Assembly: GCF_013340205.1 (NCBI RefSeq)
Contig: NZ_BJTG01000002.1
Location: 62,001-126,000, forward strand
Direction: 5' to 3'
Origin: Anaeromyxobacter diazotrophicus
Lineage (GTDB): Bacteria > Myxococcota > Myxococcia > Myxococcales > Anaeromyxobacteraceae
Length of the DNA stretch: 64,000 bases
The notes under the pieces are model-generated. The model saw only the letters and a program-made list of their open reading frames with translations. It made no database searches and was not told the origin of the DNA. Positions 1 through 64,000 of this stretch are shown one piece after another. Positions within the stretch are counted from its first letter, which is position 1, and each line of letters starts with the position of its first letter. The position numbers and the translations under genes were made by a program.

Positions 1-557
1 CGGCGCGGCCGAACCCGTACCGCTGGGCGCGGGTGGACGCCTGGCTGCGCGAGCTGGGGCCGGAGGGCGACGGCGACCCCCTGGTCGCGGCCGCCATGCC
101 CATGCTGCTCGACGAGCTGGCGCACGCGCGCACCCTGCCGCCCGGCCCGGCCGGCCTGGTCCACGGCGACCTGTTCCTCGACAACGTGCTGTGGGTGGGC
201 GAGCGGGTCTCGGCCCTGCTCGACTGGGAGATGAGCTGCGTCGACGCCTTCGCCTACGACCTCGGCGTGGCCGTGAACGCGTGGTGCTACGGCGAGCGGC
301 ACGAGCCGGCGCTGGCGCGGGCACTGCTGGCCGGCTACCAGGCGGAGCGCCCCCTCGACGCCGCCACCGCCGGCGCGCTCTACGCGCACACCCGCTACGT
401 GGCGCTGCGCTACACCGCCTCCCGCATCCACGCGTTCCACCGCGCGACGCTCTCGGCCGACCGGCTGGCCTGGAAGGACTGGACGCGCTACCGGGACCGC
501 CTGGCGGCGCTGCGCGCGCTCGGCGAGCCCGCCTTCCGCGCGCTCCTGGGCCTGTAG
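1..557 (+). CDS. thrB: Homoserine kinase type II (ThrB), C-terminal part, cut by the window edge
   Basis: Phosphorylates homoserine in threonine synthesis. It is the aminoglycoside-phosphotransferase-fold kinase, not the GHMP type. The frame is open from base 3, so the N-lobe lies outside the window; the GTG at 33 is internal. What remains has the catalytic loop HGDLFLDN, the metal-binding stretch LLDWEMSCVDAFAYDL and the family signature VNAWCYGE, followed by LLAGYQAERPL and a helical C-terminal end. These match ThrB proteins of Pseudomonas and Rhizobium type from memory. Another APH-fold kinase is possible, but the DAFAYDL...NAWC stretch favours ThrB. The gene ends convergently with the lipoprotein gene at 589. 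Confidence 0.7.
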   Translation, partial: ARPNPYRWARVDAWLRELGPEGDGDPLVAAAMPMLLDELAHARTLPPGPAGLVHGDLFLDNVLWVGERVSALLDWEMSCVDAFAYDLGVAVNAWCYGERHEPALARALLAGYQAERPLDAATAGALYAHTRYVALRYTASRIHAFHRATLSADRLAWKDWTRYRDRLAALRALGEPAFRALLGL

Positions 558-588
558 CGGCGAGCGTAGGGGCAGCCGAAGGAGGCTG

Positions 589-1050
589 CTACAACCCGCT
601 GACGAACTTCCACTGCCCGTCCTCGCGGACGAGCTGCATGCGCTGGGTGTCGCTGGCGGACTTCGCCACCTCGCCGGTCCGGGTCTGGATCCGGAAGTGC
701 TCGTCGTAGAAGACGTAGGCCGCCGCGCGGTCGCCCTTCACCTCGACCCGGCGGACGCCGATGTCGAGCCGCAGCGCGGTGATCTTCGCGTAGTCGGCGG
801 TGAGGCGCTTCACGAGCTGCGGGTAGTCGATGTCGTCGGCGGGGTCGGGGGTGCCGGCGTCGTCGAAGTACTGGCTGGAGGCGAGCGCCAGCACCGCCGG
901 GGCGTCGCGCCGCTCCGCCGCCTGGCGGTAGGCCTCGATGGTCGCCACGATCGCGCGCGTGTCGGGCGTGTCGTCGATGGTGGTGCCGGGGATGCGGTGG
1001 GCCCCGCAGGCGAGCGCGAGGACGGCCAGGGTCGCGGCGAGGGAGCGCAT
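589..1050 (-). CDS. Putative lipoprotein with an NTF2/SnoaL-like domain
   Basis: About 153 residues. I place the start at the ATG at 1050 because it opens directly on a lipoprotein signal (MRSLAATLAVLALACG, lipobox ALAC). An in-frame start at 1086 would add a basic leader that no signal peptide needs. The mature part begins with a helix ending in EAYRQAAERRD, then YFDD, and later strands such as AAAYVFYDEHFRI and MQLVREDGQWKFVSGL. That pattern is the cone-shaped NTF2-like fold seen in SnoaL and DUF4440 proteins. No catalytic residues can be assigned. It is probably anchored to a membrane facing the periplasm. It converges on thrB. Confidence 0.55.
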   Translation of the reverse strand: MRSLAATLAVLALACGAHRIPGTTIDDTPDTRAIVATIEAYRQAAERRDAPAVLALASSQYFDDAGTPDPADDIDYPQLVKRLTADYAKITALRLDIGVRRVEVKGDRAAAYVFYDEHFRIQTRTGEVAKSASDTQRMQLVREDGQWKFVSGL

Positions 1051-1192
1051 GCCGCGTTTAAAGCGCGCCCGGCCTGCGCGCGTCAACTGCGGCGTGGCCC
1101 GGCCGGTGCCCGGCCGGCGCGCCGCCCGGGGCTCGCGAGGCGGGCCGGCGGTGGGCAGATTTCGCCCTCACCACCCGACGCGGGGGGAACTC

Positions 1193-1690
1193 ATGAAGCG
1201 CGCACTCAGCCTCATCGCCCTGGCGGCCGTCGCCTGCACGAACCGGGCGGCCACCTACTCGGGAGACACGTCCAGCGGCGCGGACACCGCCCGCGCCGCC
1301 TCCTCGGGTGCGGCGATCTCGCCCTCCCAGCTCTCGCCCGAGCAGGTGCGGCTCGTCCAGCGGTCGCTCATCGACCGCGGCTTCGCGGTGGACCCGACCG
1401 GCAACTTCGACGATCGGACCCAGACGGCGCTGGGCGACTTCCAGCGCGCGCGCGGCCTGCCGGCCACCGCCGCCCTCGATCGGCCCACGCTGGACGCGCT
1501 CGGCCTCGACCCGCGCGAGGTGACGCCGCCGGGCGGCCGCGCGGCGGCCCCGGCCAGCGGCCCCGCGACCGAGGAGGGGACGGGCGCCGGCACCGGTCAG
1601 ACGCCCGGGGTCAGCCCGTACGATCCGGCGAACTCGGGGCAGCCCGACTCGAGCCACCCCAGCCGCGACGGGGACGACACGGACAAGTGA
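1193..1690 (+). CDS. Peptidoglycan-binding (PG_binding_1) lipoprotein
   Basis: 165 residues. The ATG at 1193 sits behind a GGGGGGAA ribosome site, and the product opens with a lipoprotein signal (MKRALSLIALAAVACT, lipobox AVAC). Residues about 45-105 form a peptidoglycan-binding domain: VRLVQRSLIDRGFAVDP, GNFDDRTQTALGDFQRARGL, then a Leu-rich end. The C-terminal 50 residues are Gly/Pro/Ser/Thr-rich and probably disordered. Expected location is the periplasm, lipid-anchored and touching the cell wall. No enzyme domain accompanies the binding module, so a structural or scaffold role is likely. It is divergent from the NTF2-like lipoprotein gene. Confidence 0.65.
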   Translation: MKRALSLIALAAVACTNRAATYSGDTSSGADTARAASSGAAISPSQLSPEQVRLVQRSLIDRGFAVDPTGNFDDRTQTALGDFQRARGLPATAALDRPTLDALGLDPREVTPPGGRAAAPASGPATEEGTGAGTGQTPGVSPYDPANSGQPDSSHPSRDGDDTDK

Positions 1691-1789
1691 CCGCCCCGGG
1701 CGAGGGGCGAGCAGGCTGCGGGGGCGGGATGGGGAGGGCGGCGCGGCGGCGCTTGTCAGGCCGGCCCCCGCTCTCTACATTCCGGCCGC

Positions 1790-2245
1790 ATGTCGACCGC
1801 GAGCTACGAGGCCCTGAAGAAGTTCTTCGAGACGTCGGCGGCGGCGCGCAAGGCCACGCGCCCGCTCCACGACGCGGCGGAGGTCGCGCTGCAGCTCGAC
1901 GGCGGGCCGGCGCACTTCAAGGTCGAGGGCGGGAAGGCGCAGGTCCACGAGGGACCGGCCGTGAACCCCGACTTCACGCTCCACCTCCCCGACGGCGCCG
2001 TGAAGCGCATCACCTCGCTCCCCAGCGACGACGTGGGCGAGTTCGGGGTCGAGTTCTTCAAGCTGGTGCTGGAGAAGGATCCGGCGCTCAAGGCCAGGGT
2101 CAAGATCGACGCGCCGACCGGCCAGCTCCTGTCGCACGGCTACCTGAGCGTGCTGGCGCAGGGCGGGATGAAGGTCACCTGGTGGCTGCTCAAGAACGGC
2201 GTGAAGAACCCCAAGGCGGCCATCGACCGGCTGCGCCACGGGTAG
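1790..2245 (+). CDS. SCP2 sterol-binding domain protein
   Basis: 151 residues, cytoplasmic (no signal or membrane segment). It reads as one SCP-2 domain: an N-terminal helix, the strand HFKVEGGKAQVHEGPAVNP, the family-typical DFTLHLPDGAVKRI, then VEFFKLVLEKDPALKARVKI and a C-terminal helix that would cover a lipid-binding cavity. SCP2 proteins bind fatty acyl chains or sterol-like lipids; the ligand here cannot be told. The gene stands alone, with no operon partner on its strand. Confidence 0.6.
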   Translation: MSTASYEALKKFFETSAAARKATRPLHDAAEVALQLDGGPAHFKVEGGKAQVHEGPAVNPDFTLHLPDGAVKRITSLPSDDVGEFGVEFFKLVLEKDPALKARVKIDAPTGQLLSHGYLSVLAQGGMKVTWWLLKNGVKNPKAAIDRLRHG

Positions 2246-2273
2246 CGCGCGCCGCGGCGCGCCCGCGGACGCC

Positions 2274-4625
2274 TCACCGCGCGCCGCGCGCGTCCCGCTC
2301 GAAGGCGCAGCGCGCCGCGGCGTCCTCCGCCTGCGCGCGGAGCGCGGACGCCGGCGGCGCGGCGCGGGCCAGCGCGCGGAAGGCGGCGATCCCGGCCTCG
2401 GCCTGACCGGCCCGGCAGAGCGCCTCGGCCGCCAGGCGCCGGGCCTCCTCCTCGAGCTCGGGGCCCGGCAGCGCGCCGGGATCGAGCCGGCGCAGCGCCT
2501 CGATCGCCAGCTCCGGCGCGCCGCCCGCCAGCCGGGCGCGCGCGAGCAGGTACCGCGCCAGCGGCGCGTCGCTCCCGGCGAGGCGCGCCACCGCGCCGGG
2601 GGCGCCGGGGCCGCCCAGGAGCCACGGCGTCACCGCCTGCGCCAGCGGCGCGTCGCGGGCCGCCGCCAGCTTCGCGTCGAGGGCGCGCGCCTCGGCGCCC
2701 GCGGGGTGGGCGAGCGCGCGCGCCGCCCGGTAGCGGGCCGCCGCCGCCGCGCCGTCCCCCGCCCCGAGGCGCAGGTCGCCGAGCTGCTCGAGCAGCGAGG
2801 CGCGCAGCGCGCTCCGGCCGCCCGCCGCCTCGGCGCGGCCGAGCGCCTCCGCGAGCAGCGCCTCCGCGCGCGCCGGCTCGCCGGCGGCGCGCCACGCCTC
2901 GGCGGCCCCGCGCAGCCAGGCCGGATCCCCGCCCGAGAGCGAGGAGGCGCGGCGCAGGAGCCGCTCGGCCGCGGCGGCGCGGCCGCGGGCGGCGTCGCGC
3001 GCCGCCTCGACCTCCAGGTCCGCCACCTCGCGGGCGCAGACGCGGGAGAAGAGGCTGCCGCGCTCGAACCGCGCCTCGGCCTGGGCCGCGAGCGCGGGCG
3101 GCACGCTCACCCCGTCGAGGAACGCCTGCCACTCGGCCTCGAGCGCCGGCAGCGAGCGGCCCAGGGCGCGCGGCACGTCGTCCTCCGCGTAGGCCGCCAG
3201 CACCGCGGCCGACCCGTAGCGATCGAGCAGGAAGCGGAGGAAGCTCCCGGCGGCGGTGTACGCCCGGGCCGGCGCGGCGCTCCAGAAGCCGGCCGGGCCG
3301 AGCAGCGACGCGAGCGGCGGCAGCCGGCCCTGGTCGCGCAGGGCGCGGGTCCAGGCGTGGACGTCGAACGGGCCCGCCGGCACCTCCACCGCCACCGCCA
3401 GCCCCTCGGTGAGCCCGGCGTCGACGAGGAGCAGCTTCCGCGCCGGCACGCCGAGCAGCCCCGGCGCGGCGGCGCTGGCGAGCGCGTGCACGAGCTCGTG
3501 CCGGAGCACCGGGTGCGGCACGCCCTGGTCGTGGACGTGGATCTCCGCCAGCCACGGCTTCGTGAAGCTGGTGTGACCGGCCCCGACGAGCCGCCGCTTC
3601 TCCTCGGCGCTCCGGTACAGCCAGACCGTGGCGCGCGGCGCCCGCGCGAGCCCGAGCGCGCGCGCCACCGCGGCCGCGTCGTACTCGCAGTCGAGCAGGA
3701 GCCGCTCGGCCTCCTCGGCGCTCTTCTCGCGCGGCAGGTGGACCGTGCAGCGCGCGCCCTCCCGCACCGCGCCCAGCGCGCCCGCCAGCTCCGCCCGCGT
3801 GGCGGTGCCGCCGCCGAGCGCGCGCGCGCCGAGGGCCGCCAGCGCCGCGAGCGCCAGCGCGAGGGCGGCCCAGGCGCGGCGGCGGGGGTCGCGCTGCGCC
3901 TGCCAGAGCGCCCCCGCCGCGAGCGCGGCGCAGGTCCAGGCCAGGGTGCCGGCCCGGAAGAGCAGGAGCCGGCGGTCCACCGCCAGCGCCTCGTCGTAGA
4001 GCGGGCCGGGCCAGACGCCGAGGAGGTGGTCGAGCGCGGAGGCGGAGGGGCCGAAGTACCCGGCGGCGAGCGTGCCGAGGAGCGAGGCCGCCGCGACGAG
4101 CGCGTAGAGGAGGGCCGCGCGGCGGCGGCGGCCGGCCGCGGCCAGCCCGCACGCGACGCCGAGCGCCGCGGCGAGCAGGGCCGAGGGGGCGGCCACCAGC
4201 GCGAACAGCGCGGCGCCGGCGAGCGGCCGGCACGGGGTGGCGAGCGCCGCGCGGGCGGCCGAGGCCGAGAAGAGGAGCGCCTGGAGCCCGAGGAGGACCA
4301 TCGCAGCGGCGGCGAAGGGGCGGAGGATCGGGGCGCGCGGCGCCGCCCCCGGGGCGAACCCGGCCCCGCCGCGGCGCGCGGCGGCGGCCGCCAGGGCCCG
4401 CCGCGCCGCCGCGATCCCGAGCGCCGGCCCGACGAGGAGGGCCGAGAGGAGCGCCGCCGCGAGCCCCAGCTCGAACCCGGGCACCTCGAGCAGGGGGAGG
4501 GCGCCCCCCGCCGCCCCGAGGAGGGTCAGCGCGGCCGCCGCCGCCCACACCCACCGCGCGTGGAGCAGGGAGGCGATGTGGTCGGCGGTGCGCCCCTCGT
4601 TCATGCCCGGGACCTGCGATACCAT
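2274..4625 (-). CDS. Polytopic membrane protein with a gluzincin (peptidase MA-like) domain and C-terminal TPRs
   Basis: 783 residues. The N-terminal 260 residues hold several hydrophobic segments, making an integral membrane region. A zinc-metallopeptidase core follows: HELVH at residues 376-380 and a downstream glutamate at 407 in GLTEGLAVA, the gluzincin spacing of the peptidase MA family. The last 300 residues are Ala-rich helical repeats of TPR type. The likely role is a membrane-tethered protease facing the periplasm; the substrate is unknown. An alternative start at 4604 (MNEGRTADH) is possible, and neither start has a clear ribosome site. The start lies 8 bases from the divergent PilZ gene, so they share a control region. 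Confidence 0.6.
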   Translation of the reverse strand: MVSQVPGMNEGRTADHIASLLHARWVWAAAAALTLLGAAGGALPLLEVPGFELGLAAALLSALLVGPALGIAAARRALAAAAARRGGAGFAPGAAPRAPILRPFAAAAMVLLGLQALLFSASAARAALATPCRPLAGAALFALVAAPSALLAAALGVACGLAAAGRRRRAALLYALVAAASLLGTLAAGYFGPSASALDHLLGVWPGPLYDEALAVDRRLLLFRAGTLAWTCAALAAGALWQAQRDPRRRAWAALALALAALAALGARALGGGTATRAELAGALGAVREGARCTVHLPREKSAEEAERLLLDCEYDAAAVARALGLARAPRATVWLYRSAEEKRRLVGAGHTSFTKPWLAEIHVHDQGVPHPVLRHELVHALASAAAPGLLGVPARKLLLVDAGLTEGLAVAVEVPAGPFDVHAWTRALRDQGRLPPLASLLGPAGFWSAAPARAYTAAGSFLRFLLDRYGSAAVLAAYAEDDVPRALGRSLPALEAEWQAFLDGVSVPPALAAQAEARFERGSLFSRVCAREVADLEVEAARDAARGRAAAAERLLRRASSLSGGDPAWLRGAAEAWRAAGEPARAEALLAEALGRAEAAGGRSALRASLLEQLGDLRLGAGDGAAAAARYRAARALAHPAGAEARALDAKLAAARDAPLAQAVTPWLLGGPGAPGAVARLAGSDAPLARYLLARARLAGGAPELAIEALRRLDPGALPGPELEEEARRLAAEALCRAGQAEAGIAAFRALARAAPPASALRAQAEDAAARCAFERDARGAR

Positions 4626-4633
4626 GCCGCGCG

Positions 4634-5005
4634 ATGACGGAACACCGCCAGCACCCGCGCGCTCCGATCGAGCTCGAGGTCGGCTACAAGCGCCTCAACA
4701 GCTTCTTCGCCGAGTACACGAAGAACATCTCGAAGGGCGGCACGTTCATCAAGACGAAGAAGCCGCTGCCGGCCGGCACGCGCTTCCTGTTCAAGCTGCA
4801 GGTGCCGTCCCGCCCGGAGCCGTTCGAGATCGAGGGCGAGGTGGTGCGGGCCGACGAGCCCGGCGACGAGCCCGGGATGGCCATCCGCTTCGTCTGGCAG
4901 GATCAGACGGCGCGGCTGGCGTTCGAGGCGAGCGTGGAGCGGCTCATGGTCGGCAGCCTCGGCCCGCAGGTGGCGGCCGAGCTGCTCAAGCCCGAGCGCG
5001 GCTAA
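4634..5005 (+). CDS. PilZ domain protein (TIGR02266-like)
   Basis: 123 residues, one PilZ domain. It shows RQHPR near the N-terminus (an RxxxR motif) and the second motif NISKGGTFI (D/N-x-S-x-x-G), the two stretches that bind cyclic-di-GMP in PilZ proteins. The length and the N-terminal arrangement resemble the paralog family common in myxobacteria (TIGR02266, from memory). It probably works as a small cytoplasmic c-di-GMP effector. Its stop codon overlaps the stop of the convergent DUF192 gene by 4 bases. Confidence 0.75.
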   Translation: MTEHRQHPRAPIELEVGYKRLNSFFAEYTKNISKGGTFIKTKKPLPAGTRFLFKLQVPSRPEPFEIEGEVVRADEPGDEPGMAIRFVWQDQTARLAFEASVERLMVGSLGPQVAAELLKPERG

Positions 5006-5493
5006 TCCCGCGCCGCGTCGCCCTCGAAGGTGACGCGGTCGCCCGCCGCGACGCCGTGGGCCGCGCTCCAGCCGCCGTTCACCTCCAGCACGTAGCGGCT
5101 CGGCCGGCCGGGCGTCCGCGGCGCGGTGGAGTGCGGCTCGGCGCGCTCCACGATCCCGACCACGGTCTTCCCCTCGTCGATGAAGATCATGTCGAGCGGG
5201 ATGAGCGTGTTCTTCATCCAGAACGCGTGGACGGCCGTGTCGGGGAACACGAACAGCATGCCCTCGTCCGGTCCGAGCCGCTCGCGGAACATGAGCCCGC
5301 GGGCGAGCTGGGCCTCGCCGCGGGCCAGCTCGACCGCGACCGCGCTCACCCGGCCGGAGGGGCTCTCGATGAGCACGCGGGGCGGGGCGGAGGCGGCGTC
5401 GGCGCCGCGCCCGGCGGGCGGGCCGGGCGCGCGGCAGGCCGCGAGGGCGAGGGCGAGCCCCACCGCGGCCGCGCCTGCGGGGGTGAAGCTCAC
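5002..5493 (-). CDS. DUF192 lipoprotein
   Basis: 163 residues. A lipoprotein signal (ALALAACR) precedes a Pro/Ala-rich linker and one DUF192 domain. The domain shows the hallmark stretches RGLMFRERLGPDEGMLFVF, FWMKNTLIPLDMIFI and RYVLEVNGGW. DUF192 proteins are short secreted or membrane proteins of unknown biochemical role. The start overlaps the end of the upstream lipoprotein gene by 4 bases, indicating translational coupling. The 3' end overlaps the convergent PilZ gene. Confidence 0.75.
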   Translation of the reverse strand: MSFTPAGAAAVGLALALAACRAPGPPAGRGADAASAPPRVLIESPSGRVSAVAVELARGEAQLARGLMFRERLGPDEGMLFVFPDTAVHAFWMKNTLIPLDMIFIDEGKTVVGIVERAEPHSTAPRTPGRPSRYVLEVNGGWSAAHGVAAGDRVTFEGDAARD

Positions 5494-5885
5494 TGCAGCG
5501 GGACGGCGCAGTACTTGGAGAAGGAGCCGGCGCCCGAGCTGGCGCCGCCGAGGTACGTGGCCTTCTGCTGGTCGGTCAGCGTGGCGAGGAACGCGTCGTC
5601 GAGCACGACGGCCCGGCAGACGAGGCCGGTGTCCGAGGGCGAGCAGTCCGCGTCGCCCACGCAGGGCTTCGAGCAGTACGGGTTGTTCTTCGCCTTCCCC
5701 GCGAGCGGCGCGGAGGAGGCGATGCAGACGAGGTTGTCACACTGCGTGTTGCCGGACTCGAGGTAGTCGCCGGCGAGCGTCGCGGGGAGCTGCAAGGAGA
5801 AGTCGCAGTGGGAGCCCACGTCGGGCGCCTGGCAACCGGCGAGGGCGAGGGCGAGGGCGGCAGCGGCCGTGGCGACGGTGCGCAT
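5490..5885 (-). CDS. Small cysteine-rich lipoprotein of unknown function
   Basis: 131 residues with a lipoprotein signal (ALALAGCQ). The mature chain has eight further cysteines spread along it (HCDFSL, TQCDNLVCI, YCSKPCVG, DCSPSDTGLVC, KYCAV). This fits a disulfide-rich extracytoplasmic domain. The CxxxC and DxDC pattern resembles the short Cys-rich repeats common in myxobacterial outer-membrane lipoproteins. I do not recognise a named family. It is coupled by a 4-base overlap to the DUF192 gene. Its start lies 176 bases from the divergent glt run. Confidence 0.5.
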   Translation of the reverse strand: MRTVATAAAALALALAGCQAPDVGSHCDFSLQLPATLAGDYLESGNTQCDNLVCIASSAPLAGKAKNNPYCSKPCVGDADCSPSDTGLVCRAVVLDDAFLATLTDQQKATYLGGASSGAGSFSKYCAVPLQ

Positions 5886-6061
5886 CGCGGCGAAGGGTTA
5901 GCACGCGAAACCGGCACCAGCAAGGGAGCGCCGGTGCGCGAGATGTGCGCAACGACCCCACGCCGCGGCGCGCGTCCAGTCCCTTGCCAAGGGGACCTTC
6001 CGTTGCCCGTCCCGGGAACTCGTACTAGCATGCGACCCGTGGCTTGACCGGCGGGATACCC

Positions 6062-6859
6062 TTGGATCTACCAAGACATACATACACCTTCCTCGCCCTC
6101 CTGCTCGCCCCGCTCGCAGCCCTGGGGCAGGCGCAAGAGCCGCCGGGCCTCGATCTCTCGCAGCCGCAGCCGGAGAGCGCGCGCCCCGCGGACGAGGCGG
6201 CCCGGGCGAGGAAGAGCGAACCCGTCGTGCCGCTGGCGGCCGGCGAGAGCGACGTGGCGCTGGGCGACCGCGTGAAGGCGGTGCAGCGCAAGGGCTTCAT
6301 GAAGGCGCACCGGCTGGAGCTCGGCCTCGCCTTCCCGGCCACCGTCAACGACGCCTTCTACGAGAAGGTCGGGTTCGGCGGGAAGCTCGCCTACAACTTC
6401 GAGGACAGCTTCGCGCTCGCGCTGCGCGGCGCCTACTACACCCAGCTGCGCTCGAACCACGTGCGGGAGGCCAAGGCGGCCTTCTCGAGCCAGCTGCTCC
6501 AGAGCGAGCTCAACGGGCAGCTCATGCTCGACGGCATCTGGTCGCCGGTGTACGGCAAGGTGGCCTGGCTCGGCTCCTCCATCGTCCACTTCGACGTCTA
6601 CCTCCTGGCCGGCTTCGGCGGGGTCTGGAGCGCCACCAGCTCGGCGCCGCGCAAGGAGGGGCCGCACATCGCCACCGACTTCGGCGGCGGCATCCGCTTC
6701 TACCCGAAGAGCTGGCTCGCCATCGACGGCGGGCTCATCGCGACGCTCTACCCGGACCAGCCGGTGACCCAGGCGCCGAGCACGGTCCAGAAGGTGGTGG
6801 CCGCGCAGCTCGGCGTGTCCATCTTCTGGCCCTTCACCTTCGAGTACGTCTACCCATGA
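6062..6859 (+). CDS. Outer-membrane beta-barrel protein, GltA/GltB type (first of two)
   Basis: 265 residues. I chose the TTG at 6062 because GGCGGGA sits just upstream and the product then begins with a signal peptide (HTYTFLALLLAPLAALGQA). A TTG at 6044 is the alternative. After a charged linker come alternating amphipathic strands (LELGLAFPATVNDAFYEKVGFGGKLAYNF, read in parts), ending in an aromatic terminal strand, as expected of an outer-membrane barrel. Position at the head of gltC-J, and likeness to its neighbour, identify it as GltA or GltB. In Myxococcus these form the outer-membrane part of the gliding complex. Which of the two letters applies I cannot decide. It overlaps the next gene by 4 bases. 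Confidence 0.65.
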   Translation: MDLPRHTYTFLALLLAPLAALGQAQEPPGLDLSQPQPESARPADEAARARKSEPVVPLAAGESDVALGDRVKAVQRKGFMKAHRLELGLAFPATVNDAFYEKVGFGGKLAYNFEDSFALALRGAYYTQLRSNHVREAKAAFSSQLLQSELNGQLMLDGIWSPVYGKVAWLGSSIVHFDVYLLAGFGGVWSATSSAPRKEGPHIATDFGGGIRFYPKSWLAIDGGLIATLYPDQPVTQAPSTVQKVVAAQLGVSIFWPFTFEYVYP

Positions 6860-7584
6860 CCTCGCGCGCCGCCACCGCCCTCGCGTGCGCCGTCGCGCTC
6901 GCCGCCCTCGCCCCGCGCGCGGCCCGCGCCAGCGCCGCCGACGCCTTCGAGAACAAGGTGAAGCCGGTCTCGGGGCAGCTCTACCAGAAGGGCGGGAAGC
7001 TCGAGCTGACCGCGCTGGGCGCGCTCTCGGTCGACGACGCCTTCTTCTCGAAGTACCAGGGCGGGGCGAAGCTCGCCTACCACTTCAACGACTACTTCGC
7101 GCTCGGGCTGACGGGCTCCGCCGGCACGTCCAGCCCCACCGGCTCGACCTCCATCTGCCCGCTCAACAAGACCTGCACCTCCGCCAGCGCCGCGCAGCTG
7201 TACCAGGTGCCCGGCGACATCAAGTGGATCACCGGCCTCGAGCTCGAGTTCTCGCCCATCTACGGCAAGCTCAACGTCTTCGCGGAGAAGGCGCTCCACT
7301 TCGACCTCTCGCTCCTGGCGGGCGCGGACCTCGTCAGCTACCGCGACGTGCTGAAGCCCGCGGACGCCAACAGCGGGCAGGTGCCCGGCAACGCCACCTC
7401 TCCCGGCGGCCACGTGGGCCTCGGCGCGCGCGTCTTCTTCGCGCGCTTCATGGCGCTCCGGCTCGAGATCAAGGACGTCATCTACTCGGTCCCGCACCTC
7501 TCCTCGGGCAACCTCCAGACCCAGCTCATGGCCGAGGCCGGGCTCTCCTTCTTCGTCCCGGTCGTCCATCGCGACGACACGTGA
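6856..7584 (+). CDS. Outer-membrane beta-barrel protein, GltA/GltB type (second of two)
   Basis: 242 residues starting at an ATGA overlap with the previous gene. A signal peptide (ALACAVALAALAPRAARA) is followed by barrel-like strands. The stretch LSVDDAFFSKYQGGAKLAYHFNDYFALGL closely parallels the preceding protein (in which NDAFYEKVGFGGKLAYNFEDSFALAL occupies the same place), so the pair are paralogs. SPIYGKLNVFAEKALHFDLSLLAG also matches the partner's SPVYGKVAWLG...HFDVYLLAG. In the Myxococcus Glt and Nfs systems such paired barrels sit together in the outer membrane. No pore or ligand function can be read. Confidence 0.65.
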   Translation: MTSRAATALACAVALAALAPRAARASAADAFENKVKPVSGQLYQKGGKLELTALGALSVDDAFFSKYQGGAKLAYHFNDYFALGLTGSAGTSSPTGSTSICPLNKTCTSASAAQLYQVPGDIKWITGLELEFSPIYGKLNVFAEKALHFDLSLLAGADLVSYRDVLKPADANSGQVPGNATSPGGHVGLGARVFFARFMALRLEIKDVIYSVPHLSSGNLQTQLMAEAGLSFFVPVVHRDDT

Positions 7585-7597
7585 ACGGGTGAGGCCC

Positions 7598-9388
7598 ATG
7601 ACACCGCATCTGCTCCGCTCGCTCGCCCTCGCCGCCGCCGCCGCCGTCCTCGCCGGCGCGCTGCCCGCCTCGGCGCAGCTCGGGATGGACCTCGTCCCGG
7701 ACGAGAAGAAGGCGCAGGACAAGAAGGCCCAGCCGAAGAAGGCGCCCGAGGCGAAGCGCCCGCCGGCGCCCACCACGCTCCCCGAGCTCGACATCGGCGC
7801 AGCCGGGGCGAAGAAGGGCGAGGCGCCGCGCCGGATGGCGGCGGCGAACCAGGTGTTCCAGCGCGGCGACTTCGACACCGCCGCGCTCGCCTACGACGCC
7901 ATCCTCCGCGACCCGGCGCTCTCCGAGGCGCACGACGAGGCGCGCTACCAGCTCGCGAAGAGCCTGTACCGGCTTGGGCTGTACCACTCCTCGCTGGCGC
8001 AGCTCGACCTCATCCTCCAGCGCGGCCCCCAGGGCACGAAGTACTTCCACAACGCGCTCGAGTGGCTGTTCCAGGTGGGCAAGAAGACCGTCAACGAGGA
8101 CGTCATCGTCAACGAGGTGGCCCGCTACGCGAACGGCGCGTTCCCGCCCTCCTCGCAGGACGCCTTCACGTACCTCCTCGCGCGGTACTCCTACGAGCGC
8201 GGCCACGCGCTCGACGAGGCCGGCCGCCCGGCCGAGGCGAAGAAGGCGTACGACGAGGTGCGCCGCCTCACGGTGCAGGTGCGGCCCGAGGCGGGAGCGC
8301 GGCCGCCCGCGCACCCGGCCGGCGACGAGCCGCGCCTCGACGAGGCCGACCTGTACGCGCGCGCCCGCTTCCTGGACGGGCTCGTCCAGTACGCCGAGGG
8401 GAACGGCCAGTCGGCGGTGGAGTCGTTCAAGGAGGTGGTGCGGCTCACGAACCCGAAGCGCGGCCGCGCCCCCGACCCCCGCGTCCGCGAGCAGGCGTTC
8501 CTGCAGCTCGCCCGCATCCACTACGAGCACAAGCAGAACCGCTACGCGATCTTCTACTACGACAAGATGCCGTGGGGCGGCGACAGCTGGCTCGAGGGGC
8601 TGTGGGAGGCCTCCTACGCGCACTACCGCATCGGCGACTACGAGAAGGCGCTCGGCAACCTCCTCACGCTCCAGTCGCCCTACTTCCGCGACGCCTGGTT
8701 CCCCGAGTCCTGGATCCTGAAGGCCATCATCTACTACGAGAACTGCCGCTACCCCGAGGCGCGCGCGATCCTCGACGAGTTCCACGGTGGGTACGAGGGT
8801 CTCCTGGCCGAGCTCGACCGGATCACCGGCCAGCGCAGCCAGCCCGCGGCCTTCTACGATCTGCTCGAGGACGCCGAGCGGGGGCGCGCCCAGGGCTCCG
8901 CCCAGCTGCGCCGCATCCTGAAGCTCGCCCTCACCGACCGCGACGTGAAGCGGCTCCACGACACCATCCTCGAGGTCGAGGGTGAGATGGACCGCGGGCT
9001 GGGCGGCCGCCGCGAGGCGTTCCGCGGCTCGTCGCTGGCGAAGGACCTCCGCGCCCAGCTCGAGGCCGAGCGCGGCCGGCTGGTGGACGAGGCCGGCGCC
9101 CGCGCCCGCGCCAAGCTCGAGTACGAGCGCGACGCCCTGAAGGACCTGCTGCAGCAGGCGCTCCGCATCAAGATCGAGGTCTCGCGCCAGGAGCGCCAGG
9201 CGCTCGAGGGGGCGCTGACCCGCGGCGGCCCGGTGGACGTCCTGAAGGACTACCGCTACTCCACCGCCGTCTCGGACGAGCACCTGTACTGGCCGTATGA
9301 CGGCGAGTTCTGGCGCGACGAGCTCGGCACGTACACGTACACCCTCACGAAGGGGTGCCGCGACGTCGCCGCGCGCGAGGCGCGCTAG
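7598..9388 (+). CDS. gltC: Periplasmic TPR protein GltC
   Basis: 596 residues. ATG 7598 follows GGTGAGG and gives a clean signal peptide ending ALPASA-Q; GTG 7589 would add three residues. A Lys/Ala/Pro-rich linker leads into TPR-type helices (LAYDAILRDPALSEAHDEARYQLAKSL in parts, YNRYAIFYYDKMPWGG, YRIGDYEKALGNLLTL). The C-terminal third is coiled-coil-like and highly charged (LRAQLEAERGRLVDEAGAR). The position directly after the paired barrels and before GltD matches GltC/NfsC, a periplasmic partner of the outer-membrane complex. It lies 13 bases downstream of the second barrel gene and 16 bases before gltD, in one apparent transcript. Confidence 0.65.
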   Translation: MTPHLLRSLALAAAAAVLAGALPASAQLGMDLVPDEKKAQDKKAQPKKAPEAKRPPAPTTLPELDIGAAGAKKGEAPRRMAAANQVFQRGDFDTAALAYDAILRDPALSEAHDEARYQLAKSLYRLGLYHSSLAQLDLILQRGPQGTKYFHNALEWLFQVGKKTVNEDVIVNEVARYANGAFPPSSQDAFTYLLARYSYERGHALDEAGRPAEAKKAYDEVRRLTVQVRPEAGARPPAHPAGDEPRLDEADLYARARFLDGLVQYAEGNGQSAVESFKEVVRLTNPKRGRAPDPRVREQAFLQLARIHYEHKQNRYAIFYYDKMPWGGDSWLEGLWEASYAHYRIGDYEKALGNLLTLQSPYFRDAWFPESWILKAIIYYENCRYPEARAILDEFHGGYEGLLAELDRITGQRSQPAAFYDLLEDAERGRAQGSAQLRRILKLALTDRDVKRLHDTILEVEGEMDRGLGGRREAFRGSSLAKDLRAQLEAERGRLVDEAGARARAKLEYERDALKDLLQQALRIKIEVSRQERQALEGALTRGGPVDVLKDYRYSTAVSDEHLYWPYDGEFWRDELGTYTYTLTKGCRDVAAREAR

Positions 9389-9404
9389 CTCCGGGGAAAC
9401 GCGC

Positions 9405-12400
9405 ATGGCCCGACGCATCTGCTCCCTCCTGCTCGCGTGCGCGCTGGCGATTGCACCCCGAGTGAGAGCGGACGACCCGCGTCCGCCGGCCGCCGCCGCC
9501 GCGACCGCCAAGGACGCCGGCCTCGGGAAGCGGCGCTCGCTCGCGCCCGACGCGTCGCTCGCCGGCTCCATCGAGGCGAAGGGGCGCGCCGCCGAGCCGG
9601 CCGGCCCGCGCCTCGACTTCGACACCTTCCGCTTCGCCATCGAGGGTCAGGTCTCCGGCAAGCGCCGCGAGGAGATGGCCGACCTCGAGCAGCTCATCCG
9701 GCTGGGCGGCTCGGCCCAGGAGCTCCCCGGCTGGCTGTTCCGGCTGGCCGAGCTGCACTGGGAGGAGGCGCAGTACCTCTTCTTCGAGGCCAACCGCCGC
9801 GACGACGCCCTCGGCCAGGCGAAGGGCGATCCGGCCCGGGTCGAGCGGCTGCGCGCGGAGAAGAAGGACCTCGAGGAGCGCTCGCGCGGGGAGCAGGCGC
9901 AGGCCATCGCGCGCTACCGCGAGATCGCGAAGCGCTTCCCGAACTACCCCCGCCTCGACGAGGTGGTCTTCTTCCTGGGCGAGAACCTGTGGAAGCAGAA
10001 CCGCCGCAAGGACGCGCTCGAGGCGTACAAGGTCCTCATCCAGCGCTTCCCGAAGTCGCGCTACGTGCCGGACGCCTGGATGGCCTTCGGCGAGCACTAC
10101 TTCGACACCGCGGACAAGGGGAACCGGAAGGAGACGCTGAAGAAGGCGCTCGAGACCTACCGGCGCGCCGCCGCCTACACCGAGTCGAGCGTCTACGGGT
10201 ACGCGCTCTACAAGCAGGCGTGGGTGCACTACAACCTCGGCGACTGGACCGAGGCGCTCGACCTCTTCAAGGCGGTCATCTTCTTCGGCGACCTCCCCAC
10301 TTCGACGGTGGCGCCGGACAAGAAGCTCGCGCTCGCCCGCGAGGCCCGGAAGGACTACGTCCGCACCTACAGCCACGTCGGCTCGCCCAAGGCGGCGCCG
10401 GACGACTTCGCGCGGGTGGGGGGCAAGGACGCCCGCGACATGCTCAAGTCGCTGGCGACGCTCTACTACGACGAGGGCAAGGACCGCGACGCCATCCTGG
10501 TCTACCACGGGCTCATCGTGGCCGATCCGGCCGCGCTCGACGCGCCGGGCTTCCAGGCGCGCATCGTCACCTGCGCCGGCCGCATGGGGAAGAAGGACCT
10601 GGCCGTGCAGCAGGCGGGCGTCTTCGTCGAGATGCTGCAGGCGGCCGAGAAGCGGGGCGGCGACGAGGCGGCGCGGCGGTCGCTCGAGGGAGCCCGCAAG
10701 GACGCCGAGAACACCCTCCGCACCCTGGCGGTCCAGTATCACGCGGAGTTCAAGAAGACGCGCGAGGACGCGGTGGCCTCGCTGGCCGCCGAGCTGTACC
10801 GGCTCCACCTCGGGCTCTTCCCGGACGCGCGGCAGGCGTACGAGATGCGCTTCTTCCACGCCGAGCTGCTCTACGCGCTGGAGAAGTTCCAGGCGGCCGG
10901 CGACGAGTACCTGCGGGTGGCCGACCTCGACGCCCGCCGGATGGAGAAGCCGGGCGAGGACGGCAAGCCGCAGAAGCCGGGGAAGTTCCTCCTCGACGCG
11001 CTGGAGAGCGCCGTCCAGTCCTACGACGTGGTGGCCAAGCGCGCCGAGGCCACCGAGAAGCGGCCGCAGGGGGCCGAGGCGCGCGGGCGCCTGCCCATCC
11101 CGAAGGAGAAGCAGCAGCTCGTCGACGCCTGCCAGCGCTACCTCGCGCTCGCCCCGCGCGGCGAGAAGGCGGTCGAGGTCTCCTACAAGGCGGCCAACGT
11201 CTACTACCGGTACAACGCCTTCCCCGAGGCGCAGAAGCTGTTCGCCGACATCGCCGACCACCACCCGCGCCACGACCTGGCGCGCTACGCCGCCAACCTG
11301 GCGCTCGACGCGTACAACCTCCAGGGCGACTGGCGCGGCATGAACGCCGCCGCCAAGCGCTTCTGGCAGAACGGCGAGCTCATGCGGGCGCAGCCGGCCC
11401 TGCGCGAGGACCTCTCCAAGGTCATCGAGCAGAGCGGCTTCAAGCTCATCGAGGAGCTGGAGCGGTCGGGGCGCCCCGGCGAGGCGGCCGACGCCTACCT
11501 CGCCTTCGCCCGCGACTGGCCCGCCTCGCGCCTCGCGCCGACGGCGCTGTACGACGCCTCGGTCGACCTCGCCAAGGCCGGGCGGCTGGAGCGCGCGCTG
11601 GCGGTCCGCGAGCAGCTCGTGCAGCGCTACCCGCAGGATCCGCTGGTGCCGAAGGTGGGCCTCGCGAGCGCGCAGGACCGCGAGGCGGTGGGCGACTTCG
11701 ACCGCGCCGCCGAGGGGTACGAGCGGTACTACCAGGGGTGGCGCCGCGCGGCCGGGGTGGCCGCCGCGCCCGCCAGGAAGCACGGGAAGCGCGGCGCCCA
11801 CGCGCCGCCGCCCGCGCCGGCCGGGGACGCCGCCGGCTACGCGGAGGACAAGGCGCGCGACGCGCTCTACAACGCGGGCGTGCTCCGCGAGGGGCTCGCC
11901 GAGTACGGCCGCGCGGAGGCGGACCGGACGCAGTACGTCGAGACCTGGCCCGCTTCGCCCGACGCGGCGCGCGTCTTCCTGTCCCTGGCCGACCTGGCCG
12001 GCCGCCAGGGCGCGGTCTCGAAGGAGCTGCGCGTCCTGGAGGAGTACCAGCAGCGGTACGTGAAGGACCCCACCGAGTGGCTCGCGGTGCAGGACCGGAT
12101 CGCGCGGCTCTTCCGGAAGGCGGGCAACGCCGCCGGGGAGCGGCGCGCCCACGAGCAGGCGCTCGCGTACTGGCAGCCGCGGCGGGGCCAGGTCGGCGAG
12201 CGCGGGCTGGCGGTGGTGGCCGAGGCGCAGGTCCTCGCGCTCGAGCCCGCCTTCGAGGCGTACGACCGGATCGACTTCGCCGTCCCGGCGCGCCTCTCGC
12301 CGCAGCGGCAGGTGAAGTGGCTGAAGGGCCAGGCGGAGCTGAAGAGCGCGCGCCTGCTCGAGCTGCAGAAGCGCTACACGGCGGTGGTCGAGACCAAGCA

Positions 12401-12968
12401 GGCCGAGCCGGCGGTGTGCGCCCTCTACAAGATCGGGCTCGCCTACAAGCGCTTCGCGCACGCGTTCCAGACCGCGCCGGTGCCGAAGGAGCTCCGGCAG
12501 AACAAGGCGTTCGCCGAGGAGTACCGCGCGCAGCTGAGGCAGCTCGCCGAGGCGCCCGAGAAGAAGGCGGTCGAGGCGCTCGAGTACGCCATGACGAAGT
12601 CGCGCGAGCTGGGCGTCTCGAACGCCTGCTCGCGCGCGGCCACCGAGATCCTGACCCACTACAAGCCCGATCTGTACGGGCCGCCGCTGGAGCAGGTCCC
12701 CCCGCTCGCCGCGCCGCGGGCCCCGGGGCGCGCGAGCGGCCACGGGCTGCTCACGGCGCTGTACCTGCCGCCCGGGCCCGAGGCCGCGGCGCCGGTCGAG
12801 CCGGGCCCGGCGCTCCCGCCGCTCGGCGCGCGCGCGGAGCCGGCGGCGACGCCGGCGCGCGACCCGGACCTCCAGCTCGACGAGCCCGAGGAGGTGCGCC
12901 CCGGCGCCGTCGCGCCGCGCGACCCCTCGCCGCCGCCGCCGATCAAGGACGAGGATCTCCTGCCATGA
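9405..12968 (+). CDS. gltD: Large periplasmic TPR protein GltD (AgmU)
   Basis: 1,187 residues. ATG 9405 follows GGGGAA and begins a signal peptide (ICSLLLACALAIAPRVRA). Most of the chain is TPR-like helical hairpins, for example YREIAKRFPNYPRLDEVVFFLGE, DALEAYKVLIQRFPKSRY and AYKQAWVHYNLGDWTEAL, read in parts. The C-terminal 90 residues are Pro/Ala-rich and end PPPPIKDEDLLP. In Myxococcus, GltD/AgmU is periplasmic and links inner- and outer-membrane parts of the gliding machine. The stop overlaps the gltE start by 4 bases (ATGA). Confidence 0.7.
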   Translation: MARRICSLLLACALAIAPRVRADDPRPPAAAAATAKDAGLGKRRSLAPDASLAGSIEAKGRAAEPAGPRLDFDTFRFAIEGQVSGKRREEMADLEQLIRLGGSAQELPGWLFRLAELHWEEAQYLFFEANRRDDALGQAKGDPARVERLRAEKKDLEERSRGEQAQAIARYREIAKRFPNYPRLDEVVFFLGENLWKQNRRKDALEAYKVLIQRFPKSRYVPDAWMAFGEHYFDTADKGNRKETLKKALETYRRAAAYTESSVYGYALYKQAWVHYNLGDWTEALDLFKAVIFFGDLPTSTVAPDKKLALAREARKDYVRTYSHVGSPKAAPDDFARVGGKDARDMLKSLATLYYDEGKDRDAILVYHGLIVADPAALDAPGFQARIVTCAGRMGKKDLAVQQAGVFVEMLQAAEKRGGDEAARRSLEGARKDAENTLRTLAVQYHAEFKKTREDAVASLAAELYRLHLGLFPDARQAYEMRFFHAELLYALEKFQAAGDEYLRVADLDARRMEKPGEDGKPQKPGKFLLDALESAVQSYDVVAKRAEATEKRPQGAEARGRLPIPKEKQQLVDACQRYLALAPRGEKAVEVSYKAANVYYRYNAFPEAQKLFADIADHHPRHDLARYAANLALDAYNLQGDWRGMNAAAKRFWQNGELMRAQPALREDLSKVIEQSGFKLIEELERSGRPGEAADAYLAFARDWPASRLAPTALYDASVDLAKAGRLERALAVREQLVQRYPQDPLVPKVGLASAQDREAVGDFDRAAEGYERYYQGWRRAAGVAAAPARKHGKRGAHAPPPAPAGDAAGYAEDKARDALYNAGVLREGLAEYGRAEADRTQYVETWPASPDAARVFLSLADLAGRQGAVSKELRVLEEYQQRYVKDPTEWLAVQDRIARLFRKAGNAAGERRAHEQALAYWQPRRGQVGERGLAVVAEAQVLALEPAFEAYDRIDFAVPARLSPQRQVKWLKGQAELKSARLLELQKRYTAVVETKQAEPAVCALYKIGLAYKRFAHAFQTAPVPKELRQNKAFAEEYRAQLRQLAEAPEKKAVEALEYAMTKSRELGVSNACSRAATEILTHYKPDLYGPPLEQVPPLAAPRAPGRASGHGLLTALYLPPGPEAAAPVEPGPALPPLGARAEPAATPARDPDLQLDEPEEVRPGAVAPRDPSPPPPIKDEDLLP

Positions 12969-14419
12969 GGCGCGCGCTCTCCATGACCCTCCGCCTCGCG
13001 CTGCCGCTCGCGGGCGCGCTCCTCGCCTGCGCCGGCGGCGGCGGCAGCGCGCCGCGCGCCGGCGGCCGCCCCGACGCGACCTCGACCTCGACCTCGAACG
13101 GGAGAGCGACCTCGGGCTCGGGCTCGGGCTCGACGGGCGCCAGGGCCGGCAGCTCGACCGCGACCGCGAGCCGTCCGCCCGCCCCGCCGCGCCGGGAGCT
13201 CTCGCCGCGCGGCCAGCGCCTCTTCGACGAGGCGCTGGCGGCGGCGGAGGAGCAGAAGCGGCTCAAGGTCCCGACCGACTGGGAGACCCTGGAGCGGCGC
13301 TGGCGCGCGGTGACCGAGGCCGAGCCGGTCCCGGAGGCCTGGTTCAACCTCGGCGTGGCGCTGGAACACCGCGGCCGCCCCGGCGAGGCGCGCGCGGCCT
13401 ACCAGCGCGCGCTCGAGCTCGAGCCACGCCTCGCGCCGGCGGCGGCGAACCTGCTCCTGCTCGACGAGCCCAAGGACCCGGCCCTGGCGGCCCAGCGGTG
13501 GAGCGAGCTCGCGCGCCGCCACCCGGACGACGCCGTCTCGCGGGCGCGGCTGGCCGCGCTCTACGAGGCGGCCGGCCAGCGCGACGAGGCGTGGAAGCTC
13601 GCCCGCGAGGCGCTCCTGCGCGATCCGCGGGCGGTGGGCGCCTACAAGGTCATGATGCGGGTGGCGCTCGGCCGCGGGAAGCCCGACCTGGCGCACCTGC
13701 TCGCCGTGAAGGCGCGCAAGCTCGACCCCGCCGACGCGGAGATCGTCTCCTTCGTGGGGGACGTGCTCGCGGCCGAGAAGGACCGCCCCGGGGCCGTGGC
13801 GCAGTGGCGGAAGGCGATCGCGCTCGACGAAGGGTACGTGCCCGCCCGCTACGCGCTGCTCGCCGACGCCTTCGGGAAGCAGCACTGGGAGGGCGTGGCC
13901 GAGCACGCGCGCGCCATCCTGCGCTCCGACCCCGACCCGCGCGTGCAGCTCGCCCTGGGGGTGGCGCTCCGCTACCTCGGCAAGCCCGACCAGGCGCTCG
14001 CGGCCTACGACCAGGCCGAGAAGCTCGGCGCCGGCAAGCTGCCCGAGGTGCACCTCGCGCGCGGCGTGGCGCTCATGAAGTCGAAGGAGCAGTGCGAGCC
14101 GGCACTCGCCGAGCTGCGGCGCTACGTGGTCGCGGCCGGCCCGGCCGCCGCGAGCGAGGGCCCGGCCATGCGCCTCACCCGCGAGTGCGAGCAGATCGTG
14201 CTCGCCGGCCGGCAGGCGGAGGAGGCGGCGCGCGAGCTGAAGGCGGAGGCCGACCGCGAGGCCGCCCGCAAGGCCGCCCAGCCGGCGAAGGAGCCGCGCC
14301 CGGCCGGGGCTCGAGGCCCCGAGGCGACCCCCGCCGCGAAGCCGGTACCCCCGGCGAGCGGGGCAGGGACCGTGCCCTCGCCCGGTCCTGCGTCCACCCC
14401 GACGGCGGATGGGCGATGA
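12965..14419 (+). CDS. gltE: TPR lipoprotein GltE (AglT)
   Basis: 484 residues. It begins with a lipoprotein signal (LPLAGALLACAGGGG, lipobox LLAC) followed by a Ser/Thr/Gly low-complexity linker (about residues 35-70, encoded by short CTCGAC/CTCGGG repeats). The central TPRs include WFNLGVALEHRGRPGEARAAYQRALELEP (read in parts), ARLAALYEAAGQRDEAWKLA and LGVALRYLGKPDQALAAYDQ. The last 80 residues are Ala/Glu/Pro-rich. Lipid anchoring plus TPRs and the location after gltD identify GltE/AglT, an outer-membrane TPR lipoprotein in Myxococcus. It is translationally coupled to gltD. A 101-base gap to gltF follows, in which I see no convincing promoter. Confidence 0.7.
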   Translation: MRRALSMTLRLALPLAGALLACAGGGGSAPRAGGRPDATSTSTSNGRATSGSGSGSTGARAGSSTATASRPPAPPRRELSPRGQRLFDEALAAAEEQKRLKVPTDWETLERRWRAVTEAEPVPEAWFNLGVALEHRGRPGEARAAYQRALELEPRLAPAAANLLLLDEPKDPALAAQRWSELARRHPDDAVSRARLAALYEAAGQRDEAWKLAREALLRDPRAVGAYKVMMRVALGRGKPDLAHLLAVKARKLDPADAEIVSFVGDVLAAEKDRPGAVAQWRKAIALDEGYVPARYALLADAFGKQHWEGVAEHARAILRSDPDPRVQLALGVALRYLGKPDQALAAYDQAEKLGAGKLPEVHLARGVALMKSKEQCEPALAELRRYVVAAGPAAASEGPAMRLTRECEQIVLAGRQAEEAARELKAEADREAARKAAQPAKEPRPAGARGPEATPAAKPVPPASGAGTVPSPGPASTPTADGR

Positions 14420-14520
14420 ACCCCGACAAGGTGGCCGAGGTGAGCACGGGTGTTGCTATCCCCATGGAAAACCCGGTGCTACGCTCCCTGTCACGGAGAA
14501 GAGGGACAAGAGGGACACCG

Positions 14521-14775
14521 ATGCGAAAGCGGCTTCTTCTGACGGTCCTCGCCTTTCCCCTGTTCGCCTTCGGACAGGAGAAGCAACCGCCTGAACCCCG
14601 GGTGGAGTACGAAAAGAAGACGGTCATCAACTTCGACGACGACACGATCCAGGGTGACCTGACGCGCCCCGATGGAGAGTATGTCGAGGCGCGCAAGCGG
14701 GTGAACCACTCGAACTTGATCAAGATCCGCGAAGAGTGGCGCGACAAGGTGAAGCAGTCCGCCGCCGACCTCTGA
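14521..14775 (+). CDS. gltF: Small periplasmic protein, GltF-like
   Basis: 84 residues. ATG 14521 follows GAGGGAC and gives a short signal peptide (LLLTVLAFPLFAFG-Q). The mature 65 residues are charged and contain NFDDDTIQGDLTRPDGEY and HSNLIKIREEW, a pattern I associate with a small protein conserved in deltaproteobacterial glt/nfs-type clusters. In Myxococcus the gene at this position is gltF (possibly also called cglF). No enzymatic motif is visible. It lies 12 bases before gltG. The symbol rests mainly on gene order. Confidence 0.5.
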   Translation: MRKRLLLTVLAFPLFAFGQEKQPPEPRVEYEKKTVINFDDDTIQGDLTRPDGEYVEARKRVNHSNLIKIREEWRDKVKQSAADL

Positions 14776-14787
14776 GCGAGCGCTCCG

Positions 14788-16812
14788 ATGCCTACTCCCC
14801 TCACCCTCGAGGTCTACCGCGGCGACGAGCTGGTCCGGACCGAGCGCTTCACGCGCGAGATCATCAAGATCGGCCGGCTCGCCTCGGCGCACCTGTGCCT
14901 CGAGGACGAGCGGATCTCGCGCATCCACTCGGTGATCGAGGTGGGGGCCGAGGGCGTCTCCATCATCGACATGGGGAGCGCCGAGGGGACGTTCGTCAAC
15001 GGCAAGCGGGTGAGCAAGGGCTCGCTGAAGCACGGCGACGAGATCAAGCTCGGCGGCCTGCGCATCGTGGTGGCGGGGGACGGCAGCCCCGCCGCGGGGC
15101 CGAAGAACCGCGCGCTCGAGGTCCCCGCCCAGGCGGCCGCCCGGGCGCTCCCCGCCGCGCACGCCAACGGCCAGCACGCCAACGGGCAGCACGCCAACGG
15201 GCACCCGCACAACGGACACGCGCCGAACGGCCACGCGGTGGCCCCGCTCCAGACCTCGGCCGGCGCCGCGCTCGCGCTCCGCGCCGCCGAGCCGGCGCCC
15301 GCGCAGGCCGCGCAGGCCGCGGTTGCGCCCGCGCCCGCCCGGCCGGCGCGCCCGGCGCTGGCGCTCGCGCGCCCCATCGACGAGGAGCCGGTGGAGGAGG
15401 GCGCCCCCGACCTCGGCGTGGAGCTCCGCGTCCTCTGGGGCGACGCGCTCCTCGACGCCGGCACCTTCGTCGCCCCGAAGCAGCCGGTCCTGGTGGGCGA
15501 GGGGCCGCGCTGTCACTTCCGCCTCTCCGGGCCCGACCTCCCCACCTCCGACTTCCCCATCCTCCGCCACGAGGGCGGCGAGTACCGCTTCCTCTTCGCG
15601 CGCGGCATGCGCGGCGGCGTGGAGGACGGCGGCAAGCTCCGCACCTTCGGCGAGCTGGTGAAGTCCCGCGCCGCCTCGCAGGACGAGGCGGTCGAGGGCG
15701 CGTGGTCGGTGCCGGTGCCGCGCGCCGGGGCCGCTCGCGCCGAGCTGGGCAGCGGGCTGTGCGTCGAGGCGCGCTTCCGCCGGCCGCCCAAGGCCGCGGT
15801 GGTGCCCTGGTGGGAGCGGCTCGACTACCGCTACCTCAACCTGCTCCTCGTGCTGCTCTTCCTGCAGGGCGGGTTCGTGGTGGCGGCGAAGACCACCACC
15901 CGCGACATGGACCTCGTGCAGGACGACCTCGCCAAGGGCCAGCAGCGGATGGCGAAGTTCGTGATGAAGGCGCCCGAGCAGCAGCCCAAGGTGAACCCCT
16001 ACCTCGAGAAGCTGAAGAGCGATCTCCGCAAGGAGCAGCCGGGGGAGATGGCCGAGCGCCACAAGGGCGACGAGGGCCAGATGGGCAAGAAGGACGCGCC
16101 CAAGACGAACGGCCGCTCCGCGCCGAAGGCCATCGACCCGAACGCGAAGGAGCTGGTGAAGAACTCGGGGCTGCTGGCCGCGCTCGGCAAGGGCCGCGGC
16201 ACCGGCGGGCTCTCCACCGTCTTCGGTCAGGGCGGCCTGGGCGGCGACCTCAAGGGCGCCATCGGCAACATGTACGGCCCGGTGGTGGGCGACAGCCGCG
16301 GCGTCGGCGGGCTCGGCCTCAAGGGCACCGGGACCGGCGGCGGCGGCGCGGGCGAGACCATCGGCATCGGCGCGGTGGGCACGAAGGGGCGCGGCGGCGG
16401 GCTCGGCGGCTACGGCTCCGGCGTGGGCGGCCTCGGCGCCAAGCGCGACCGCGACGTCGCCATCGCCACCGGCGAGACCAAGGTCCTCGGCGCCATCGAC
16501 CCGGAGCTCATCCGCAAGGTCATCCGCGACCACGCCGACCAGGTCCGGTACTGCTACGAGCAGCAGCTCACGCTCAACCCGAAGCTCGGCGGCAAGGTGG
16601 CCATCAAGTGGCAGATCAACGCCGACGGCCGCGCCTCGGCCACCCTCCTCGACCCGAGCGTCCCCATCGACTCGGACGGCCTGCGCACGGTGGGCGAGTG
16701 CATCATGAGCCGCATCCGGACGTGGGAGTTCCCCAAGCCCAAGGGCGGTGGCATGGCGATCGTCACCTATCCGTGGATCCTGCGCAGCTCCGGCTCGGGC
16801 TCGGCAGGATAG
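14788..16812 (+). CDS. gltG: GltG (PglI): FHA domain, single membrane span and TonB-like C-terminus
   Basis: 674 residues, inner-membrane protein. Residues about 5-95 are an FHA phosphothreonine-binding domain (IIKIGRLASAHLCLED, RISRIHSVI, GTFVNGKRV). A His/Asn/Gly repeat follows at about 124-150 (HANGQHANGQHANGH). One membrane span lies at about 350-368 (YLNLLLVLLFLQGGFVVAA). The periplasmic part has a Gly-rich stretch and then an AgmX/PglI-type TonB-like C-terminal domain with two conserved cysteines (VRYCYEQQLTLNPKLGG, GECIMSRIRTWEFP). In Myxococcus, GltG spans the inner membrane and reaches towards periplasmic partners. Its cytoplasmic FHA domain suggests control by Ser/Thr kinases. It ends one base before gltH starts. 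Confidence 0.75.
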   Translation: MPTPLTLEVYRGDELVRTERFTREIIKIGRLASAHLCLEDERISRIHSVIEVGAEGVSIIDMGSAEGTFVNGKRVSKGSLKHGDEIKLGGLRIVVAGDGSPAAGPKNRALEVPAQAAARALPAAHANGQHANGQHANGHPHNGHAPNGHAVAPLQTSAGAALALRAAEPAPAQAAQAAVAPAPARPARPALALARPIDEEPVEEGAPDLGVELRVLWGDALLDAGTFVAPKQPVLVGEGPRCHFRLSGPDLPTSDFPILRHEGGEYRFLFARGMRGGVEDGGKLRTFGELVKSRAASQDEAVEGAWSVPVPRAGAARAELGSGLCVEARFRRPPKAAVVPWWERLDYRYLNLLLVLLFLQGGFVVAAKTTTRDMDLVQDDLAKGQQRMAKFVMKAPEQQPKVNPYLEKLKSDLRKEQPGEMAERHKGDEGQMGKKDAPKTNGRSAPKAIDPNAKELVKNSGLLAALGKGRGTGGLSTVFGQGGLGGDLKGAIGNMYGPVVGDSRGVGGLGLKGTGTGGGGAGETIGIGAVGTKGRGGGLGGYGSGVGGLGAKRDRDVAIATGETKVLGAIDPELIRKVIRDHADQVRYCYEQQLTLNPKLGGKVAIKWQINADGRASATLLDPSVPIDSDGLRTVGECIMSRIRTWEFPKPKGGGMAIVTYPWILRSSGSGSAG

Positions 16813-16813
16813 G

Positions 16814-17461
16814 ATGGCACGCGTGACCCGCATCCACTCCAGACCCCTCCTCGCCGCGCTCCTCGCGATCTCCCTCCTCCCGGCCCTCGCGGCGGCGCAG
16901 GAGGCGGCGCCGCCCATGCCGGAGGATCCGCGCGCGCCCCGCTTCAAGGAGGTGGAGCGCGGGTTCTTCACCGGCTTCGAGGTGGGCTACCTCTCGCTCT
17001 TCAAGACCCCCACCGCCGACCCGGTGAAGTTCCCGTTCGCCGGCGCCGGCGGCGGCACCGCCAGCGGGATGCTGGTCGGCGCCACGCTCGGCTACGACGT
17101 GTCGAGCCGCGTGGCGGTGTCGCTCTTCGCGCTGGGCGGCAACGCGCGCGCCAGCGTCTCGTACGGAGCGTTCAGCGTGCTCGCGGCCGGGCTCGACCTG
17201 CGGGTGGCGCTCCTCGGCGCGAGCGACAAGTACGGGGTGGAGCGGCTGCACGTGTACCTGCACGGGCGCGGCGGCGGCCTCCTCACCACGCCCGAGGGGC
17301 TGCTCGGGCACACCGACGTCTACCTCGCCGGCGGACCGGGGGTGGAGTACTTCACGCACCTGCGCCACTTCGCGGTCGGCCTCGCCGCCGACGTCGCCTA
17401 CCTGACGAAGGCCAAGGCGGCCGGGCTCGCCATCACCCCGACCGTCCGTTACACCTTCTAG
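16814..17461 (+). CDS. gltH: Outer-membrane beta-barrel protein GltH
   Basis: 215 residues from ATG 16814, which follows AGGATAG and starts just after the gltG stop. A signal peptide (RPLLAALLAISLLPALAAAQ) leads into barrel-type strands: GFFTGFEVGYLSLF, GMLVGATLGYDVSSRVAVSLFALGG, VDYL-like segments and a terminal TPTVRYTF ending in Phe, the usual C-terminal signal of outer-membrane barrels. Its place between gltG and gltI corresponds to gltH in Myxococcus (possibly also called cglE). It is distinct from the GltA/B pair in sequence. A gap of 57 bases to gltI follows. Confidence 0.6.
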   Translation: MARVTRIHSRPLLAALLAISLLPALAAAQEAAPPMPEDPRAPRFKEVERGFFTGFEVGYLSLFKTPTADPVKFPFAGAGGGTASGMLVGATLGYDVSSRVAVSLFALGGNARASVSYGAFSVLAAGLDLRVALLGASDKYGVERLHVYLHGRGGGLLTTPEGLLGHTDVYLAGGPGVEYFTHLRHFAVGLAADVAYLTKAKAAGLAITPTVRYTF

Positions 17462-17518
17462 GCGGCTGCGGCTTCCTGCACCTTCCAGCGGCCTTCCCCC
17501 GATGAAGGGACAGGGTCT

Positions 17519-20500
17519 ATGCTTTCGCCCGAACTTTCTGGCGATTCCCAGACCTTGACCCCTCCCGTACCCGAACAGCAGATCCGCGCGCACCTGGCCG
17601 CGCTCGAGGCGGCCCCCGCCGACGAGCAGGCGTTCCGCGCGCTCGAGGGGATCTACGAGCGGGAGTCCCGGTGGGAGGACCTGGTCGCGCTGTACGAGCT
17701 CCGCGCCCGCCGCGACGCCGGGGACGGCGCGGGGAGGCTGCTCGCCAAGGCGGCCGACCTGGCGCACCACCGGATGCGCAACGCCGCCCGGGCGGAGGAG
17801 CTCTACCGGCAGGTGCTGCACGCCGAGCCGCACCACGCGGCCGCCCTCCAGGCGATGGTGGAGCTCCACGAGGAGCGCCAGGACTACCCCGCGGTGGCCG
17901 AGGCGCTGGAGCAGCTGGCGGGGAGCACCCGCGATCCAGCCGCGGCGGCCGAGCTCTACCTGCGGCTCGGGCGCGTCCACGAGGAGCGGCTCCTCCACCG
18001 CGACCGGGCGGCCCTGTACTACCAGCGCGCCCTGCGGCTCGCCCCGGGGCTGGAGGCGGCGCGCCAGGCGGCGCTCCGGGCGCAGGTGGCCCTCCGCCGC
18101 TTCGCCCAGGCGAAGCGGACGCTGGACGAGGCGCGCGAGCGGGGCCTCCCCCTGCCGGCGCTGGCGGCCGAGTACGCGCGGCTGGGCGCGCTCCTGGTCG
18201 AGGAGCCGCTCGACCACGGGCTCGCCATGGAGGCGCTGTTCGAGGCGCTGGCGCTCGATCGCGCCGCGCCCGGCGCCGCCGCGGCGATGGAGCGGCTCAA
18301 GACCGCCCCGCGCGCGTGGCGCGGCGAGGCGCAGGCGCTGCTCGACGAGGCGGGGCGCGCGAAGGAGCGGCGCGCCGCCGCGCAGCTCACCCTCAAGGCG
18401 GCCGCGCTCCACGGCGCCTACGACCCCGACGCGCCGCGGCGGGTGGTGGAGCTCGTCGAGCGGGCGCTGCTCCTCGCGCCGTCGCTGCGCCACGGGCTCG
18501 ACCTCCTGGAGCGCGTCTTCGGCGAGCGGCAGGACTGGCGCGGCCTCGCCGCGGGGCTGGCGCGCCTCGCCGCCGAGGTGCGCGACCGGGCGGTGGTCTC
18601 GGAGCTGCACCTGCGGCTCGGGCAGGTGGACCTGGTGCGGTTCGGCGACGCGGTCGAGGCGGCCGCCGCGCTCGAGCGCGCGCTCGCGCTCGACCCCGCC
18701 AGCGAGCCCGCGGCGCAGCAGCTCTTCGAGCTGCACCTCGAGGCGGGCCGGCGGGCCGAGGCGCTCGCGGCCCTGGAGCGCCACCTCGCCGCCGCGCCCG
18801 AGCGCCTGCACCACGTGCCGTGGCGGCTGCGCGCGGCCGAGATCGCGCAGGCCCTCGGCGACGCGCGCCGCGCCCGCGCCCACCTCGAGGCGGCCCGGCG
18901 CGTCGACCCCCGCTCCCCGGCGGTGGCGGCGGCGCTGGCGCCCTTGCTGGAGCGGGCCGGCGAGTGGCGGGCGCTCGCCGACGCGCTCGAGGCGCAGGTG
19001 CAGGCCGAGCGCGAGCCGCTCGCGCGGGCGCGCCTGCTCGAGGCGCTGGCCCAGGTGGAGCTCGAGCGGCTCGGCGCGCCGCGCGAGGCGCTCCGGCGCC
19101 TGGCGGAGGCGCTCCGCCTCGACCCGGGCCGGGCGGCGCTGCGCAAGGCCATCGACGCCGCCGCGGCGCGCGCCGACCTCTTCCCGGAGCTGGCGCGCGC
19201 CTACCGCGCCGCCGCCGAGGCCCCCGGCGCGGCCCCGGCCGCGCGCAAGGTGCTGCTCCGCCGCGCGGCCGAGGTGTGGGATCGCGACCTGGGGCTGCCG
19301 GAGCAGGCGGTGGAGGCCTGGCGCGCGCTCGCCGCCGCCGACCCGCAGGACGCCGGCGCCCGCGCCGCGCTCGACGGCTGCCTGGTCCGCGCCGGCCACC
19401 TCTCCGAGGTGGCGGACGACCTGCGCCGGCGCATCGCCGCGGCCGCCGACCCGGCCGCGCGGCGGGAGCTGTGCGCCAAGCTGGCGCGGTCGCACGAGCA
19501 GGCCGGGGACGCCGCCGGGGCCGCCGGCGCCTGGCGCGAGGTGCTCGCCGCGGGCGAGAGCGCGCCGGCGCTGCGCGGACTCGCGGACGCGCTCGCCGCG
19601 CTGGGGCCGGCGCACGCCGCCGAGCAGGCGGAGGTGCTCGGGCGGCTGGCGGGGCACCTCGCCGGCGCGGAGCGGTCCGAGGCCGAGCTGGCGCGCGCGC
19701 TCCTCCTGGCCGGGCCGGCCGCCCGCGGCGCGGAGGCGGCGCCGCTCCTGGTCGCGCTGGTGCAGGGCGGCGCGCTCCCGGCCGAGCGGCGGACCGAGGC
19801 GGTGGCGGCGCTCGAGGCGCTGCTCGCGGCCGGCGTCGAGCCGGTGGCGGTGGCCGAGGCGCTCCTGGCGGTGCACCGGGCGGGCGGCGATCGCGCGCGC
19901 CAGGTGGCGCTGCTCGAGCACCTGGCGGCGCGCCGGCCGGACCTCTCGGGCGAGGAGCGGGCGCGCCGGTTCCTCGAGGCGGCGCAGCTCCGCGAGGCGC
20001 AGGGCGACGCGCGCGGGGCGCTCACCGCCGCGGCGGCCGCGCTGCGCGCCGCGCCGGGGCCGGGCGAGGCGCTCGACGCGTGCGAGCGGCTGGCGCGCGG
20101 CGCGGGCGCGGTCGGGGAGCTCTACGCCCTGCTCGACGAGGCGGCGGCCCGGCTGGAGGGGCGGCCCGACGAGGAGCGCGCCCTGCGCCGCCGCGCGGCC
20201 GAGATCGCCGAGGACGAGCTCGGGAACCTGGAGGAGGCGAGCGGGCAGCTGAAGCGCGTGCTCGCGCTCTCCCCCGGGGACGCCGCCGCCCGGGCCGCCC
20301 TGGGCCGGCTCGCCGCCAGCGAGGCCGGCGCGGAGGCGTCGCCCGAGCCTCCCCCGGCGCCGGCCCCGGCGGGCGGGGAGCCCGAGCCGCGCCGGCGGCT
20401 GGCCGAGCTGGAGGGCCAGGCCGCCCGCGCCGCGACGCCGGGCGACCGCGCCGCGGCGGAGCGCGAGGCGTCGCAGGTCTGGGGCGAGCGCCTCGGCCAG

Positions 20501-23500
20501 TGGTCCCTCGCCTTCGCGGCGCTGGCGCGCGCGGCGCGCGCCACCCCCGCCGACGTCGCGGTGCGGGCCGAGCTGCGGCAGGCGGCGGCCCGCGCCGGCG
20601 CGGACGCCGACGCGGCCCGCGCCTACCACGCCTTCCTCCCCACCCTCGCCGGCGCCGAGGCCGCGCTCGCCTGGCGCGAGCTGGCGGCGCTGTACGAGGA
20701 GCGGCTCTCCGACGCGGCGCGCGCGGCGCGCGCGCTCGGCGAGGCGCTGCGGCACGCGCCGGGCGACCCGGCGGCGCTGGCGTCCCTGGCGCGGCTGCAC
20801 GGCGCGGCGGGGCGCGAGCGGGAGCGGGCCGAGGCGAGCCTGCTCCTCGCCGAGCGCGCCCGCACCGACGCCGAGCGGCTCGGGGCGCTGCGCGACGCGG
20901 CCGAGGCGCTGGAGCGCCTCGGGGACGCGCCGCGCGCGGCCGAGGCCTGGGCCCGTGCGGCGGCGCTCGCGCCGGACGACGAGGGCTCGCGCGCGGCCCT
21001 GGAGCGCCTCTACGAGCGGCTCGACCGCCCCGCCGAGCTGTGCGCGCTGCTCGAGCGCCGCGCCGGTCCAGGCAGCCCGCGCGATCTCCCGCTGGCGTTC
21101 CGCCTGGCCGGGCTCAAGCTGCGCCTCGGCGCGCCCGCCGAGGCGCTGGCGCTCCTGCGCGCGGTGCTGGCGGCCGACCCGGCGCACGAGGGGGCGCGCG
21201 CGGCGCTGGTCGAGCTGTCGGCGGCCCCCGGCGGCCCGGGCGCCGAGGCGCTGGCGCTCGCCGATCGCGCCCTGGCCGCGCGCGGCGAGCACGCCGGGCG
21301 CGTGCTCCTGCGCGAGAAGCGGCTCGCCCGGGCGACCGAGCCGGCCGAGCGGGCGCGCCTGCACGCGGAGCTGCGGGCGCTGCACGAGCGCGAGCTGGGG
21401 CGGCCGGAGCTGGCGCTCGGGGCCGCGGCGCGCGCGCTGGCCGAGGGCGGTCCGGTGGCCGCCGAGGCGGAGCCGGAGGTGGAGCGCCTGGCGGCGCTCA
21501 CCGGCCACCCGGAGCGGCTGGCCGAGGCGTACGAGGCGGCGGCCGCCGCGGCCGCGGGCGGGGTGGCCCTGGAGCTGCGCCGCCGCGCCGCGCGCGTCCG
21601 GGCCGAGCGGCTGGCGGACGTCGCGGCCGCCGCGGCGGCCTGGAGCCAGGTGCGCGAGGCGGCGCCCGACGACCGCGAGGCGCTGGAGGCGCTGGCGCGG
21701 CTCTTCGCGCGCGCCGGCGACACGGCCCGGCTGGACGAGGTGGCGCGGCGCCGCGCCGAGCAGGAGCAGGGCGCCGAGCGCGCCGCGCGCCTGGCGGCCC
21801 TGGCGGCGCAGGAGGAGGGGCTGGGCGACGCCGCGCGCGCCCTCGCCGCCGCGGAGGCGGCGCTCGCGGCCGACCCGCGCTCGGCCGCCGCCCTCGAGGT
21901 CGAGGCCCGGCTCCACCGCGCCGGGGGGCGGGCCGGCGCGCTCTCCGAGGTGCTGGCCCGGCAGGCCGAGCTCGCCCGCGACGACGGCGCGCGACGCCAG
22001 GACCTGCTCTGCGAGCGCGCCGCGCTGCTGGAGGGGGAGGGCGACGGGCGCGCCGCGCTCGAGGCCTGGGCGGAGGTGCTGGCCGAGAGCCGCCAGGAGC
22101 CGCGCGCGCTCGCCGGGCTCGACCGCCTGCTGGCGCGCGAGGCGACCCGCGACGCCGCCGCCCGCATCCTGGAGGACGTCTACCGCGTGCGGGGCGACGC
22201 GCGCCGGCTGGCGGCGCTGCTCGAGGCGCGGCTGGACGGGGCCGACCGCTCGGAGCGGGCGCCGCTCCTGGCGGAGCTGGCGGCGCTGCACGATCGGCTC
22301 GGCGACCGCGCGGCGGCGTTCCGCGCCCACACCCGCGCGCTCGGCGAGCTCACCGCGCCGGGGCAGGACGACCCGGCGCTGCGCGGGGAGCTGGAGCGGC
22401 TCGCGTCGGCGGGCGGGCTCTTCGCCGAGCTGGCGGAGGTGTACGAGGGTCTCCTGGCGCGCGGGCTCCCGGCGGCGGCGCGGCCGGAGGTGCGGCGGCG
22501 GCTCGCCTCGCTGTACGCCGACCGGCTGCAGCGGCCCGACCTCGCGGCGCGGGCGCTCGAGGCGCTCGCGTCCGAGACCGGCGACGCCGAGGCGCTGGCG
22601 GGGCTGGTGCGGCTCTACCGGGCGCAGGGCGCGTGGCGGGAGCTCGCCGCGACCCTGGCGCGGCAGGCGGAGCGCGCGCCGTCGCCGGAGGCGAAGAAGG
22701 AGTTCCTGCTGGAGATGGCGACCGTCCTCGACGAGCGCCTGTCGGATCGGGAAGGGGCCATGGACGCGTACCGGCAGATCCTGGCGGTGGATCCGGAGGA
22801 CCCCAACGCGCTCCGCGTGCTGGGGCGGCTCCTCGGCTCGGCCGAGCGGTGGGACGAGCTCGTCGAGGTGCTCGGGCGCGAGGTCGCGCTCGCCGAGAAG
22901 AAGGTCAACCTGGTGGCCGAGGCGGCCGAGCTGCGCTTCCGGCTCGGGCGCATCCGCCAGCAGCGGCTGGCCGACGTGGCCGGGGCGCTGCAGTGCTACC
23001 GGGGCGTGCTCGACAAGGTGCCGCGCCACCCGGCGGCGCTGGCGGCGCTGGAGGAGCTGGCGCGCGCCGGCGGCGCGGGGGCCCCGGAGGCCTCGGCCCT
23101 CCTCGAGCCCATCTACGCGCAGGAGGGCGAGCACCAGAAGCTGGCGCAGACGCTGGAGGCGCGCGCCGCGGCCGCGACCGACGCCTCCTCCCGCGCCGCG
23201 CTGCTGCGGCGGGTGGCCGAGGTGCAGGCCGGCCCGCTCCGCAACCCCGAGCTCGGCTTCCTCACCGCCGCCCGCGCGGCGCGCGAGGACCCCGAGGCGC
23301 CGGAGTCGCTCCAGCTGGCCGGCCGGATCGGCGAGGCGAACGGCCTCACCGACGAGCTGGCGAGCCTCATCGCCGAGCTGGCCGAGCGCGCCCACGGGGC
23401 GCGCGCCCGGGCCGAGCTGCGGCGCCGGGCCGCCCACCTCACCGAGCGCGGCGGCGACCCCGCCCGCGCGGGCGAGGCGTGGCAGCGCGTGCTCGAGCTC

Positions 23501-26500
23501 GCCCCGGACGACGCGGAGGCGCTCGCCGGCGTGGCCCGGGCCCACCGCGCCACCGGCGCGGCCGAGCCGCTCGCGGCCACGCTGCGGCGGCTGCTCGCGG
23601 TCACCGAGGACGCGGCGGCGCGCCCGGCGCTGCTGGCGGAGCTGGCCGCGCTGCAGGAGGAGCGGCTCTCCGACCCGGCCGGCGCCATCGCCACCCTGCG
23701 GCGGCTGCTCGAGGCGGAGCCGGACCGGCGCGACGCGCTGGTCCGCCTCGATCGCCTGTGCGTCGCGGCCGAGAAGTGGGTCGAGCTGGCGGACGTGCTC
23801 GCCCGCGAGGTGGCGCTCGCCGACGCCTCCGGGGACGCGGCCGCGGCGCGCGGCTTCCGGCAGCGGCTGGGCGAGCTCAAGGAGACGCGGCTGCTCGACC
23901 GCGAGGGCGCGCTCGCGCTCTACGAGCAGATCCTGGCCGGCCACCCCGACGACCCGGCCGCGCTGGCGCGGCTCGAGGCGATCCTGCAGAAGGACCCGGC
24001 CCAGGCGCGCGCGGCGGCCGCCCTGGAGCGCGCCTACGCCGCCTCGGGCGCCTGGGCCCGCTACGCGGCGGTGCTGGAGGTGCGCGCCGGCGAGCGGCCG
24101 GACCCGGTGGAGCGCAAGGCGCTCTTCCTCGAGCTGGCGGAGGTGCAGGAGAAGCGGCTCGGGAACGGCGAGCTGGCGTTCCTCGCGCTCTGCCGTGCCT
24201 TCCGCGACGACCCGGCCGACCCGGCGCTGCGCGCCGAGCTGACCCGGCTGGCGCAGCAGGGCGACCACGCCGAGGAGCTGGCCGGCCTGTACGAGGACGA
24301 GTTCGGGAAGCTGCCGCAGGCCGCCGCCGCCGAGGTGGCGCTGGCCCTGGGCGGCCTGTACGAGGGCAAGCTCCAGGCGCCCGACGCCGCCGTCCGGTGG
24401 TTCGAGGAGGCGCGCCGCCAGGACCCGGCCGGCGCGCCCAAGGCGCTGGCCGCGCTCGACCGGCTCTACCGCGCGCGCAACCAGCCGGAGCCGCTGGCGG
24501 GCGTGCTGGAGGCCGAGGCCGCGCTGGCCGGCGCTGACGAGCGCGCGGCGTTCCTGTTCCGCCTCGGCCAGCTCGCCGAGGAGGAGCTGCGCGACCCGGC
24601 GCGCGCCGCGCGCGCCTACGAGGCGCTGCTCGCCGCCGAGCCGCGGCAGCCGGCCGCGCTGCGGGCGCTGGAGCGGCTCTACGAGGCGGCGGGGCAGACC
24701 GAGGCGCTGGCCGAGAACCTGGCCGCGCAGCGCGAGCTGGGGGCGGACGGCGCGGTGCGCCTCACGCTCACCGCGCGGCTGGCGGCCTTGCGGCAGCAGC
24801 TCGGGCGCGACGAGGAGGCGCTCGCGCTGTGGCGCGAGGCGCTCGGCCAGGACCCGCGGCACGAGCCGGCGCTGGCGGCGCTGGAGGGGCTGTACGAGAA
24901 GCTGGAGCGCTGGCCCGAGCTGGCCGAGCTCCTGCGGGCGCGGCTCGCCGTCACCGCCGACCGCCGCGAGGCGGCCCGCATGCAGGAGAAGCTGGGCGCG
25001 CTGTCGGCGGGCCGGCTGGGCGACGGGGCGGGCGCGGTGCGCGCCTACCTGGCGGTGCTCGACGCCGACCCGCGCCACCGGCGGGCGCTGGAGGCGCTGC
25101 GGGATCTCTACGCGGCGCAGGACGACCTGGAGGGCCTCGCCTCGGTGTACCGGCGCCTGGTGCCGCTGCAGGAGGGGGCGGGGGGCGTGAAGGCCACCCG
25201 GCTCGCGCTGGCGGACGTGCTCCTGCGCGCGGGCAAGAAGGGCGAGGCGGCGGAGCAGGGCCGGCGCGCGCTCGAGCTCGAGCCGCACGGCGACGAGGAG
25301 CTGTCGCGCCTGGCGGCGATCTTCGAGGCGGCCGGCGCGCCGCAGGATCGCGTCAAGGCGGTGGAGGCGCGGGCGGGGCTGCTCGCCGCGGCGGGGCGCG
25401 CCGACGAGGCGGTCCTCGCCTGGCAGGCGGCGGCCGAGGGCTGGGAGAAGCCGCTGGGCCGCCCGGAGGCGGCGGCGGCGGCGCTGGAGAAGGTGCTGGA
25501 GCTCGCCCCGGATCGCCGGGACGCGTGGCTGAAGCTGAAGGAGCTGTACGCCCGCGCCGGGAACTGGCGCGCCTACGTGCGCGTGTCGGATCTCTTCACC
25601 ACCCACCTCGCCGACCGCGCCGAGCGGCGCGCCGTGCTGAAGGAGCTGGGCGAGATCCACGAGAAGCGGCTCGGGCAGAAGGAGATGGCGTTCATCACCT
25701 GGTGCCGCGCCTTCGGCGACGACCCGGCCGACGCCGACGCGGTCGCCGCCATCCAGCGCCTGGCCGCCGAGACCGGCGCCTTCGACGAGCTGGCGGCGGT
25801 CTACGAGCAGGTGGCGGACGAGGCGAAGGGCCTCGCCCGGGCGAAGCTCCTGCTCCAGCTCGGCCGCGTGAAGGACCGCCGGCTCGACGACGCCGACGGC
25901 GCCGAGGCGGCCTTCCGGCGCGCGCTGGAGGTCGACCCCGCCAGCCCGGAGGCGCTCGACGCGCTCACCGAGCTCTTCACCCGGCGCGGCCGGGTGAAGG
26001 ACCTCGTCATCGCGCTCGAGCAGAAGCTCGAGGCGGCGGCGGGCCTGGAGGAGAAGAAGGCGACGCTGCTCGAGATGGCCCGCATCTACGACGGGCAGCT
26101 CCACGACGCGGGCGAGGCGATCACGGCGCTGAAGCGCGTGCTCGAGCTCGACGGCGCCGACGCGGCCGCGCTGGAGGCGCTCGCGACCCTGTACCGGCGC
26201 GAGGCGCGCTGGGGCGATCTGGCCGGCATCCTGGCGCGGGCGCGCGACCTCGCCCCCGACGAGGAGACCCGCGTCGCCTACCAGCTCCAGATCGCCGGGC
26301 TGCACGAGAACGAGATCGCGGACGACGAGGCGGCGGTGGAGGCCTACCGGGCGGTGCTCGGCCAGGACGACCGCAACCGCGCCGCGCTCGACGGCCTGGA
26401 GCGCCTCTACACCAAGCTCGACCGCTACGCGGAGCTGAACCGCGTCTACGAGCGGCAGGCGGCCCTCACCGGCGACGCCCGGGAGAAGGTGCGCATCCTC

Positions 26501-29431
26501 GCGAAGAGCGCCGCCATCTGGCAGGAGAAGCTCTCCGACCCGCGCAAGGCCATCGAGCAGAACGAGGCGGTGCTGGCGCTCGACGGCCAGAACCTGGCCG
26601 CCGCCCGCAACCTCGAGACGCTCTACCGCGCCGAGGGGGCGTGGGAGAAGCTCATCGCGGTGCTGCAGCACCACGCGAGCCTCACCCAGGACCGCAAGGA
26701 GCTCACCGGGCTGCTGGTCCAGATGGGCGACGCCTGGTCGAAGGAGCTCGGGCGCGCCGACCGCGCCGAGGCGATGTACGCGAGCGCGGTCGAGGGCGAC
26801 CCCGAGGCGCGCGAGGCGGTCTCCGCGCTGGCGCGGCTCTACGAGCAGAGCGGCAACTGGAACCTGGCGCTCGACATGCTGCAGCGCGAGGCGAAGCTGG
26901 CGCAGGGGCCCGACGCGGTGGAGATCCAGGCGCGCATCGGGCGCATCCAGGAGGAGATGCTCCAGGACCGCGGGTCGGCGAAGCTCGCCTACGCGCGGGC
27001 GCTCGACGCCGATCCGGGCCACCTCGCCAGCCTCCGCGCCCTGCGCTCCATCGCCGAGGCGGAGCGCGACCGCGACGCCTACCTGCGCTACCTGCTGGCC
27101 GAGGCGCGCTACGTCGACGCGCCCGAGGAGAAGGCCAGGCTCCTGCACGAGGCGGGGCGCATCCACCAGGAGGAGCGGGACGATCCCGACGGCGCCGCGC
27201 GCCTCTACGAGGAGGCGCTGCGCAAGGTGCCCGACTTCCTCCCCGCCGCCCGCCCGCTGGCGGACCTCCACGTGGCGCGCGCCGACTGGCCGCGCGCCGA
27301 GGCGGTCCTCGACGTGGTGGTGGCGCGGCTGGAGAAGGACGGCGAGGCGAAGGAGCTCTGCCGCCAGGCGTACCGGCGCGGCTACGTGGCGGAGAAGCTC
27401 GGGAAGCGCGAGAAGGCGCTCGCGAGCTACCGGCGGGCCTACGAGCTCGACGCCACCTACCTGCCCGCGCTGGAGGGGCTCGGGCACCTGCTGGTGGAGG
27501 ACGGCGCCTTCGAGGAGGCGCTCAAGATCCACCAGGCGATCCTCATCCACCACCGCGACGGGCTGACCGACCTCGAGGTGGTCGAGACCTACTTCCAGGT
27601 GGGCCACATCCAGGCGCGGCTGGGGCAGGGCGAGCGCGCCCAGAAGAGCCTCGAGAAGGCGCTCGAGATCGACGCCGGCCACGAGCCCTCGCGGCGCGCG
27701 ATGGTGGGGCTGCTCGAGGCGGCGGGCGACTACGAGCGCGCCGTCGAGCACCGGCTGAAGCTGGCCGGCGTGCTGACGGGGCCGGCCCGGCTGGAGATGC
27801 TGGTCGCCGCGGGCGCGCTCTGCCGCGACAAGCTGCAGGACCCCTACCAGGCCATCGACGCCTTCACCTCGGCGGCGCGGCAGGACCCCGGCAACGTGCA
27901 GGTGACCGAGGCGCTGCTCGGCCTGTACCGCGACACGCGGCAGGGGCAGAAGGCGGCCGACGTGCTGCAGCGCCTGCTCGAGGCGCCCGAGGTGAAGGCC
28001 GATCCGGCGCGCGCCGCGCGGCTGCACCACGCGGTGGCGCAGACGCTGCGCGACGATCTCTCCGATCCGGCCGGCGCGGCGCGCGAGCTGGAGGCCGCGC
28101 TCGACGCCGACCCGCGGCTGGTGCAGGCGTTCGCCGACCTGGAGGCGCTCCTCACCGCCGGCCAGCAGTGGCGCGAGCTGGAGCAGGCGTACCTCCGCAT
28201 GATCCAGCGGCTCCCGAAGGGCCCCGAGTCCTCGACCGCCCGCCTGGCCCTCTGGAAGACCCTGGCCGAGCTCTACCAGCGCGCGCTCTCCGATCCCGAG
28301 AACGCGCGCATGGCGTACGAGGTGGTCACCAAGGCGGACCCCGACGACGCGGCGGCGCTGGAGGCGCACGCGGCCCTGGCGGCGAAGCTGCCCGGGCACG
28401 AGGGGGAGGCCATCGCGGCCTGGCGGCGGCTCCTCGCCCTCGGCGCGCCGGCGCAGCGGCCGCTCTCGGCGCTGGTGGCGCTGCACGCGGAGCGCAAGGA
28501 CTACGACCAGGCCTACTCGGCGGCGCAGGCGCTCACCTTCCTCGCCGGCGGCGCCAGCCCCGAGGAGGCGCAGGTGGTGTCGCGGCTGCGCCGCTTCGCC
28601 CGCGACGCCGCCAGCGGCACGCTCGACGACGCGCGCTGGGCGGCGCTCCTGCACGAGCGGGCGCGGGGGCCGCTGGCGGCCATCCTGGCGCTCCTCGCGC
28701 GCGACGCCGCCGAGCTCTTCGTGCAGCAGCCGAAGGAGCTCGGCCTCACGCCGAAGAAGGACGAGCTGGACGTCGCCGGCTCGATGCTGTTCCTCGTCAA
28801 CATGTACAAGTACGTCGCGCGCACGCTGGGGATGCCGGCGCCGCGCCTGTTCCGCCCCGGCGAGGCGGGCGGGCGCCTGCAGCTCCTGCCCCTCGCGCCG
28901 CCGGCGGTGGTGGCCGGCGAGGACCTGTTCCGCGAGCGGCCGAAGAAGGAGCTGTGGTTCACCATCGGCAAGGCGCTCGCGTTCCTGCGCCCGGAGCTCA
29001 CCCTGGCGCGCCTCATGCCGCACGACCAGCTCGACGCCGTGTTCCAGGCGGCGGCGAGCCTCGGCACCTCGCGCTTCGTGGTGACCGCCGACCCGCACCT
29101 GGTCGAGAAGCTCAAGCGGCGGCTGGAGAAGGCGCTGCCCGCGGAGACCCGCACGCAGCAGCTCAAGGTGCTCGCCCGCGCCTACTGCGACGTGCAGCAC
29201 CCGGGCGACGTCCGCGCCTACATGGACGCGGCCGAGCTGACGTCGAACCGGGCCGGCGCGCTCCTCGCCGGCGATCTGGACGTGGTGCGGAAGATGGTGG
29301 TGGCGGAGAAGGCCGCCGTGTCGAAGCTGCGCGAGGAGACGAGGCTGCGCGACCTGGTCCTGTTCTGCACCTCCGAGGCCTACGGCGAGCTCCGCCGCGA
29401 CCTCGGACTGTCGGTGGTGGTCCCGGCGTAG
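17519..29431 (+). CDS. gltI: Giant TPR protein GltI (AgmK), 3,970 residues
   Basis: One uninterrupted frame of 3,970 codons; ATG 17519 follows GAAGGGACAGGG. There is no signal peptide or membrane span, so it is probably cytoplasmic. Almost the whole chain is TPR-type helical repeats with recurring signatures such as LYERLDRPAELCALLERRA, WPELAELLRARLAVTADRREAA and DPENARMAYEVVTKADPDDAAALE (read in parts). The final 225 residues, from about 3746, are not repeat-like (VAGSMLFLVNMYKYVARTLGM, LWFTIGKALAFLRPELTLARL, SRFVVTADPHL) and probably form a folded cap. In Myxococcus, AgmK/GltI is a very large TPR protein of the cytoplasmic side of the gliding complex. The repeats make assembly or frameshift errors possible in principle, but the frame is intact. 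Confidence 0.75.
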   Translation: MLSPELSGDSQTLTPPVPEQQIRAHLAALEAAPADEQAFRALEGIYERESRWEDLVALYELRARRDAGDGAGRLLAKAADLAHHRMRNAARAEELYRQVLHAEPHHAAALQAMVELHEERQDYPAVAEALEQLAGSTRDPAAAAELYLRLGRVHEERLLHRDRAALYYQRALRLAPGLEAARQAALRAQVALRRFAQAKRTLDEARERGLPLPALAAEYARLGALLVEEPLDHGLAMEALFEALALDRAAPGAAAAMERLKTAPRAWRGEAQALLDEAGRAKERRAAAQLTLKAAALHGAYDPDAPRRVVELVERALLLAPSLRHGLDLLERVFGERQDWRGLAAGLARLAAEVRDRAVVSELHLRLGQVDLVRFGDAVEAAAALERALALDPASEPAAQQLFELHLEAGRRAEALAALERHLAAAPERLHHVPWRLRAAEIAQALGDARRARAHLEAARRVDPRSPAVAAALAPLLERAGEWRALADALEAQVQAEREPLARARLLEALAQVELERLGAPREALRRLAEALRLDPGRAALRKAIDAAAARADLFPELARAYRAAAEAPGAAPAARKVLLRRAAEVWDRDLGLPEQAVEAWRALAAADPQDAGARAALDGCLVRAGHLSEVADDLRRRIAAAADPAARRELCAKLARSHEQAGDAAGAAGAWREVLAAGESAPALRGLADALAALGPAHAAEQAEVLGRLAGHLAGAERSEAELARALLLAGPAARGAEAAPLLVALVQGGALPAERRTEAVAALEALLAAGVEPVAVAEALLAVHRAGGDRARQVALLEHLAARRPDLSGEERARRFLEAAQLREAQGDARGALTAAAAALRAAPGPGEALDACERLARGAGAVGELYALLDEAAARLEGRPDEERALRRRAAEIAEDELGNLEEASGQLKRVLALSPGDAAARAALGRLAASEAGAEASPEPPPAPAPAGGEPEPRRRLAELEGQAARAATPGDRAAAEREASQVWGERLGQWSLAFAALARAARATPADVAVRAELRQAAARAGADADAARAYHAFLPTLAGAEAALAWRELAALYEERLSDAARAARALGEALRHAPGDPAALASLARLHGAAGRERERAEASLLLAERARTDAERLGALRDAAEALERLGDAPRAAEAWARAAALAPDDEGSRAALERLYERLDRPAELCALLERRAGPGSPRDLPLAFRLAGLKLRLGAPAEALALLRAVLAADPAHEGARAALVELSAAPGGPGAEALALADRALAARGEHAGRVLLREKRLARATEPAERARLHAELRALHERELGRPELALGAAARALAEGGPVAAEAEPEVERLAALTGHPERLAEAYEAAAAAAAGGVALELRRRAARVRAERLADVAAAAAAWSQVREAAPDDREALEALARLFARAGDTARLDEVARRRAEQEQGAERAARLAALAAQEEGLGDAARALAAAEAALAADPRSAAALEVEARLHRAGGRAGALSEVLARQAELARDDGARRQDLLCERAALLEGEGDGRAALEAWAEVLAESRQEPRALAGLDRLLAREATRDAAARILEDVYRVRGDARRLAALLEARLDGADRSERAPLLAELAALHDRLGDRAAAFRAHTRALGELTAPGQDDPALRGELERLASAGGLFAELAEVYEGLLARGLPAAARPEVRRRLASLYADRLQRPDLAARALEALASETGDAEALAGLVRLYRAQGAWRELAATLARQAERAPSPEAKKEFLLEMATVLDERLSDREGAMDAYRQILAVDPEDPNALRVLGRLLGSAERWDELVEVLGREVALAEKKVNLVAEAAELRFRLGRIRQQRLADVAGALQCYRGVLDKVPRHPAALAALEELARAGGAGAPEASALLEPIYAQEGEHQKLAQTLEARAAAATDASSRAALLRRVAEVQAGPLRNPELGFLTAARAAREDPEAPESLQLAGRIGEANGLTDELASLIAELAERAHGARARAELRRRAAHLTERGGDPARAGEAWQRVLELAPDDAEALAGVARAHRATGAAEPLAATLRRLLAVTEDAAARPALLAELAALQEERLSDPAGAIATLRRLLEAEPDRRDALVRLDRLCVAAEKWVELADVLAREVALADASGDAAAARGFRQRLGELKETRLLDREGALALYEQILAGHPDDPAALARLEAILQKDPAQARAAAALERAYAASGAWARYAAVLEVRAGERPDPVERKALFLELAEVQEKRLGNGELAFLALCRAFRDDPADPALRAELTRLAQQGDHAEELAGLYEDEFGKLPQAAAAEVALALGGLYEGKLQAPDAAVRWFEEARRQDPAGAPKALAALDRLYRARNQPEPLAGVLEAEAALAGADERAAFLFRLGQLAEEELRDPARAARAYEALLAAEPRQPAALRALERLYEAAGQTEALAENLAAQRELGADGAVRLTLTARLAALRQQLGRDEEALALWREALGQDPRHEPALAALEGLYEKLERWPELAELLRARLAVTADRREAARMQEKLGALSAGRLGDGAGAVRAYLAVLDADPRHRRALEALRDLYAAQDDLEGLASVYRRLVPLQEGAGGVKATRLALADVLLRAGKKGEAAEQGRRALELEPHGDEELSRLAAIFEAAGAPQDRVKAVEARAGLLAAAGRADEAVLAWQAAAEGWEKPLGRPEAAAAALEKVLELAPDRRDAWLKLKELYARAGNWRAYVRVSDLFTTHLADRAERRAVLKELGEIHEKRLGQKEMAFITWCRAFGDDPADADAVAAIQRLAAETGAFDELAAVYEQVADEAKGLARAKLLLQLGRVKDRRLDDADGAEAAFRRALEVDPASPEALDALTELFTRRGRVKDLVIALEQKLEAAAGLEEKKATLLEMARIYDGQLHDAGEAITALKRVLELDGADAAALEALATLYRREARWGDLAGILARARDLAPDEETRVAYQLQIAGLHENEIADDEAAVEAYRAVLGQDDRNRAALDGLERLYTKLDRYAELNRVYERQAALTGDAREKVRILAKSAAIWQEKLSDPRKAIEQNEAVLALDGQNLAAARNLETLYRAEGAWEKLIAVLQHHASLTQDRKELTGLLVQMGDAWSKELGRADRAEAMYASAVEGDPEAREAVSALARLYEQSGNWNLALDMLQREAKLAQGPDAVEIQARIGRIQEEMLQDRGSAKLAYARALDADPGHLASLRALRSIAEAERDRDAYLRYLLAEARYVDAPEEKARLLHEAGRIHQEERDDPDGAARLYEEALRKVPDFLPAARPLADLHVARADWPRAEAVLDVVVARLEKDGEAKELCRQAYRRGYVAEKLGKREKALASYRRAYELDATYLPALEGLGHLLVEDGAFEEALKIHQAILIHHRDGLTDLEVVETYFQVGHIQARLGQGERAQKSLEKALEIDAGHEPSRRAMVGLLEAAGDYERAVEHRLKLAGVLTGPARLEMLVAAGALCRDKLQDPYQAIDAFTSAARQDPGNVQVTEALLGLYRDTRQGQKAADVLQRLLEAPEVKADPARAARLHHAVAQTLRDDLSDPAGAARELEAALDADPRLVQAFADLEALLTAGQQWRELEQAYLRMIQRLPKGPESSTARLALWKTLAELYQRALSDPENARMAYEVVTKADPDDAAALEAHAALAAKLPGHEGEAIAAWRRLLALGAPAQRPLSALVALHAERKDYDQAYSAAQALTFLAGGASPEEAQVVSRLRRFARDAASGTLDDARWAALLHERARGPLAAILALLARDAAELFVQQPKELGLTPKKDELDVAGSMLFLVNMYKYVARTLGMPAPRLFRPGEAGGRLQLLPLAPPAVVAGEDLFRERPKKELWFTIGKALAFLRPELTLARLMPHDQLDAVFQAAASLGTSRFVVTADPHLVEKLKRRLEKALPAETRTQQLKVLARAYCDVQHPGDVRAYMDAAELTSNRAGALLAGDLDVVRKMVVAEKAAVSKLREETRLRDLVLFCTSEAYGELRRDLGLSVVVPA

Positions 29432-29482
29432 CGCCACCGGGGGGCGGGCGGAGGGGGGCGCCGTGCGCGCCCCGATCCTTCC

Positions 29483-29511
29483 TTGACCCCCCGGTGTTAC
29501 AACCCTACGAT
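29483..29511 (+). promoter_or_regulatory. Sigma70-type promoter for gltJ
   Basis: A TTGACC -35 box (29483-29488) and a TACGAT -10 box (29506-29511) are separated by exactly 17 bases in the 117-base gap between gltI and gltJ. The -10 box is 37 bases upstream of the gltJ ATG. This suggests that gltJ and the following genes can be transcribed independently of the 23-kb upstream run. Confidence 0.6.
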
Positions 29512-29548
29512 TGATTGGATTTTCGGCCATTTACGCCGACGAGCGCCT

Positions 29549-31282
29549 ATGAAATTCGCCTGCGACAGCTGCGGCTCGCAGTACATGATCTCGGACGAGA
29601 AGGTCGGTCCGAACGGGGTCAAGGTCCGCTGCAAGAAGTGCGGGAACGTCGTCGCGGTGAAGCGGCCGCCGGCGTCGGCGCCGGAGGTGTCGCCGGCGCC
29701 CAGCCCCGAGCGGGCGGCGGGGGCGCCCGAGGGCGGGCTCGAGAGCGAGCTCGGACACGCGTTCGACAGCGCCTTCGGCACCGGCGGCCCCGCCGGACCG
29801 GCGGCTTCGCCGCCGGCCGACCTGGGCGACGACTGGTATGTCGCGGTGGACGACAACCAGGTGGGGCCGCTCCCGGCCGAGGGCGTGAAGACGCGCTGGG
29901 AATCGGGCGAGGTCGGCCCCGACACGCTGGCCTGGCGCCCCGGCATGGCCGACTGGGTCCCCATCTCCACCATCGCCGAGATGGCGCAGTACCTCGCGCC
30001 GGTCCCGCGCGGCGGGAAGCCGGCCGCGCGGCCGGTGGCGAGCGCCGGCCTGGCGCCGGCCGCGGCCGCGCGCGAGGAGCGCCCCGCCCCCGCCCCGGCC
30101 GCGCCCTCCGCGGCGCCGGCCGCTCCGGCCGCGCACGCGAACGGCCACGTCCAGGGGGCGCAGGGGGCCTGGAAGCCGAGCGCGGCGAGCGCGCTGGCGG
30201 CGCTCGCCAGCGAGGAGATGGCCTCGCTCGAGAAGCCCGAGCGCAAGCCGGCCGAGTCGACGGTGAAGAGCGGCTCGCTCGTCGACAAGATGGAGCTGCC
30301 CGACGGGGGCGTCGATCCGACGAACCTCATCCCCCTGACGATCAAGGGGCTCGAGCAGACCACCGACACGAAGCTCGAGCGCCCCCGCAGCACCGCCGCC
30401 GACCGCACCGAGATCCGCCAGATCAAGAAGTCGGCGGTCCGGAGCGTGGTGGCGGTGGGCGTCGCCATGCTGGTGCTCTTCGGCGTCGCGGTGGCGGCCA
30501 TCGCCTGGTACCTGAAGCCGCACGAGGTGGCGGTGGTGCGCGCCCCCGCCGCCGCCCCGCCGGTGGCCGCCGCGCCCGCGCCCACGCCTCCTCCCGCGGT
30601 GGCCCCGGCGCCGGCCCCGGTCGCGCCGGCGCCGGCGCCGACCCCTCCGCCGGTGGCGCAGGCCGCGCCCCCGGCCGCGGCGCCCGCCCCGGCGGCCCCG
30701 GCGCGCGAGCCGGCCCGGGCCGAGGCCCCTCCCGCCCGCGAGCCCGCGCGCGCCGCCGCGCCGAGCCGCCGCGCGCCGGCGGAGCCCCCGGCCCGCCCGG
30801 CGCGCAGGCCGGCGGCCCCGCAGCGGGTCGCGTCCTCCGAGCCGGCGCCGCGGCCGGCGCCCGAGCCGCCAGCGCGGCGCAAGCCGGCCGGCGATCCGCT
30901 GCTCGACGTGGGCGGCGACGAGGAGCTCGAGAAGGAGCTGGGCGGCAAGCCCACCAAGCGGAGCGTCTATGTCCCGCCGGCGCTCGGCGCCGATCTGCCG
31001 GACAGCGTCTCGCAGTCGCAGATCCAGGAGGCGGTGGCCGGGCAGAAGTCGGCGCTCCTGCGCTGCATCGAGCAGCAGCGGGCGGCCGACCCCAACGCCC
31101 GCGGCACGCTGCGCCTGCGCTGGCTCATCACCGGCGACGGCGGCGTGCGCGAGGTGCGCGTCCTCTCGGACGAGTTCGCCCGCCAGCCGGTCGCGCCCTG
31201 CATCAGCGGGGTGGTGAAGGGCATCCGCTTCCCGCGCTCGCGCACCACGGGGCAGGAGGTCGTCTTCCCGTTCAAGTTCTGA
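29549..31282 (+). CDS. gltJ: GltJ (AgmX): zinc ribbon, GYF domain, membrane span and TonB-like C-terminus
   Basis: 577 residues. Residues 1-36 are a zinc ribbon (CDSC at 5-8, CKKC at 28-31). Residues about 95-145 form a GYF_2 domain (DDWYVAVDDNQVGPLP, GPDTLAWRPGMADWVPI). An Ala/Pro-rich linker includes AHANGH near 195. A single membrane span is at about 297-322 (SVVAVGVAMLVLFGVAVAAI). A long Pro/Ala-rich periplasmic spacer leads to a TonB-like C-terminal domain with two cysteines (LLRCIEQQRAADPNARG, VAPCISGVVKGIRFP). In Myxococcus the cytoplasmic zinc-ribbon and GYF domains of GltJ take part in MglA-dependent assembly and disassembly of focal adhesions. It has its own promoter. Confidence 0.8.
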   Translation: MKFACDSCGSQYMISDEKVGPNGVKVRCKKCGNVVAVKRPPASAPEVSPAPSPERAAGAPEGGLESELGHAFDSAFGTGGPAGPAASPPADLGDDWYVAVDDNQVGPLPAEGVKTRWESGEVGPDTLAWRPGMADWVPISTIAEMAQYLAPVPRGGKPAARPVASAGLAPAAAAREERPAPAPAAPSAAPAAPAAHANGHVQGAQGAWKPSAASALAALASEEMASLEKPERKPAESTVKSGSLVDKMELPDGGVDPTNLIPLTIKGLEQTTDTKLERPRSTAADRTEIRQIKKSAVRSVVAVGVAMLVLFGVAVAAIAWYLKPHEVAVVRAPAAAPPVAAAPAPTPPPAVAPAPAPVAPAPAPTPPPVAQAAPPAAAPAPAAPAREPARAEAPPAREPARAAAPSRRAPAEPPARPARRPAAPQRVASSEPAPRPAPEPPARRKPAGDPLLDVGGDEELEKELGGKPTKRSVYVPPALGADLPDSVSQSQIQEAVAGQKSALLRCIEQQRAADPNARGTLRLRWLITGDGGVREVRVLSDEFARQPVAPCISGVVKGIRFPRSRTTGQEVVFPFKF

Positions 31283-31301
31283 GCGGGGGCGGGGGCGGGG
31301 C

Positions 31302-32408
31302 GTGTCGGTCGAGAGCGAGCGCGCGGGGATGGGCGACGCCTACCGGCCGGTAGCGGAGATGACGCTGGGTGAGCTGGAGGCGATCCGGCTCATCCTGCGC
31401 GGCTCGTCGGTGGTGGACTGGCGGCGGCTCCACTTCGCGGACGCCGCCGAGGTGGACCGGTTCCTCGCCCTCAACCTCTTCGACGCCCACGACCCGCGCG
31501 ACGAGGGGCGGCTCCGCTCCATCCTGGCGCAGGCCGTCGAGTACCTCCGCAAGGCGTTCGGCTACCGGGTCGCGGACGCGGTGGCGCAGCCGGCCGACGT
31601 CCGCGAGCTCTTCCTGCTCGCCAGCGGCGCGCTCGAGCCGCACCGGTACCGCCGCATCGCCTGCGTGGTGCTGAAGTGCATGCACGTGGTCCACCACCTG
31701 GAGGCGCGGGAGCTCCTCTTCCGCACCCCCATCCGCGAGGCGGACCTGGCCGAGCGCGTCGACCGCCGGGTCATGGCGGAGGCGCGGCGGATGCAGCAGC
31801 TCGGGCTCCCGGTGGTGGAGTTCGTCGGCAACGTGAAGGCGCGCAACTCGCTCATCACGAAGCTCATCGCCAAGCGCGAGACGGTGGCGGCGCAGATCTT
31901 CGACCGCGTGCGGTACCGGGTGGTGACCGAGCGGCAGGACCAGATCCCGCCCATCCTCCACCACCTCGCGACCACGCTCTTCCCGTTCAACTACGTGGTG
32001 CCCGGGCAGTCCGAGAACACGCTGGTGAGCTTCCGCGACATCGTGACGCGCCACCCGCGCGGCGCGGAGCTCGTGCCGGAGCTGCAGGCGCCGCTCGGCC
32101 TGGAGGCGCGGGAGCGGCGCCCGCGCAACGTCTTCAGCGGCAAGCGGTACCGGGTGCTCAACTTCGTGGTGGACCTGCCGGTGCGCGTGGACGAGCTCTT
32201 GCCCCCCGACGGGCCGCTGGCCGAGGACCTGGGCCGGGTGGTGTTCTCGCAGGTCGAGTTCCAGATGGTCGACCAGGCCACCGCCCGCCAGAACGAGGTG
32301 GGCGACGCGAGCCACGAGCGTTACAAGCGCCGGCAGAGCAAGATCGTGCTGCGGCGCCTGTCGCGCGGGCTGGTGGTGCCCAAGCGGCGGCCCCGCGGAG
32401 AGGGGTGA
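31302..32408 (+). CDS. TIGR04552-like protein with possible RelA/SpoT nucleotidyltransferase-like core
   Basis: 368 residues from GTG 31302 behind a G-rich stretch; ATG 31329 is an alternative. There is no signal or membrane span. I relate it to the deltaproteobacterial family TIGR04552 (from memory; no known function). The middle region reads VEFVGNVKARNSLITKLIAK, then FDRVRYRVVTERQDQIPPIL and FNYVVPGQSENTL. The order of a basic substrate-binding stretch with Ser and Lys, then D-x-x-R-x-R-V-V, recalls the RelA/SpoT (p)ppGpp synthetase core. This is a resemblance, not proof. It starts 19 bases after gltJ and 3 bases before the next small gene, so it is probably cotranscribed with gltJ. Confidence 0.5.
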   Translation: MSVESERAGMGDAYRPVAEMTLGELEAIRLILRGSSVVDWRRLHFADAAEVDRFLALNLFDAHDPRDEGRLRSILAQAVEYLRKAFGYRVADAVAQPADVRELFLLASGALEPHRYRRIACVVLKCMHVVHHLEARELLFRTPIREADLAERVDRRVMAEARRMQQLGLPVVEFVGNVKARNSLITKLIAKRETVAAQIFDRVRYRVVTERQDQIPPILHHLATTLFPFNYVVPGQSENTLVSFRDIVTRHPRGAELVPELQAPLGLEARERRPRNVFSGKRYRVLNFVVDLPVRVDELLPPDGPLAEDLGRVVFSQVEFQMVDQATARQNEVGDASHERYKRRQSKIVLRRLSRGLVVPKRRPRGEG

Positions 32409-32411
32409 GGC

Positions 32412-32606
32412 ATGCGCGAGTCCACGAAGGAGAGCCCGGTCGACCGCGGCGAGGTGGAGGTGGACGGGCGCTGCCAGATCTGCGGCGCGCAGGGGCGGGT
32501 GCTCGGGATCCCGGGGGCGCCGCAGCCGAACCAGTTCTGCCCGCGCTGCGCGATCGAGTACGCCGAGGCGCCGGGCGGCGAGGACGACGACGGGCTGACC
32601 GGCTGA
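32412..32606 (+). CDS. Small zinc-ribbon protein
   Basis: 64 residues. Two CxxC pairs, CQIC and CPRC, are separated by about 20 residues, which is a treble-clef or zinc-ribbon spacing. The flanks are acidic (EDDDGLTG at the end). It starts 3 bases after the TIGR04552-like gene stops and shares its strand, so the two are probably one unit. No family is recognised. It could bind a protein or nucleic acid, but nothing in the sequence decides. It converges on the MEMO-like gene, whose stop codon is adjacent. Confidence 0.55.
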   Translation: MRESTKESPVDRGEVEVDGRCQICGAQGRVLGIPGAPQPNQFCPRCAIEYAEAPGGEDDDGLTG

Positions 32607-33818
32607 TCAGCCGGCGGCGGCGGCGAACGAGACCATGTCGGTGCCGTCCGTCCACTGGCCGTAGTGCAGCAGGCGCGCCCCGCGCCCGGCCGCCCGCATC
32701 GCGGCGTAGATCGGCGCCACCCCGCACAGCCGGCGGCGCTCGTCGTCCACGGTGGCGTCGCGGTGGAAGCCGGCCGCGTCCGCGCCGGCGAGGAAGCCGA
32801 GCGTATGGCGGTCCTGGGCGCCGAGCGCGGCCAGCTCCGCCGGGGTGGGGGCGCGCGCGTCGCCGTACTGCGGGCCGACGTGGGCCAGGTCGGCCCCCGC
32901 GACGCAGCAGACCTTCCGGCCGCGGGTGGCGCGCGCCAGCGCCGCCAGGAAGGCGCCGGTCGCGGCCGCAGGATCGTCGAGCTGCGAGATGGAGGAGCAG
33001 AGCACCGGGACGGCGCGGAACGGCCGGTCGCCCAGCACCCAGCGCAGCCACACCATCTGGAACTCGCAGGAGTGCTCGCCGGCGTGGACGAGCTCGTCGG
33101 AGAAGAGCTCCTCCTCCGAGAGCTCGGCGGCGAGCGCGTTCACCACCTCGCGATCGGTGGCGACGGTGCCGAGCGGCGTCGCGTAGTCCTGCCGGGTCAG
33201 CGTGTGGAGGTGGGGCGGCGAGGCGTGGGCGGTGCCGAAGACGACGAACAGGTCGGCGTCGCACCCCTCGAGCGCGCCGTAGGCGTGGGCGTAGGAGGCG
33301 CCGCCGCGGCGGAAGTCGATGTGGGGCGCGACCAGCAGCCGGACGCCCTCGCCGGCGCGCGATCGCTGGTCGCGCGGGCCTGGCCCGCCGGGCGCGGTGT
33401 AGAAGGACGCGAGCAGCTCGCGCAGCTCCGTCTCGTCGGCGGGGTAGGCGCCCCCGGCGCAGGCGGGGGCGCGCGGCCCGGAGCGGAACGCCGCCAGCGC
33501 TCCCTCGCGCCGCGCGCGGTAGACGGGCCCGTGCACGAGGCCCGCCTCGCTCGCCTGGGCCGCCACCCGCTCCACGTCGGCGAGCGGGATGCGGGCGCCC
33601 GCCTTCGCGAGCGCCCGCACCACCTCCGGCAGCTCGCGGGCGCCGTCGAAGTGCGCCAGGACCCAGTAGGCGGCCGGCGAGACCACCGCCGCGCCGTCCA
33701 GGATCCCCAGGGGATCGCGCAGGACCACCGCCGGGCTGCCGTCCTCCAGCTCGATCGGCCGCGGCTCGAGCGGGACGAGGCGCGGCCGGGTCAGTTCGTC
33801 CGGGGGCATGCGAAGCAT
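32607..33818 (-). CDS. MEMO family protein (AmmeMemoRadiSam system protein B) with an N-terminal PqqD-like domain
   Basis: 403 residues. Residues about 130-400 are a MEMO domain: GGAYPADETELRELL, the His-containing VAPHIDFRRGGASYAHAY, FVVFGTAHAS, HAGEHSCEFQMVWLRWVLG, and the end HYGQWTDGTDMVSFAAAA. MEMO proteins accompany a radical SAM enzyme and an AMMECR1 protein in bacteria. Neither partner is in the window. The first 110 residues (VVLRDPLGILDGAAVVSPAAYWVLAHFDG in parts, PEVVRALAKAGARIPLADV) look like a PqqD-type winged helix of the kind that binds peptide substrates of radical SAM enzymes. The start may be 33809 instead. It lies 41 bases downstream of ffh on the same strand. Confidence 0.65.
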   Translation of the reverse strand: MLRMPPDELTRPRLVPLEPRPIELEDGSPAVVLRDPLGILDGAAVVSPAAYWVLAHFDGARELPEVVRALAKAGARIPLADVERVAAQASEAGLVHGPVYRARREGALAAFRSGPRAPACAGGAYPADETELRELLASFYTAPGGPGPRDQRSRAGEGVRLLVAPHIDFRRGGASYAHAYGALEGCDADLFVVFGTAHASPPHLHTLTRQDYATPLGTVATDREVVNALAAELSEEELFSDELVHAGEHSCEFQMVWLRWVLGDRPFRAVPVLCSSISQLDDPAAATGAFLAALARATRGRKVCCVAGADLAHVGPQYGDARAPTPAELAALGAQDRHTLGFLAGADAAGFHRDATVDDERRRLCGVAPIYAAMRAAGRGARLLHYGQWTDGTDMVSFAAAAG

Positions 33819-33859
33819 GTAGCCGCGCAGGGGGGCACGCGCCGCACCCGCCCCGGGCG

Positions 33860-35509
<1,650 letters not shown>

Positions 35510-35652
35510 GCCGTCCCCGGTCCCGAAATCCCGTGTGAAGGTGGGGGTATAACACGACCGCAGGCCCTTTTCCGCCGGCGTCCCAGGGACGCGGCATGGG
35601 CCGCGCCCGCCGCTTCGTGCAAGGGTTCTCCCGGGGAGAGGGGGTGCCCGGG

Positions 35653-36066
35653 ATGGAGTGGAAGCGCGAGTTCGAGATCGGACACGAGGCCATCGACGCG
35701 CAGCACCAGGAGCTCTTCGCCCACGTGGGCGGCCTCCTCGCCGCCATCGCGGGCGGGCGGCAGGAGCAGGTCGGGCCGGCGCTCCAGTTCCTGCACCGCT
35801 ACGTCCTCGACCACTTCGCCGCCGAGCAGGGCCTCATGGCCGCCGCCGGCTACCCGCAGGCCGACGCCCACGCCGCGGAGCACGCGCGCTTCGCGAAGGA
35901 CCTCCTCGCGCTCGAGACGCAGCGCGGGGGGAACCCGGGGAACCCCTGGCTCGCCAGCAAGCTCGCGGTCGGCCTCGCCAGCTGGCTGCGCCAGCACGTG
36001 CTCGGCGCCGATCGCGAGCTGGGGCGGTTCCTGCGCGCGCAGGGCGAGCGCTCCGCGGCGGAGTAG
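35653..36066 (+). CDS. Bacteriohemerythrin
   Basis: 137 residues from ATG 35653, which follows GGAGAGGGG at suitable spacing and gives the usual N-terminus MEWKREFEIGHEAID. GTG 35644 or ATG 35596 would add residues not typical of the family. The di-iron ligands are in place: H in EIGHEAIDAQHQELF, H and E in HRYVLDHFAAEQGLM, HAAEHARFAKD, and H plus the D/E set in WLRQHVLGADREL. These bind O2 reversibly. In microaerobic or facultative bacteria such proteins act in oxygen storage or sensing. It stands alone on its strand, divergent from ffh. Confidence 0.85.
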   Translation: MEWKREFEIGHEAIDAQHQELFAHVGGLLAAIAGGRQEQVGPALQFLHRYVLDHFAAEQGLMAAAGYPQADAHAAEHARFAKDLLALETQRGGNPGNPWLASKLAVGLASWLRQHVLGADRELGRFLRAQGERSAAE

Positions 36067-36087
36067 GCCCCGCCGCCCCGGGGGCCG

Positions 36088-37995
36088 TCACGCCAGGAGC
36101 CGCGCCAGGTCCTCCGGGCTGGCCGGCTTCGCGAGGTGGTGGTCGAAGCCCGCCTTCAGGGCCGCCTCGACGTCCTCCGGCTGCGCGTAGCCGCTCACGG
36201 CCACGAGCCGCATCCCTCCTCCGCCCGCGCGGAGCGCCCGCGCCACCTCGTACCCGCTCATCCCGGGGAGCCCGAGGTCGCACAGCACGACGTCGGGCGG
36301 CCGGGCGCGAGCCCTTTCGAGGGCGGCCGGGCCGTCGTGGGCGACGTCCACCTCGTGCCCGAGCAGCGCGACGACGTCGGCCAGCGACCCGGCGGCGTCG
36401 GCGTTGTCGTCCACGATGAGGACCCGCCGGCCCTGGCTGGCTGGCGCCGCCGCGGGCGCCGGCGCCGCGGCGACGGCCCCCCCCTCGGCGAGCGGCAGGC
36501 GGACCACGAACTCGGCGCCCCGGCCCTTGCCGGCGCTCGCCGCCTCGACGGAGCCGCCGTGCAGCGCCGCGACCCCCTTCACGAGCGAGAGCCCGAGGCC
36601 GAGCCCCCCCTCGGTCCGGGCCAGCGTGCGCTCGCCCTGCACGAACGGCTCGAAGACCTTCCCGAGGAGCGCGGGCTCGATGCCGGCGCCCGTGTCGCGC
36701 ACGCGGATCTCGGCCTGGCCGCCGGCGACCGACAGCGAGAGCGTCACGGCGTCGCCCGGCCGGGTGAACTTGGCCGCGTTGTGCAGCAGGTTGCCGACGA
36801 TCTGGGCGACGCGGGTCGCGTCCGCGTCCGCCCAGGCGTCGCCGGCCGGCAGGGCGGTCGAGAAGCTCACGCCCCGGCCCTCCAGGACGGAGCGGAGGTC
36901 CTCGGCGGCGCGCGCCACCACCTCGCGCAGGTCCACCCGCTCCCGCCGCAGCGCGACCTTGCCGCGTGCGATCCGCGTCACGTCGAGCAGGTCGTCCACC
37001 AGCCGCGTCAGGTGGTCGGTCTGGCGCTCGATGATGGCGCGCGCCCGGCGCGCCTGCTCGCTCTCCGGGGCGGCGCGGCTCAGCAGGTAGATGGAGTTGC
37101 GGATGGGCGCGAGCGGGTTGCGGAGCTCGTGCGAGAGCATCCCCAGGAACTCGTCCTTGCGCCGGTCCGCCTCGCGCAGCTCCTCCTCGTGCTGCTTGCG
37201 GCCGGTGATGTCGCGCGAGATCCCGAGCAGCCCGACCACCCGCCCCGCCGCGTCGCGGTACGGCACCTTCCGCGAGAGCCACACGCGATCGGTCCCGTCC
37301 GGCATCGGCACGCGCTCCTCCAGCTCGGCCGGGGCGCCGCTCTCCATGATCCGGCGGTCGTTCTCCATGACCACGCGGGCCACCTCCGGGTCCTCGAGGA
37401 GCTCCGCGTCGGTCCGCCCCAGGACCTGCGCCAGCGGCTTGCCGATGAGCGCGACCGTGGCCGGGTTCGCGAAGCGCAGCTGGCCCTCCCGGCTCTTCGC
37501 GTAGATGGCGTCGGTCGAGGTGTCGCTGATCGCCCGGAGCAGGGCCATGCCCTCGCGCAGCGCCTCCTCCGCGCGCTTCTGCTCGGTGACGTCGAGGACG
37601 AGCGACAGGACAGAGGCCAGCCTGCCGTCCGGGCCGGCGACGGTCGAGTTGTACCACTCGCAGTGGATGACGGTGCCGTCCTTGCGGACGTTGCGGTTCC
37701 GGCTGACGTTGCGCGGCCGCCGGCCGCTCAGCATGTCCCCCATGACCTGCTCGACGAGCGGCCAGTCCTCCGCGTACACCCAGTTGAGCTGGTTGATGCG
37801 GTTGCCCACCGCCTCGGCGGCGGTCCAGCCGAACATCCGGGTGGCCTCGTCCGACCAGCGCGAGATGCGGAAGTCGGTCGACCACTCGATGACCGCGAGG
37901 GGCGAGTTCTCGAGCAGCGCGTCCAGCCGCTGCGTGGCCGCGCCTGCCTGCTCCTGCGGGCTGGCGGCGGGGGGAGGCGTGGGCGAGTCGGTCAT
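36088..37995 (-). CDS. Cytoplasmic hybrid histidine kinase: PAS-PAS-HisKA-HATPase-receiver
   Basis: 635 residues, with no membrane span. Two PAS domains lie at about 22-140 (PLAVIEWSTDFRISRWSDEA, ending DVTEQKRAEEAL) and 150-275 (ending ISRDITGRKQHEEEL). HisKA has the phospho-accepting His289 in MLSHELRNPL. The ATPase has N, G1 and G2 boxes (NLLHNAAKFTRPGD, RDTGAGIEP, EGGLGLGLSLVKG). A C-terminal receiver carries the acceptor Asp573 in LCDLGLPGMSGY, the acidic pair IVDDN and the K in HHLAKPASPED. The internal receiver implies a phosphorelay or self-regulation; no partner regulator is adjacent. The ligand sensed by the PAS domains is unknown. Confidence 0.85.
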   Translation of the reverse strand: MTDSPTPPPAASPQEQAGAATQRLDALLENSPLAVIEWSTDFRISRWSDEATRMFGWTAAEAVGNRINQLNWVYAEDWPLVEQVMGDMLSGRRPRNVSRNRNVRKDGTVIHCEWYNSTVAGPDGRLASVLSLVLDVTEQKRAEEALREGMALLRAISDTSTDAIYAKSREGQLRFANPATVALIGKPLAQVLGRTDAELLEDPEVARVVMENDRRIMESGAPAELEERVPMPDGTDRVWLSRKVPYRDAAGRVVGLLGISRDITGRKQHEEELREADRRKDEFLGMLSHELRNPLAPIRNSIYLLSRAAPESEQARRARAIIERQTDHLTRLVDDLLDVTRIARGKVALRRERVDLREVVARAAEDLRSVLEGRGVSFSTALPAGDAWADADATRVAQIVGNLLHNAAKFTRPGDAVTLSLSVAGGQAEIRVRDTGAGIEPALLGKVFEPFVQGERTLARTEGGLGLGLSLVKGVAALHGGSVEAASAGKGRGAEFVVRLPLAEGGAVAAAPAPAAAPASQGRRVLIVDDNADAAGSLADVVALLGHEVDVAHDGPAALERARARPPDVVLCDLGLPGMSGYEVARALRAGGGGMRLVAVSGYAQPEDVEAALKAGFDHHLAKPASPEDLARLLA

Positions 37996-38110
37996 CGGGT
38001 CGGCGCGACGCGGGGTGTAAACCTACGATAGCACCGGTGGGCGCGCCGTACGCTCGGTAGGGCTGGACGGCTCGTCCGGGTTGATGCGCCGCGACACGAT
38101 GGCCGCTCCC

Positions 38111-39646
38111 TCAGATGAAGCGCTTGAGGCCCGGCCAGAGCTCGCGGAGCGGCGCGAGCGGCTCGGCGCAGAGCCAGATGGGCCGCCGCCGCTCGTAGGG
38201 CATGTTCCAGGAGGAGTCGGGCGTTTCGCCCAGCTGCTCGAACCTCCGGCAGCGCCGGCGGAGCTCCTCCGCGCGCCCGCCCACCACCAAGAGCGCGGCG
38301 GGCTCCGGGGACGGCGGCCCCCACAGCCAGTAGCTGTTGTGCCCGCTGGAGCAAGGGGGCAGGCCCAGCGCCGGACCGTAGAGGTCGAGGGCGCCCGCCT
38401 CCCCGTAGTTCGCGGCAAAGAGGGCCGTGCGGGGGCGGAGGTCCCCCGGCACCGCGCGCCAGGCGCGCGCCACGGCCTCCGCCAGCTCCGGCCAGCCCAC
38501 CTGATCGGCGTAGAGCTGGGGCAGGCGCCCCGTCTCCGCGCGCTCGCCCACGTCCGGCTTCACGCCCAGGCGCGCCTGCCACGCCGCGAGCTGGGGCAGC
38601 GGCAAGATCGGGATCGCGAGCGGCGCCACGAGCGCGGCCGTCCCGGCCAGCGCCGCCACGGCGGCGGCCCGCCCGGCCACGCCGCGCAGCGCCCGCTCGG
38701 CCGCGCAGCCGCCCGCGGCCCACAGCACCGGGAACGCCGGCGCGAGGTAGTACGCCTTGCCGCCGAGGGCGCCGAGCTCGGCCGCCATGGCCAGGAACGC
38801 GACGCCCAGCCAGCGCCGCGTCCCGCCGCCGGAGAGCAGCAGCCAGGCGAGCCCGCCGAGCCAGAGCGGCGCCGCGGCGGGGTTCTGCTCGAGGAGCGTC
38901 TCGCCGAGGAACCCGCGCCAGGTGAAGGGGGCGTTCTTCTCGAGCTGCCCGTTGCGGAGCAGCTCCAGCATCGGGAACCCGTGCCGCGCCTGCCACAGGA
39001 GGTTCGGGAGCGCCAGCGCGGCCGCCAGGGCGAGACCGGCGGCGAGCCAGGGGGTGGCGAGCCGGCGGCGGGCGCTGCCGGCCGCGAGCCCGGCGAGGAG
39101 CGCCACCGCCCAGAAGGCCATGGAGTACTTGTTGAGGAGCCCGACGCCCACGAGCGCGCCCGCGGCGAGCCAGGCGCGCGGCGCGCCGTCCACCGCGCGC
39201 GCCGCGGCCAGCGCCAGCGCGGTGAAGAGGAGCGGGTCGAAGGCGTTCATGGTGAGGAGGTGGCCCACGCCGAGGAGCGCGGGGGCGCCGAGGGTCGCGA
39301 GCGCCGCGAGCCCCACCGCGAACCTGCCGCCCCCGAGGCGCCGCGCCAGCGCGGCCGCGGCGAGGACGGTGCCGGCGTGCGCCGCGTAGGCCGGCAGCCG
39401 GAGCCCGATGGGCGAGGTCCCGAAGAGCGCCGACGCCCCCCGGGCCACGACCGCGATGAGCGGGGGCTGATCCACGTAGCCCCACGCCAGGTGACGGCCG
39501 CAGGCGAGGAAGTAGAGCTCGTCGCGGAAGACGCCGTAGCGGTTCCCGCAGGCGAGGTGAAGTGCGAGCGCGGCCGCGGCGGCGGCGAGCGCCCAGCCGT
39601 AGCCGGAGAGCCCGGCGGCGCCGGAGGTCGGGACGGGATGTTTCAT
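38111..39646 (-). CDS. Glycosyltransferase family 39-like (ArnT/PMT_2) integral membrane protein
   Basis: 511 residues, starting at ATG 39646 just after a tRNA gene; the frame stays open upstream through the tRNA, which is coincidental. There are about 10-12 hydrophobic segments. The first periplasmic loop has the PMT_2 signature GNRYGVFRDELYFLACGRHLAWGYVDQPP (read in parts), whose acidic residues (RDE and VDQPP) match the catalytic Asp/Glu site of GT-C enzymes. GHLLTMNAFDPLLF and LLNKYSMAFW are also typical. Such enzymes transfer a sugar from a polyprenyl-phosphate donor onto lipid A or other envelope acceptors; the substrate is unknown. It is transcribed in the same direction as tRNA-Leu, 9 bases downstream of it. 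Confidence 0.7.
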   Translation of the reverse strand: MKHPVPTSGAAGLSGYGWALAAAAAALALHLACGNRYGVFRDELYFLACGRHLAWGYVDQPPLIAVVARGASALFGTSPIGLRLPAYAAHAGTVLAAAALARRLGGGRFAVGLAALATLGAPALLGVGHLLTMNAFDPLLFTALALAAARAVDGAPRAWLAAGALVGVGLLNKYSMAFWAVALLAGLAAGSARRRLATPWLAAGLALAAALALPNLLWQARHGFPMLELLRNGQLEKNAPFTWRGFLGETLLEQNPAAAPLWLGGLAWLLLSGGGTRRWLGVAFLAMAAELGALGGKAYYLAPAFPVLWAAGGCAAERALRGVAGRAAAVAALAGTAALVAPLAIPILPLPQLAAWQARLGVKPDVGERAETGRLPQLYADQVGWPELAEAVARAWRAVPGDLRPRTALFAANYGEAGALDLYGPALGLPPCSSGHNSYWLWGPPSPEPAALLVVGGRAEELRRRCRRFEQLGETPDSSWNMPYERRRPIWLCAEPLAPLRELWPGLKRFI

Positions 39647-39655
39647 AGCGTGAAG

Positions 39656-39741
39656 TAGGGCCGCCCGGGGTCGAACCGGGACTCCGCTCGCGCGGAAGCG
39701 GATTTTAAGTCCGCCGCGGCTGCCAGTTTCGCCACGGCCCC
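39656..39741 (-). tRNA. tRNA-Leu (anticodon TAA)
   Basis: 86 bases, class II. The acceptor stem is GGGGCCG with CGGCCCT (one G-U at the end), discriminator A, CCA not encoded. The anticodon arm is GCGGA-CTTAAAA-TCCGC, giving anticodon TAA (reads UUA). A long variable arm pairs TCCGC with GCGGA, and the T arm is CCCGG-TTCGACC-CCGGG. This is the rare leucine codon of a GC-rich genome. Confidence 0.93.
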
Positions 39742-39962
39742 ATGCCGTTGATGTTCGGTCACATCTTGCCATCGGCCGCGCCCGTGTGCCCGCTCTCCGC
39801 ATCAGGGCCTTACCCGGGCTGGCCGGGCCCCGCCGTGTGCGCGGGTGAAGGCGCATTCACTCTTAGTCCGCAGGCTGCGGCAGGACGCCTTGATGCCGGA
39901 CAGGTCCGCTCCACCGTGGGTCTGCTAGCGTCGCCCCTCGAACGCAACCACGAGGTCACTCC

Positions 39963-40418
39963 ATGACACTCCGCTCTTCCGTCCGCATGGCTCTCACCGC
40001 CGCGGTCGTCCTCGCCGCCTCCGGCTGCGCCTCGGTGCCCATGGCGCCCAAGGAGCGAGACGACGGCGCGAAGACCTTCGCGACGCGCTCCGGCATGGCG
40101 AACCTGTACATCTACCGGTCCTCGTCGCTCGGGACGGCCGTCAAGTTCCCGGTGGTCCTGGACGGAAAGATGATGGGCGAGCTCCCGGGCAAGACCTTCA
40201 TCCTGGCTCCGGTCGCGCCGGGTCCGCACACCGTCTACGTCTCGGCGGAGAACAGCGAGAGCGTGGCGGTCGACGCGCAGCCCGGCACGAACCACTACGT
40301 GCGGGTCTCGCCGGCCATCGGGTGGCTGTCCGCGCGGGTCGGCGTGGCGATCGTCAGCGACGAGAAGGAGGCCCGCAACGAGGTCGTGGAGTGCAGCCTC
40401 ATCCAGGGGATGCCCTGA
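39963..40418 (+). CDS. DUF2846-like lipoprotein
   Basis: 151 residues. A lipoprotein signal (ALTAAVVLAASGCAS, lipobox ASGC) precedes a domain containing MANLYIYRSSSLGTAVKFPV, LDGKMMGELPGKTFI, PGPHTVYV and GTNHYVRV. These are recurrent features of DUF2846 lipoproteins: a beta-sandwich with an aromatic-rich first strand. The function is unknown. Expected location is the periplasm, lipid-anchored. The gene is alone on its strand. The 220 bases upstream hold no gene, and I see only a weak TAGCGT -10-like box at 39926 with no matching -35. Confidence 0.6.
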   Translation: MTLRSSVRMALTAAVVLAASGCASVPMAPKERDDGAKTFATRSGMANLYIYRSSSLGTAVKFPVVLDGKMMGELPGKTFILAPVAPGPHTVYVSAENSESVAVDAQPGTNHYVRVSPAIGWLSARVGVAIVSDEKEARNEVVECSLIQGMP

Positions 40419-40566
40419 GCCGGGCGGCCTGAGCTGGCGGCGCGACCGGTAGGAGCGCCCGGACACGACGCCGACGTGACCTGCGGGGGGGCTGGATCGC
40501 GTCGACGTCGCGCCGAGCGGGCGCACATTACTCCAAGCACAGCCGGCGTCCAGCACTTCGAGCCGG

Positions 40567-40920
40567 CTACTGGGCGGCCAGCCAGTCGAGCGCGCTCGCC
40601 TCGTCGTCGAACAGCGCCAGCTCCTCGCGGCCGCGGGCCTGGACGTCGGCGGCGATGACCCTCCAGAAGCTCGAGCCCACCATGGCGCTCGCGCGGATGT
40701 GGGGGGTGTTCGCCTGGGCGCACGCCTTCAGCGCGGCGGCCGCCTCGCCGGTGAGGCGCGCGTAGAGGAGGGTGAGGGCGCGCACCGAGCGCGGCGGCTC
40801 CGCGGTCACGATCCTCCGCACCTGATCCGCCGCGACGATCAGATCGCGCGGCTCGAGCGCCGAGAGGTCGATGCGGAGGATGCGCGCGCCGCGGTGCTGG
40901 ACGAAGGTCGGTGCGAACAT
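40567..40920 (-). CDS. SpoIIAA/STAS-like small protein of unknown function
   Basis: 117 residues, no signal or membrane span. It alternates short strands and helices (ARILRIDLSALEPRDLIVAADQVRRIV, read in parts; VRALTLLYARLTGEAA). It ends with LALFDDEASALDWLAAQ, the ending seen in many SpoIIAA-like and STAS-type proteins, where it forms the last helix. A conserved phospho-acceptor serine cannot be assigned with confidence. A ribosome site is not evident before ATG 40920. I consider it real because of its codon pattern and the fold-like layout, but the family call is tentative. Confidence 0.4.
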   Translation of the reverse strand: MFAPTFVQHRGARILRIDLSALEPRDLIVAADQVRRIVTAEPPRSVRALTLLYARLTGEAAAALKACAQANTPHIRASAMVGSSFWRVIAADVQARGREELALFDDEASALDWLAAQ

Positions 40921-40987
40921 GCGCGCGCAGGATACTGGGCGGACCCGCCGCCCACCAACGCCTACATGCTCGCGGAGCGGGCGTCGC

Positions 40988-41674
40988 TCAGCCGAGGAGG
41001 GGCGCTTCCGTCCGGGCCGAGGTCCCGGCCACGGGCGCGCGGCGGCGATCGACGTAGGCCGCCCACGGCACGAACAGCCACAGGAGCAGGCCCGCCGCGG
41101 CGATGGCCCTCGGGCTCGGCGGCGGCGGTCCGAGGGCGCTCGCGGCGTAGATGCCGGCGAGCGCCGCGACGAGCCCCCAGAACGCGTAGCGCCCCGCCCG
41201 GCTGCGCGCGCGGGTGAAGCTGGCGTAGGCGAGCACGCCCGCCAGGAAGAGCGCGGACTCGACCGCGAGGGTCGCGGGGACGCTGTTCCACAGCCCGAGC
41301 CCCACCTTCGCCGCCCCCGGCGCGAGCGGCAGATCGGGGCGGTGCGACGCGAGATCGAGGACCCAGTGCGAGACGACGAGCGCCGCGACCACCGCCGCCT
41401 CGCGCCGGCGCCCGGTCCGCCACAGGTAGGCGCCGCCGAGCGCCGCCGCCCACGCGACCACCAGGGCCAGGCTATGCGTCCAGGGGTAATGCACGAACGC
41501 GAGCGGCGTGAAGGCGGTGTCGCCGGGCGCGACGCGCACCTCCTCCACGCCCGCCAGCACCAGCGCCGGCCAGACGAGGTCGAGCCACTGCGCCGCCAGG
41601 AAGAGCGTGCCGAGCGACGCGCGCGGCGCCGCGCGCTTGGCGGCGAGCGCGACCGCGAAGTGCCCGAGGAACAC
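40988..41674 (-). CDS. DUF457/YdjM-like membrane-bound metal-dependent hydrolase
   Basis: 228 residues from GTG 41674. It opens with FLGHFAVALAAKRAAP and soon has AAQWLDLVWPALVL. The pattern HYPWTHSLALVVAWA and VVSHWVLDLASHRPDLPL places His and Asp residues at membrane edges, as in LexA-regulated YdjM-type (DUF457) integral membrane proteins that are predicted hydrolases. Six or so hydrophobic segments follow. The substrate is unknown. It is 13 bases downstream of the HMA-domain gene on the same strand, so they may be cotranscribed. Confidence 0.6.
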   Translation of the reverse strand: MFLGHFAVALAAKRAAPRASLGTLFLAAQWLDLVWPALVLAGVEEVRVAPGDTAFTPLAFVHYPWTHSLALVVAWAAALGGAYLWRTGRRREAAVVAALVVSHWVLDLASHRPDLPLAPGAAKVGLGLWNSVPATLAVESALFLAGVLAYASFTRARSRAGRYAFWGLVAALAGIYAASALGPPPPSPRAIAAAGLLLWLFVPWAAYVDRRRAPVAGTSARTEAPLLG

Positions 41675-41687
41675 GCCCCGAGCCCGG

Positions 41688-42077
41688 CTAGTCCTGCTTG
41701 GGCGCGCCGGCCTTGAACCCGAGCTCGTCGATCCGCTTCGCGAGCTGGGCCGGGTCCACCTGGCCCTTCTCGTAGGCGACCACCGCCTGGCCCTGCTCGA
41801 CGCTCGCGTCCACCGACTTCACGCCCTTCACCTGGCCGAGCGCCGTCTTCACGCGCGAGGTGCAGTGGTCGCAGTGCATCCCCGAGACGGGGATGGTCAC
41901 CCGCGCCTGGCCGGCCGGCAGCGCCTCGGCCTGCGCGGCGCCGGCGGCGGCCGGTCCGGCGGCCTTGCCGGCGTGGGCGTGCGCGGCGGAGTCCTTGTGC
42001 ATGTCGCAGTCGGCGCAGGCGAGCGCGGCGGCGGGCGCGAGGACGAGGGCGGCGGCGAGGAGGACGAGGCGGGTCAT
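41688..42077 (-). CDS. Secreted heavy-metal-associated (HMA) domain protein
   Basis: 129 residues. ATG 42077 is chosen because AAGGAG lies 7 bases upstream and the product then starts with a signal peptide (MTRLVLLAAALVLAPAAALA). A longer frame from 42110 has no such support. After a His/Cys-containing start (CADCDMHKD) and an Ala-rich linker comes an HMA domain with the metal-binding motif GMHCDHCTSRV. This is the CxxC fold used by copper chaperones and P-type ATPases and by the periplasmic MerP. It is expected to bind Cu(I) or a similar soft metal in the periplasm. No metal ATPase is adjacent. Confidence 0.75.
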   Translation of the reverse strand: MTRLVLLAAALVLAPAAALACADCDMHKDSAAHAHAGKAAGPAAAGAAQAEALPAGQARVTIPVSGMHCDHCTSRVKTALGQVKGVKSVDASVEQGQAVVAYEKGQVDPAQLAKRIDELGFKAGAPKQD

Positions 42078-42165
42078 GGGCAGCTCCTTGAGGGAAACGT
42101 GGAATTTCACCGGGGAAGCCGGCGGGCGCTCGTCCCGCGCGGGACCTGACGCGGCGCCGCAGGCC

Positions 42166-42609
42166 CTACCGGCCGTCGATGCGGACGCTCGCCACGGCCA
42201 GCGCGATCTCGCGCAGGAAGAGCACGAGCGCCACCGTGAAGGCGAGCATGGCGGCGACGAAGAGCACCGCCACCACGCGCGACGCGTTGAAGTGCAGCAC
42301 CGAGCCGAGGAAGAGCACTGAGATAATGGAGCAGACGAGCAGCGCCGCCGTGACCCCCGCGCTGATGGCCAGGTTGATGAGGTGGCGGCGCCGGCCCTGC
42401 AGCACGAGCTCGTCGTGGTAGCGCGCGCGGGCGTCGGCCGGGGCCGCCGCGGCCGCGTTCACCACCACCCGCGCCCGATCGACGATGCGCCCGAGCCGCG
42501 TGCTCAGCAGGCCGAGGAAGGTGCCGAGCGCCGTGAGCAGGAAGACCGGCGCCACCGAGAGCTGGATGGTGCGGGCGAGGCTGCTGAGCTCCGTGTCGGT
42601 GGGGATCAT
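42166..42609 (-). CDS. DUF2721 family membrane protein
   Basis: 147 residues starting at an ATGA overlap with the kdd stop. The first hydrophobic segment is in SLARTIQLSVAPVFLLTALGTFLGLLSTRLGRIVDRARV (read in parts), the signature region of DUF2721. Two further spans follow after a basic loop (ISAGVTAALLVCSIISVLF and VVAVLFVAAMLAFTVALVLF). The function is unknown. The overlap shows translational coupling to kdd, which is an unexpected partner. Confidence 0.7.
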   Translation of the reverse strand: MIPTDTELSSLARTIQLSVAPVFLLTALGTFLGLLSTRLGRIVDRARVVVNAAAAAPADARARYHDELVLQGRRRHLINLAISAGVTAALLVCSIISVLFLGSVLHFNASRVVAVLFVAAMLAFTVALVLFLREIALAVASVRIDGR

Positions 42610-43628
42610 CGGGCGTAGCGCTCCTCGAAGTGCGCGCGCAGCGCGGGGTGGCGGCGGAGCAGGTCGAGCGTCAGCTCCGCGTGGCCGGGCACGTAGCCGT
42701 TGCCGACGACGAGCAGCGCGTCCTTGCCCACCCCCTCCGCGCCCAGCGCGGCGGCGGTGAAGCTCGTCGCCATGGAGAAGAAGATCACGGTGCCGCCGTC
42801 GCGGACGCAGAGCAGCGAGGCCATCTCGGTGCCCGGCACGCTGGCGCAGTTCACGACCAGGTCGAACGGCCCGCCCGACGCCTCGGCGCTGGCGAGCGCG
42901 GCCACGGCGTCCGTGGCGTCGAGGCGCAGGGTCGCGTCGCAGTGCCCCAGCGCCGCCACTGCCGCCAGCGCCGCCTCGGAGCGGTCGGCCGCGACCACGG
43001 CGCCCGTCCCGCCCAGCCGCTCCCGCGCCGCGGCGCACACGAGCGCGCCCGACTTCCCGGCGCCGAGCACCAGCACGCGCTGCCCGGGGCGGGCGTGGCG
43101 CGCCACCAGCGCCGGCGCGCCGCACACGTCGAGGGCCGCCAGCGCCACCCGCTCCGGCAGGTCGTCCGGCAGCCGCGCCCAGAGCCCGGTCGCGAAGAGG
43201 ATGGCGCGCCCCTCGCACTCCACGCGGTCCACCGCCGGCCGGACGGCGGTGATGCGCCGGAGCGCGAGCGGGGTGAGCGTGAGCGAGACGAGGGTCGCGA
43301 CGCGGTCGCCCGGGCGGAGCGTCCCGGCGGCGGGGTGGCGCGGCCCGACCTCGGCCACGCGCCCGAGCAGCATGCCGCCCGAGCCGGTCACCGGGTTGTG
43401 CAGCTTGCCGCGCGCGCGGACGATGCGCTCCACCTCGGCCGCGAGCCGCGCCGGGTCGCCCCCGGCCGACGCCTCGAGCTGCCGGAAGCTGGCCGCGTCC
43501 ACGTTGAGCGCCTCGACCTCGATCGCGAGCTCGTCCTCGCCGAGCGGCAGCGTCGGATCGAGGGCGTCGGCGCGCTGCGGCAGGGCGCCGGGCGGCGAGA
43601 TCACGCGGCGCAGGCCGTACGGGTCCAT
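42606..43628 (-). CDS. kdd: L-erythro-3,5-diaminohexanoate dehydrogenase (Kdd)
   Basis: 340 residues. The enzyme oxidatively deaminates L-erythro-3,5-diaminohexanoate to 5-amino-3-oxohexanoate in lysine fermentation. The sequence matches the family as I remember it: RVISPPGALPQ, LNVDAASFRQLE, GKLHNPVTGSGGMLLG, GDRVATLVSLTLTPLALRRI, EGRAILFATGLWARLPDD, and the Rossmann nucleotide site VLVLGAGKSGALVCAAA. NPVTGSGGML is diagnostic. The other lysine-fermentation genes (aminomutases, kce, kal) are not in the window. It lies 20 bases downstream of the large SARP regulator on the same strand and is coupled to DUF2721. Confidence 0.85.
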   Translation of the reverse strand: MDPYGLRRVISPPGALPQRADALDPTLPLGEDELAIEVEALNVDAASFRQLEASAGGDPARLAAEVERIVRARGKLHNPVTGSGGMLLGRVAEVGPRHPAAGTLRPGDRVATLVSLTLTPLALRRITAVRPAVDRVECEGRAILFATGLWARLPDDLPERVALAALDVCGAPALVARHARPGQRVLVLGAGKSGALVCAAARERLGGTGAVVAADRSEAALAAVAALGHCDATLRLDATDAVAALASAEASGGPFDLVVNCASVPGTEMASLLCVRDGGTVIFFSMATSFTAAALGAEGVGKDALLVVGNGYVPGHAELTLDLLRRHPALRAHFEERYAR

Positions 43629-43648
43629 GGCGCGAGAGGATAGCCGGG

Positions 43649-46600
43649 TCACCGCTCGGGCGCGACGCCGGCCGCCGCCAGCGCCGCCGCCGCCCGGCGG
43701 GAGAGCGCGTCCGCCTCGGCCACCTGCTCCGGCATCCCGCCGGCGCGGAGCGCGCGCGCCGCCAGCTCCTCCGCGCGCGCGGCGTCGACCGCCGCGCCGA
43801 GCGCCGCGAACGCCCCCGCCGCCTCGCGCAGCGCCGCCGCGGCCGGGCCGTGCCGCTCCTCGGCGGCGAGCACCCGCCCCCGCGCCCGCCGCGCCAGCGC
43901 CGCGAGCGCGCGCCCGCCGGGGTGGGCCGCCAGCGCCTCCAGCTCGGACGCCGCCGCCGCGGCGGCCGCCGGGCGCCCGCGCGCGAGCTCCACCCGGACC
44001 AGCTCGGGCCGGAAGAGCGCGTGGCACACCGCGCAGTCGCCGTGGCGCGCGAGGAGCCCGCTCGCCTCGCGCAGCGCGTCCTCCGCGGCGTAGATCGCGC
44101 CCGCCTCGAGCCGGTTGTGCGCGACCGTCGCGTGCAGGCGGCAGAGCGCGTGGCGGCGCAGCGGGGCGCGCTCCGCGGCCAGCACCCCCTCGCCGAGCAC
44201 CGCCATCCCCTCCTCCACGCTGCCGCGCAGGGTGAGCAGCGCCCCCAGCCGGTCGAGCGCGAAGGCCTCGCCCAGGGCCGAGCCGCCCCGCTGGAAGAGC
44301 GCGCGCGCCTCGCGCAGCTCCGCCTCGGCCAGGTCGAGCCGGCCCGCGGCGAGCGCGATCGCGCCGGCCATCGCCCGGGCGGTGGCGAGCGCGAGCGGCG
44401 CCTGCCGGCCCGCGGCGCGCGCCCGGAAGGCGTCCACCTGCGCCGCCAGCGCCGGGAGCGGGCGGTCGCCAGCGAGCGCGTGCTCCCACAGGACGAGGTG
44501 CACGTCGAACGGCTGCTCCGGTCCGGGCTCGGCCGGCGCGGGGCGCTCCTCCGGCGGCGGCTCGCCCAGCTCCGCGGCGGCCAGCGCCGCCAGGTCGAGC
44601 CCGCGCCCGGCCAGCGCCGGATCCCCGAGCGCCCGCGCCTCCTCGGCGCAGCGCAGCGCGTGCTGGCGCGCCTCGCGGGGGCGCCCCTCGTGCCAGGCGA
44701 GCTGCGCCAGGAGGTGCAGGGTCTCCGCCCGCTCGTCGCCGCCGCCCGCCTCCGCGTCGGCCAGCGCCGCCTCGAGCTGCTCCCGCGCGTCCGCCCCGCG
44801 CCCGCCCGCGAGCAGCGCCAGCGCCGCCCCGCGGCGGGCGCGCACCCGCTGCTCCGGGCCCGGGCGCCAGCCGGCGAGGTCGGCGACGCCCGCCGCCAGC
44901 TCGAAGGAGCGGAGCGCGCCCGGCAGGTCCGCCAGCGCGAGCTGCACCTGCCCGAGCGCCTCGTACACCTCGAGCCGGGCCGGGCCGGAGGCGCCGGCCA
45001 GGTCGGCGCAGGCGAGCGCGCGCTCGTAGAAGCCGCTCGCCTCGCGCAGCCCGGTCCGGGCCGCGGCCCGGTGGCCGGCGGTCAGGAGGTGGCGGAAGGC
45101 GCGCTCCGGCTGGTCGGCGGCCGCGCGGTGGTGCGCGAGCGCCGCGGCCGCGTCCTCCACCCCGCCCGGCGAGGCCGCCGCGCGCGCCTCGAGCGCGTCG
45201 GCGATGGCGCGGTGCAGGGCGGCCCGCCGCGGCGCGGGCAGGGCGGCGTAGAGCGCCTCGCGCACGAGCGAGTGGTGGAAGTGGTGCCCCGCGCCGTCCT
45301 CGTCCACGATGCGCGCCTCGAGCACCTGCTCCAGCGCCGCCAGCGCCTCGTGGCCGGAGAGGCCGGTGGCGGGCTTCACCACCTCGACGTCGAAGCGACG
45401 GCCGGCCACCGCGGCGGCCTCGAGCAGCGCCACCACCCGGCCGCCCAGGCGCGCCACGCGCTCGCGCACCGCCCCGGCCGGATCGCCCGCCACCCGCAGG
45501 TGGCCCGACTCCTTGAACGCGCGCGCCAGCTCCTCCGTGTAGAACGGGCTGCCGTCGGTGCTGCGGTAGAACTGTGCCGCCAGCGCCTCGCTGGGCGCGG
45601 TGCCGAGGAGATCGGCGAGCTGCTCGCGGGTGGCGGCGAGGTCGAGCCGCTGCACCCGCACACCGCGCGCGAGCCGCTCGCAGTCGAGGTGCGCGAGCAG
45701 CATCTGCACCGGCGCGCCCGCGTGGACCGCGTCCTCGCGGCAGGTGGCCACCAGCATGAGCCGGAGCGCGCGCGCCTGGCGGGCCAGGAAGTGGAAGAGG
45801 TTCGCCGACGACTCGTCGGCGTGGTGCACCTCGTCGAGGAGCAGGTAGACCGGGCGCCCGCCGCCCACCGCGGCGAGCTGCGCCTGCACCGCCGCCAGCA
45901 GGCGCGCCTTCTGGGCGTCGTGCGGGCCCGCGGGGTGGGCGAGCTCGGAGAAGGGGTCGGCCGCGCCGAGGCCGCCGGCGCGCAGGTAGTCGGAGAAGAG
46001 GTCGGCGAAGCCGCCGAACGGCACGGCGCGGCCGGCCCGGAAGACGCCGGACATCACCACCGCCCCGGCCTCCTGGGCGAGGCGCGCCCCCTCGACGGCG
46101 AGCCGCGTCTTGCCGACGCCGCGCTCGCCCAGGAGCACGAGCGCCCCGGCGCCCTGCTCGACCAGCGACTCGAACAGGAGCAGGGAGCTGGCGCGGCCGC
46201 GGAGCGGCGCCGGCTCGGGCGTGCCGAGCAGCCTGCGCGCGGCGCGGCGGAAGCCGTCGTAGGGGAGGCGCGCCTGCGAGGGGCCGACCTCGCCGCGCAG
46301 CACCGCCTCGCGCAGCGCGGCGAGCTCCGGGCTCGGGCCGTGCGAGCCCCCGGCGCGCAGCGCCGCCTCGGCGGCGTCGGCCTGGCGGAGCGCGTCGGCC
46401 CGCCGGCCGGTCTCCGCCAGCAGCCGCACGAGCAGGCGCTGGGGCACCTCGGCAGCCGGGTCGACGTCCAGCACGCGCCGGAGCAGCGGGATGGCGCGCG
46501 CCGCGTCCCGGCGCTCGGCGAGCTGGCGGGCGAGCGGCAGCGCCGCCGCCGCGAACCTGCGGCGCAGCAGGGCGCGGGGCTCCTCGAGCCAGGCCGCGTC

Positions 46601-47032
46601 GCGGTGCTCGGGCGCGAGCTCGCCGCGGTAGAGCGCCACCGCCTCCTCGAGCTCGTCCGGGCTCCCGGCGGCCGCGAGGAAGGCGTCGACGTCCACCCAC
46701 ACCTCGGGCGCGAGGCGCAGCTCGCCGCGCTCGAGGTCGACGAAGCGGCCGCCCAGGATCTGGCGCAGGTCGTACAGGGCGCGGTGGAGGTTGTTGGCCC
46801 CGTTCGACCCGTCCCGCTCCGGCCAGAGCCGGTCGATGGCGGCGTCGCGGGGGAGGGTGCGGCCCGGGGCGAGCGCCATGAGCTGGAGGAGGTCGGCGGG
46901 ACGGCGGCGGCGCCAGGACGCGTACGGGATCGGCGCGTCGCCGCGCACGACCTCGAACCGGCCGAGCAGAAAGACCTTGATGGGCGCGGCCGCACGCGCC
47001 GGCAACGCAGCTGGGCGGCACTCCCCGATCAT
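43649..47032 (-). CDS. Large SARP-type regulator with AAA ATPase and TPR domains
   Basis: 1,127 residues. ATG 47032 is supported by GGGGGAGGG 6-7 bases upstream. Residues about 18-110 are an OmpR-type winged helix of SARP/DnrI kind (IKVFLLGRFEVVRGD, LLQLMALAPGRTLPRDAAIDRLWP, NLHRALYDLRQIL). The bacterial transcriptional activation domain follows. Next is an AAA_16 ATPase with P-loop GERGVGKTRLA near 300 and Walker B PVYLLLDEVHHAD. The remaining 550 residues are TPR-like helices. It is a STAND-type signal-responsive activator. It lies 20 bases upstream of kdd on the same strand, which suggests it controls or is cotranscribed with kdd-DUF2721. Confidence 0.7.
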   Translation of the reverse strand: MIGECRPAALPARAAAPIKVFLLGRFEVVRGDAPIPYASWRRRRPADLLQLMALAPGRTLPRDAAIDRLWPERDGSNGANNLHRALYDLRQILGGRFVDLERGELRLAPEVWVDVDAFLAAAGSPDELEEAVALYRGELAPEHRDAAWLEEPRALLRRRFAAAALPLARQLAERRDAARAIPLLRRVLDVDPAAEVPQRLLVRLLAETGRRADALRQADAAEAALRAGGSHGPSPELAALREAVLRGEVGPSQARLPYDGFRRAARRLLGTPEPAPLRGRASSLLLFESLVEQGAGALVLLGERGVGKTRLAVEGARLAQEAGAVVMSGVFRAGRAVPFGGFADLFSDYLRAGGLGAADPFSELAHPAGPHDAQKARLLAAVQAQLAAVGGGRPVYLLLDEVHHADESSANLFHFLARQARALRLMLVATCREDAVHAGAPVQMLLAHLDCERLARGVRVQRLDLAATREQLADLLGTAPSEALAAQFYRSTDGSPFYTEELARAFKESGHLRVAGDPAGAVRERVARLGGRVVALLEAAAVAGRRFDVEVVKPATGLSGHEALAALEQVLEARIVDEDGAGHHFHHSLVREALYAALPAPRRAALHRAIADALEARAAASPGGVEDAAAALAHHRAAADQPERAFRHLLTAGHRAAARTGLREASGFYERALACADLAGASGPARLEVYEALGQVQLALADLPGALRSFELAAGVADLAGWRPGPEQRVRARRGAALALLAGGRGADAREQLEAALADAEAGGGDERAETLHLLAQLAWHEGRPREARQHALRCAEEARALGDPALAGRGLDLAALAAAELGEPPPEERPAPAEPGPEQPFDVHLVLWEHALAGDRPLPALAAQVDAFRARAAGRQAPLALATARAMAGAIALAAGRLDLAEAELREARALFQRGGSALGEAFALDRLGALLTLRGSVEEGMAVLGEGVLAAERAPLRRHALCRLHATVAHNRLEAGAIYAAEDALREASGLLARHGDCAVCHALFRPELVRVELARGRPAAAAAAASELEALAAHPGGRALAALARRARGRVLAAEERHGPAAAALREAAGAFAALGAAVDAARAEELAARALRAGGMPEQVAEADALSRRAAAALAAAGVAPER

Positions 47033-47164
47033 CGCCAGCCCTCCCCCGGACTGGAACGTTAGCAGAAAACCTTGCGCAGCCCCGGAGGAGGGGAATGGGG
47101 CGAAATGCCGCGGCCGGATGGCAGGAAAGCGGCGATCGAGGGCGCGCCGCGCTAACGAGACGGC

Positions 47165-48961
47165 ATGCGCCATCGCGTCTCGATGCCCCATCCGCACGGA
47201 CACCTCTTCCACGTCGAGTTCTCCGTGCCGCGGCCCGGCGACGCGCTCACGGTCGGGCTGCCGGTCTGGACCCCCGGGAGCTACCTCGTCCGGGAGTATG
47301 CCCGGCACCTGGAGGGGCTCACCGCCGCCGACGGGGCCGGACGGGAGCTCCCGGTGGAGCGGCTCGACAAGCACCGCTTCCGGGTGGCGTCGCGCGGGGC
47401 GGAGGAGGTGACGATCCGCTACCGCGTCTACGCGCACGAGCTCACGGTCCGCACCTGCCACCTCGACGGCACCCACGGCTACTTCAACGGGGCGGCGCTG
47501 CTCCTCTACGCCGAGGGGCGCGAGCGCGACGCGCAGGAGCTCGAGGTGGTGCCGCCGGACGGCTGGCGGGTGGCCACCGCGCTCGACCCGGCGCCGGGCG
47601 CGCGCGACCCGTTCGGCGCCGCGGCCGGCGGCGAGGGGTGGCGCTTCACGGCGCGCGACTACGACGAGCTGGTGGACTCGCCGGTCGAGGTGGGCACCCA
47701 CGCGCTGGTGCGCTTCGAGGCGGCGGGCCGGCCGCACGCGCTCGCGCTGTGGGGGCGCGCCGCGGGCGGGCTCGACCCCGACCGGCTCGCCCGCGAGGCG
47801 GCGCGGCTCGTCGAGCACTTCGCGCGGCAGATGGGCGGGCTGCCGTACCGGCGTTACCTGTTCATCGTCCACCTCCACCCGACCCTGCGCGGCGGCCTGG
47901 AGCACGCCGCCAGCACGACCCTGCTCGTGAAGCGCGGCGGCTTCTTCCCCAAGGACGCCTACCAGGACACGCTGGCGCTCGTCGCGCACGAGTTCTTCCA
48001 CGTGTGGAACGTGAAGGGCCTCCGGCCGGCGGCGCTCGTGCCGTACGACTACCGGCGCGAGCAGTACACCCGCCTGTTGTGGTGGTTCGAGGGGGTGACG
48101 AGCTACTACGACGAGCTCACGGTGGTGCGGGCCGGGCTCGGCGCGGCGAAGCGCTACCTCGAGCACCTGGGCGAGGAGCTCACCGCGCTGGCGCGCCAGC
48201 CCGGCGCGGCCAAGATGAGCCTGGAGGAGGCGAGCTTCACCGCCTGGGTGAAGTACTACCGGCCCGACGAGAACTCCCCGAACAGCGCGGTCTCGTACTA
48301 CCAGAAGGGCGAGCTGGTGGCGCTCCAGCTCGACCTGGCGCTGCGCCGCGCCGGCGGGTCGCTCGACGAGCTCGTGCGGGCGCTGGTGGAGCGGCACGGC
48401 GCGCGCGGCCTGCCCGAGGACGGCGTGGAGCGGGCGGTGGCGGAGCGGCTCGGCGCCGACGCGGCGCGCGCGTTCTTCGACCGGTACGTGCGCGGCACCG
48501 CGCCGCTCGAGCTCGACCTGGCGCAGCTCGGGCTCGCGGTGCGGCGGCGCCGGGCGCAAGGCTGGGACGACAAGGGCGGCACGCCCGCCAAGCCGGACGA
48601 GCGGCCGGCGCCGGGTTGGCTGGGGGCGGCGATCCCCGAGGGCCCGAAGCTGAAGGTGGCGAGCGTGCGCGAGGGCGGACCGGCCTGGAAGGCCGGCCTC
48701 TACGCCGACGACGAGATCGTGGCCGAGGACGGCCTGCGCGTGGATCGGGCGGCGCTGTGGAACCGGCTGTGCGAGCGCGGCCCGGGCGGCGCGCTGCGCC
48801 TCACCGTGTTCCGGCGCGACGAGCTCCTGGAGGTGGAGGTTCCGCTGGGCGAGGCGCCGGAGGACACGCTGTGGCTCGAGCCCGCCGCCGGCGCCGGCCC
48901 GGCCGAGCGCGCCGCCTTCGAGGCGTGGTGCGGCGCGCCCTTTCCGACCCGTCCCGCCTGA
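47165..48961 (+). CDS. M61 family (glycyl aminopeptidase-like) metallopeptidase with a PDZ domain
   Basis: 598 residues. The N-terminus MRHRVSMPHPHGHLFHVEF is the usual opening of M61 proteins. The zinc site is HEFFH at 275-279 with the third ligand Glu309 in WWFEGVTSYYDEL. RGGLEHAASTTLLVKR and YYQKGELVALQLDLALR are also family-typical. A PDZ domain occupies about residues 480-560 (GWLGAAIPEG, GPAWKAGLYADDEIV). No signal peptide is visible, so the protein may be cytoplasmic. It is divergent from the SARP gene across 132 bases and 16 bases upstream of the M24 peptidase gene, probably cotranscribed. Confidence 0.8.
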   Translation: MRHRVSMPHPHGHLFHVEFSVPRPGDALTVGLPVWTPGSYLVREYARHLEGLTAADGAGRELPVERLDKHRFRVASRGAEEVTIRYRVYAHELTVRTCHLDGTHGYFNGAALLLYAEGRERDAQELEVVPPDGWRVATALDPAPGARDPFGAAAGGEGWRFTARDYDELVDSPVEVGTHALVRFEAAGRPHALALWGRAAGGLDPDRLAREAARLVEHFARQMGGLPYRRYLFIVHLHPTLRGGLEHAASTTLLVKRGGFFPKDAYQDTLALVAHEFFHVWNVKGLRPAALVPYDYRREQYTRLLWWFEGVTSYYDELTVVRAGLGAAKRYLEHLGEELTALARQPGAAKMSLEEASFTAWVKYYRPDENSPNSAVSYYQKGELVALQLDLALRRAGGSLDELVRALVERHGARGLPEDGVERAVAERLGADAARAFFDRYVRGTAPLELDLAQLGLAVRRRRAQGWDDKGGTPAKPDERPAPGWLGAAIPEGPKLKVASVREGGPAWKAGLYADDEIVAEDGLRVDRAALWNRLCERGPGGALRLTVFRRDELLEVEVPLGEAPEDTLWLEPAAGAGPAERAAFEAWCGAPFPTRPA

Positions 48962-48977
48962 GCTAGGTTCGGCCGCC

Positions 48978-50288
48978 ATGACCTTCGACCCGAGCCTGCA
49001 CGCCGCCCGCCGCCGCGAGATCGCCGCCCGCATGGCGGCGGAGGGGGGCGGGGTGATGCTGCTCCCCGCCGCCGAGGAGAAGCTCCGCAACGCCGACGCC
49101 GAGTACCTGTTCCGGCAGGACTCGGACCACGCGTACGTGACGGGGCTCGACGAGCCGAGCGGGTGCGCGCTGCTCTACGCCGACGGCCGCTACGTGCTGT
49201 TCGTGCGGCCGCGCGACCCGGAGAAGGAGATCTGGACCGGCCGCCGGGCCGGGGTGGAGGGCGCGAAGGCGGCGTACGGCGCGACCGAGGCCTACCCGGT
49301 GGGCGAGCTCGACCAGCGCCTCCCGGCGCTGCTGGACGGCGCCGGCACGCTCTGGTTCAGCCTGGGCCGCGAAGCCACCTGGGACGTGCGGGTGGGGCGC
49401 GTCCTGTGCGACCTGCGGTCGAGGGCGCGCGCCGGGGCGCGGGCGCCGCTGCGGATGGCTGACCCCGCGCTCGTGCTGCACGAGCTCAGGCTGGTGAAGT
49501 CGGAGCCGGAGGTGCGCGCGCTGCGCAAGGCGGCCGAGATCACCGCCGAGGCGCACCTCGCCGCCATGCGCGACGGGCAGCCCGGCCGGCGCGAGTACCA
49601 GGTGCAGGCGGAGATCGAGTACGCCTTCCGCCGCCGCGGCGGGACCGGCCCCGGCTACGGGACGATCGTGGCCGCCGGCCCGAACGCCACCATCCTGCAC
49701 TACCGCGCGAGCGACGCCCCGCTGAAGGACGGCGAGGTGTGCCTGGTGGACGCCGGCGCCGAGTACGACTTCTACACCGCCGACGTATCGCGGACCTTCC
49801 CCATCTCCGGGTCGTTCACGAAGGCGCAGCGCGCCGCGTACGAGGTGGTGCTCGACGCGCAGGTGAAGGCGATCGAGGAGGTGAAGCCCGGCGCCACGCT
49901 CGACGCCATCCACGACGCGACCGTCCGGCGGCTCATCGAGGGGATGCTGGCGCTCGGGCTGCTGCGGGGCACGGTGGACGAGCGCCTCGCCGACAAGTCG
50001 TACCGCAAGTACTACATGCACCGGACCAGCCACTGGCTCGGCATGGACGTGCACGACGTCGGCGCCTACTTCCTGGACGGCCGGCCGCGCCCGCTCGTGC
50101 CCGGCATGGTGGTGACCATCGAGCCCGGCCTCTACGTCCCGCCCGATGACGCGGCCGCCCCCGAGGCGCTGCGCGGGGTCGGCATCCGCATCGAGGACGA
50201 CGTCCTCGTGACCGCCGAGGGCCACGAGAACCTCACCGCCTCGACGCCCAAGGACCCCGACGAGGTGGAGGCCTGCTGCGTCCGGTGA
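48978..50288 (+). CDS. pepP: Xaa-Pro aminopeptidase (aminopeptidase P, M24B)
   Basis: 436 residues. It removes an N-terminal residue before proline. The N-terminal AMP_N domain runs to about residue 150 (YLFRQDSDHAYVTGLDEPSG). The pita-bread catalytic domain has all five dinuclear metal ligands: the two Asp in VDAGAEYDFYTADVSRTFP, His in HRTSHWLGMDVHDVG, Glu in TIEPGLY and Glu in GIRIEDDVLVT. The length matches E. coli PepP. It is probably cytoplasmic. It is in an apparent operon with the M61 gene, which suggests a joint role in peptide turnover. Confidence 0.85.
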   Translation: MTFDPSLHAARRREIAARMAAEGGGVMLLPAAEEKLRNADAEYLFRQDSDHAYVTGLDEPSGCALLYADGRYVLFVRPRDPEKEIWTGRRAGVEGAKAAYGATEAYPVGELDQRLPALLDGAGTLWFSLGREATWDVRVGRVLCDLRSRARAGARAPLRMADPALVLHELRLVKSEPEVRALRKAAEITAEAHLAAMRDGQPGRREYQVQAEIEYAFRRRGGTGPGYGTIVAAGPNATILHYRASDAPLKDGEVCLVDAGAEYDFYTADVSRTFPISGSFTKAQRAAYEVVLDAQVKAIEEVKPGATLDAIHDATVRRLIEGMLALGLLRGTVDERLADKSYRKYYMHRTSHWLGMDVHDVGAYFLDGRPRPLVPGMVVTIEPGLYVPPDDAAAPEALRGVGIRIEDDVLVTAEGHENLTASTPKDPDEVEACCVR

Positions 50289-50327
50289 GGTCTGGGAGAG
50301 GCGCGCGAAGACTCCGCGCCTCCGTGC

Positions 50328-50356
50328 TTGACACCCCCAGGCCGGAACAGTAAAAA
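50328..50356 (+). promoter_or_regulatory. Sigma70-type promoter for tRNA-Pro
   Basis: TTGACA at 50328-50333 and TAAAAA at 50351-50356 with a 17-base spacer, in the gap between pepP and tRNA-Pro. The -35 box is a perfect consensus; the -10 box is a 4-of-6 match. The tRNA starts about 57 bases after the expected start of transcription. Confidence 0.6.
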
Positions 50357-50419
50357 CGCCGCCTTACGCGAGGGCAGCGCCTCCCGGGCGCCGCCGGCCG
50401 TCGAGCGGAAGAGTTTCAT

Positions 50420-50497
<78 letters not shown>

Positions 50498-50501
50498 CTA
50501 A

Positions 50502-50538
50502 ACGCCCGTCATCGCAATGATTCTGCGGTGACGGGCGT
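50502..50538 (+). terminator. Strong hairpin after tRNA-Pro, probable terminator
   Basis: A 15-bp stem with one G-U pair and a 7-base loop (ATGATTC): ACGCCCGTCATCGCA pairs with TGCGGTGACGGGCGT. It starts 5 bases after the tRNA CCA. The T-run after it is weak (CGTCGTTTCGG), so termination may be imperfect. The upstream arm and loop contain GTCATCGCAATGATTC, which matches 15 of 16 bases of the outer end of the IS30-family element found 8.7 kb further on. Confidence 0.55.
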
Positions 50539-50705
50539 CGTCGTTTCGGGCGACGTGGTGCGCTTTGTGGTGCGCCACGAGGTGCTCTAGTCTCGTCGCC
50601 CATGCGACGGGCCGCTTCAACCACCGCGCGGCCGAGCGCGTGGTGGCTAGCGCAGAGTCGCGCGCCGACAGGCCCTCCATCGTCACCGGGGATGTATATG
50701 GGCGT

Positions 50706-52334
50706 ATGCGCTGGATCGCCCCCACGGAGAAAGACCTCGCAACCGAAACGCTCGAGAAGCGGCTGTGGACCGCTGCCGATGAGCTTCGTGCGAACAGTGG
50801 TCTCACCTCGGCGCAGTACGGCCAGCCCATTCTCGGCCTCATCTTCCTCCGCTTCGCCGACGCCAAGTTCGCGGCCCGCCGCGCTGCGCTGGACAAGGTC
50901 GCGACGGGCCGGCGCGGCTCGCGCGTCGACGAGCCGACCGCCTACCACGAGAAGGGCGTGCTGTACCTCGCGCCCGCGGCGCGCTTCGACGGCCTACGCG
51001 ACTACCCGGAGGGCGGCAAGAACGGAAAGTCGCTCGGGCAGGCCATCGACGACGCGATGCGCGCCATAGAGGAGGCCAACCCGCAGCTCTCGGGCGTCCT
51101 CCCCAAGGCCTACTCCGGGTTCAATGCGCGCCTGCTGAAGGAGCTGCTTAAGATCTTCTCCACCATCCCGGTGGACCTCGAAGGCGACTCGTTCGGGAAG
51201 ATCTACGAGTACTTCCTCGCCGAGTTCGCCATGGCGGAGGGGCAGGGCGGCGGCGAGTTCTACACGCCGCTTTCCATCGTCCGCCTCCTCGTCGAGATCC
51301 TGGAGCCATTCAAAGGTCGCGTGCTCGATCCCGCCTGCGGCTCCGGTGGCATGTTCGTGCAGAGCGCTCGGTTCGTGGCGGAGCATCGGAAGAACGGCGC
51401 CACGGACGAGCTGTCAATTCACGGGGTCGAGAAGGTCGATTCGACCGGCCGCCTCTGCCGCATGAACCTGGCCGTCCACGGCCTCGAGGGCACGATCCGT
51501 CACGGCGGCGAGCTGAACAGCTACTACGACGACCCGCACAACGCGGTGGGCAGCTTCGACTTCGTGCTCGCGAATCCGCCCTTCAACGTGAACAACGTGG
51601 ACAAGGATCGGCTCAAGGACGCGGTCGGGCCCAGCCGCCGGTTCCCGTTCGGCCTGCCGCGGCCCGACAACGCGAACTACCTCTGGATCCAGCTCTTCTA
51701 CTCGGCGCTCGACGCCAGCGGCCGCGCCGGGTTCGTCATGGCGAACTCGGCGTCGGATGCGCGCAACTCGGAGCAGGAGATTCGGAAGCAGCTCATCGAG
51801 TCGCGCGCTGTCGACGTGATGGTCTCGGTCGGCTCGAACATGTTCTACACGGTGACGCTGCCGGTGACGCTCTGGTTCCTGGATCGCGGCAAGCCCAAGG
51901 AACGCCGAGACAAGGTGCTGTTCCTCGATCTGCGGAACATCTACCGCCAGATCGACCGCGCCCACCGCGACTGGACCGAGGCGCAGATCGGCTTCATCGC
52001 CAACGTGGTGCGGCTGTACCGCGGCGAGCAGGTGGACCTCACCTTCGGCGGCGCCGAGGCGGACGCGAAGCTGCGCGACGTGTTCGGCAAGAACCCGAAG
52101 TACGCCGATGTGGCCGGATTCTGCAAGGTCGCCAGCGTGAAGGAGATCGAGGCGCAGGGCTGGAGCCTCAACCCCGGTAGATACGTCGGCGTCGCGCCCG
52201 GGGAAGAGGTGACTGACGAGGACTTCAAGGCGCAATTCGAGGCGCTCAACGAGGAACTCGAGACGCTTACGGCCGAGGCGCGGAAGCTGGAAGAGACGAT
52301 CGCGAAGAACGCGGCGGAGATCCTGCAGCCGTGA
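50706..52334 (+). CDS. hsdM: Type I restriction-modification system, DNA methyltransferase subunit HsdM
   Basis: 542 residues from ATG 50706 ([21 protein letters not shown]); the frame is open further upstream, but the extra 47 codons do not look family-like. The N-terminal HsdM_N helical domain is followed by the N6-adenine methylase fold: SAM motif [16 protein letters not shown] near 208 and catalytic NPPF at 290-293, plus [17 protein letters not shown]. The C-terminus is coiled-coil-like. It methylates adenine in a bipartite site defined by HsdS. hsdS overlaps its stop codon. The operon begins 209 bases after tRNA-Pro. Confidence 0.95.
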
Positions 52335-53611
52335 TGGACACCATCTCGATAGCGGATCTGGTCCGAGAAGGTGCCATCCTCGACATCCAGGATGGGAATC
52401 ACGGTGAGAAGCATCCAACCGCCGCTGACTATGTCGATTCGGACGGGGTGCCGTTCTTGATGGCGCGGGACTTTCCGAACGGCAGTCTCGATGTCAGCAA
52501 TGTTACGCTGCTGCGCCGAGACGTCGCGTCTAAGTTGCGCGTTGGCTTCGCCAAGCCGGGCGACGTGCTGCTGACGCACAAGGGAACGATCGGCGCTACA
52601 GGAATTGTGCCGAACGGGTTCGATTACGTCATGCTCACGCCCCAGGTGACGTACTACCGCACGGATCCTCGAAAGCTACTGAACGTCTACCTGCGGTGCG
52701 CGTTCAGAGCGCCCGCCTTCCAGCAGCAGCTCGCTGCCTTTTCCGCGCAATCCACCCGCCCGTTCGTCAGCATCTCAGCGCAGCGGTCATTGGTTGTGCC
52801 CGTGGCGCCATACTCGACGCAGCGACGGATCGCGACGCTCGTGTCCAGTTACGACGACCTCATCGCCAACGGCGAGCAGCGAATTCGGGTGCTCGAGGGA
52901 ATGGTGCGAACCATTTACCGCGAGTGGTTCGTGTTGTTCCGCTACTTCGGTCGCCAGAAGGTGCAGGTTGTGTCGTCGCCTACAGGTCCAATCCCGAAGA
53001 CTTGGACGGCGACGACGCTCGGCGCTGTCGTTGAAGCGGAAACCGGGAAGCGACCGAAGGGGGGTGCATCCTCGGTAGAGGACGGAGTTCCCTCCGTCGG
53101 AGCAGAGAATGTGAACGGGCTGGGCCGGCACGACTACGCTGTTGAGAAGTACGTCCCACGCGCATTCTTTGAACAGATGAGGAGCGGTGTTGTCCGAGAT
53201 CGGGACGTCGCTCTCTATAAGGACGGCGCTTACATTGGCAGGTCGACATATTTCCGAGATGGGTTCCCACACCAAACGTTTGCGGTGAATGAGCACGTGT
53301 TTCTGCTGAGGACTGTAAGCCGGCGGCTCGGTCCGAACATGCTCTACTTATGGCTACAGCAGCCCGAAACTGTTCAGACGATCCGCTCCAAGAACGCTAA
53401 TGCTGCGCAGCCTGGAATCAATCGAACTATCCTGAACGGATTACCTATTACTATTCCGTCGGAGGATGTTGCGGTTCGGTTCGAATCGCTCGTCGAGCCT
53501 TTCCTGGCTGCCATCGTCACGCTGGCGAAGCAGCGCGAACTGCTCCGTCGTGCGCGCGACATTCTTCTTGTGCGGCTCTTCTCTGGTAGGCTTCGAGTCG
53601 GCACCGCATGA
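52331..53611 (+). CDS. hsdS: Type I restriction-modification system, specificity subunit HsdS
   Basis: 426 residues; GTG 52331 or ATG 52334 are both possible, overlapping the hsdM stop. There are two target-recognition domains, each ending in a helix. The first has [29 protein letters not shown] and the helical [28 protein letters not shown] (read in parts). The second begins near residue 220 ([27 protein letters not shown]) and has the parallel [15 protein letters not shown] and [15 protein letters not shown]. The base composition is visibly less GC-rich than its neighbours, as is common for exchanged specificity genes. The recognised DNA site cannot be read from the sequence. Confidence 0.92.
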
Positions 53612-56600
53612 CACCCCACGCCTACACCGAGCTGGCGCTGGTCGAGGCTGCGACGATGGAAGTGCTCGCGTCGCTCGACTGGCCGACGGTGTCGGCGGCG
53701 GACGAGACCTTCAATCCCGACGGGACGCTGGGGAGAGAGTCGGCGCGGGAGACGGCGCTCCTCCCGCGCCTCCGTGCGGCGCTTGCGAAGCTGAACCAGG
53801 GTGTGCCCGCTGCGGCGCTCCAGCTCGCCGTCGACGAGCTGCTCCGGGATCGCCTCGCCATGGGTGCTGCGGCCGCGAATCGCGAGGTGCACGCTCTCCT
53901 CACGGAGGGCGTGCAGGTCTCGGTGATGAACCCCGAAACGCGAGAGCAGGAGCTGCGCACGATCCGGCTCGTCGATTGGGAGCACCCGGAGCAGAACGAT
54001 TTCCTCGCCGTCGAGCAGCTCTCGCTCGAGGGTCCGCTCTACACCTGCATCCCGGACGTCGTGCTGTTCGTGAACGGCCTGCCGTGGGTCGTCATCGAGC
54101 TGAAGAAGCCCGGCGTCCCGGTGCGGCAAGCGTTCGACGAGAACCTCACCAGCTACAAGCACCCGCAGAACGGCGTCCCGCAGCTCTTCGCCTACAACGC
54201 GCTGCTCGTCGCGTCGAACGGCACGGACGCGAAGGTGGGCTCCCTCACCGCGGACTGGGATCGCTTCTTCGAGTGGAAGCGCATCGAGCGCGAGGACGAG
54301 CCGCGGCGCGTCTCGTTGGAGGTGCTGCTGCGCGGGACATGTGAGAAGGGACGGCTCCTCGACCTCGTCCGCAGTTTCTCGCTCTTCTCCGCGCACAAGA
54401 CGGGCTTGGTCAAGGTCCTGGCCCAGAACCATCAGTATCTCGGCGTGAACAGCGCCATCCGCCAGGCGCTCGCAGCACGCGAGGCGGGACACGGGCGCGC
54501 GGGCGTCTTCTGGCAGACGCAGGGCTCGGGCAAGAGCTTCTCGATGGTATTCTTCGCGCAGAAGATCCTGCGCACAGTCCCCGGGAACTGGACGTTCGTC
54601 GTCGTCACCGATCGCGTCGAGCTGGACGATCAGATCGCGAAGACCTTCGCCGCGTGCGGAGCCGTCGCCGACGCGACGGCGTGTCACGCCTCGAGCGGCG
54701 CCCACCTACGCCAGCTCCTGGGCGAGAACCACCGTTACGTCTTCACTCTCCTCCACAAGTTCCAGACGGCGGAAGTGCTGAACGACCGGCGCGACGTCAT
54801 CGTCATCGCCGACGAGGCGCACCGTTCGCAGTACGACCAGCTCGCCATGAACATGCGGGCGGCGCTGCCGAACGCGCTCTTCGTCGCCTTCACGGGCACG
54901 CCTCTCATCGCAGGCGAGGAGCGAACGCGCGAGGTGTTCGGCGATTACGTCAGCATCTACGATTTCCAGCAGTCGATCGAGGACGGCGCAACCGTCCCGC
55001 TCTTCTACGAGAACCGCACGCCCGAGTTGCACCTCAGGAATCCCGACCTGAACGATGAGCTGTATGAGGTCATCGACGAGGCGGGCCTCGACGATGAGAG
55101 CGAGGCGCGGCTCGCGCGATTGCTCGGGCAGCGCTACCACCTCATCACCCGGGACGACCGGCTTGACGCCGTCGCGAGGGACATCGTTCAGCACTTCCTC
55201 GGCCGCGGGTTCCAGGGGAAGGCGATGGTGGTCTCGATCGACAAAGCCACGGCGCTCCGCACCTACGACAAGGTCCGGCGCGCGTGGGAGGCGGAGAAGG
55301 CGCGCGTCAGGGCCGCCATCGACTACGGCAAGCCCGGCGAGGAGCTGGACGGCCTCGGCGAGCGGCTACGCCGGCTCGACACGGTGGACATGGCGGTCGT
55401 CGTCTCGCCTGGGCAGAACGAGATCGAGGAGATGCGCCAGCTCGGCCTCGACATCGTCCCGCACCGCAGGCGCATGGTGGATTCGCAGCCACCGCTCGAC
55501 GAGAAGTTCAAGGACCCGGACGATCCGCTCTCGCTCGTTTTCGTCTGCGCGATGTGGCTCACGGGCTTCGACGCCCCAAGCTGCTCGACCATCTACCTCG
55601 ACAAGCCGATGCGGAACCACACGCTCATGCAGACCATCGCGCGTGCCAACCGCGTCTATCCGGGAAAGCAGAGCGGGCTCATCGTCGACTACGCCAACGT
55701 GTTCCAGTCGCTCGAGAAGGCGCTCGCGATCTACGGCGCCGCGCGCGGAGTCAGGACGCCGGTGCGCGAGAAGGACGAGCTCGTGGGCGAGCTGCGCGCC
55801 GCAGTCGCCGACATCGAGGCCTTCTGTGCCGCTGCCGGCGTTCAGCTCCCGGCTATCGAAGCGAGCACGAACGCGCTGGAGCGGCTCACTCGTGTCGGAG
55901 AGGCTTCGAACGCGCTCCTCGCCTCCGACGAACGCCGCAAGGCCTTCCTTGCACACGCGCGCCTCGCCGAGCGCCTGTACGCGGCCATCAAGCCCCACCG
56001 AAGCGCAGCCGAATTCGCGGTGCGCATGTCCACCGTGACCGCGTTGGCGGAGCGGATCCGCGCCGAGACCACGCCTGAGCAGGCCGATCTCACCTCCGTC
56101 TTGGCTCGCATCGGCGACGTCCTCGACCGCTCGATCCAGGCGCCGGCGGAGGTGAGGGACCGGCCGGGGCCGCCGCCCATCGACCTCTCCCGGATCGACT
56201 TCAACGCGCTTGCGGCACGGTTCCAAGCGTCGGAGACGAAGAACCTCGATCTGGAGCGGCTGAAGGCGGCGATCCGCGCCCAGCTCGACAAGCTCATCGC
56301 CGCGAACGAGACGCGCGTGGACCTCCGCGAGCGCTTCGAGGCGCTCATCGAGGAATACAACGTCGGGTCGAAGCAGATCGAGCAGCTATTCCATGACCTG
56401 CTGGCGCTCAGTCAGACGCTTACTGACGAGCAGAGCCGGCACGTGCGCGAGCAGCTCACGGAGGAAGAGTTGGTCGTGTTCGACCTCCTCACTCGGCCCG
56501 GGCCGGAGCTCACGACCGACGAGCGAAGCGAGGTGAAGAAGGTCGCCCGTCAACTTCTGCACAGGATTCGCGGCATCCTGACTGTCGACTGGCGCCTCAC

Positions 56601-56742
56601 GGCGCAGGCTCGCGCCCGCGTGCGGAGCGCGATCGAGGAGGCCCTCGACGAGGGCCTGCCCCGCGCGTACACGCCGGAGGTGTTCAAGACGAAGGCTGGC
56701 GCCGTGTTCCAGCACGTGTACGAGCACGCCTCGGCCGCATAG
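53608..56742 (+). CDS. hsdR: Type I restriction endonuclease, HsdR
   Basis: 1,044 residues, overlapping hsdS by 4 bases. The N-terminal nuclease domain has the PD-(D/E)xK elements IPDVVLFVNGLPWVVIELKKP (read in parts: Asp in CIPDVVLF and the E-L-K core VIELKKPG). The SF2 motor follows: Walker A TQGSGKSFSM near residue 303, DEAH in VIADEAHRSQYD, FTGTPLI, and later LTGFDAPSCSTIYLDKPM and IARANRVYPGKQSG. The C-terminal helical region contacts the methylase. It cuts DNA away from unmethylated sites after ATP-driven translocation. All motifs are intact, so the system appears functional. Confidence 0.95.
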   Translation: MTPHAYTELALVEAATMEVLASLDWPTVSAADETFNPDGTLGRESARETALLPRLRAALAKLNQGVPAAALQLAVDELLRDRLAMGAAAANREVHALLTEGVQVSVMNPETREQELRTIRLVDWEHPEQNDFLAVEQLSLEGPLYTCIPDVVLFVNGLPWVVIELKKPGVPVRQAFDENLTSYKHPQNGVPQLFAYNALLVASNGTDAKVGSLTADWDRFFEWKRIEREDEPRRVSLEVLLRGTCEKGRLLDLVRSFSLFSAHKTGLVKVLAQNHQYLGVNSAIRQALAAREAGHGRAGVFWQTQGSGKSFSMVFFAQKILRTVPGNWTFVVVTDRVELDDQIAKTFAACGAVADATACHASSGAHLRQLLGENHRYVFTLLHKFQTAEVLNDRRDVIVIADEAHRSQYDQLAMNMRAALPNALFVAFTGTPLIAGEERTREVFGDYVSIYDFQQSIEDGATVPLFYENRTPELHLRNPDLNDELYEVIDEAGLDDESEARLARLLGQRYHLITRDDRLDAVARDIVQHFLGRGFQGKAMVVSIDKATALRTYDKVRRAWEAEKARVRAAIDYGKPGEELDGLGERLRRLDTVDMAVVVSPGQNEIEEMRQLGLDIVPHRRRMVDSQPPLDEKFKDPDDPLSLVFVCAMWLTGFDAPSCSTIYLDKPMRNHTLMQTIARANRVYPGKQSGLIVDYANVFQSLEKALAIYGAARGVRTPVREKDELVGELRAAVADIEAFCAAAGVQLPAIEASTNALERLTRVGEASNALLASDERRKAFLAHARLAERLYAAIKPHRSAAEFAVRMSTVTALAERIRAETTPEQADLTSVLARIGDVLDRSIQAPAEVRDRPGPPPIDLSRIDFNALAARFQASETKNLDLERLKAAIRAQLDKLIAANETRVDLRERFEALIEEYNVGSKQIEQLFHDLLALSQTLTDEQSRHVREQLTEEELVVFDLLTRPGPELTTDERSEVKKVARQLLHRIRGILTVDWRLTAQARARVRSAIEEALDEGLPRAYTPEVFKTKAGAVFQHVYEHASAA

Positions 56743-56780
56743 CTTTGGATGGCTAGCGGACCTGGGGTCGCCAGCGCACG

Positions 56781-57113
56781 CTAGTCGGGCAGTGCTGCAA
56801 GATCGCTAGCGAGCATTTCGAGGACGCCGTCCGGGTTCACGGTGCCCATTACGAGCCACGCAAACCACTCATCGATCACTCCGAGCGCCTCTGGCGTGAG
56901 CTCGAAGTCCGTCATCTTGTAGCTCGCTGGATCATTCCCGATCGGCTGCGTGTGATCCAGCCGTAGGATCGACTCGGAGCTCCCGCCGATCGGGAGTCGA
57001 TCGTATGCGTACTGCGGATACTCGCCTCGTGAGATCCGCCGCACGAAAGCCTCAGGCCATCCAGCTCGTTTTCCGTTCTGGGCTTGATCGGATTCGGTGG
57101 ACAGGTTGGTCAC
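56781..57113 (-). pseudogene. C-terminal remnant of a hypothetical gene, truncated by the IS3-family element
   Basis: An open frame of 110 codons whose first dozen codons (MTNLSTESDQAQ) are encoded by the end of the IS3-family element. The native part begins about at 57078 and includes WPEAFVRRISRGEYPQYAYD, RLDHTQPIGNDPASYKMTDF and GVIDEWFAWLVMGTVNPDG. It is acidic and soluble with no motif I recognise. The upstream part of the gene is not found on the other side of the insertion, so the insertion was accompanied by deletion or the gene ran another way. It is convergent with hsdR and might be a former defence-island gene. Confidence 0.5.
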
Positions 57114-58012
57114 GCCGCTGACTGCTCGGCGCGTGCTGCTCTCTCGAACTCCGCCGGGCTCATGTAACCGAGCACCGAGTGCCTGCGCTGCTGGTTGTAG
57201 AAGACCTCAATGTAGTCGAACAACTGCTCCTTCGCGGCCGCGTGGCTCTCGAAGCGTTCGCCCAGCTCGGACTTGAGCGTCGAGAACCAGCTCTCCATAG
57301 CAGCGTTGTCGTAGACGTTGCCGCGCCGGCTCATGCTGCACGTGATCCCGTGCTCGGCGAGGACGCGCTGGAACGCTTCGCCCGTGTACTGCGTGCCCTG
57401 GTCTGAGTGATGGAGCAGTCCGGCGTCCGGTCGACGCCGGCGCACGGCCATGTCGAGCGCGCGGGTCACGAGCTGCTGGTCGTGCACCGCGCTCGTGGCC
57501 CAGCCCACGACGAAGCGCGAGTACAGGTCGACGACGACCGCGAGGTACAGCCAGCCATCGCCGGCACGGAGGTAGGTCGTGTCCGCAGCCCAGCTCTGGT
57601 TCGGCGCTGATGGGCGGAACTGCCGGTCGAGCAGGTTCGGAGCGACCTGCTGGGCGTTCTCGACCGTCGCCATTGCGCGGTAACGGCGCCGCTGGCGGGC
57701 AGCGATCTTCTCGGCCTGCATCAAGCGAATCACGCGGCCGCGGCTCACGAACACGCCGCGCGCCTCGAGCTCCGCATGAATGCGCGGGCTGCCGTACGTG
57801 CAGCGGCTCCGCTGGTGGACCTCGCGGATCAGAATCGTGAGCCGGGCGTCCTCGACGGCCCGCTTCGACGGCAGCCGTCCGCACCAGGCGTAGAACCCTG
57901 CCCGCGAGACCTCGAGCAACCTGCAGAGCTTCGTGATCCGGTGGATCGCCTTCTCCGCGTCGATGAACGCGAACTTCACTTCTGCTGCTTCGCGAAGACG
58001 GCGGCGGTGCAT
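57110..58012 (-). CDS. IS3-family transposase OrfB (DDE), 5' end altered by the nested IS
   Basis: 300 residues. HTH_21-type start (FIDAEKAIHRITKLCRLLEVSRAGFYAW in parts), then the rve integrase core with an intact DDE set: Asp in WAADTTYLRAGDGW, Asp in LLHHSDQGTQYTG and Glu in NAAMESWFSTLKSE. In an intact IS3, OrfB is made by -1 frameshifting from orfA. Here the IS30-family insert separates them, and the frame now opens at an ATG (58012) only a couple of bases outside the insert. Its first codons (MHRRRLREAAE) correspond to the former frameshift-region sequence. Expression is uncertain. Confidence 0.8.
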   Translation of the reverse strand: MHRRRLREAAEVKFAFIDAEKAIHRITKLCRLLEVSRAGFYAWCGRLPSKRAVEDARLTILIREVHQRSRCTYGSPRIHAELEARGVFVSRGRVIRLMQAEKIAARQRRRYRAMATVENAQQVAPNLLDRQFRPSAPNQSWAADTTYLRAGDGWLYLAVVVDLYSRFVVGWATSAVHDQQLVTRALDMAVRRRRPDAGLLHHSDQGTQYTGEAFQRVLAEHGITCSMSRRGNVYDNAAMESWFSTLKSELGERFESHAAAKEQLFDYIEVFYNQQRRHSVLGYMSPAEFERAARAEQSAA

Positions 58013-58016
58013 TCAG

Positions 58017-58031
58017 CCGGTCATCGCAACG
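58017..58031 (+). repeat. Left inverted repeat of the IS30-family element
   Basis: CCGGTCATCGCAACG, the exact reverse complement of the right copy at 59192-59206. Confidence 0.85.
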
Positions 58032-58052
58032 CCAGAGTTGGTAGAGGTGCTC

Positions 58053-59210
58053 ATGGCGCGACGGCGGCGGAACCTGACTCCAGCGGAACGCGCTGAGTTG
58101 TGGCGGCGCTGGAAGGAAGGGCAATCCCTCAGCGACATCGGGCGTGCACTTGGGAAGCACGCGGCCACTGTGTACGCCATCGTCGTCGCGCACGGTGGGA
58201 TCCCGCCCGCCCCACGGCATCGCGCATCGCGGGTCCTTTCCTTTGCGGAACGCGAGGAGATCTCACGCGGCGCATCCGCAGGACTCTCGTGCCGCACGAT
58301 CGCGGACACGCTTGGAAGAGCGCCGTCCACCGTGGCCCGTGAAATCGAGCGGAATGGCGGAAGAGAGTGCTACCGCGCTTCGGCTGCGGATGCGAACGCA
58401 TGGCGGCGAGCACGACGCCCGAAGCTCACGAAGCTCGGAGGGAACGCCGCCCTCCAGCAGCTCGTAGCCGAGAAGCTGGCTTTAGACTGGTCACCCGAGC
58501 AGATCTCGGGGTGGCTCCGGCGTGAGCGCGCCGACCAGCCGCACATGCAGGTGTCGCACGAGACGATCTACAAGAGCCTCTTCATCCAGGCGCGCGGAGT
58601 CCTGAAGAAGGAACTGCGCGACCACCTGCGTTCAGGCCGCCGGGCCCGCCGCTCGAGCAGGGCGACAACCGCAGGACAGCAGCGCGGCTGCATTGTTGGC
58701 GGCGTCTCGATTCGGGAGCGGCCGCCCGAGGCAGAGGATCGGGCGCTGCCGGGGCACTGGGAAGGCGATCTCCTCACGGGGACCAACACGAGCCACATCG
58801 CGACGCTCGTCGAGCGGCACTCTCGCTTCACGATGCTGGTGAAGGTCGACGGCAAGGACACTGCGAACGTGGTCGCCGCGGTCGCTCGCCAGGTGCGCAC
58901 CCTTCCGCTCGAGCTGCGGAAGTCGCTGACTTGGGACCGTGGAACCGAGATGGCGCATCACAAGCAGTTCACGCTTGCGACGAACCTGAAGGTCTACTTC
59001 TGCGACCCGCAGAGCCCATGGCAACGCGGGACCAACGAGAATACGAACCGCCTCCTGCGGCAGTACTTCCCGAAGGGGATGTCGTTCGCAGGCTACTCCC
59101 AGAATGACCTGGACGCGGTCGCACTACGGCTCAACCAGCGCCCGAGAAAGACACTGGGCTTCGAAACGCCAGCCGGTAGACTGGACCGAATCGTTGCGAT
59201 GACCGGTTGA
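58053..59210 (+). CDS. IS30-family transposase
   Basis: 385 residues from ATG 58053, which follows TAGAGGTG. N-terminal helix-turn-helix: LTPAERAELWRRWKEGQSLSD and IGRALGKHAATVYAIV; a second HTH follows (LSFAEREEISRGASAGLSCR, IADTLGRAPSTVAREIERNGG). The rve catalytic core has an intact DDE set: Asp in HWEGDLLTGTNTSHIATLVE, Asp in LTWDRGTEMAHH and Glu in WQRGTNENTNRLLRQYFPKG. There is no frameshift, so the element is probably able to move. It is on the strand opposite to the IS3 genes. Confidence 0.9.
   Translation: MARRRRNLTPAERAELWRRWKEGQSLSDIGRALGKHAATVYAIVVAHGGIPPAPRHRASRVLSFAEREEISRGASAGLSCRTIADTLGRAPSTVAREIERNGGRECYRASAADANAWRRARRPKLTKLGGNAALQQLVAEKLALDWSPEQISGWLRRERADQPHMQVSHETIYKSLFIQARGVLKKELRDHLRSGRRARRSSRATTAGQQRGCIVGGVSIRERPPEAEDRALPGHWEGDLLTGTNTSHIATLVERHSRFTMLVKVDGKDTANVVAAVARQVRTLPLELRKSLTWDRGTEMAHHKQFTLATNLKVYFCDPQSPWQRGTNENTNRLLRQYFPKGMSFAGYSQNDLDAVALRLNQRPRKTLGFETPAGRLDRIVAMTG
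59192..59206 (-). repeat. Right inverted repeat of the IS30-family element
   Basis: CGTTGCGATGACCGG, the exact reverse complement of the left copy at 58017-58031. It overlaps the last codons of the transposase gene. Confidence 0.85.
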
Positions 59211-59498
59211 GCCCGCTGCGGCTTTTTTTAGGATCTCCCGATCCTCGCGGAGCTCGCGATTCTCCTTCCGAAGACGTGCGAGCTCTTCCTTCTCCGCCGT
59301 CGTGAGCGCGCCCGGCGGACCTTTGCCCCTGTCCACCTTCGCCTGGGCGACCCACGCCCGGACCGCGGTCTCGGTGAGGTCGAGCTCGCGTGCCACCTGC
59401 CCGGCGGTCTTGCCGCCCGACAGGACCTTCTTCACGACCTCGGCCTTGAACTCGTCGGTGAAGCTACGCCGCGGCCGCCGCTTCTTCCCTTCGGGCAT
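59211..59498 (-). pseudogene. IS3-family OrfA, 3' end replaced by IS30 sequence
   Basis: Starting at ATG 59498 (MPEGKKRRPRRSFTDEFKAE), it encodes the HTH_8/Tnp_1 domain (VVKKVLSGGKTAGQVARELD, TETAVRAWVAQAK) and the leucine-zipper-like end (LARLRKENRELREDREILKK). An A7 run on the coding strand (T7 at 59223-59229) is the expected -1 frameshift site. Immediately after it the frame runs into the IS30-family element and reads about 28 foreign codons (to 59124) before stopping. Frameshifting can therefore no longer produce the OrfAB transposase. ATG 59519 is an alternative start. Confidence 0.7.
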
Positions 59499-59587
59499 GT
59501 CGGACACCGTAGACGCCATTCGCTAGGCGTCCACTAAACTCGATCAAGCCCAAGCCGAGCTGTCCGTTCCTCCAGCAGCTCGCCGAG

Positions 59588-59809
59588 ATGGAGGCGATGG
59601 CCGCCCGGATCCCGAGGAACCGGATCGGCCTCGTCGCCGTCGACGGCTTCAGCTGGCCGCCCGAGCTGTACCTGATCGCGACCTTCGCGACTCGGGAAGA
59701 GGCCGAAGCCGCGCTGGCCGCGCACCAGGGCGCGGACGCAAAGCAGGCTGACTGGATCTCTGATCGCTATTTCCTCTACGAGGGGACGGGCGAGCCAGCG
59801 GCCGAGTAG
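59588..59809 (+). CDS. Small hypothetical protein, possibly 5'-truncated by the IS3-family element
   Basis: 73 residues from ATG 59588, but the same frame is open back into the IS edge at 59552 and reads gene-like residues (PSCPFLQQLAE) before this ATG. The native start may therefore have been removed. The chain ARIPRNRIGLVAVDGFSWPPELYLIATFATREEAEAAL (read in parts) looks like a small alpha/beta fold; WISDRYFLYEGTG is near the end. No family is recognised. No ribosome site is evident. It may be a remnant. Confidence 0.4.
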   Translation: MEAMAARIPRNRIGLVAVDGFSWPPELYLIATFATREEAEAALAAHQGADAKQADWISDRYFLYEGTGEPAAE

Positions 59810-60120
59810 CGGAGGCCTCGCGCAACACGTTGCGTTCTTCCCCCTCCGGAAGATCCATCAGATCCGCCCGCAGCACGCGACGAGCGTTTCCCCCCGGACC
59901 TCGAAGGATTGGGGTGCAACTTCCGCACTCGCGGTGTCGGCACCTAGTTGCGCGGAATGCCCTACGTCAGGGGGCCTTTACGCACCCCCACCAGCAGCAT
60001 GCGCATGACCTGGCCGCGAGAAAATCGGCCCGCGCGCTCGCGCAAACCGTTTGCGCGGGTCGGTGGTCGGAGTCGTGGCCGCGCGCCGGGAGATCGCCTG
60101 GGGGGGGCGCAGGCGCGGGC
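59810..60120. other. Gap of about 310 bases without a supported gene
   Basis: This is the 3' flank of the E1-JAB gene. I find no convincing coding frame; the open frames have the composition of GC-rich shadows. It holds a hyphenated palindrome CGCGCAAAC-C-GTTTGCGCG at 60039-60057. Read on the minus strand, it is followed about a dozen bases later by TTTT, so it may be part of a terminator for the ubiquitin-like operon. Confidence 0.4.
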
Positions 60121-61482
60121 TCACTTCGCCCACACCACCCCCAGGAAGTCCCGCCCGTCCCCTCGCCCCCACAGCGCCTTCCGCATGCAGATGCAGTCCG
60201 GAGCCGGCGGCTGCCGGTTCCGGCTCACGAGGGAGTCCTGGAACCGGAGGAGGACCTCCGTGGACCGGCGCTCCTCGCCCATGAAGCCGGTGAGGCGGTG
60301 GAGCATCTCGGTGACGCCCTGGGCGGCGACGGCGGTCGTGAAGGTGATCACCGCCGGGTCGTTCTCCTCCAGCTCGGGCGCGTATCGTTCGGCCGCCCGG
60401 GCTCGCCGCTCCACCGGATCCAGCGCCTCCAGGGCGATCGCGGCCGCGGTGATGCGACCCCGGCAGAAGAGACACGCCTCACCGGGCATGAGAGTGGTCA
60501 CCCGACCGAAGATGCCGCGGAGCACGCCATCGGCGGAGTCGATCTTCACCGCCACGTCGAAGGTGGGGATGTAGTAGCGCGTGGCGAGCGCCACGAGCAG
60601 CGACCGGGGCGTGGCCTTGTCCGTGCAGCCGAAGACGATGTCGCAGTCGCGCAGGCGCTTCGCCACGGCCTCCTCGTCGATGTACGCGGGGATGGCGGTC
60701 ACCTTCGTCCTCAGGCCGATGGCGGCGAGGTGGGCCCGCGCCAGCTCGGCCTTGTTCATCCCGGTCGCGGCGACCGTCGAGCCGTAGACCCGGGTGACGT
60801 TGGTCGCCGTCAGGGTGTCGCCGTCGAAGATCGACAGCTCGCCGACCCCGAGCCTCGCGAGCTGCTCCGCCACCGCGGACCCGGTTCCACCTGCGCCGAC
60901 GACGCCGACGTGCAGGGCGTGGAGCAGCCGCTGGACATCCTCGCCGAAGGCCCGGACCTGGCGGTCGTAGAACTCGGGGAGGGGGCGCGCCTCGCCCACC
61001 TGGTCGTGGAACCGGAACCGGCCTCCGAGGACCCGGATCCGGGCGATGTCGGTCCACCGACCGCGGCCCCACACCCGGCCGCGAAGGTCGGACCGCGACG
61101 CGATCACCAGGCTTCCGTGCAGCCGCCCGGGAACGCGGGCGTCGAGGAACGTCATCAGCTTCGGCTCCTCGTGGTCGTCCTGGGGCGAGAACTCGCCGAC
61201 GCCGCCGGGGTGGGAGTGCACGAATACCACCGAGCTGCCGTCGGCCTCCGCGCGCTTCGCGGCGTTCGCGTACGCCTGGGAGTCGATGCTGAGGCGCTGC
61301 GGCTCGCGGACGAGATAGTGGGCCCGCTCGACGGGGACGACCTCGCGCACCAGGAGGCGGTCCTCGCGCTCGGTGTGGCTGGTCCCGCAGATCAGGAAGG
61401 CCGCGCCCTCGTTCGGCTGCTCCGCGAAGATGGCGGCGAGCAGCTCGTCGAGCTGCGGCTCCAGGATGGTCAGGGTCACCAT
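60121..61482 (-). CDS. JAB (JAMM) protease-like domain fused to an E1/ThiF-type adenylyltransferase
   Basis: 453 residues. Residues 1-150 are a Prok-JAB domain with a complete JAMM site: Glu25, HSH at 89-91, Ser99 and Asp102 (HSHPGGVGEFSPQD). Such domains cut isopeptide or peptide bonds after ubiquitin-like proteins. Residues about 185-420 are an E1-like domain: nucleotide site GVVGAGGTGSAV (193-204), DGDTLTATNVTR (Asp220, Asp222, Asn228, Arg231), Lys244 and GCTDKATPR (Cys286, Asp288). C337-x2-C340 and C430-x-C432 could bind zinc. Which cysteine, if any, is catalytic is unclear. It starts 3 bases after the Ubl-E2 stop, so the two proteins are almost certainly made together. E1 activation and JAB removal are thus in one polypeptide. 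Confidence 0.8.
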   Translation of the reverse strand: MVTLTILEPQLDELLAAIFAEQPNEGAAFLICGTSHTEREDRLLVREVVPVERAHYLVREPQRLSIDSQAYANAAKRAEADGSSVVFVHSHPGGVGEFSPQDDHEEPKLMTFLDARVPGRLHGSLVIASRSDLRGRVWGRGRWTDIARIRVLGGRFRFHDQVGEARPLPEFYDRQVRAFGEDVQRLLHALHVGVVGAGGTGSAVAEQLARLGVGELSIFDGDTLTATNVTRVYGSTVAATGMNKAELARAHLAAIGLRTKVTAIPAYIDEEAVAKRLRDCDIVFGCTDKATPRSLLVALATRYYIPTFDVAVKIDSADGVLRGIFGRVTTLMPGEACLFCRGRITAAAIALEALDPVERRARAAERYAPELEENDPAVITFTTAVAAQGVTEMLHRLTGFMGEERRSTEVLLRFQDSLVSRNRQPPAPDCICMRKALWGRGDGRDFLGVVWAK

Positions 61483-61485
61483 GGC

Positions 61486-62325
61486 CTACCGGCCTCCGCG
61501 CAGCTCGGCGAGGACGAGCGCCAGGAACGACCCGATCCCGTCCACCCCGGGCCGCCAGGGGGCCGCGAGGTGCCGCGAGAAGCGCTGCCACCGGCGGCCG
61601 GCGTGGTCCTCGAAGTGGTCGGCGCTCACCGGGTATCCGCCGGTCCGGAGCTGGAGCGGCGGGTCCACCCAGAACATGTCCAGGCCCGCGTTCGGGTAAC
61701 CGTTCGGGATGCGGAGCATGAGGTCCGTCTGGGCGCGGTCGTACCGCGCCCCCGACACGGCGAGGTCCTTGGCGATGAAGAAGACCTCCGACGCGCCCCG
61801 GAGCAGCTCGTAGGAGATCCCCTTGGCGGCGAGGTACTCCTCGTCCGCCTCGGGCAGGCGCGGGCCCGAGTCGCCGGGGTTGATGGTCTTCGGGGCGGAG
61901 AAGAAGTGCGAGCCGGGCTTCAGCTCGATCGCGTCCGCGTCGCCGACCTTCACGTCGTCGGCGGGCCCCGCGACGACCGGGAACAGATCCCGGTCCGGGC
62001 CGATGGGCGGCGTCACGAGCGCCCGGATGTCGGCGCCCGTCATGGTGGCGGCGGACGCCTTGTAGGGCTTGCCGTCGATCTGGATCGGGATCTGATGGTC
62101 GCCGGGGTTGATCGTCGTCGGGGCGGAGAAGAGGTGCGTCCCGGGCTTCAGCTCGATGACGTCGGAGTCGCCGACCTTCCGGTCGTCCGCGGGGCCGGGG
62201 ACGACGAGGAACAGGTCGCGGTCGGGGCCGATGGGCGGCGAGGCGAGGGCGCGGATCTGCGCGCCCGTCATCGTCGGGGCCGGGGCGTCGTACTTCTTCT
62301 GGTCGATGAGGATGGGGATGTGCAT
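61486..62325 (-). CDS. Tandem ubiquitin-like (Multi_ubiq) protein fused to an E2-like domain (Prok-E2_E type)
   Basis: 279 residues from ATG 62325, supported by AAAGGA about 9 bases upstream; an in-frame GTG-type extension upstream is not needed. Residues 1-76 and 77-152 are two ubiquitin-like repeats, about 57 of 75 aligned positions identical. Each has IPIxID...YxA, TMTGAxIRAL, PPIGPDRDLF, VGDxDxIELKPG and ends FSAPxTINPGD. Residues about 153-279 resemble the prokaryotic E2-like family E: YELLRGASEVFFIAKDLAVS, LRIPNGYPNAGLDMFWVDPP, WQRFSRHLAAPWRPGVDGIG. The whole protein has no cysteine, so a thioester-forming E2 active site is absent. Neither repeat ends in Gly-Gly; both end Pro-Gly-Asp. 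The family names are from memory. Confidence 0.75.
   Translation of the reverse strand: MHIPILIDQKKYDAPAPTMTGAQIRALASPPIGPDRDLFLVVPGPADDRKVGDSDVIELKPGTHLFSAPTTINPGDHQIPIQIDGKPYKASAATMTGADIRALVTPPIGPDRDLFPVVAGPADDVKVGDADAIELKPGSHFFSAPKTINPGDSGPRLPEADEEYLAAKGISYELLRGASEVFFIAKDLAVSGARYDRAQTDLMLRIPNGYPNAGLDMFWVDPPLQLRTGGYPVSADHFEDHAGRRWQRFSRHLAAPWRPGVDGIGSFLALVLAELRGGR
61870..62325 (-). repeat. Two 228-base direct repeats encoding the ubiquitin-like domains
   Basis: Unit 1 is 62098-62325 and unit 2 is 61870-62097. They are in frame and have a period of exactly 76 codons. The DNA is also closely similar, for example around GGGCTTCAGCTCGAT, GCGTC.GCGTCGCCGACCTT and GGTCCGGGCCGATGGGCGGCG in both. 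The similarity indicates a fairly recent internal duplication or ongoing homogenisation. Confidence 0.8.
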
Positions 62326-62523
62326 GGCGTACGGTCCTTTCGTTCGGGCGGTCCCGGGGCGCGGCACCATGCCGGCGCTCCCTGGCCACCTAAGAAGGGA
62401 TGCTCCCCAGCCGGGATTTTTCGCGGTGCGTCCAGGCGGATCTGCTAACGTCCCGTCGCCACAGGTGTTCTAGGGGCGCCGCGAAAACCTGCCGGACGGG
62501 AGCATCAACCGGGTGGAGGTGCG
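62326..62523. promoter_or_regulatory. Divergent control region between the ubiquitin-like operon and the sigma-like operon
   Basis: 198 bases without a gene. They must hold the start sites of both transcripts. A TGCTAACGT -10-like box at 62443-62451 faces the sigma-like gene, but no -35 match lies at the right distance. A short A/T-rich patch (GGGATTTTTCGCGG) is at about 62414. I see no clear operator palindrome. Confidence 0.35.
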
Positions 62524-63129
62524 GTGGACGGGAAGACCCGAGCGTATTTCGTGAAGGTCTTGCCGACCGTCTATCCGACGGTCCTGGCTCGCGCCGTCAT
62601 GCTCGTGCGCCGGCGCCGGTGGTTCGTGAAGCGGTACGGTAGCGAGAAGGAGGCCGCGGAGGAGTTGGCGCAGGACGCGGTCCTCCGGACGATGACGGGG
62701 AAGCGGACCTGGAACCCGGCCAAGGTTCCGGACCTCGACTATTTCCTGAGCGGCGTGATGCGGAGCATTCTCAGCGCGGCGAGCAAGAGCCCGACGTTCC
62801 TCACCGAGCCGCTGAGCACGGTCCCGGTGGCGCACGACGGGGACGAGGCCTCTTCGGCCGACGAGGTCCTCGGGACGCTCGACGATCGCGCCCGCGGCAT
62901 GAAGGATCCGGAGACGGCGCTGCTGGACGCGGAGGCCTGCTCGATGCTGGTGGACCGCGCGCTCGACGCCGCTGGAGACGACGCCTCCGCGGCCAAGGTC
63001 GTCGACGCGGTGGTCGATGGCTGCGAGAAGGTGGCAGAGATCGCGGATGCCACCGGCCTCACCGCCGAGAAGATCTATTCCGCTACCCGCAAGATCCGGG
63101 ATCGGTACCGGAGGGGAGCGAAGCGATGA
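62524..63129 (+). CDS. Sigma-70-like (ECF-type) RNA polymerase sigma factor
   Basis: 201 residues from GTG 62524, which follows GGAGGT. Region 2-like part: EKEAAEELAQDAVLRTMTGK and DLDYFLSGVMRSILSAASK (resembling A-D-L-x-Q-E and the W-x-x-x-I-x-R-N stretch of sigma factors). Then an acidic linker of about 60 residues. Region 4-like part: KVAEIADATGLTAEKIYSATRKIRDRYRRG, read in parts, an HTH typical of sigma region 4. The similarity is distant, so it may be a specialised or degenerate sigma factor. The 139-residue gene overlaps its stop by 4 bases. It is divergent from the ubiquitin-like operon, a good position to control it. Confidence 0.6.
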   Translation: MDGKTRAYFVKVLPTVYPTVLARAVMLVRRRRWFVKRYGSEKEAAEELAQDAVLRTMTGKRTWNPAKVPDLDYFLSGVMRSILSAASKSPTFLTEPLSTVPVAHDGDEASSADEVLGTLDDRARGMKDPETALLDAEACSMLVDRALDAAGDDASAAKVVDAVVDGCEKVAEIADATGLTAEKIYSATRKIRDRYRRGAKR

Positions 63130-63545
63130 AGAAGCCCCCGCCTAAGAACACTGACGCCGAAGTCGCCTCGCGACTCGAAGGGCTCTTCGAGCAGGTCCCA
63201 CTTGAACCACGTGAGATCGAGGAAACGCTCCGAGAGGTGGGGATAGATGCGAAGTCCGCCACGGAGCGGATGATGGCGCGCGTGTTGGAAGTTCAGGAGC
63301 ACGAACGTCGTGAACGCTTGGCTCAGGCCGACTCGGAACGAAAGGCAGATGCCGTTAGGCACCAGTCGAAGCGCGGTGGCGCGTCGCTGCGGAGCCGGGC
63401 CGAGATGCTCGCAAGGTTCTTCGAGATCCGAACCCAGCACCCCGCGGCAGCCGCGATGTTTCGTGACTTTCAGTCCGCTTCGGACGAGGACCTACGGTCC
63501 CTTCTCGACGACCTCGAAGAACTGATCTCCGGTGGCGACTCGTAA
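63126..63545 (+). CDS. Hypothetical protein coupled to the sigma-like gene
   Basis: 139 residues, soluble, highly charged and helical. No family is recognised. Visible segments are EVASRLEGLFEQVPLEPREI, ATERMMARVLEVQEHERRER, RAEMLARFFEIRTQHPAAA and a C-terminal acidic helix DLRSLLDDLEELISGGDS. It starts at an ATGA overlap with the sigma-like gene and its end overlaps, or lies just before, the ImmA/IrrE gene. By position it could be a regulator of the sigma factor or the substrate of the metallopeptidase; that is inference only. Confidence 0.55.
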   Translation: MKKPPPKNTDAEVASRLEGLFEQVPLEPREIEETLREVGIDAKSATERMMARVLEVQEHERRERLAQADSERKADAVRHQSKRGGASLRSRAEMLARFFEIRTQHPAAAAMFRDFQSASDEDLRSLLDDLEELISGGDS

Positions 63546-63561
63546 GCCACAAGATGCCGAC

Positions 63562-64000
63562 ATGGCGAGGGGTGAGCGCGTCGCCAGGGAGGTGTACGCG
63601 GAGATCGGACTCGCTCACCCGACCGAGATTCCGATCGAGACGCTCGCGTACATGCGCGGCGCTCGCGTTCGCGATGTCCGGATGCCAGGGGCGCAGGGGC
63701 GGCTCGCCCGGCTCGGGTCGAAGGCAATTATCGCGGTCAGCGACGCGGTCACCTACGCGCCGCGGCGCCGGTTCGTCATCGCGCACGAGGTCGGTCACCT
63801 GGAGCTGCACGAGGCGGAGAACCAGATCGCGCTCTGCGACGAGGCCAAGATCGACGAGGTCTACGACCAGGGCACCGAGCGGGAGTCGAACGCCTTCGCG
63901 ACAGAGCTGCTCATGCCCCGCGCCCTGTGGGCAAAGCGCGTGGACGTGGCGAAGCCCGACCTGAACGTGGTGGCGAAGCTCGCGGACGAGTTCCAGGTCA
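63562..64000 (+). CDS. ImmA/IrrE-family metallopeptidase, cut by the window edge
   Basis: 146 codons are visible from ATG 63562. An in-frame GTG at 63532, overlapping the upstream gene, is an alternative start that would add 10 residues. The zinc site HEVGH is at residues 75-79 in FVIAHEVGHLELHE, and the third-ligand region ERESNAFATELLMPRALW is typical of the family. ImmA and IrrE cleave repressors (ImmR, DdrO) on a stress signal. Here no adjacent XRE repressor is seen; the coupled 139-residue protein is the only obvious partner. The C-terminus lies outside the window. Confidence 0.85.
   Translation, partial: MARGERVAREVYAEIGLAHPTEIPIETLAYMRGARVRDVRMPGAQGRLARLGSKAIIAVSDAVTYAPRRRFVIAHEVGHLELHEAENQIALCDEAKIDEVYDQGTERESNAFATELLMPRALWAKRVDVAKPDLNVVAKLADEFQV

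Follow-up and report, generated by a model that had tools for sequence, protein, structure and literature searches.

The 64,000-nucleotide stretch of DNA analysed here (the window; G000:C2:62001-126000, from a genome of 4.83 Mb in 17 contigs) carries a complete glt gene set at a single locus. We interpret it, with a probability of roughly 75%, as an orthologous Glt gliding transducer that would be powered by AglRQS and steered by MglA/MglB, the place of the adhesin CglB probably being taken by a VWA lipoprotein. The gene content, gene order, orthology, conserved domains and motor residue described below were observed directly, and the Glt interpretation is supported by earlier literature (PMC3169522, PMC3858216, PMC4488436, PMC2330069). 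The cluster itself is largely known already, since its grouping was published in 2011 and surface motility of strain 2CP-C in 2008; the failure to find CglB in the family and a candidate stand-in for it are the new lead.

Ten intact open reading frames occupy positions 6044-31282 of the forward strand in the order gltB-gltA-gltC-gltD-gltE-gltF-gltG-gltH-gltI-gltJ, with intergenic gaps of -4 to +117 bases (13 bases from gltC to gltD and 57 bases from gltH to gltI; Table 1). The NCBIfam gliding models for GltC, GltE, GltF, GltG and GltH all scored above their curated cut-offs. GltJ scored below the NF033761 cut-off, but its zinc ribbon, GYF and C-terminal domains agree with its position, and it is 35-39% identical to M. 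xanthus GltJ. The first-pass annotation had described two GltA/B-type barrels followed by GltC to GltJ, ordered on one strand with short gaps; this layout was upheld, and comparison with the M. xanthus proteins corrected the barrel order to GltB first and GltA second. The start of gltF is most likely at 14521. The cluster, described as colinear and complete at 6062-31282, proved even more complete than claimed, because GltK/CglC lies just outside that interval on the reverse strand.

Table 1. Genes of the glt locus and its conserved downstream neighbour, in window coordinates.
Feature	Position	Strand	Evidence
GltK/CglC outer-membrane lipoprotein	5490-5885	-	NF033754 gliding_CglC 84.4 bits, cut-off 60; divergent from gltB
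GltB outer-membrane barrel	6044-6859	+	TIGR04565 104.9 bits; 42% to M. xanthus GltB, 27% to GltA; exact start uncertain
GltA outer-membrane barrel	6856-7584	+	TIGR04565 123.1 bits; top-scoring match M. xanthus GltA
GltC periplasmic TPR protein	7589-9388	+	NF033756 779 bits, cut-off 450
GltD periplasmic TPR protein	9402-12968	+	BLAST and profile homology; Glt branch in tree
GltE TPR lipoprotein	12965-14419	+	NF033758 260 bits, cut-off 225
GltF/CglF	14521-14775	+	NF033764 116.5 bits, cut-off 90
GltG: FHA domain, membrane segment, TonB-like C-terminus	14788-16812	+	NF033760 760 bits, cut-off 650
GltH/CglE outer-membrane protein	16814-17461	+	NF033755 123.6 bits, cut-off 70
GltI TPR protein, 3970 residues	17519-29431	+	Size, place and C-terminal profile matching M. 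xanthus GltI
GltJ: zinc ribbon, GYF domain, membrane segment, TonB-like C-terminus	29549-31282	+	NF033761 397 bits, cut-off 450; PF13717, PF14237
TIGR04552 protein, conserved cluster neighbour	31302-32408	+	369.6 bits, cut-off 125

GltK, one of the genes that the first-pass annotation had proposed to look for, was spotted as a small cysteine-rich lipoprotein by its position and a weak BLAST match and was confirmed by the curated CglC model. M. xanthus gltK is transcribed away from gltBAC (PMC4488436), and the window's gene holds the identical divergent position, directly adjoining gltB. With GltK confirmed upstream of gltB, the full GltA-K set is therefore present at one locus. A gltK counterpart occupies the equivalent divergent position in the Anaeromyxobacteraceae loci read, and a more diverged one, again divergent, was found in a genome of another family (G047). 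On the side of gltK facing the start of the window, positions 2274-5493 encode a protein of 783 residues, one with a PilZ domain (TIGR02266) and one of the DUF192 family. In A. oryzae all three kinds of neighbour sit next to gltK, and in the complete genome G047 there are counterparts of the first two. At the other end of the cluster, the TIGR04552 protein lies directly downstream of gltJ here; Myxococcaceae also have it on that side of gltJ, at a distance of about 2-3 kb. It had no relative of solved structure at E-values up to 1 and no Pfam match, and it may represent an unrecognised Glt partner.

We then read gene order with profiles at 80 named loci and built a concatenated GltD+E+G tree of 54 rows together with a mixture-model tree of 32 rows. 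A phylogeny of Glt against Nfs had been proposed beforehand as a check on the identity of these proteins, and the 54-row tree placed the window in the Glt branch, adjoining the Myxococcaceae Glt clade, with M. xanthus Nfs outside. The mixture-model tree agreed: in it, the Glt proteins of Anaeromyxobacteraceae and Myxococcaceae formed one clade with 100/100 support. Membership of the Nfs spore-coat system is thus not indicated, the set lying outside the Nfs branch and including GltI, GltJ and GltK, which are absent from Nfs (PMC3858216). In GltD+E+G, one record titled Comamonas sp. KCTC 72670 (L114) fell with Myxococcus, and its label is probably wrong.

The two M. xanthus Glt parts, gltBAC and gltD-J, were published as separate clusters (PMC3169522), and unrelated genes come next at the gltBAC locus, in agreement with the split that the first-pass annotation had described for Myxococcus, alongside a paralogous nfs operon for spore coat export. 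Scoring a locus as split when no A, B or C gene appeared in the visible stretch (>2.5 kb) upstream of gltD, we found that the linked and split states of gltC and gltD require exactly one change on the tree, and the split rows are all Myxococcaceae kin. Because all outgroups have gltC and gltD linked, the M. xanthus nfs set is undivided too (PMC3858216) and the split needs only this one change, the undivided arrangement (gltK divergent from gltB-A-C-D-E-F-G-H-I-J) is reconstructed as ancestral, the split having arisen once, on the Myxococcaceae stem. The suggestion that a single ordered cluster reflects an ancestral or undivided state is upheld by this reconstruction. The arrangement at two loci in M. 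xanthus is thus derived, and missing parts can be sought in other genomes by gene order; GltK belongs to the cluster locus as well.

The host belongs to the family Anaeromyxobacteraceae, its nearest named relative being Anaeromyxobacter sp. RBG_16_69_14. Other loci of the family keep the order barrel-barrel-C-D-E-F-G, with H where the contig is long enough, and most run into GltI; since family members with a readable locus share the same order, it is not due to chance. Unrelated genes lie between gltH and gltI in three genomes (G007, G034 and G018, which we take to be 2CP-1, 2CP-C and Fw109-5, respectively); in G007 and G034 they span about 8 kb, and no such insert was found in the window or in A. 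oryzae. An apparent loss of gltG in G018 (5,277,990 bp), seen as a low GltG score, was rejected as an artefact of 5,000 masked bases over part of gltG-gltH (L252). Every Glt-bearing family member tested had AglR together with GltC. GltC, GltG and AglR were all missing from three genomes, which belong to a single genus; MglB was kept in all three, and mglBA in both of those that were read.

Next, we searched the genome for motor and switch genes. Among six MotA/TolQ/ExbB loci, one is an R-Q-S triplet (about C5:166165-167919) that is 69/43/43% identical to M. xanthus AglRQS (M1), as against 36/26/27% to the second M. xanthus triplet (M2); the lengths of the reference triplet (245/162/194) match published AglRQS. 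The host's AglQ keeps D28, the channel residue on which proton conduction depends in M. xanthus (PMC3858216). The remaining loci are of Tol, flagellar MotAB and Exb types, and neither a second AglRQS-type motor, nor an Nfs set, nor a second GltC was seen in the genome. The genes mglB and mglA are adjacent on C3, with 75% and 85% identity to their M. xanthus counterparts, so that the motor and switch genes for which a genome search had been suggested are both present. In locus L050 (2241-12399), aglRQS adjoins membrane pyrophosphatase-like and chemotaxis-like genes, and 2CP-C has been reported to carry aglR and aglS in the dif cluster (PMC2330069). M. xanthus, A. oryzae and G016 have a second, paralogous GltC/D/E-like set immediately next to mglBA (L212, L214, L245); the host does not. 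Retention of the motor and GTPase genes, with all eleven glt frames intact, makes it very improbable that the cluster is a non-functional relic, even though loss of Glt did occur in one sister genus.

The role of the locus had been regarded as open should the host be an Anaeromyxobacter, a genus not known as a classical glider. It is less open than that, given that A. dehalogenans 2CP-C was reported in 2008 to show surface motility with gliding-type flares, along with a list of A-motility genes (PMC2330069); a 2026 review repeats the view that A. dehalogenans glides (PMC13104615). This motility is no proof of gliding, because the studied strain also has pilus genes (PMC2330069), and the same motor-driven transducer might instead serve a cell that does not glide, carrying polymer or coat material around its surface in the manner of Agl-Nfs on spores of M. 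xanthus, Nfs demonstrating that the architecture is able to serve polymer transport (PMC3858216). We consider this alternative unlikely, as the set falls with Glt rather than Nfs in the tree, carries the three proteins that Nfs lacks, and has a GltJ that retains both its zinc ribbon and its GYF domain.

In the preferred interpretation of a gliding transducer, the mechanism is carried over from M. xanthus, in which the AglR-GltG contact, CglC-aided barrel insertion and the action of MglA on GltJ have been described (PMC3169522, PMC4488436, PMC12288465). By analogy, a single AglRQS proton motor, encoded elsewhere in the genome, would power the Glt transducer. AglR would push GltG, and the resulting force would travel by way of GltC, GltD, GltE and GltF to GltA, GltB and GltH, the outer-membrane barrels whose insertion GltK may assist. 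MglA and MglB would steer the machine, with GltJ, through its zinc ribbon and GYF domain, as the predicted MglA target. Propulsion of the cell is presumed, as is the part of a VWA lipoprotein with a CglB-type N-terminal tether in the place of CglB.

The CglB profile gave no match of weight in Anaeromyxobacteraceae and none in the host genome; it did match in families f2, f4, f6, f7 and f9, all of which also scored highly for GltG. A complete focal adhesion of the M. xanthus type, with its CglB adhesin, was thus not recovered. CglD was rejected as a replacement, with no match above the cut-off in Anaeromyxobacteraceae. A VWA lipoprotein gene beside guaBA and unlinked to glt (in the host, G000:C12:41839-43602) came to light through weak CglB matches of 48 residues in some Anaeromyxobacter genomes. 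This gene was present in Glt-bearing family members, was found weakly in G060 and was absent from the three Glt-less genomes. In the host, two VWA lipoprotein genes stand in tandem beside guaBA (L290:4663-7603), the second without a CglB-like N-terminus.

From the lipid cysteine onwards, the mature VWA lipoprotein begins CQDYNFNPV and CglB begins CQTYDFEPV; the former thus has a lipobox followed by CQxYxFxPV, and it carries a MIDAS DxSxS motif (DDSGSM in the alignment). The back-translated CQxYxFxPV motif, which was chosen after inspecting both proteins, gave 96 matches in 116 genomes, comprising 83 at CglB (on the gene or within 200 bases of it) and 13 in Anaeromyxobacteraceae, with none elsewhere. 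The latter occurred once per genome, at the VWA lipoprotein where that gene was located by search, and none occurred in the three relatives without Glt; a reversed-motif control gave 1 match. Profile comparison aligned CglB and the VWA lipoprotein over 47 columns, from tether to MIDAS (probability 96%, E = 1.2e-9). The homology is therefore not full-length, the curated CglB profile did not recognise the protein, and it is not CglB by membership because the rest of it matches another VWA lipoprotein family (E = 8e-50).

These data suggest that the VWA lipoprotein may be a replacement adhesin that docks as CglB does. It stays a lead, because the motif was picked post hoc and the gene was lost along with Glt just once, in one genus. 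We give about even odds to the broader proposal that in Anaeromyxobacteraceae the Glt machine is of ancestral type but its adhesin has been exchanged, a VWA lipoprotein of another family having kept or acquired the CglB N-terminal tether. Somewhat short of even is the possibility that the protein is an unrelated adhesin, its N-terminus resembling CglB by convergence or common sorting, and that gliding relies on another adhesin or none. The unlinked gene would fit this possibility, as would a body that groups with the other VWA lipoprotein family and also with CglD and MIDAS adhesins; the restriction of CQxYxFxPV to CglB and Anaeromyxobacteraceae among the 116 genomes and the missing gene in the Glt-less genus argue against it. 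If the exchanged-adhesin proposal is true, the nine residues from the lipid cysteine may serve the Glt outer-membrane platform as a docking signal for recognising its adhesin. The VWA lipoprotein is a candidate means by which bacteria that have every Glt part, yet no CglB, might grip a surface.

Compared with known systems, the window shares with M. xanthus Agl-Glt the eleven Glt proteins, their order within both parts, a divergent gltK, and orthologues of AglRQS and MglA/B. The two differ in that gltC runs directly into gltD here rather than lying at another locus, and in that M. xanthus has CglB, whose N-terminal signature is found here on a different VWA lipoprotein. Bdellovibrio-type and other outgroup clusters also have barrel-C-D-E-F-G linked, but are more distant; no GltK was seen in the Bdellovibrio loci, where the stretch read ended before GltJ. 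M. xanthus Nfs has the same undivided A/B-C-D-E-F-G-H order and uses the same motor, but represents a paralogous branch without I, J and K. Also close are the four Anaeromyxobacter glt clusters of Luciano et al. (2011), in which both Glt parts are likewise grouped on the chromosome and for which gliding was predicted (PMC3169522); gltH and gltI are separated in A. dehalogenans 2CP-1 and 2CP-C and interrupted in Fw109-5, whereas they are nearly contiguous in the window.

What the first reader, a model, noticed from the sequence alone, without database searches (positions are those of the whole stretch)
60121..61482. JAMM and E1 activities fused in one chain
The JAMM site (Glu25, HSH, Ser99, Asp102) and the E1 nucleotide site are both complete. 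Fusing the activating and the removing enzyme forces equal dose and proximity, suggesting that processing of the polyubiquitin-like precursor precedes activation on the same protein. Four cysteines (337, 340, 430, 432) could form a zinc site, leaving Cys286 or Cys280 as possible catalytic residues.
Basis: partly seen in the sequence, partly recalled or inferred. Interest (0 to 1): 0.6.

Follow-up and report, generated by a model that had tools for sequence, protein, structure and literature searches.

The report
Bacterial ubiquitin-like operon (Bub type)
The gene is a known kind of bacterial enzyme thought to both attach and remove a ubiquitin-like tag; it has a tyrosine where ordinary enzymes of this kind have their working cysteine, and it sits next to a set of switch genes that also neighbours three other immune-type operons.

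Summary
On the MINUS strand, 60121-61482 encodes a 453-residue protein with an N-terminal JAMM domain and a C-terminal E1 (ThiF) domain. Both sites are complete and invariant in 26 of 26 aligned full-length proteins. The fusion is not new: it is "BubCD" of Bub operons. Citrobacter BubCD matches almost end to end (phmmer 5e-33) and heads the structural matches. Iyer et al. 2006 described this operon type, including the Ubl-E2 fusion next door.

The cysteine reading is partly wrong. C337/C340/C430/C432 look like the MoeB-type zinc site, but Cys286 and Cys280 are unlikely nucleophiles. The E1 catalytic-cysteine position holds Tyr367, invariant in 26 of 26 and equivalent to Citrobacter Y370, mutated in PDB 9EAV. 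The E2 partner has no cysteine but an invariant serine (25 of 25). An ester relay is likely. Precursor trimming by JAMM is plausible: both Ubl repeats end INPG.

New here: the divergent neighbours (sigma-like, 139-aa protein, CapP-like peptidase) form a cassette also found beside TIR, Pycsar-type and Bil-like operons, with a shared upstream site.

The parts
60121..61482 (-). BubCD: JAMM metalloprotease fused to E1-like (ThiF) adenylyltransferase, 453 aa
61093..61458 (-). JAMM (Prok-JAB) domain, residues 9-130; E25, H89, H91, S99, D102
   Evidence: 1.2e-10; 26 of 26 conserved
60238..60969 (-). E1/ThiF domain, residues 172-415; nucleotide loop G196-S202, D220/D222, N228, R231, K244, D288
   Evidence: (3.1e-34)
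60382..60384 (-). codon of Tyr367, at the catalytic-cysteine position of canonical E1s (MoeB C187)
   Evidence: 26 of 26; hhalign (low per-column confidence); equals Citrobacter Y370, mutated in 9EAV
61486..62325 (-). BubA-BubB fusion: two Ubl repeats plus Prok-E2_E domain, 279 aa from ATG 62325 (a longer frame opens at 62370); no cysteine
62098..62322 (-). Ubl repeat 1, ends INPG|D
   Evidence: 57 of 75 residues identical to repeat 2
61870..62094 (-). Ubl repeat 2, ends INPG|D
61501..61857 (-). E2-like domain (Prok-E2_E), Ser250-x-His252 motif, no Cys
   Evidence: 2.4e-34; S250 25 of 25, H252 24 of 25
62400..62422 (-). shared site GAAA-N9-TGSSSAGCAY, 75 bp before the BubAB start; probable promoter or operator
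62524..63129 (+). sigma-70-like protein, divergent from the Bub operon, 201 aa
   Evidence: TIGR02937 6.7e-6 and Sigma70_r2 1.4e-4, both below their cut-offs; homologue in G107 is over the Pfam cut-off
63126..63545 (+). 139-aa protein, weakly CapH-like C-terminal part; proposed anti-sigma factor
   Evidence: capH 0.028, homologue in G107 0.00096; order kept in 4 of 4 cassettes
63532..64000 (+). CapP-like M78 (ImmA/IrrE) peptidase; runs past the window end to position 64332 of the same contig
   Evidence: capP 5.5e-55 on the whole protein

Best explanation
The locus is a Bub (bacterial ubiquitination-like) operon, probably acquired with a mobile island. A first gene makes two tandem Ubl units fused to an E2-like domain; the second, the finding, makes JAMM-E1 (BubCD). 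Likely working: (1) JAMM cuts after the glycine of each INPG end, releasing Ubl and the E2 domain; (2) the E1 domain adenylates the Ubl carboxy end with ATP; (3) Ubl passes to Tyr367, which stands where other E1s have cysteine, as an oxyester; (4) it passes through the E2-like domain, whose invariant Ser250-x-His252 replaces the cysteine, onto a target; (5) the same JAMM domain removes Ubl from targets. Shown here: family, complete sites, absence of catalytic cysteines, invariant Tyr and Ser, INPG ends. Inferred: every catalytic step and the target.
For: Near end-to-end match to Citrobacter BubCD, 5e-33 over 16-401; the top five structural rows are all BubCD, Z 22.7-24.8. The E2 part matches Citrobacter BubB, 2.4e-8. 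Multi_ubiq plus Prok-E2_E next door. Tyr367 26 of 26; the only cysteine columns kept in more than half of the 26 are C280, C286 and the zinc set. 9EAV is titled BubCD(D104A/Y370F)-BubB-BubA(155-229); those are window D102 and Y367. INPG ends: four nearest relatives have free Ubls ending INPG plus 1-2 residues, and the window protein groups with just these four, support 99/99. Adenylation site intact.
Against: No activity is shown. The Tyr367-MoeB C187 pairing has low per-column confidence. Why Y370 was mutated I could not read: the paper is not held. Iyer 2006 regarded the E2-like domain as catalytically inactive. The DUF6527 partner, found in 18 of 18 plasmid relatives fetched, is absent from this genome, so the operon may be incomplete. 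The structure model is weak: mean pLDDT 58, E1 C-terminal part under 50.
Confidence: 0.75

Rival explanations
1. Ordinary thioester E1: Cys286 (or Cys280) is the nucleophile.
For: C286 is kept in 25 of 26 proteins.
Against: C286 aligns with MoeB C128 in the DCTD loop, not with MoeB C187; C280 is 19 of 26; no cysteine column in the crossover region (window 341-395) reaches 5 of 26; the E2 partner of this operon has no cysteine to receive a thioester.
Confidence: 0.07
2. Adenylation only: Ubl-AMP reacts directly with the target's acceptor group, the E2-like domain being a passive scaffold (RWD-like) and Tyr367 structural.
For: Iyer 2006 judged these E2-like domains inactive because cysteine is missing; an invariant Tyr can be structural.
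Against: Ser250 is invariant (25 of 25) and, by its distance to the invariant W257, close to the place of the E2 cysteine (the E2 spacing is recalled); Y370F was chosen for a complex of BubCD, BubB and BubA.
Confidence: 0.2
3. Sulphur-carrier enzyme of the ThiF/MoeB sort, with JAMM trimming a sulphur carrier.
For: The E1 domain closely resembles MoeB (99.8% probability); JAMM and E1 genes occur together in sulphur-type operons (Iyer 2006).
Against: An E2-like domain fused to tandem Ubls, no rhodanese domain or sulphur gene seen beside it, closest solved relatives are Bub proteins.
Confidence: 0.03

Closest known systems
Citrobacter Bub system (BubCD, BubB, BubA; PDB 9EA4, 9EA5, 9EA8, 9EAE, 9EAV)
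   Same: JAMM-E1 fusion of nearly the same length and the same order; the JAMM Asp and the E1 Tyr at equivalent places; E2-like partner related to BubB
   Different: Citrobacter BubB was solved as a separate chain, whereas here Ubl and E2 are one chain; Citrobacter lacks the CxxC (T and D there), the window has it
Iyer et al. 2006 operon type 6e (polyUbl, inactive E2-like, JAB-E1, metal-binding protein)
   Same: same gene set; the Ubl-E2 fusion 'in some species' is noted there
   Different: the metal-binding partner (taken to be DUF6527) is missing here; both Ubl repeats keep a cleavable INPG end
MoeB / ThiF (canonical E1-like)
   Same: nucleotide site, DCTD loop, zinc CxxC
   Different: Tyr instead of Cys at the C187 place; JAMM domain added; longer crossover region
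CapH+CapP controllers of immune operons
   Same: CapP-like M78 peptidase beside an immune-type operon
   Different: a sigma-like protein and a 139-aa protein stand in place of the helix-turn-helix repressor CapH

Membership tests
Bub operon / BubCD | JAMM domain fused to the amino end of an E1-like domain | tested here: met
Bub operon / BubCD | full-length similarity to a named BubCD | tested here: met
   phmmer 5e-33 over 16-401; Foldseek 4.4e-28, VIA Z 24.8 with rmsd 7.8 over 368
Bub operon / BubCD | Ubl (Multi_ubiq) gene and E2-like gene without catalytic Cys in the operon | tested here: met
Bub operon / BubCD | Tyr equivalent to Citrobacter Y370 (my own criterion, from a PDB title) | tested here: met
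Bub operon / BubCD | DUF6527 partner (usual, not defining: Iyer 2006 says two or three further genes) | tested here: not met
   none in the genome; the control rang in 1 of 14 named genomes
Bub operon / BubCD | protein conjugation by Ubl | not testable with these tools
   needs biochemistry
Canonical thioester E1-E2 cascade | catalytic Cys in the E1 crossover region | tested here: not met
   Tyr367 there, 26 of 26 (low per-column confidence of the pairing)
Canonical thioester E1-E2 cascade | catalytic Cys in the E2 | tested here: not met
   no Cys in the 279-aa partner
CapH+CapP controller | CapP-like M78 peptidase | tested here: met
   PADLOC capP 5.5e-55
CapH+CapP controller | helix-turn-helix repressor CapH | tested here: inconclusive
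   139-aa protein: no Pfam family, capH only 0.028 over its C-terminal part

The most novel reading that the evidence does not exclude
The Bub operon is switched on by a portable sigma-factor cassette: a CapP-like peptidase, activated as known CapP is by single-stranded DNA, cuts the 139-aa anti-sigma factor and frees a sigma-like protein, which starts transcription at GAAA-N9-TGSSSAGCAY. The same cassette drives TIR, Pycsar-type and Bil-like operons in related genomes. This would be a further kind of immune-operon controller, acting by a released activator rather than by loss of a repressor.
Probability: 0.45. Interest if true: 0.72.

Novelty: new member of a known kind. Interest (0 to 1): 0.42.

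Why it matters
As a JAMM-E1 fusion it is ordinary within Bub operons. Three points add value. It gives a case where two near-identical Ubl repeats and an E2 domain are one precursor with a cleavable INPG end in both repeats, a clean substrate for asking whether the fused JAMM domain matures Ubl. The invariant Tyr and Ser make ester-based (rather than thioester) Ubl transfer testable outside Citrobacter. And the sigma/139-aa/CapP cassette with its shared site suggests that genomes of this phylum control several immune-type operons through one sigma-based module, which would link ssDNA sensing to activation of transcription.

Tried and rejected
Structure prediction: the first job used the window plus L024 and L025 only, since only loci of the search for related loci or the DNA search may be sent; mean pLDDT 58, JAMM half mostly 70-87, E1 C-terminal part under 50. 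It cannot test the JAMM geometry or the Tyr367 surroundings; the solved BubCD serves instead. The second job (Ubl-Ubl-E2, two rows) gave pLDDT 39 and was not used.

The viral scan gave 32 loci; only L057 (a cut-off JAMM-E1 frame, 310 aa) resembles BubCD; the other 31 match the E1 part alone and were not aligned. Phage records: no match. The genome-contig scan with a single sequence found only 2. For the sigma-like and 139-aa proteins, plasmid searches found nothing.

Papers: Ye 2026, Gong 2025 and Chambers 2024 are not held, so Bub chemistry was judged from PDB titles and sequences; my recollection that oxyesters were reported for Bub is unverified. Six searches for Bub terms gave one useful primary paper (PMC13373217) and one review (PMC12687455, passages); one search gave Iyer 2006. 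Two searches for a sigma/CapP controller listed no paper on it (listings only). So that the cassette is undescribed rests on these two searches.

Shared site: found by eye after a 12-base match between two intergenic stretches, so it is post hoc. In 183 genomes of the phylum the pattern occurs in 84, mostly at unrelated places; it is not specific by itself.

Full report
What is there. The finding's coordinates hold one open frame on the minus strand, 453 aa. Pfam finds Prok-JAB (9-130) and ThiF (172-415), both over their cut-offs. Just upstream lies a frame with two Multi_ubiq stretches and a Prok-E2_E domain. Its likely start is ATG 62325, behind GAACGAAAGGA, giving 279 aa. I saw no further gene of the operon on the minus strand before the transposase genes. 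In 2-kb steps the stretch 50-64 kb has 62-72% G+C against 71-85% for the rest of the window; it holds type I restriction genes hsdM, hsdS and hsdR (50565-56742) and three transposase frames. This fits an acquired defence island (inference).

Known kind. phmmer against the PDB gives Citrobacter BubCD at 5e-33 over residues 16-401, far ahead of MoeB (6.5e-16); the E2 part gives Citrobacter BubB (2.4e-8). The AlphaFold model is weak (pLDDT 58), but its five best VIA rows are the five BubCD entries, Z 22.7-24.8 with rmsd 4.7-9.5 over 352-373 residues, ahead of SUMO E1 at 19.5. Iyer et al. 2006 (PMC1779556; section 14 and table passages read) describe operon type 6e: polyUbl, an E2-like domain without cysteine that can be fused to it, JAB fused to the amino end of E1, and a metal-binding protein. 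The EMBO J 2026 paper (PMC13373217; passages read) counts 544 Bub operons, 219 of them beside CapW or CapH+CapP, and says that phage defence by Bub has not been shown.

Relatives. tblastn found 63 plasmid records with a relative, 58 covering at least 80% of the query. I fetched 18 of the 63, chosen to avoid near duplicates. DUF6527 is annotated in 16 of these 18 and is present unannotated in the other two. In this genome it is absent. Prok-E2_E occurs in 5 of 195 genomes of the phylum, and within the 24 genomes of the own family searched only here. The window protein groups with four BubCDs of alphaproteobacterial plasmids (L034, L035, L036, L051), support 99/99, at up to 41% identity. Those four share the INPG Ubl end. 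Horizontal gain is the simplest reading (inference).

Active sites. In 26 aligned full-length proteins the JAMM residues E25, H89, H91, S99 and D102 are 26 of 26, as are the E1 residues G196, G199, G201, S202, D220, D222, N228, R231, K244 and D288. Cysteines: C286 25, C280 19, C337 21, C340 21, C430 21, C432 17 of 26. The CxxC pair is lost together in L024, L025, L028, L044 and L050, and Citrobacter has T and D at those places, so the zinc site is common but dispensable. hhalign against 14 MoeB/ThiF-like sequences puts C337/C340 on MoeB C172/C175 and C286 on MoeB C128; with relaxed settings Tyr367 falls on MoeB C187, though that part has low confidence (a comparison of the C-terminal parts alone gives 20-26% probability). 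Tyr367 is 26 of 26. Chain indices run two ahead of the published numbering, since the JAMM Asp is index 106 and is called D104 in the titles; index Tyr372 is then Y370, aligned with window Y367. The PDB title of 9EAV names the double mutant D104A/Y370F in a complex with BubB and BubA. Why the authors changed Y370 I could not read. That MoeB C187 is the E1 catalytic-cysteine position is recalled.

E2 partner. In 25 aligned E2-like domains Ser250 is 25 of 25, His252 24 of 25, W257 25 of 25, Y210 25 of 25; the only column with four or more cysteines is confined to L034, L035, L036 and L051. L031 and L033 were not in that alignment; their frames read FSWH there. The spacing between Ser250 and W257 is close to that between the E2 cysteine and its WSP motif (recalled). 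Hence the proposal of an ester relay from Tyr to Ser, which is inference.

Precursor. The two Ubl repeats are identical in 57 of 75 residues and 179 of 225 bases, with 26 of the 46 differences at third positions, and each ends INPG|D. Of 14 relatives with a free Ubl gene, 5 end exactly in TEG (L041, L042, L044, L046, L050); the other 9 carry extra residues, four of them INPG plus 1-2. In the six other fusions aligned only the last Ubl has a terminal glycine motif; in five the first Ubl runs on (DRSF) without one, and L024 has a single clear Ubl. So this protein is closer to a eukaryotic polyubiquitin precursor than those are. A protease is needed; the fused JAMM domain is the obvious candidate. 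Since the JAMM site is kept even where no trimming is needed, a second role in removal is likely (inference).

Neighbouring controller. Divergent from the operon lie a sigma-like gene, a 139-aa gene and a CapP-like M78 peptidase gene (capP 5.5e-55). The sigma-like protein matches TIGR02937 only below its cut-off (6.7e-6); its homologue in G107 exceeds the Pfam Sigma70_r2 cut-off by 0.6 bit; those of G103 and G026 match no NCBIfam model at 0.01. Searching the phylum, the sigma-like protein is found in 4 of 189 genomes at 1e-5. In all 4 the three genes stand in the same order, each time head to head with a different immune-type operon: Bub (window); ThsB-like TIR (3.5e-31) in G107; PycTM, PycC (5.6e-186) and an E2-like gene in G103; a small protein with a PGGA end, a BilB-like E2 (6.6e-6) and a BilD-like E1 (3.1e-22) in G026, with a JAB-like HTHPSG reading between them (read by eye). 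A Paracoccus Bub plasmid (L048) has a weaker version (sigma 0.0011, 139-aa 2.5e-6, peptidase 7e-22). Upstream of the immune gene in all 4 lies GAAA-N9-TGSSSAGCAY, 56-75 bp before the start (G103 has a second copy at 152 bp). In the four genomes it occurs 6 times in about 36 Mb, all 6 in these gaps; the sixth, on the cassette side in G026, was not used to define it. The control pattern occurs once. Eleven of 23 columns are identical in all four; 300 shuffled sets reached at most 9. Against it: the site was found post hoc, three of the four genomes are of one family, and the pattern occurs in 84 of 183 genomes of the phylum at mostly unrelated places.

Judgement. As given, the finding is a correct reading of a known fusion (new member of a known kind), with a wrong guess on the catalytic residue and a fair guess on the zinc site and the precursor. 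The more novel matter is the controller beside it.

Noticed in passing
62524-64000 (+), continuing to 64332 of the contig; site 62400-62422 (-): Cassette sigma-like / 139-aa / CapP-like peptidase beside the Bub operon; the same cassette stands beside TIR, Pycsar-type and Bil-like operons in G107, G103 and G026, with a shared upstream site.
   Followed up: partly
window 59500-60120; whole genome G000: DUF6527 (usual Bub partner, 18 of 18 plasmid relatives fetched) is missing here and in the whole genome; transposase frames lie downstream of the operon.
   Followed up: partly
61870-62322 (-): Two Ubl repeats, 57 of 75 identical, both with a cleavable INPG end, unlike the other fused multi-Ubl proteins read.
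   Followed up: partly
50565-59519: Type I restriction-modification genes hsdM, hsdS, hsdR near the Bub operon, followed by three transposase frames at 57110-59519.
   Followed up: no
L034, L035, L036, L051 upstream of the Ubl gene: The four nearest relatives have a Fic-family gene and, in three, a CopG- or DUF6290-type small gene beside the Bub operon instead of a peptidase controller.
   Followed up: no
L057 2318-6435: A contig in the viral collection carries an M78 peptidase and a cut-off JAMM-E1 frame directly followed by a recombinase-like frame (my reading): perhaps an element inserted into a Bub operon.
   Followed up: no
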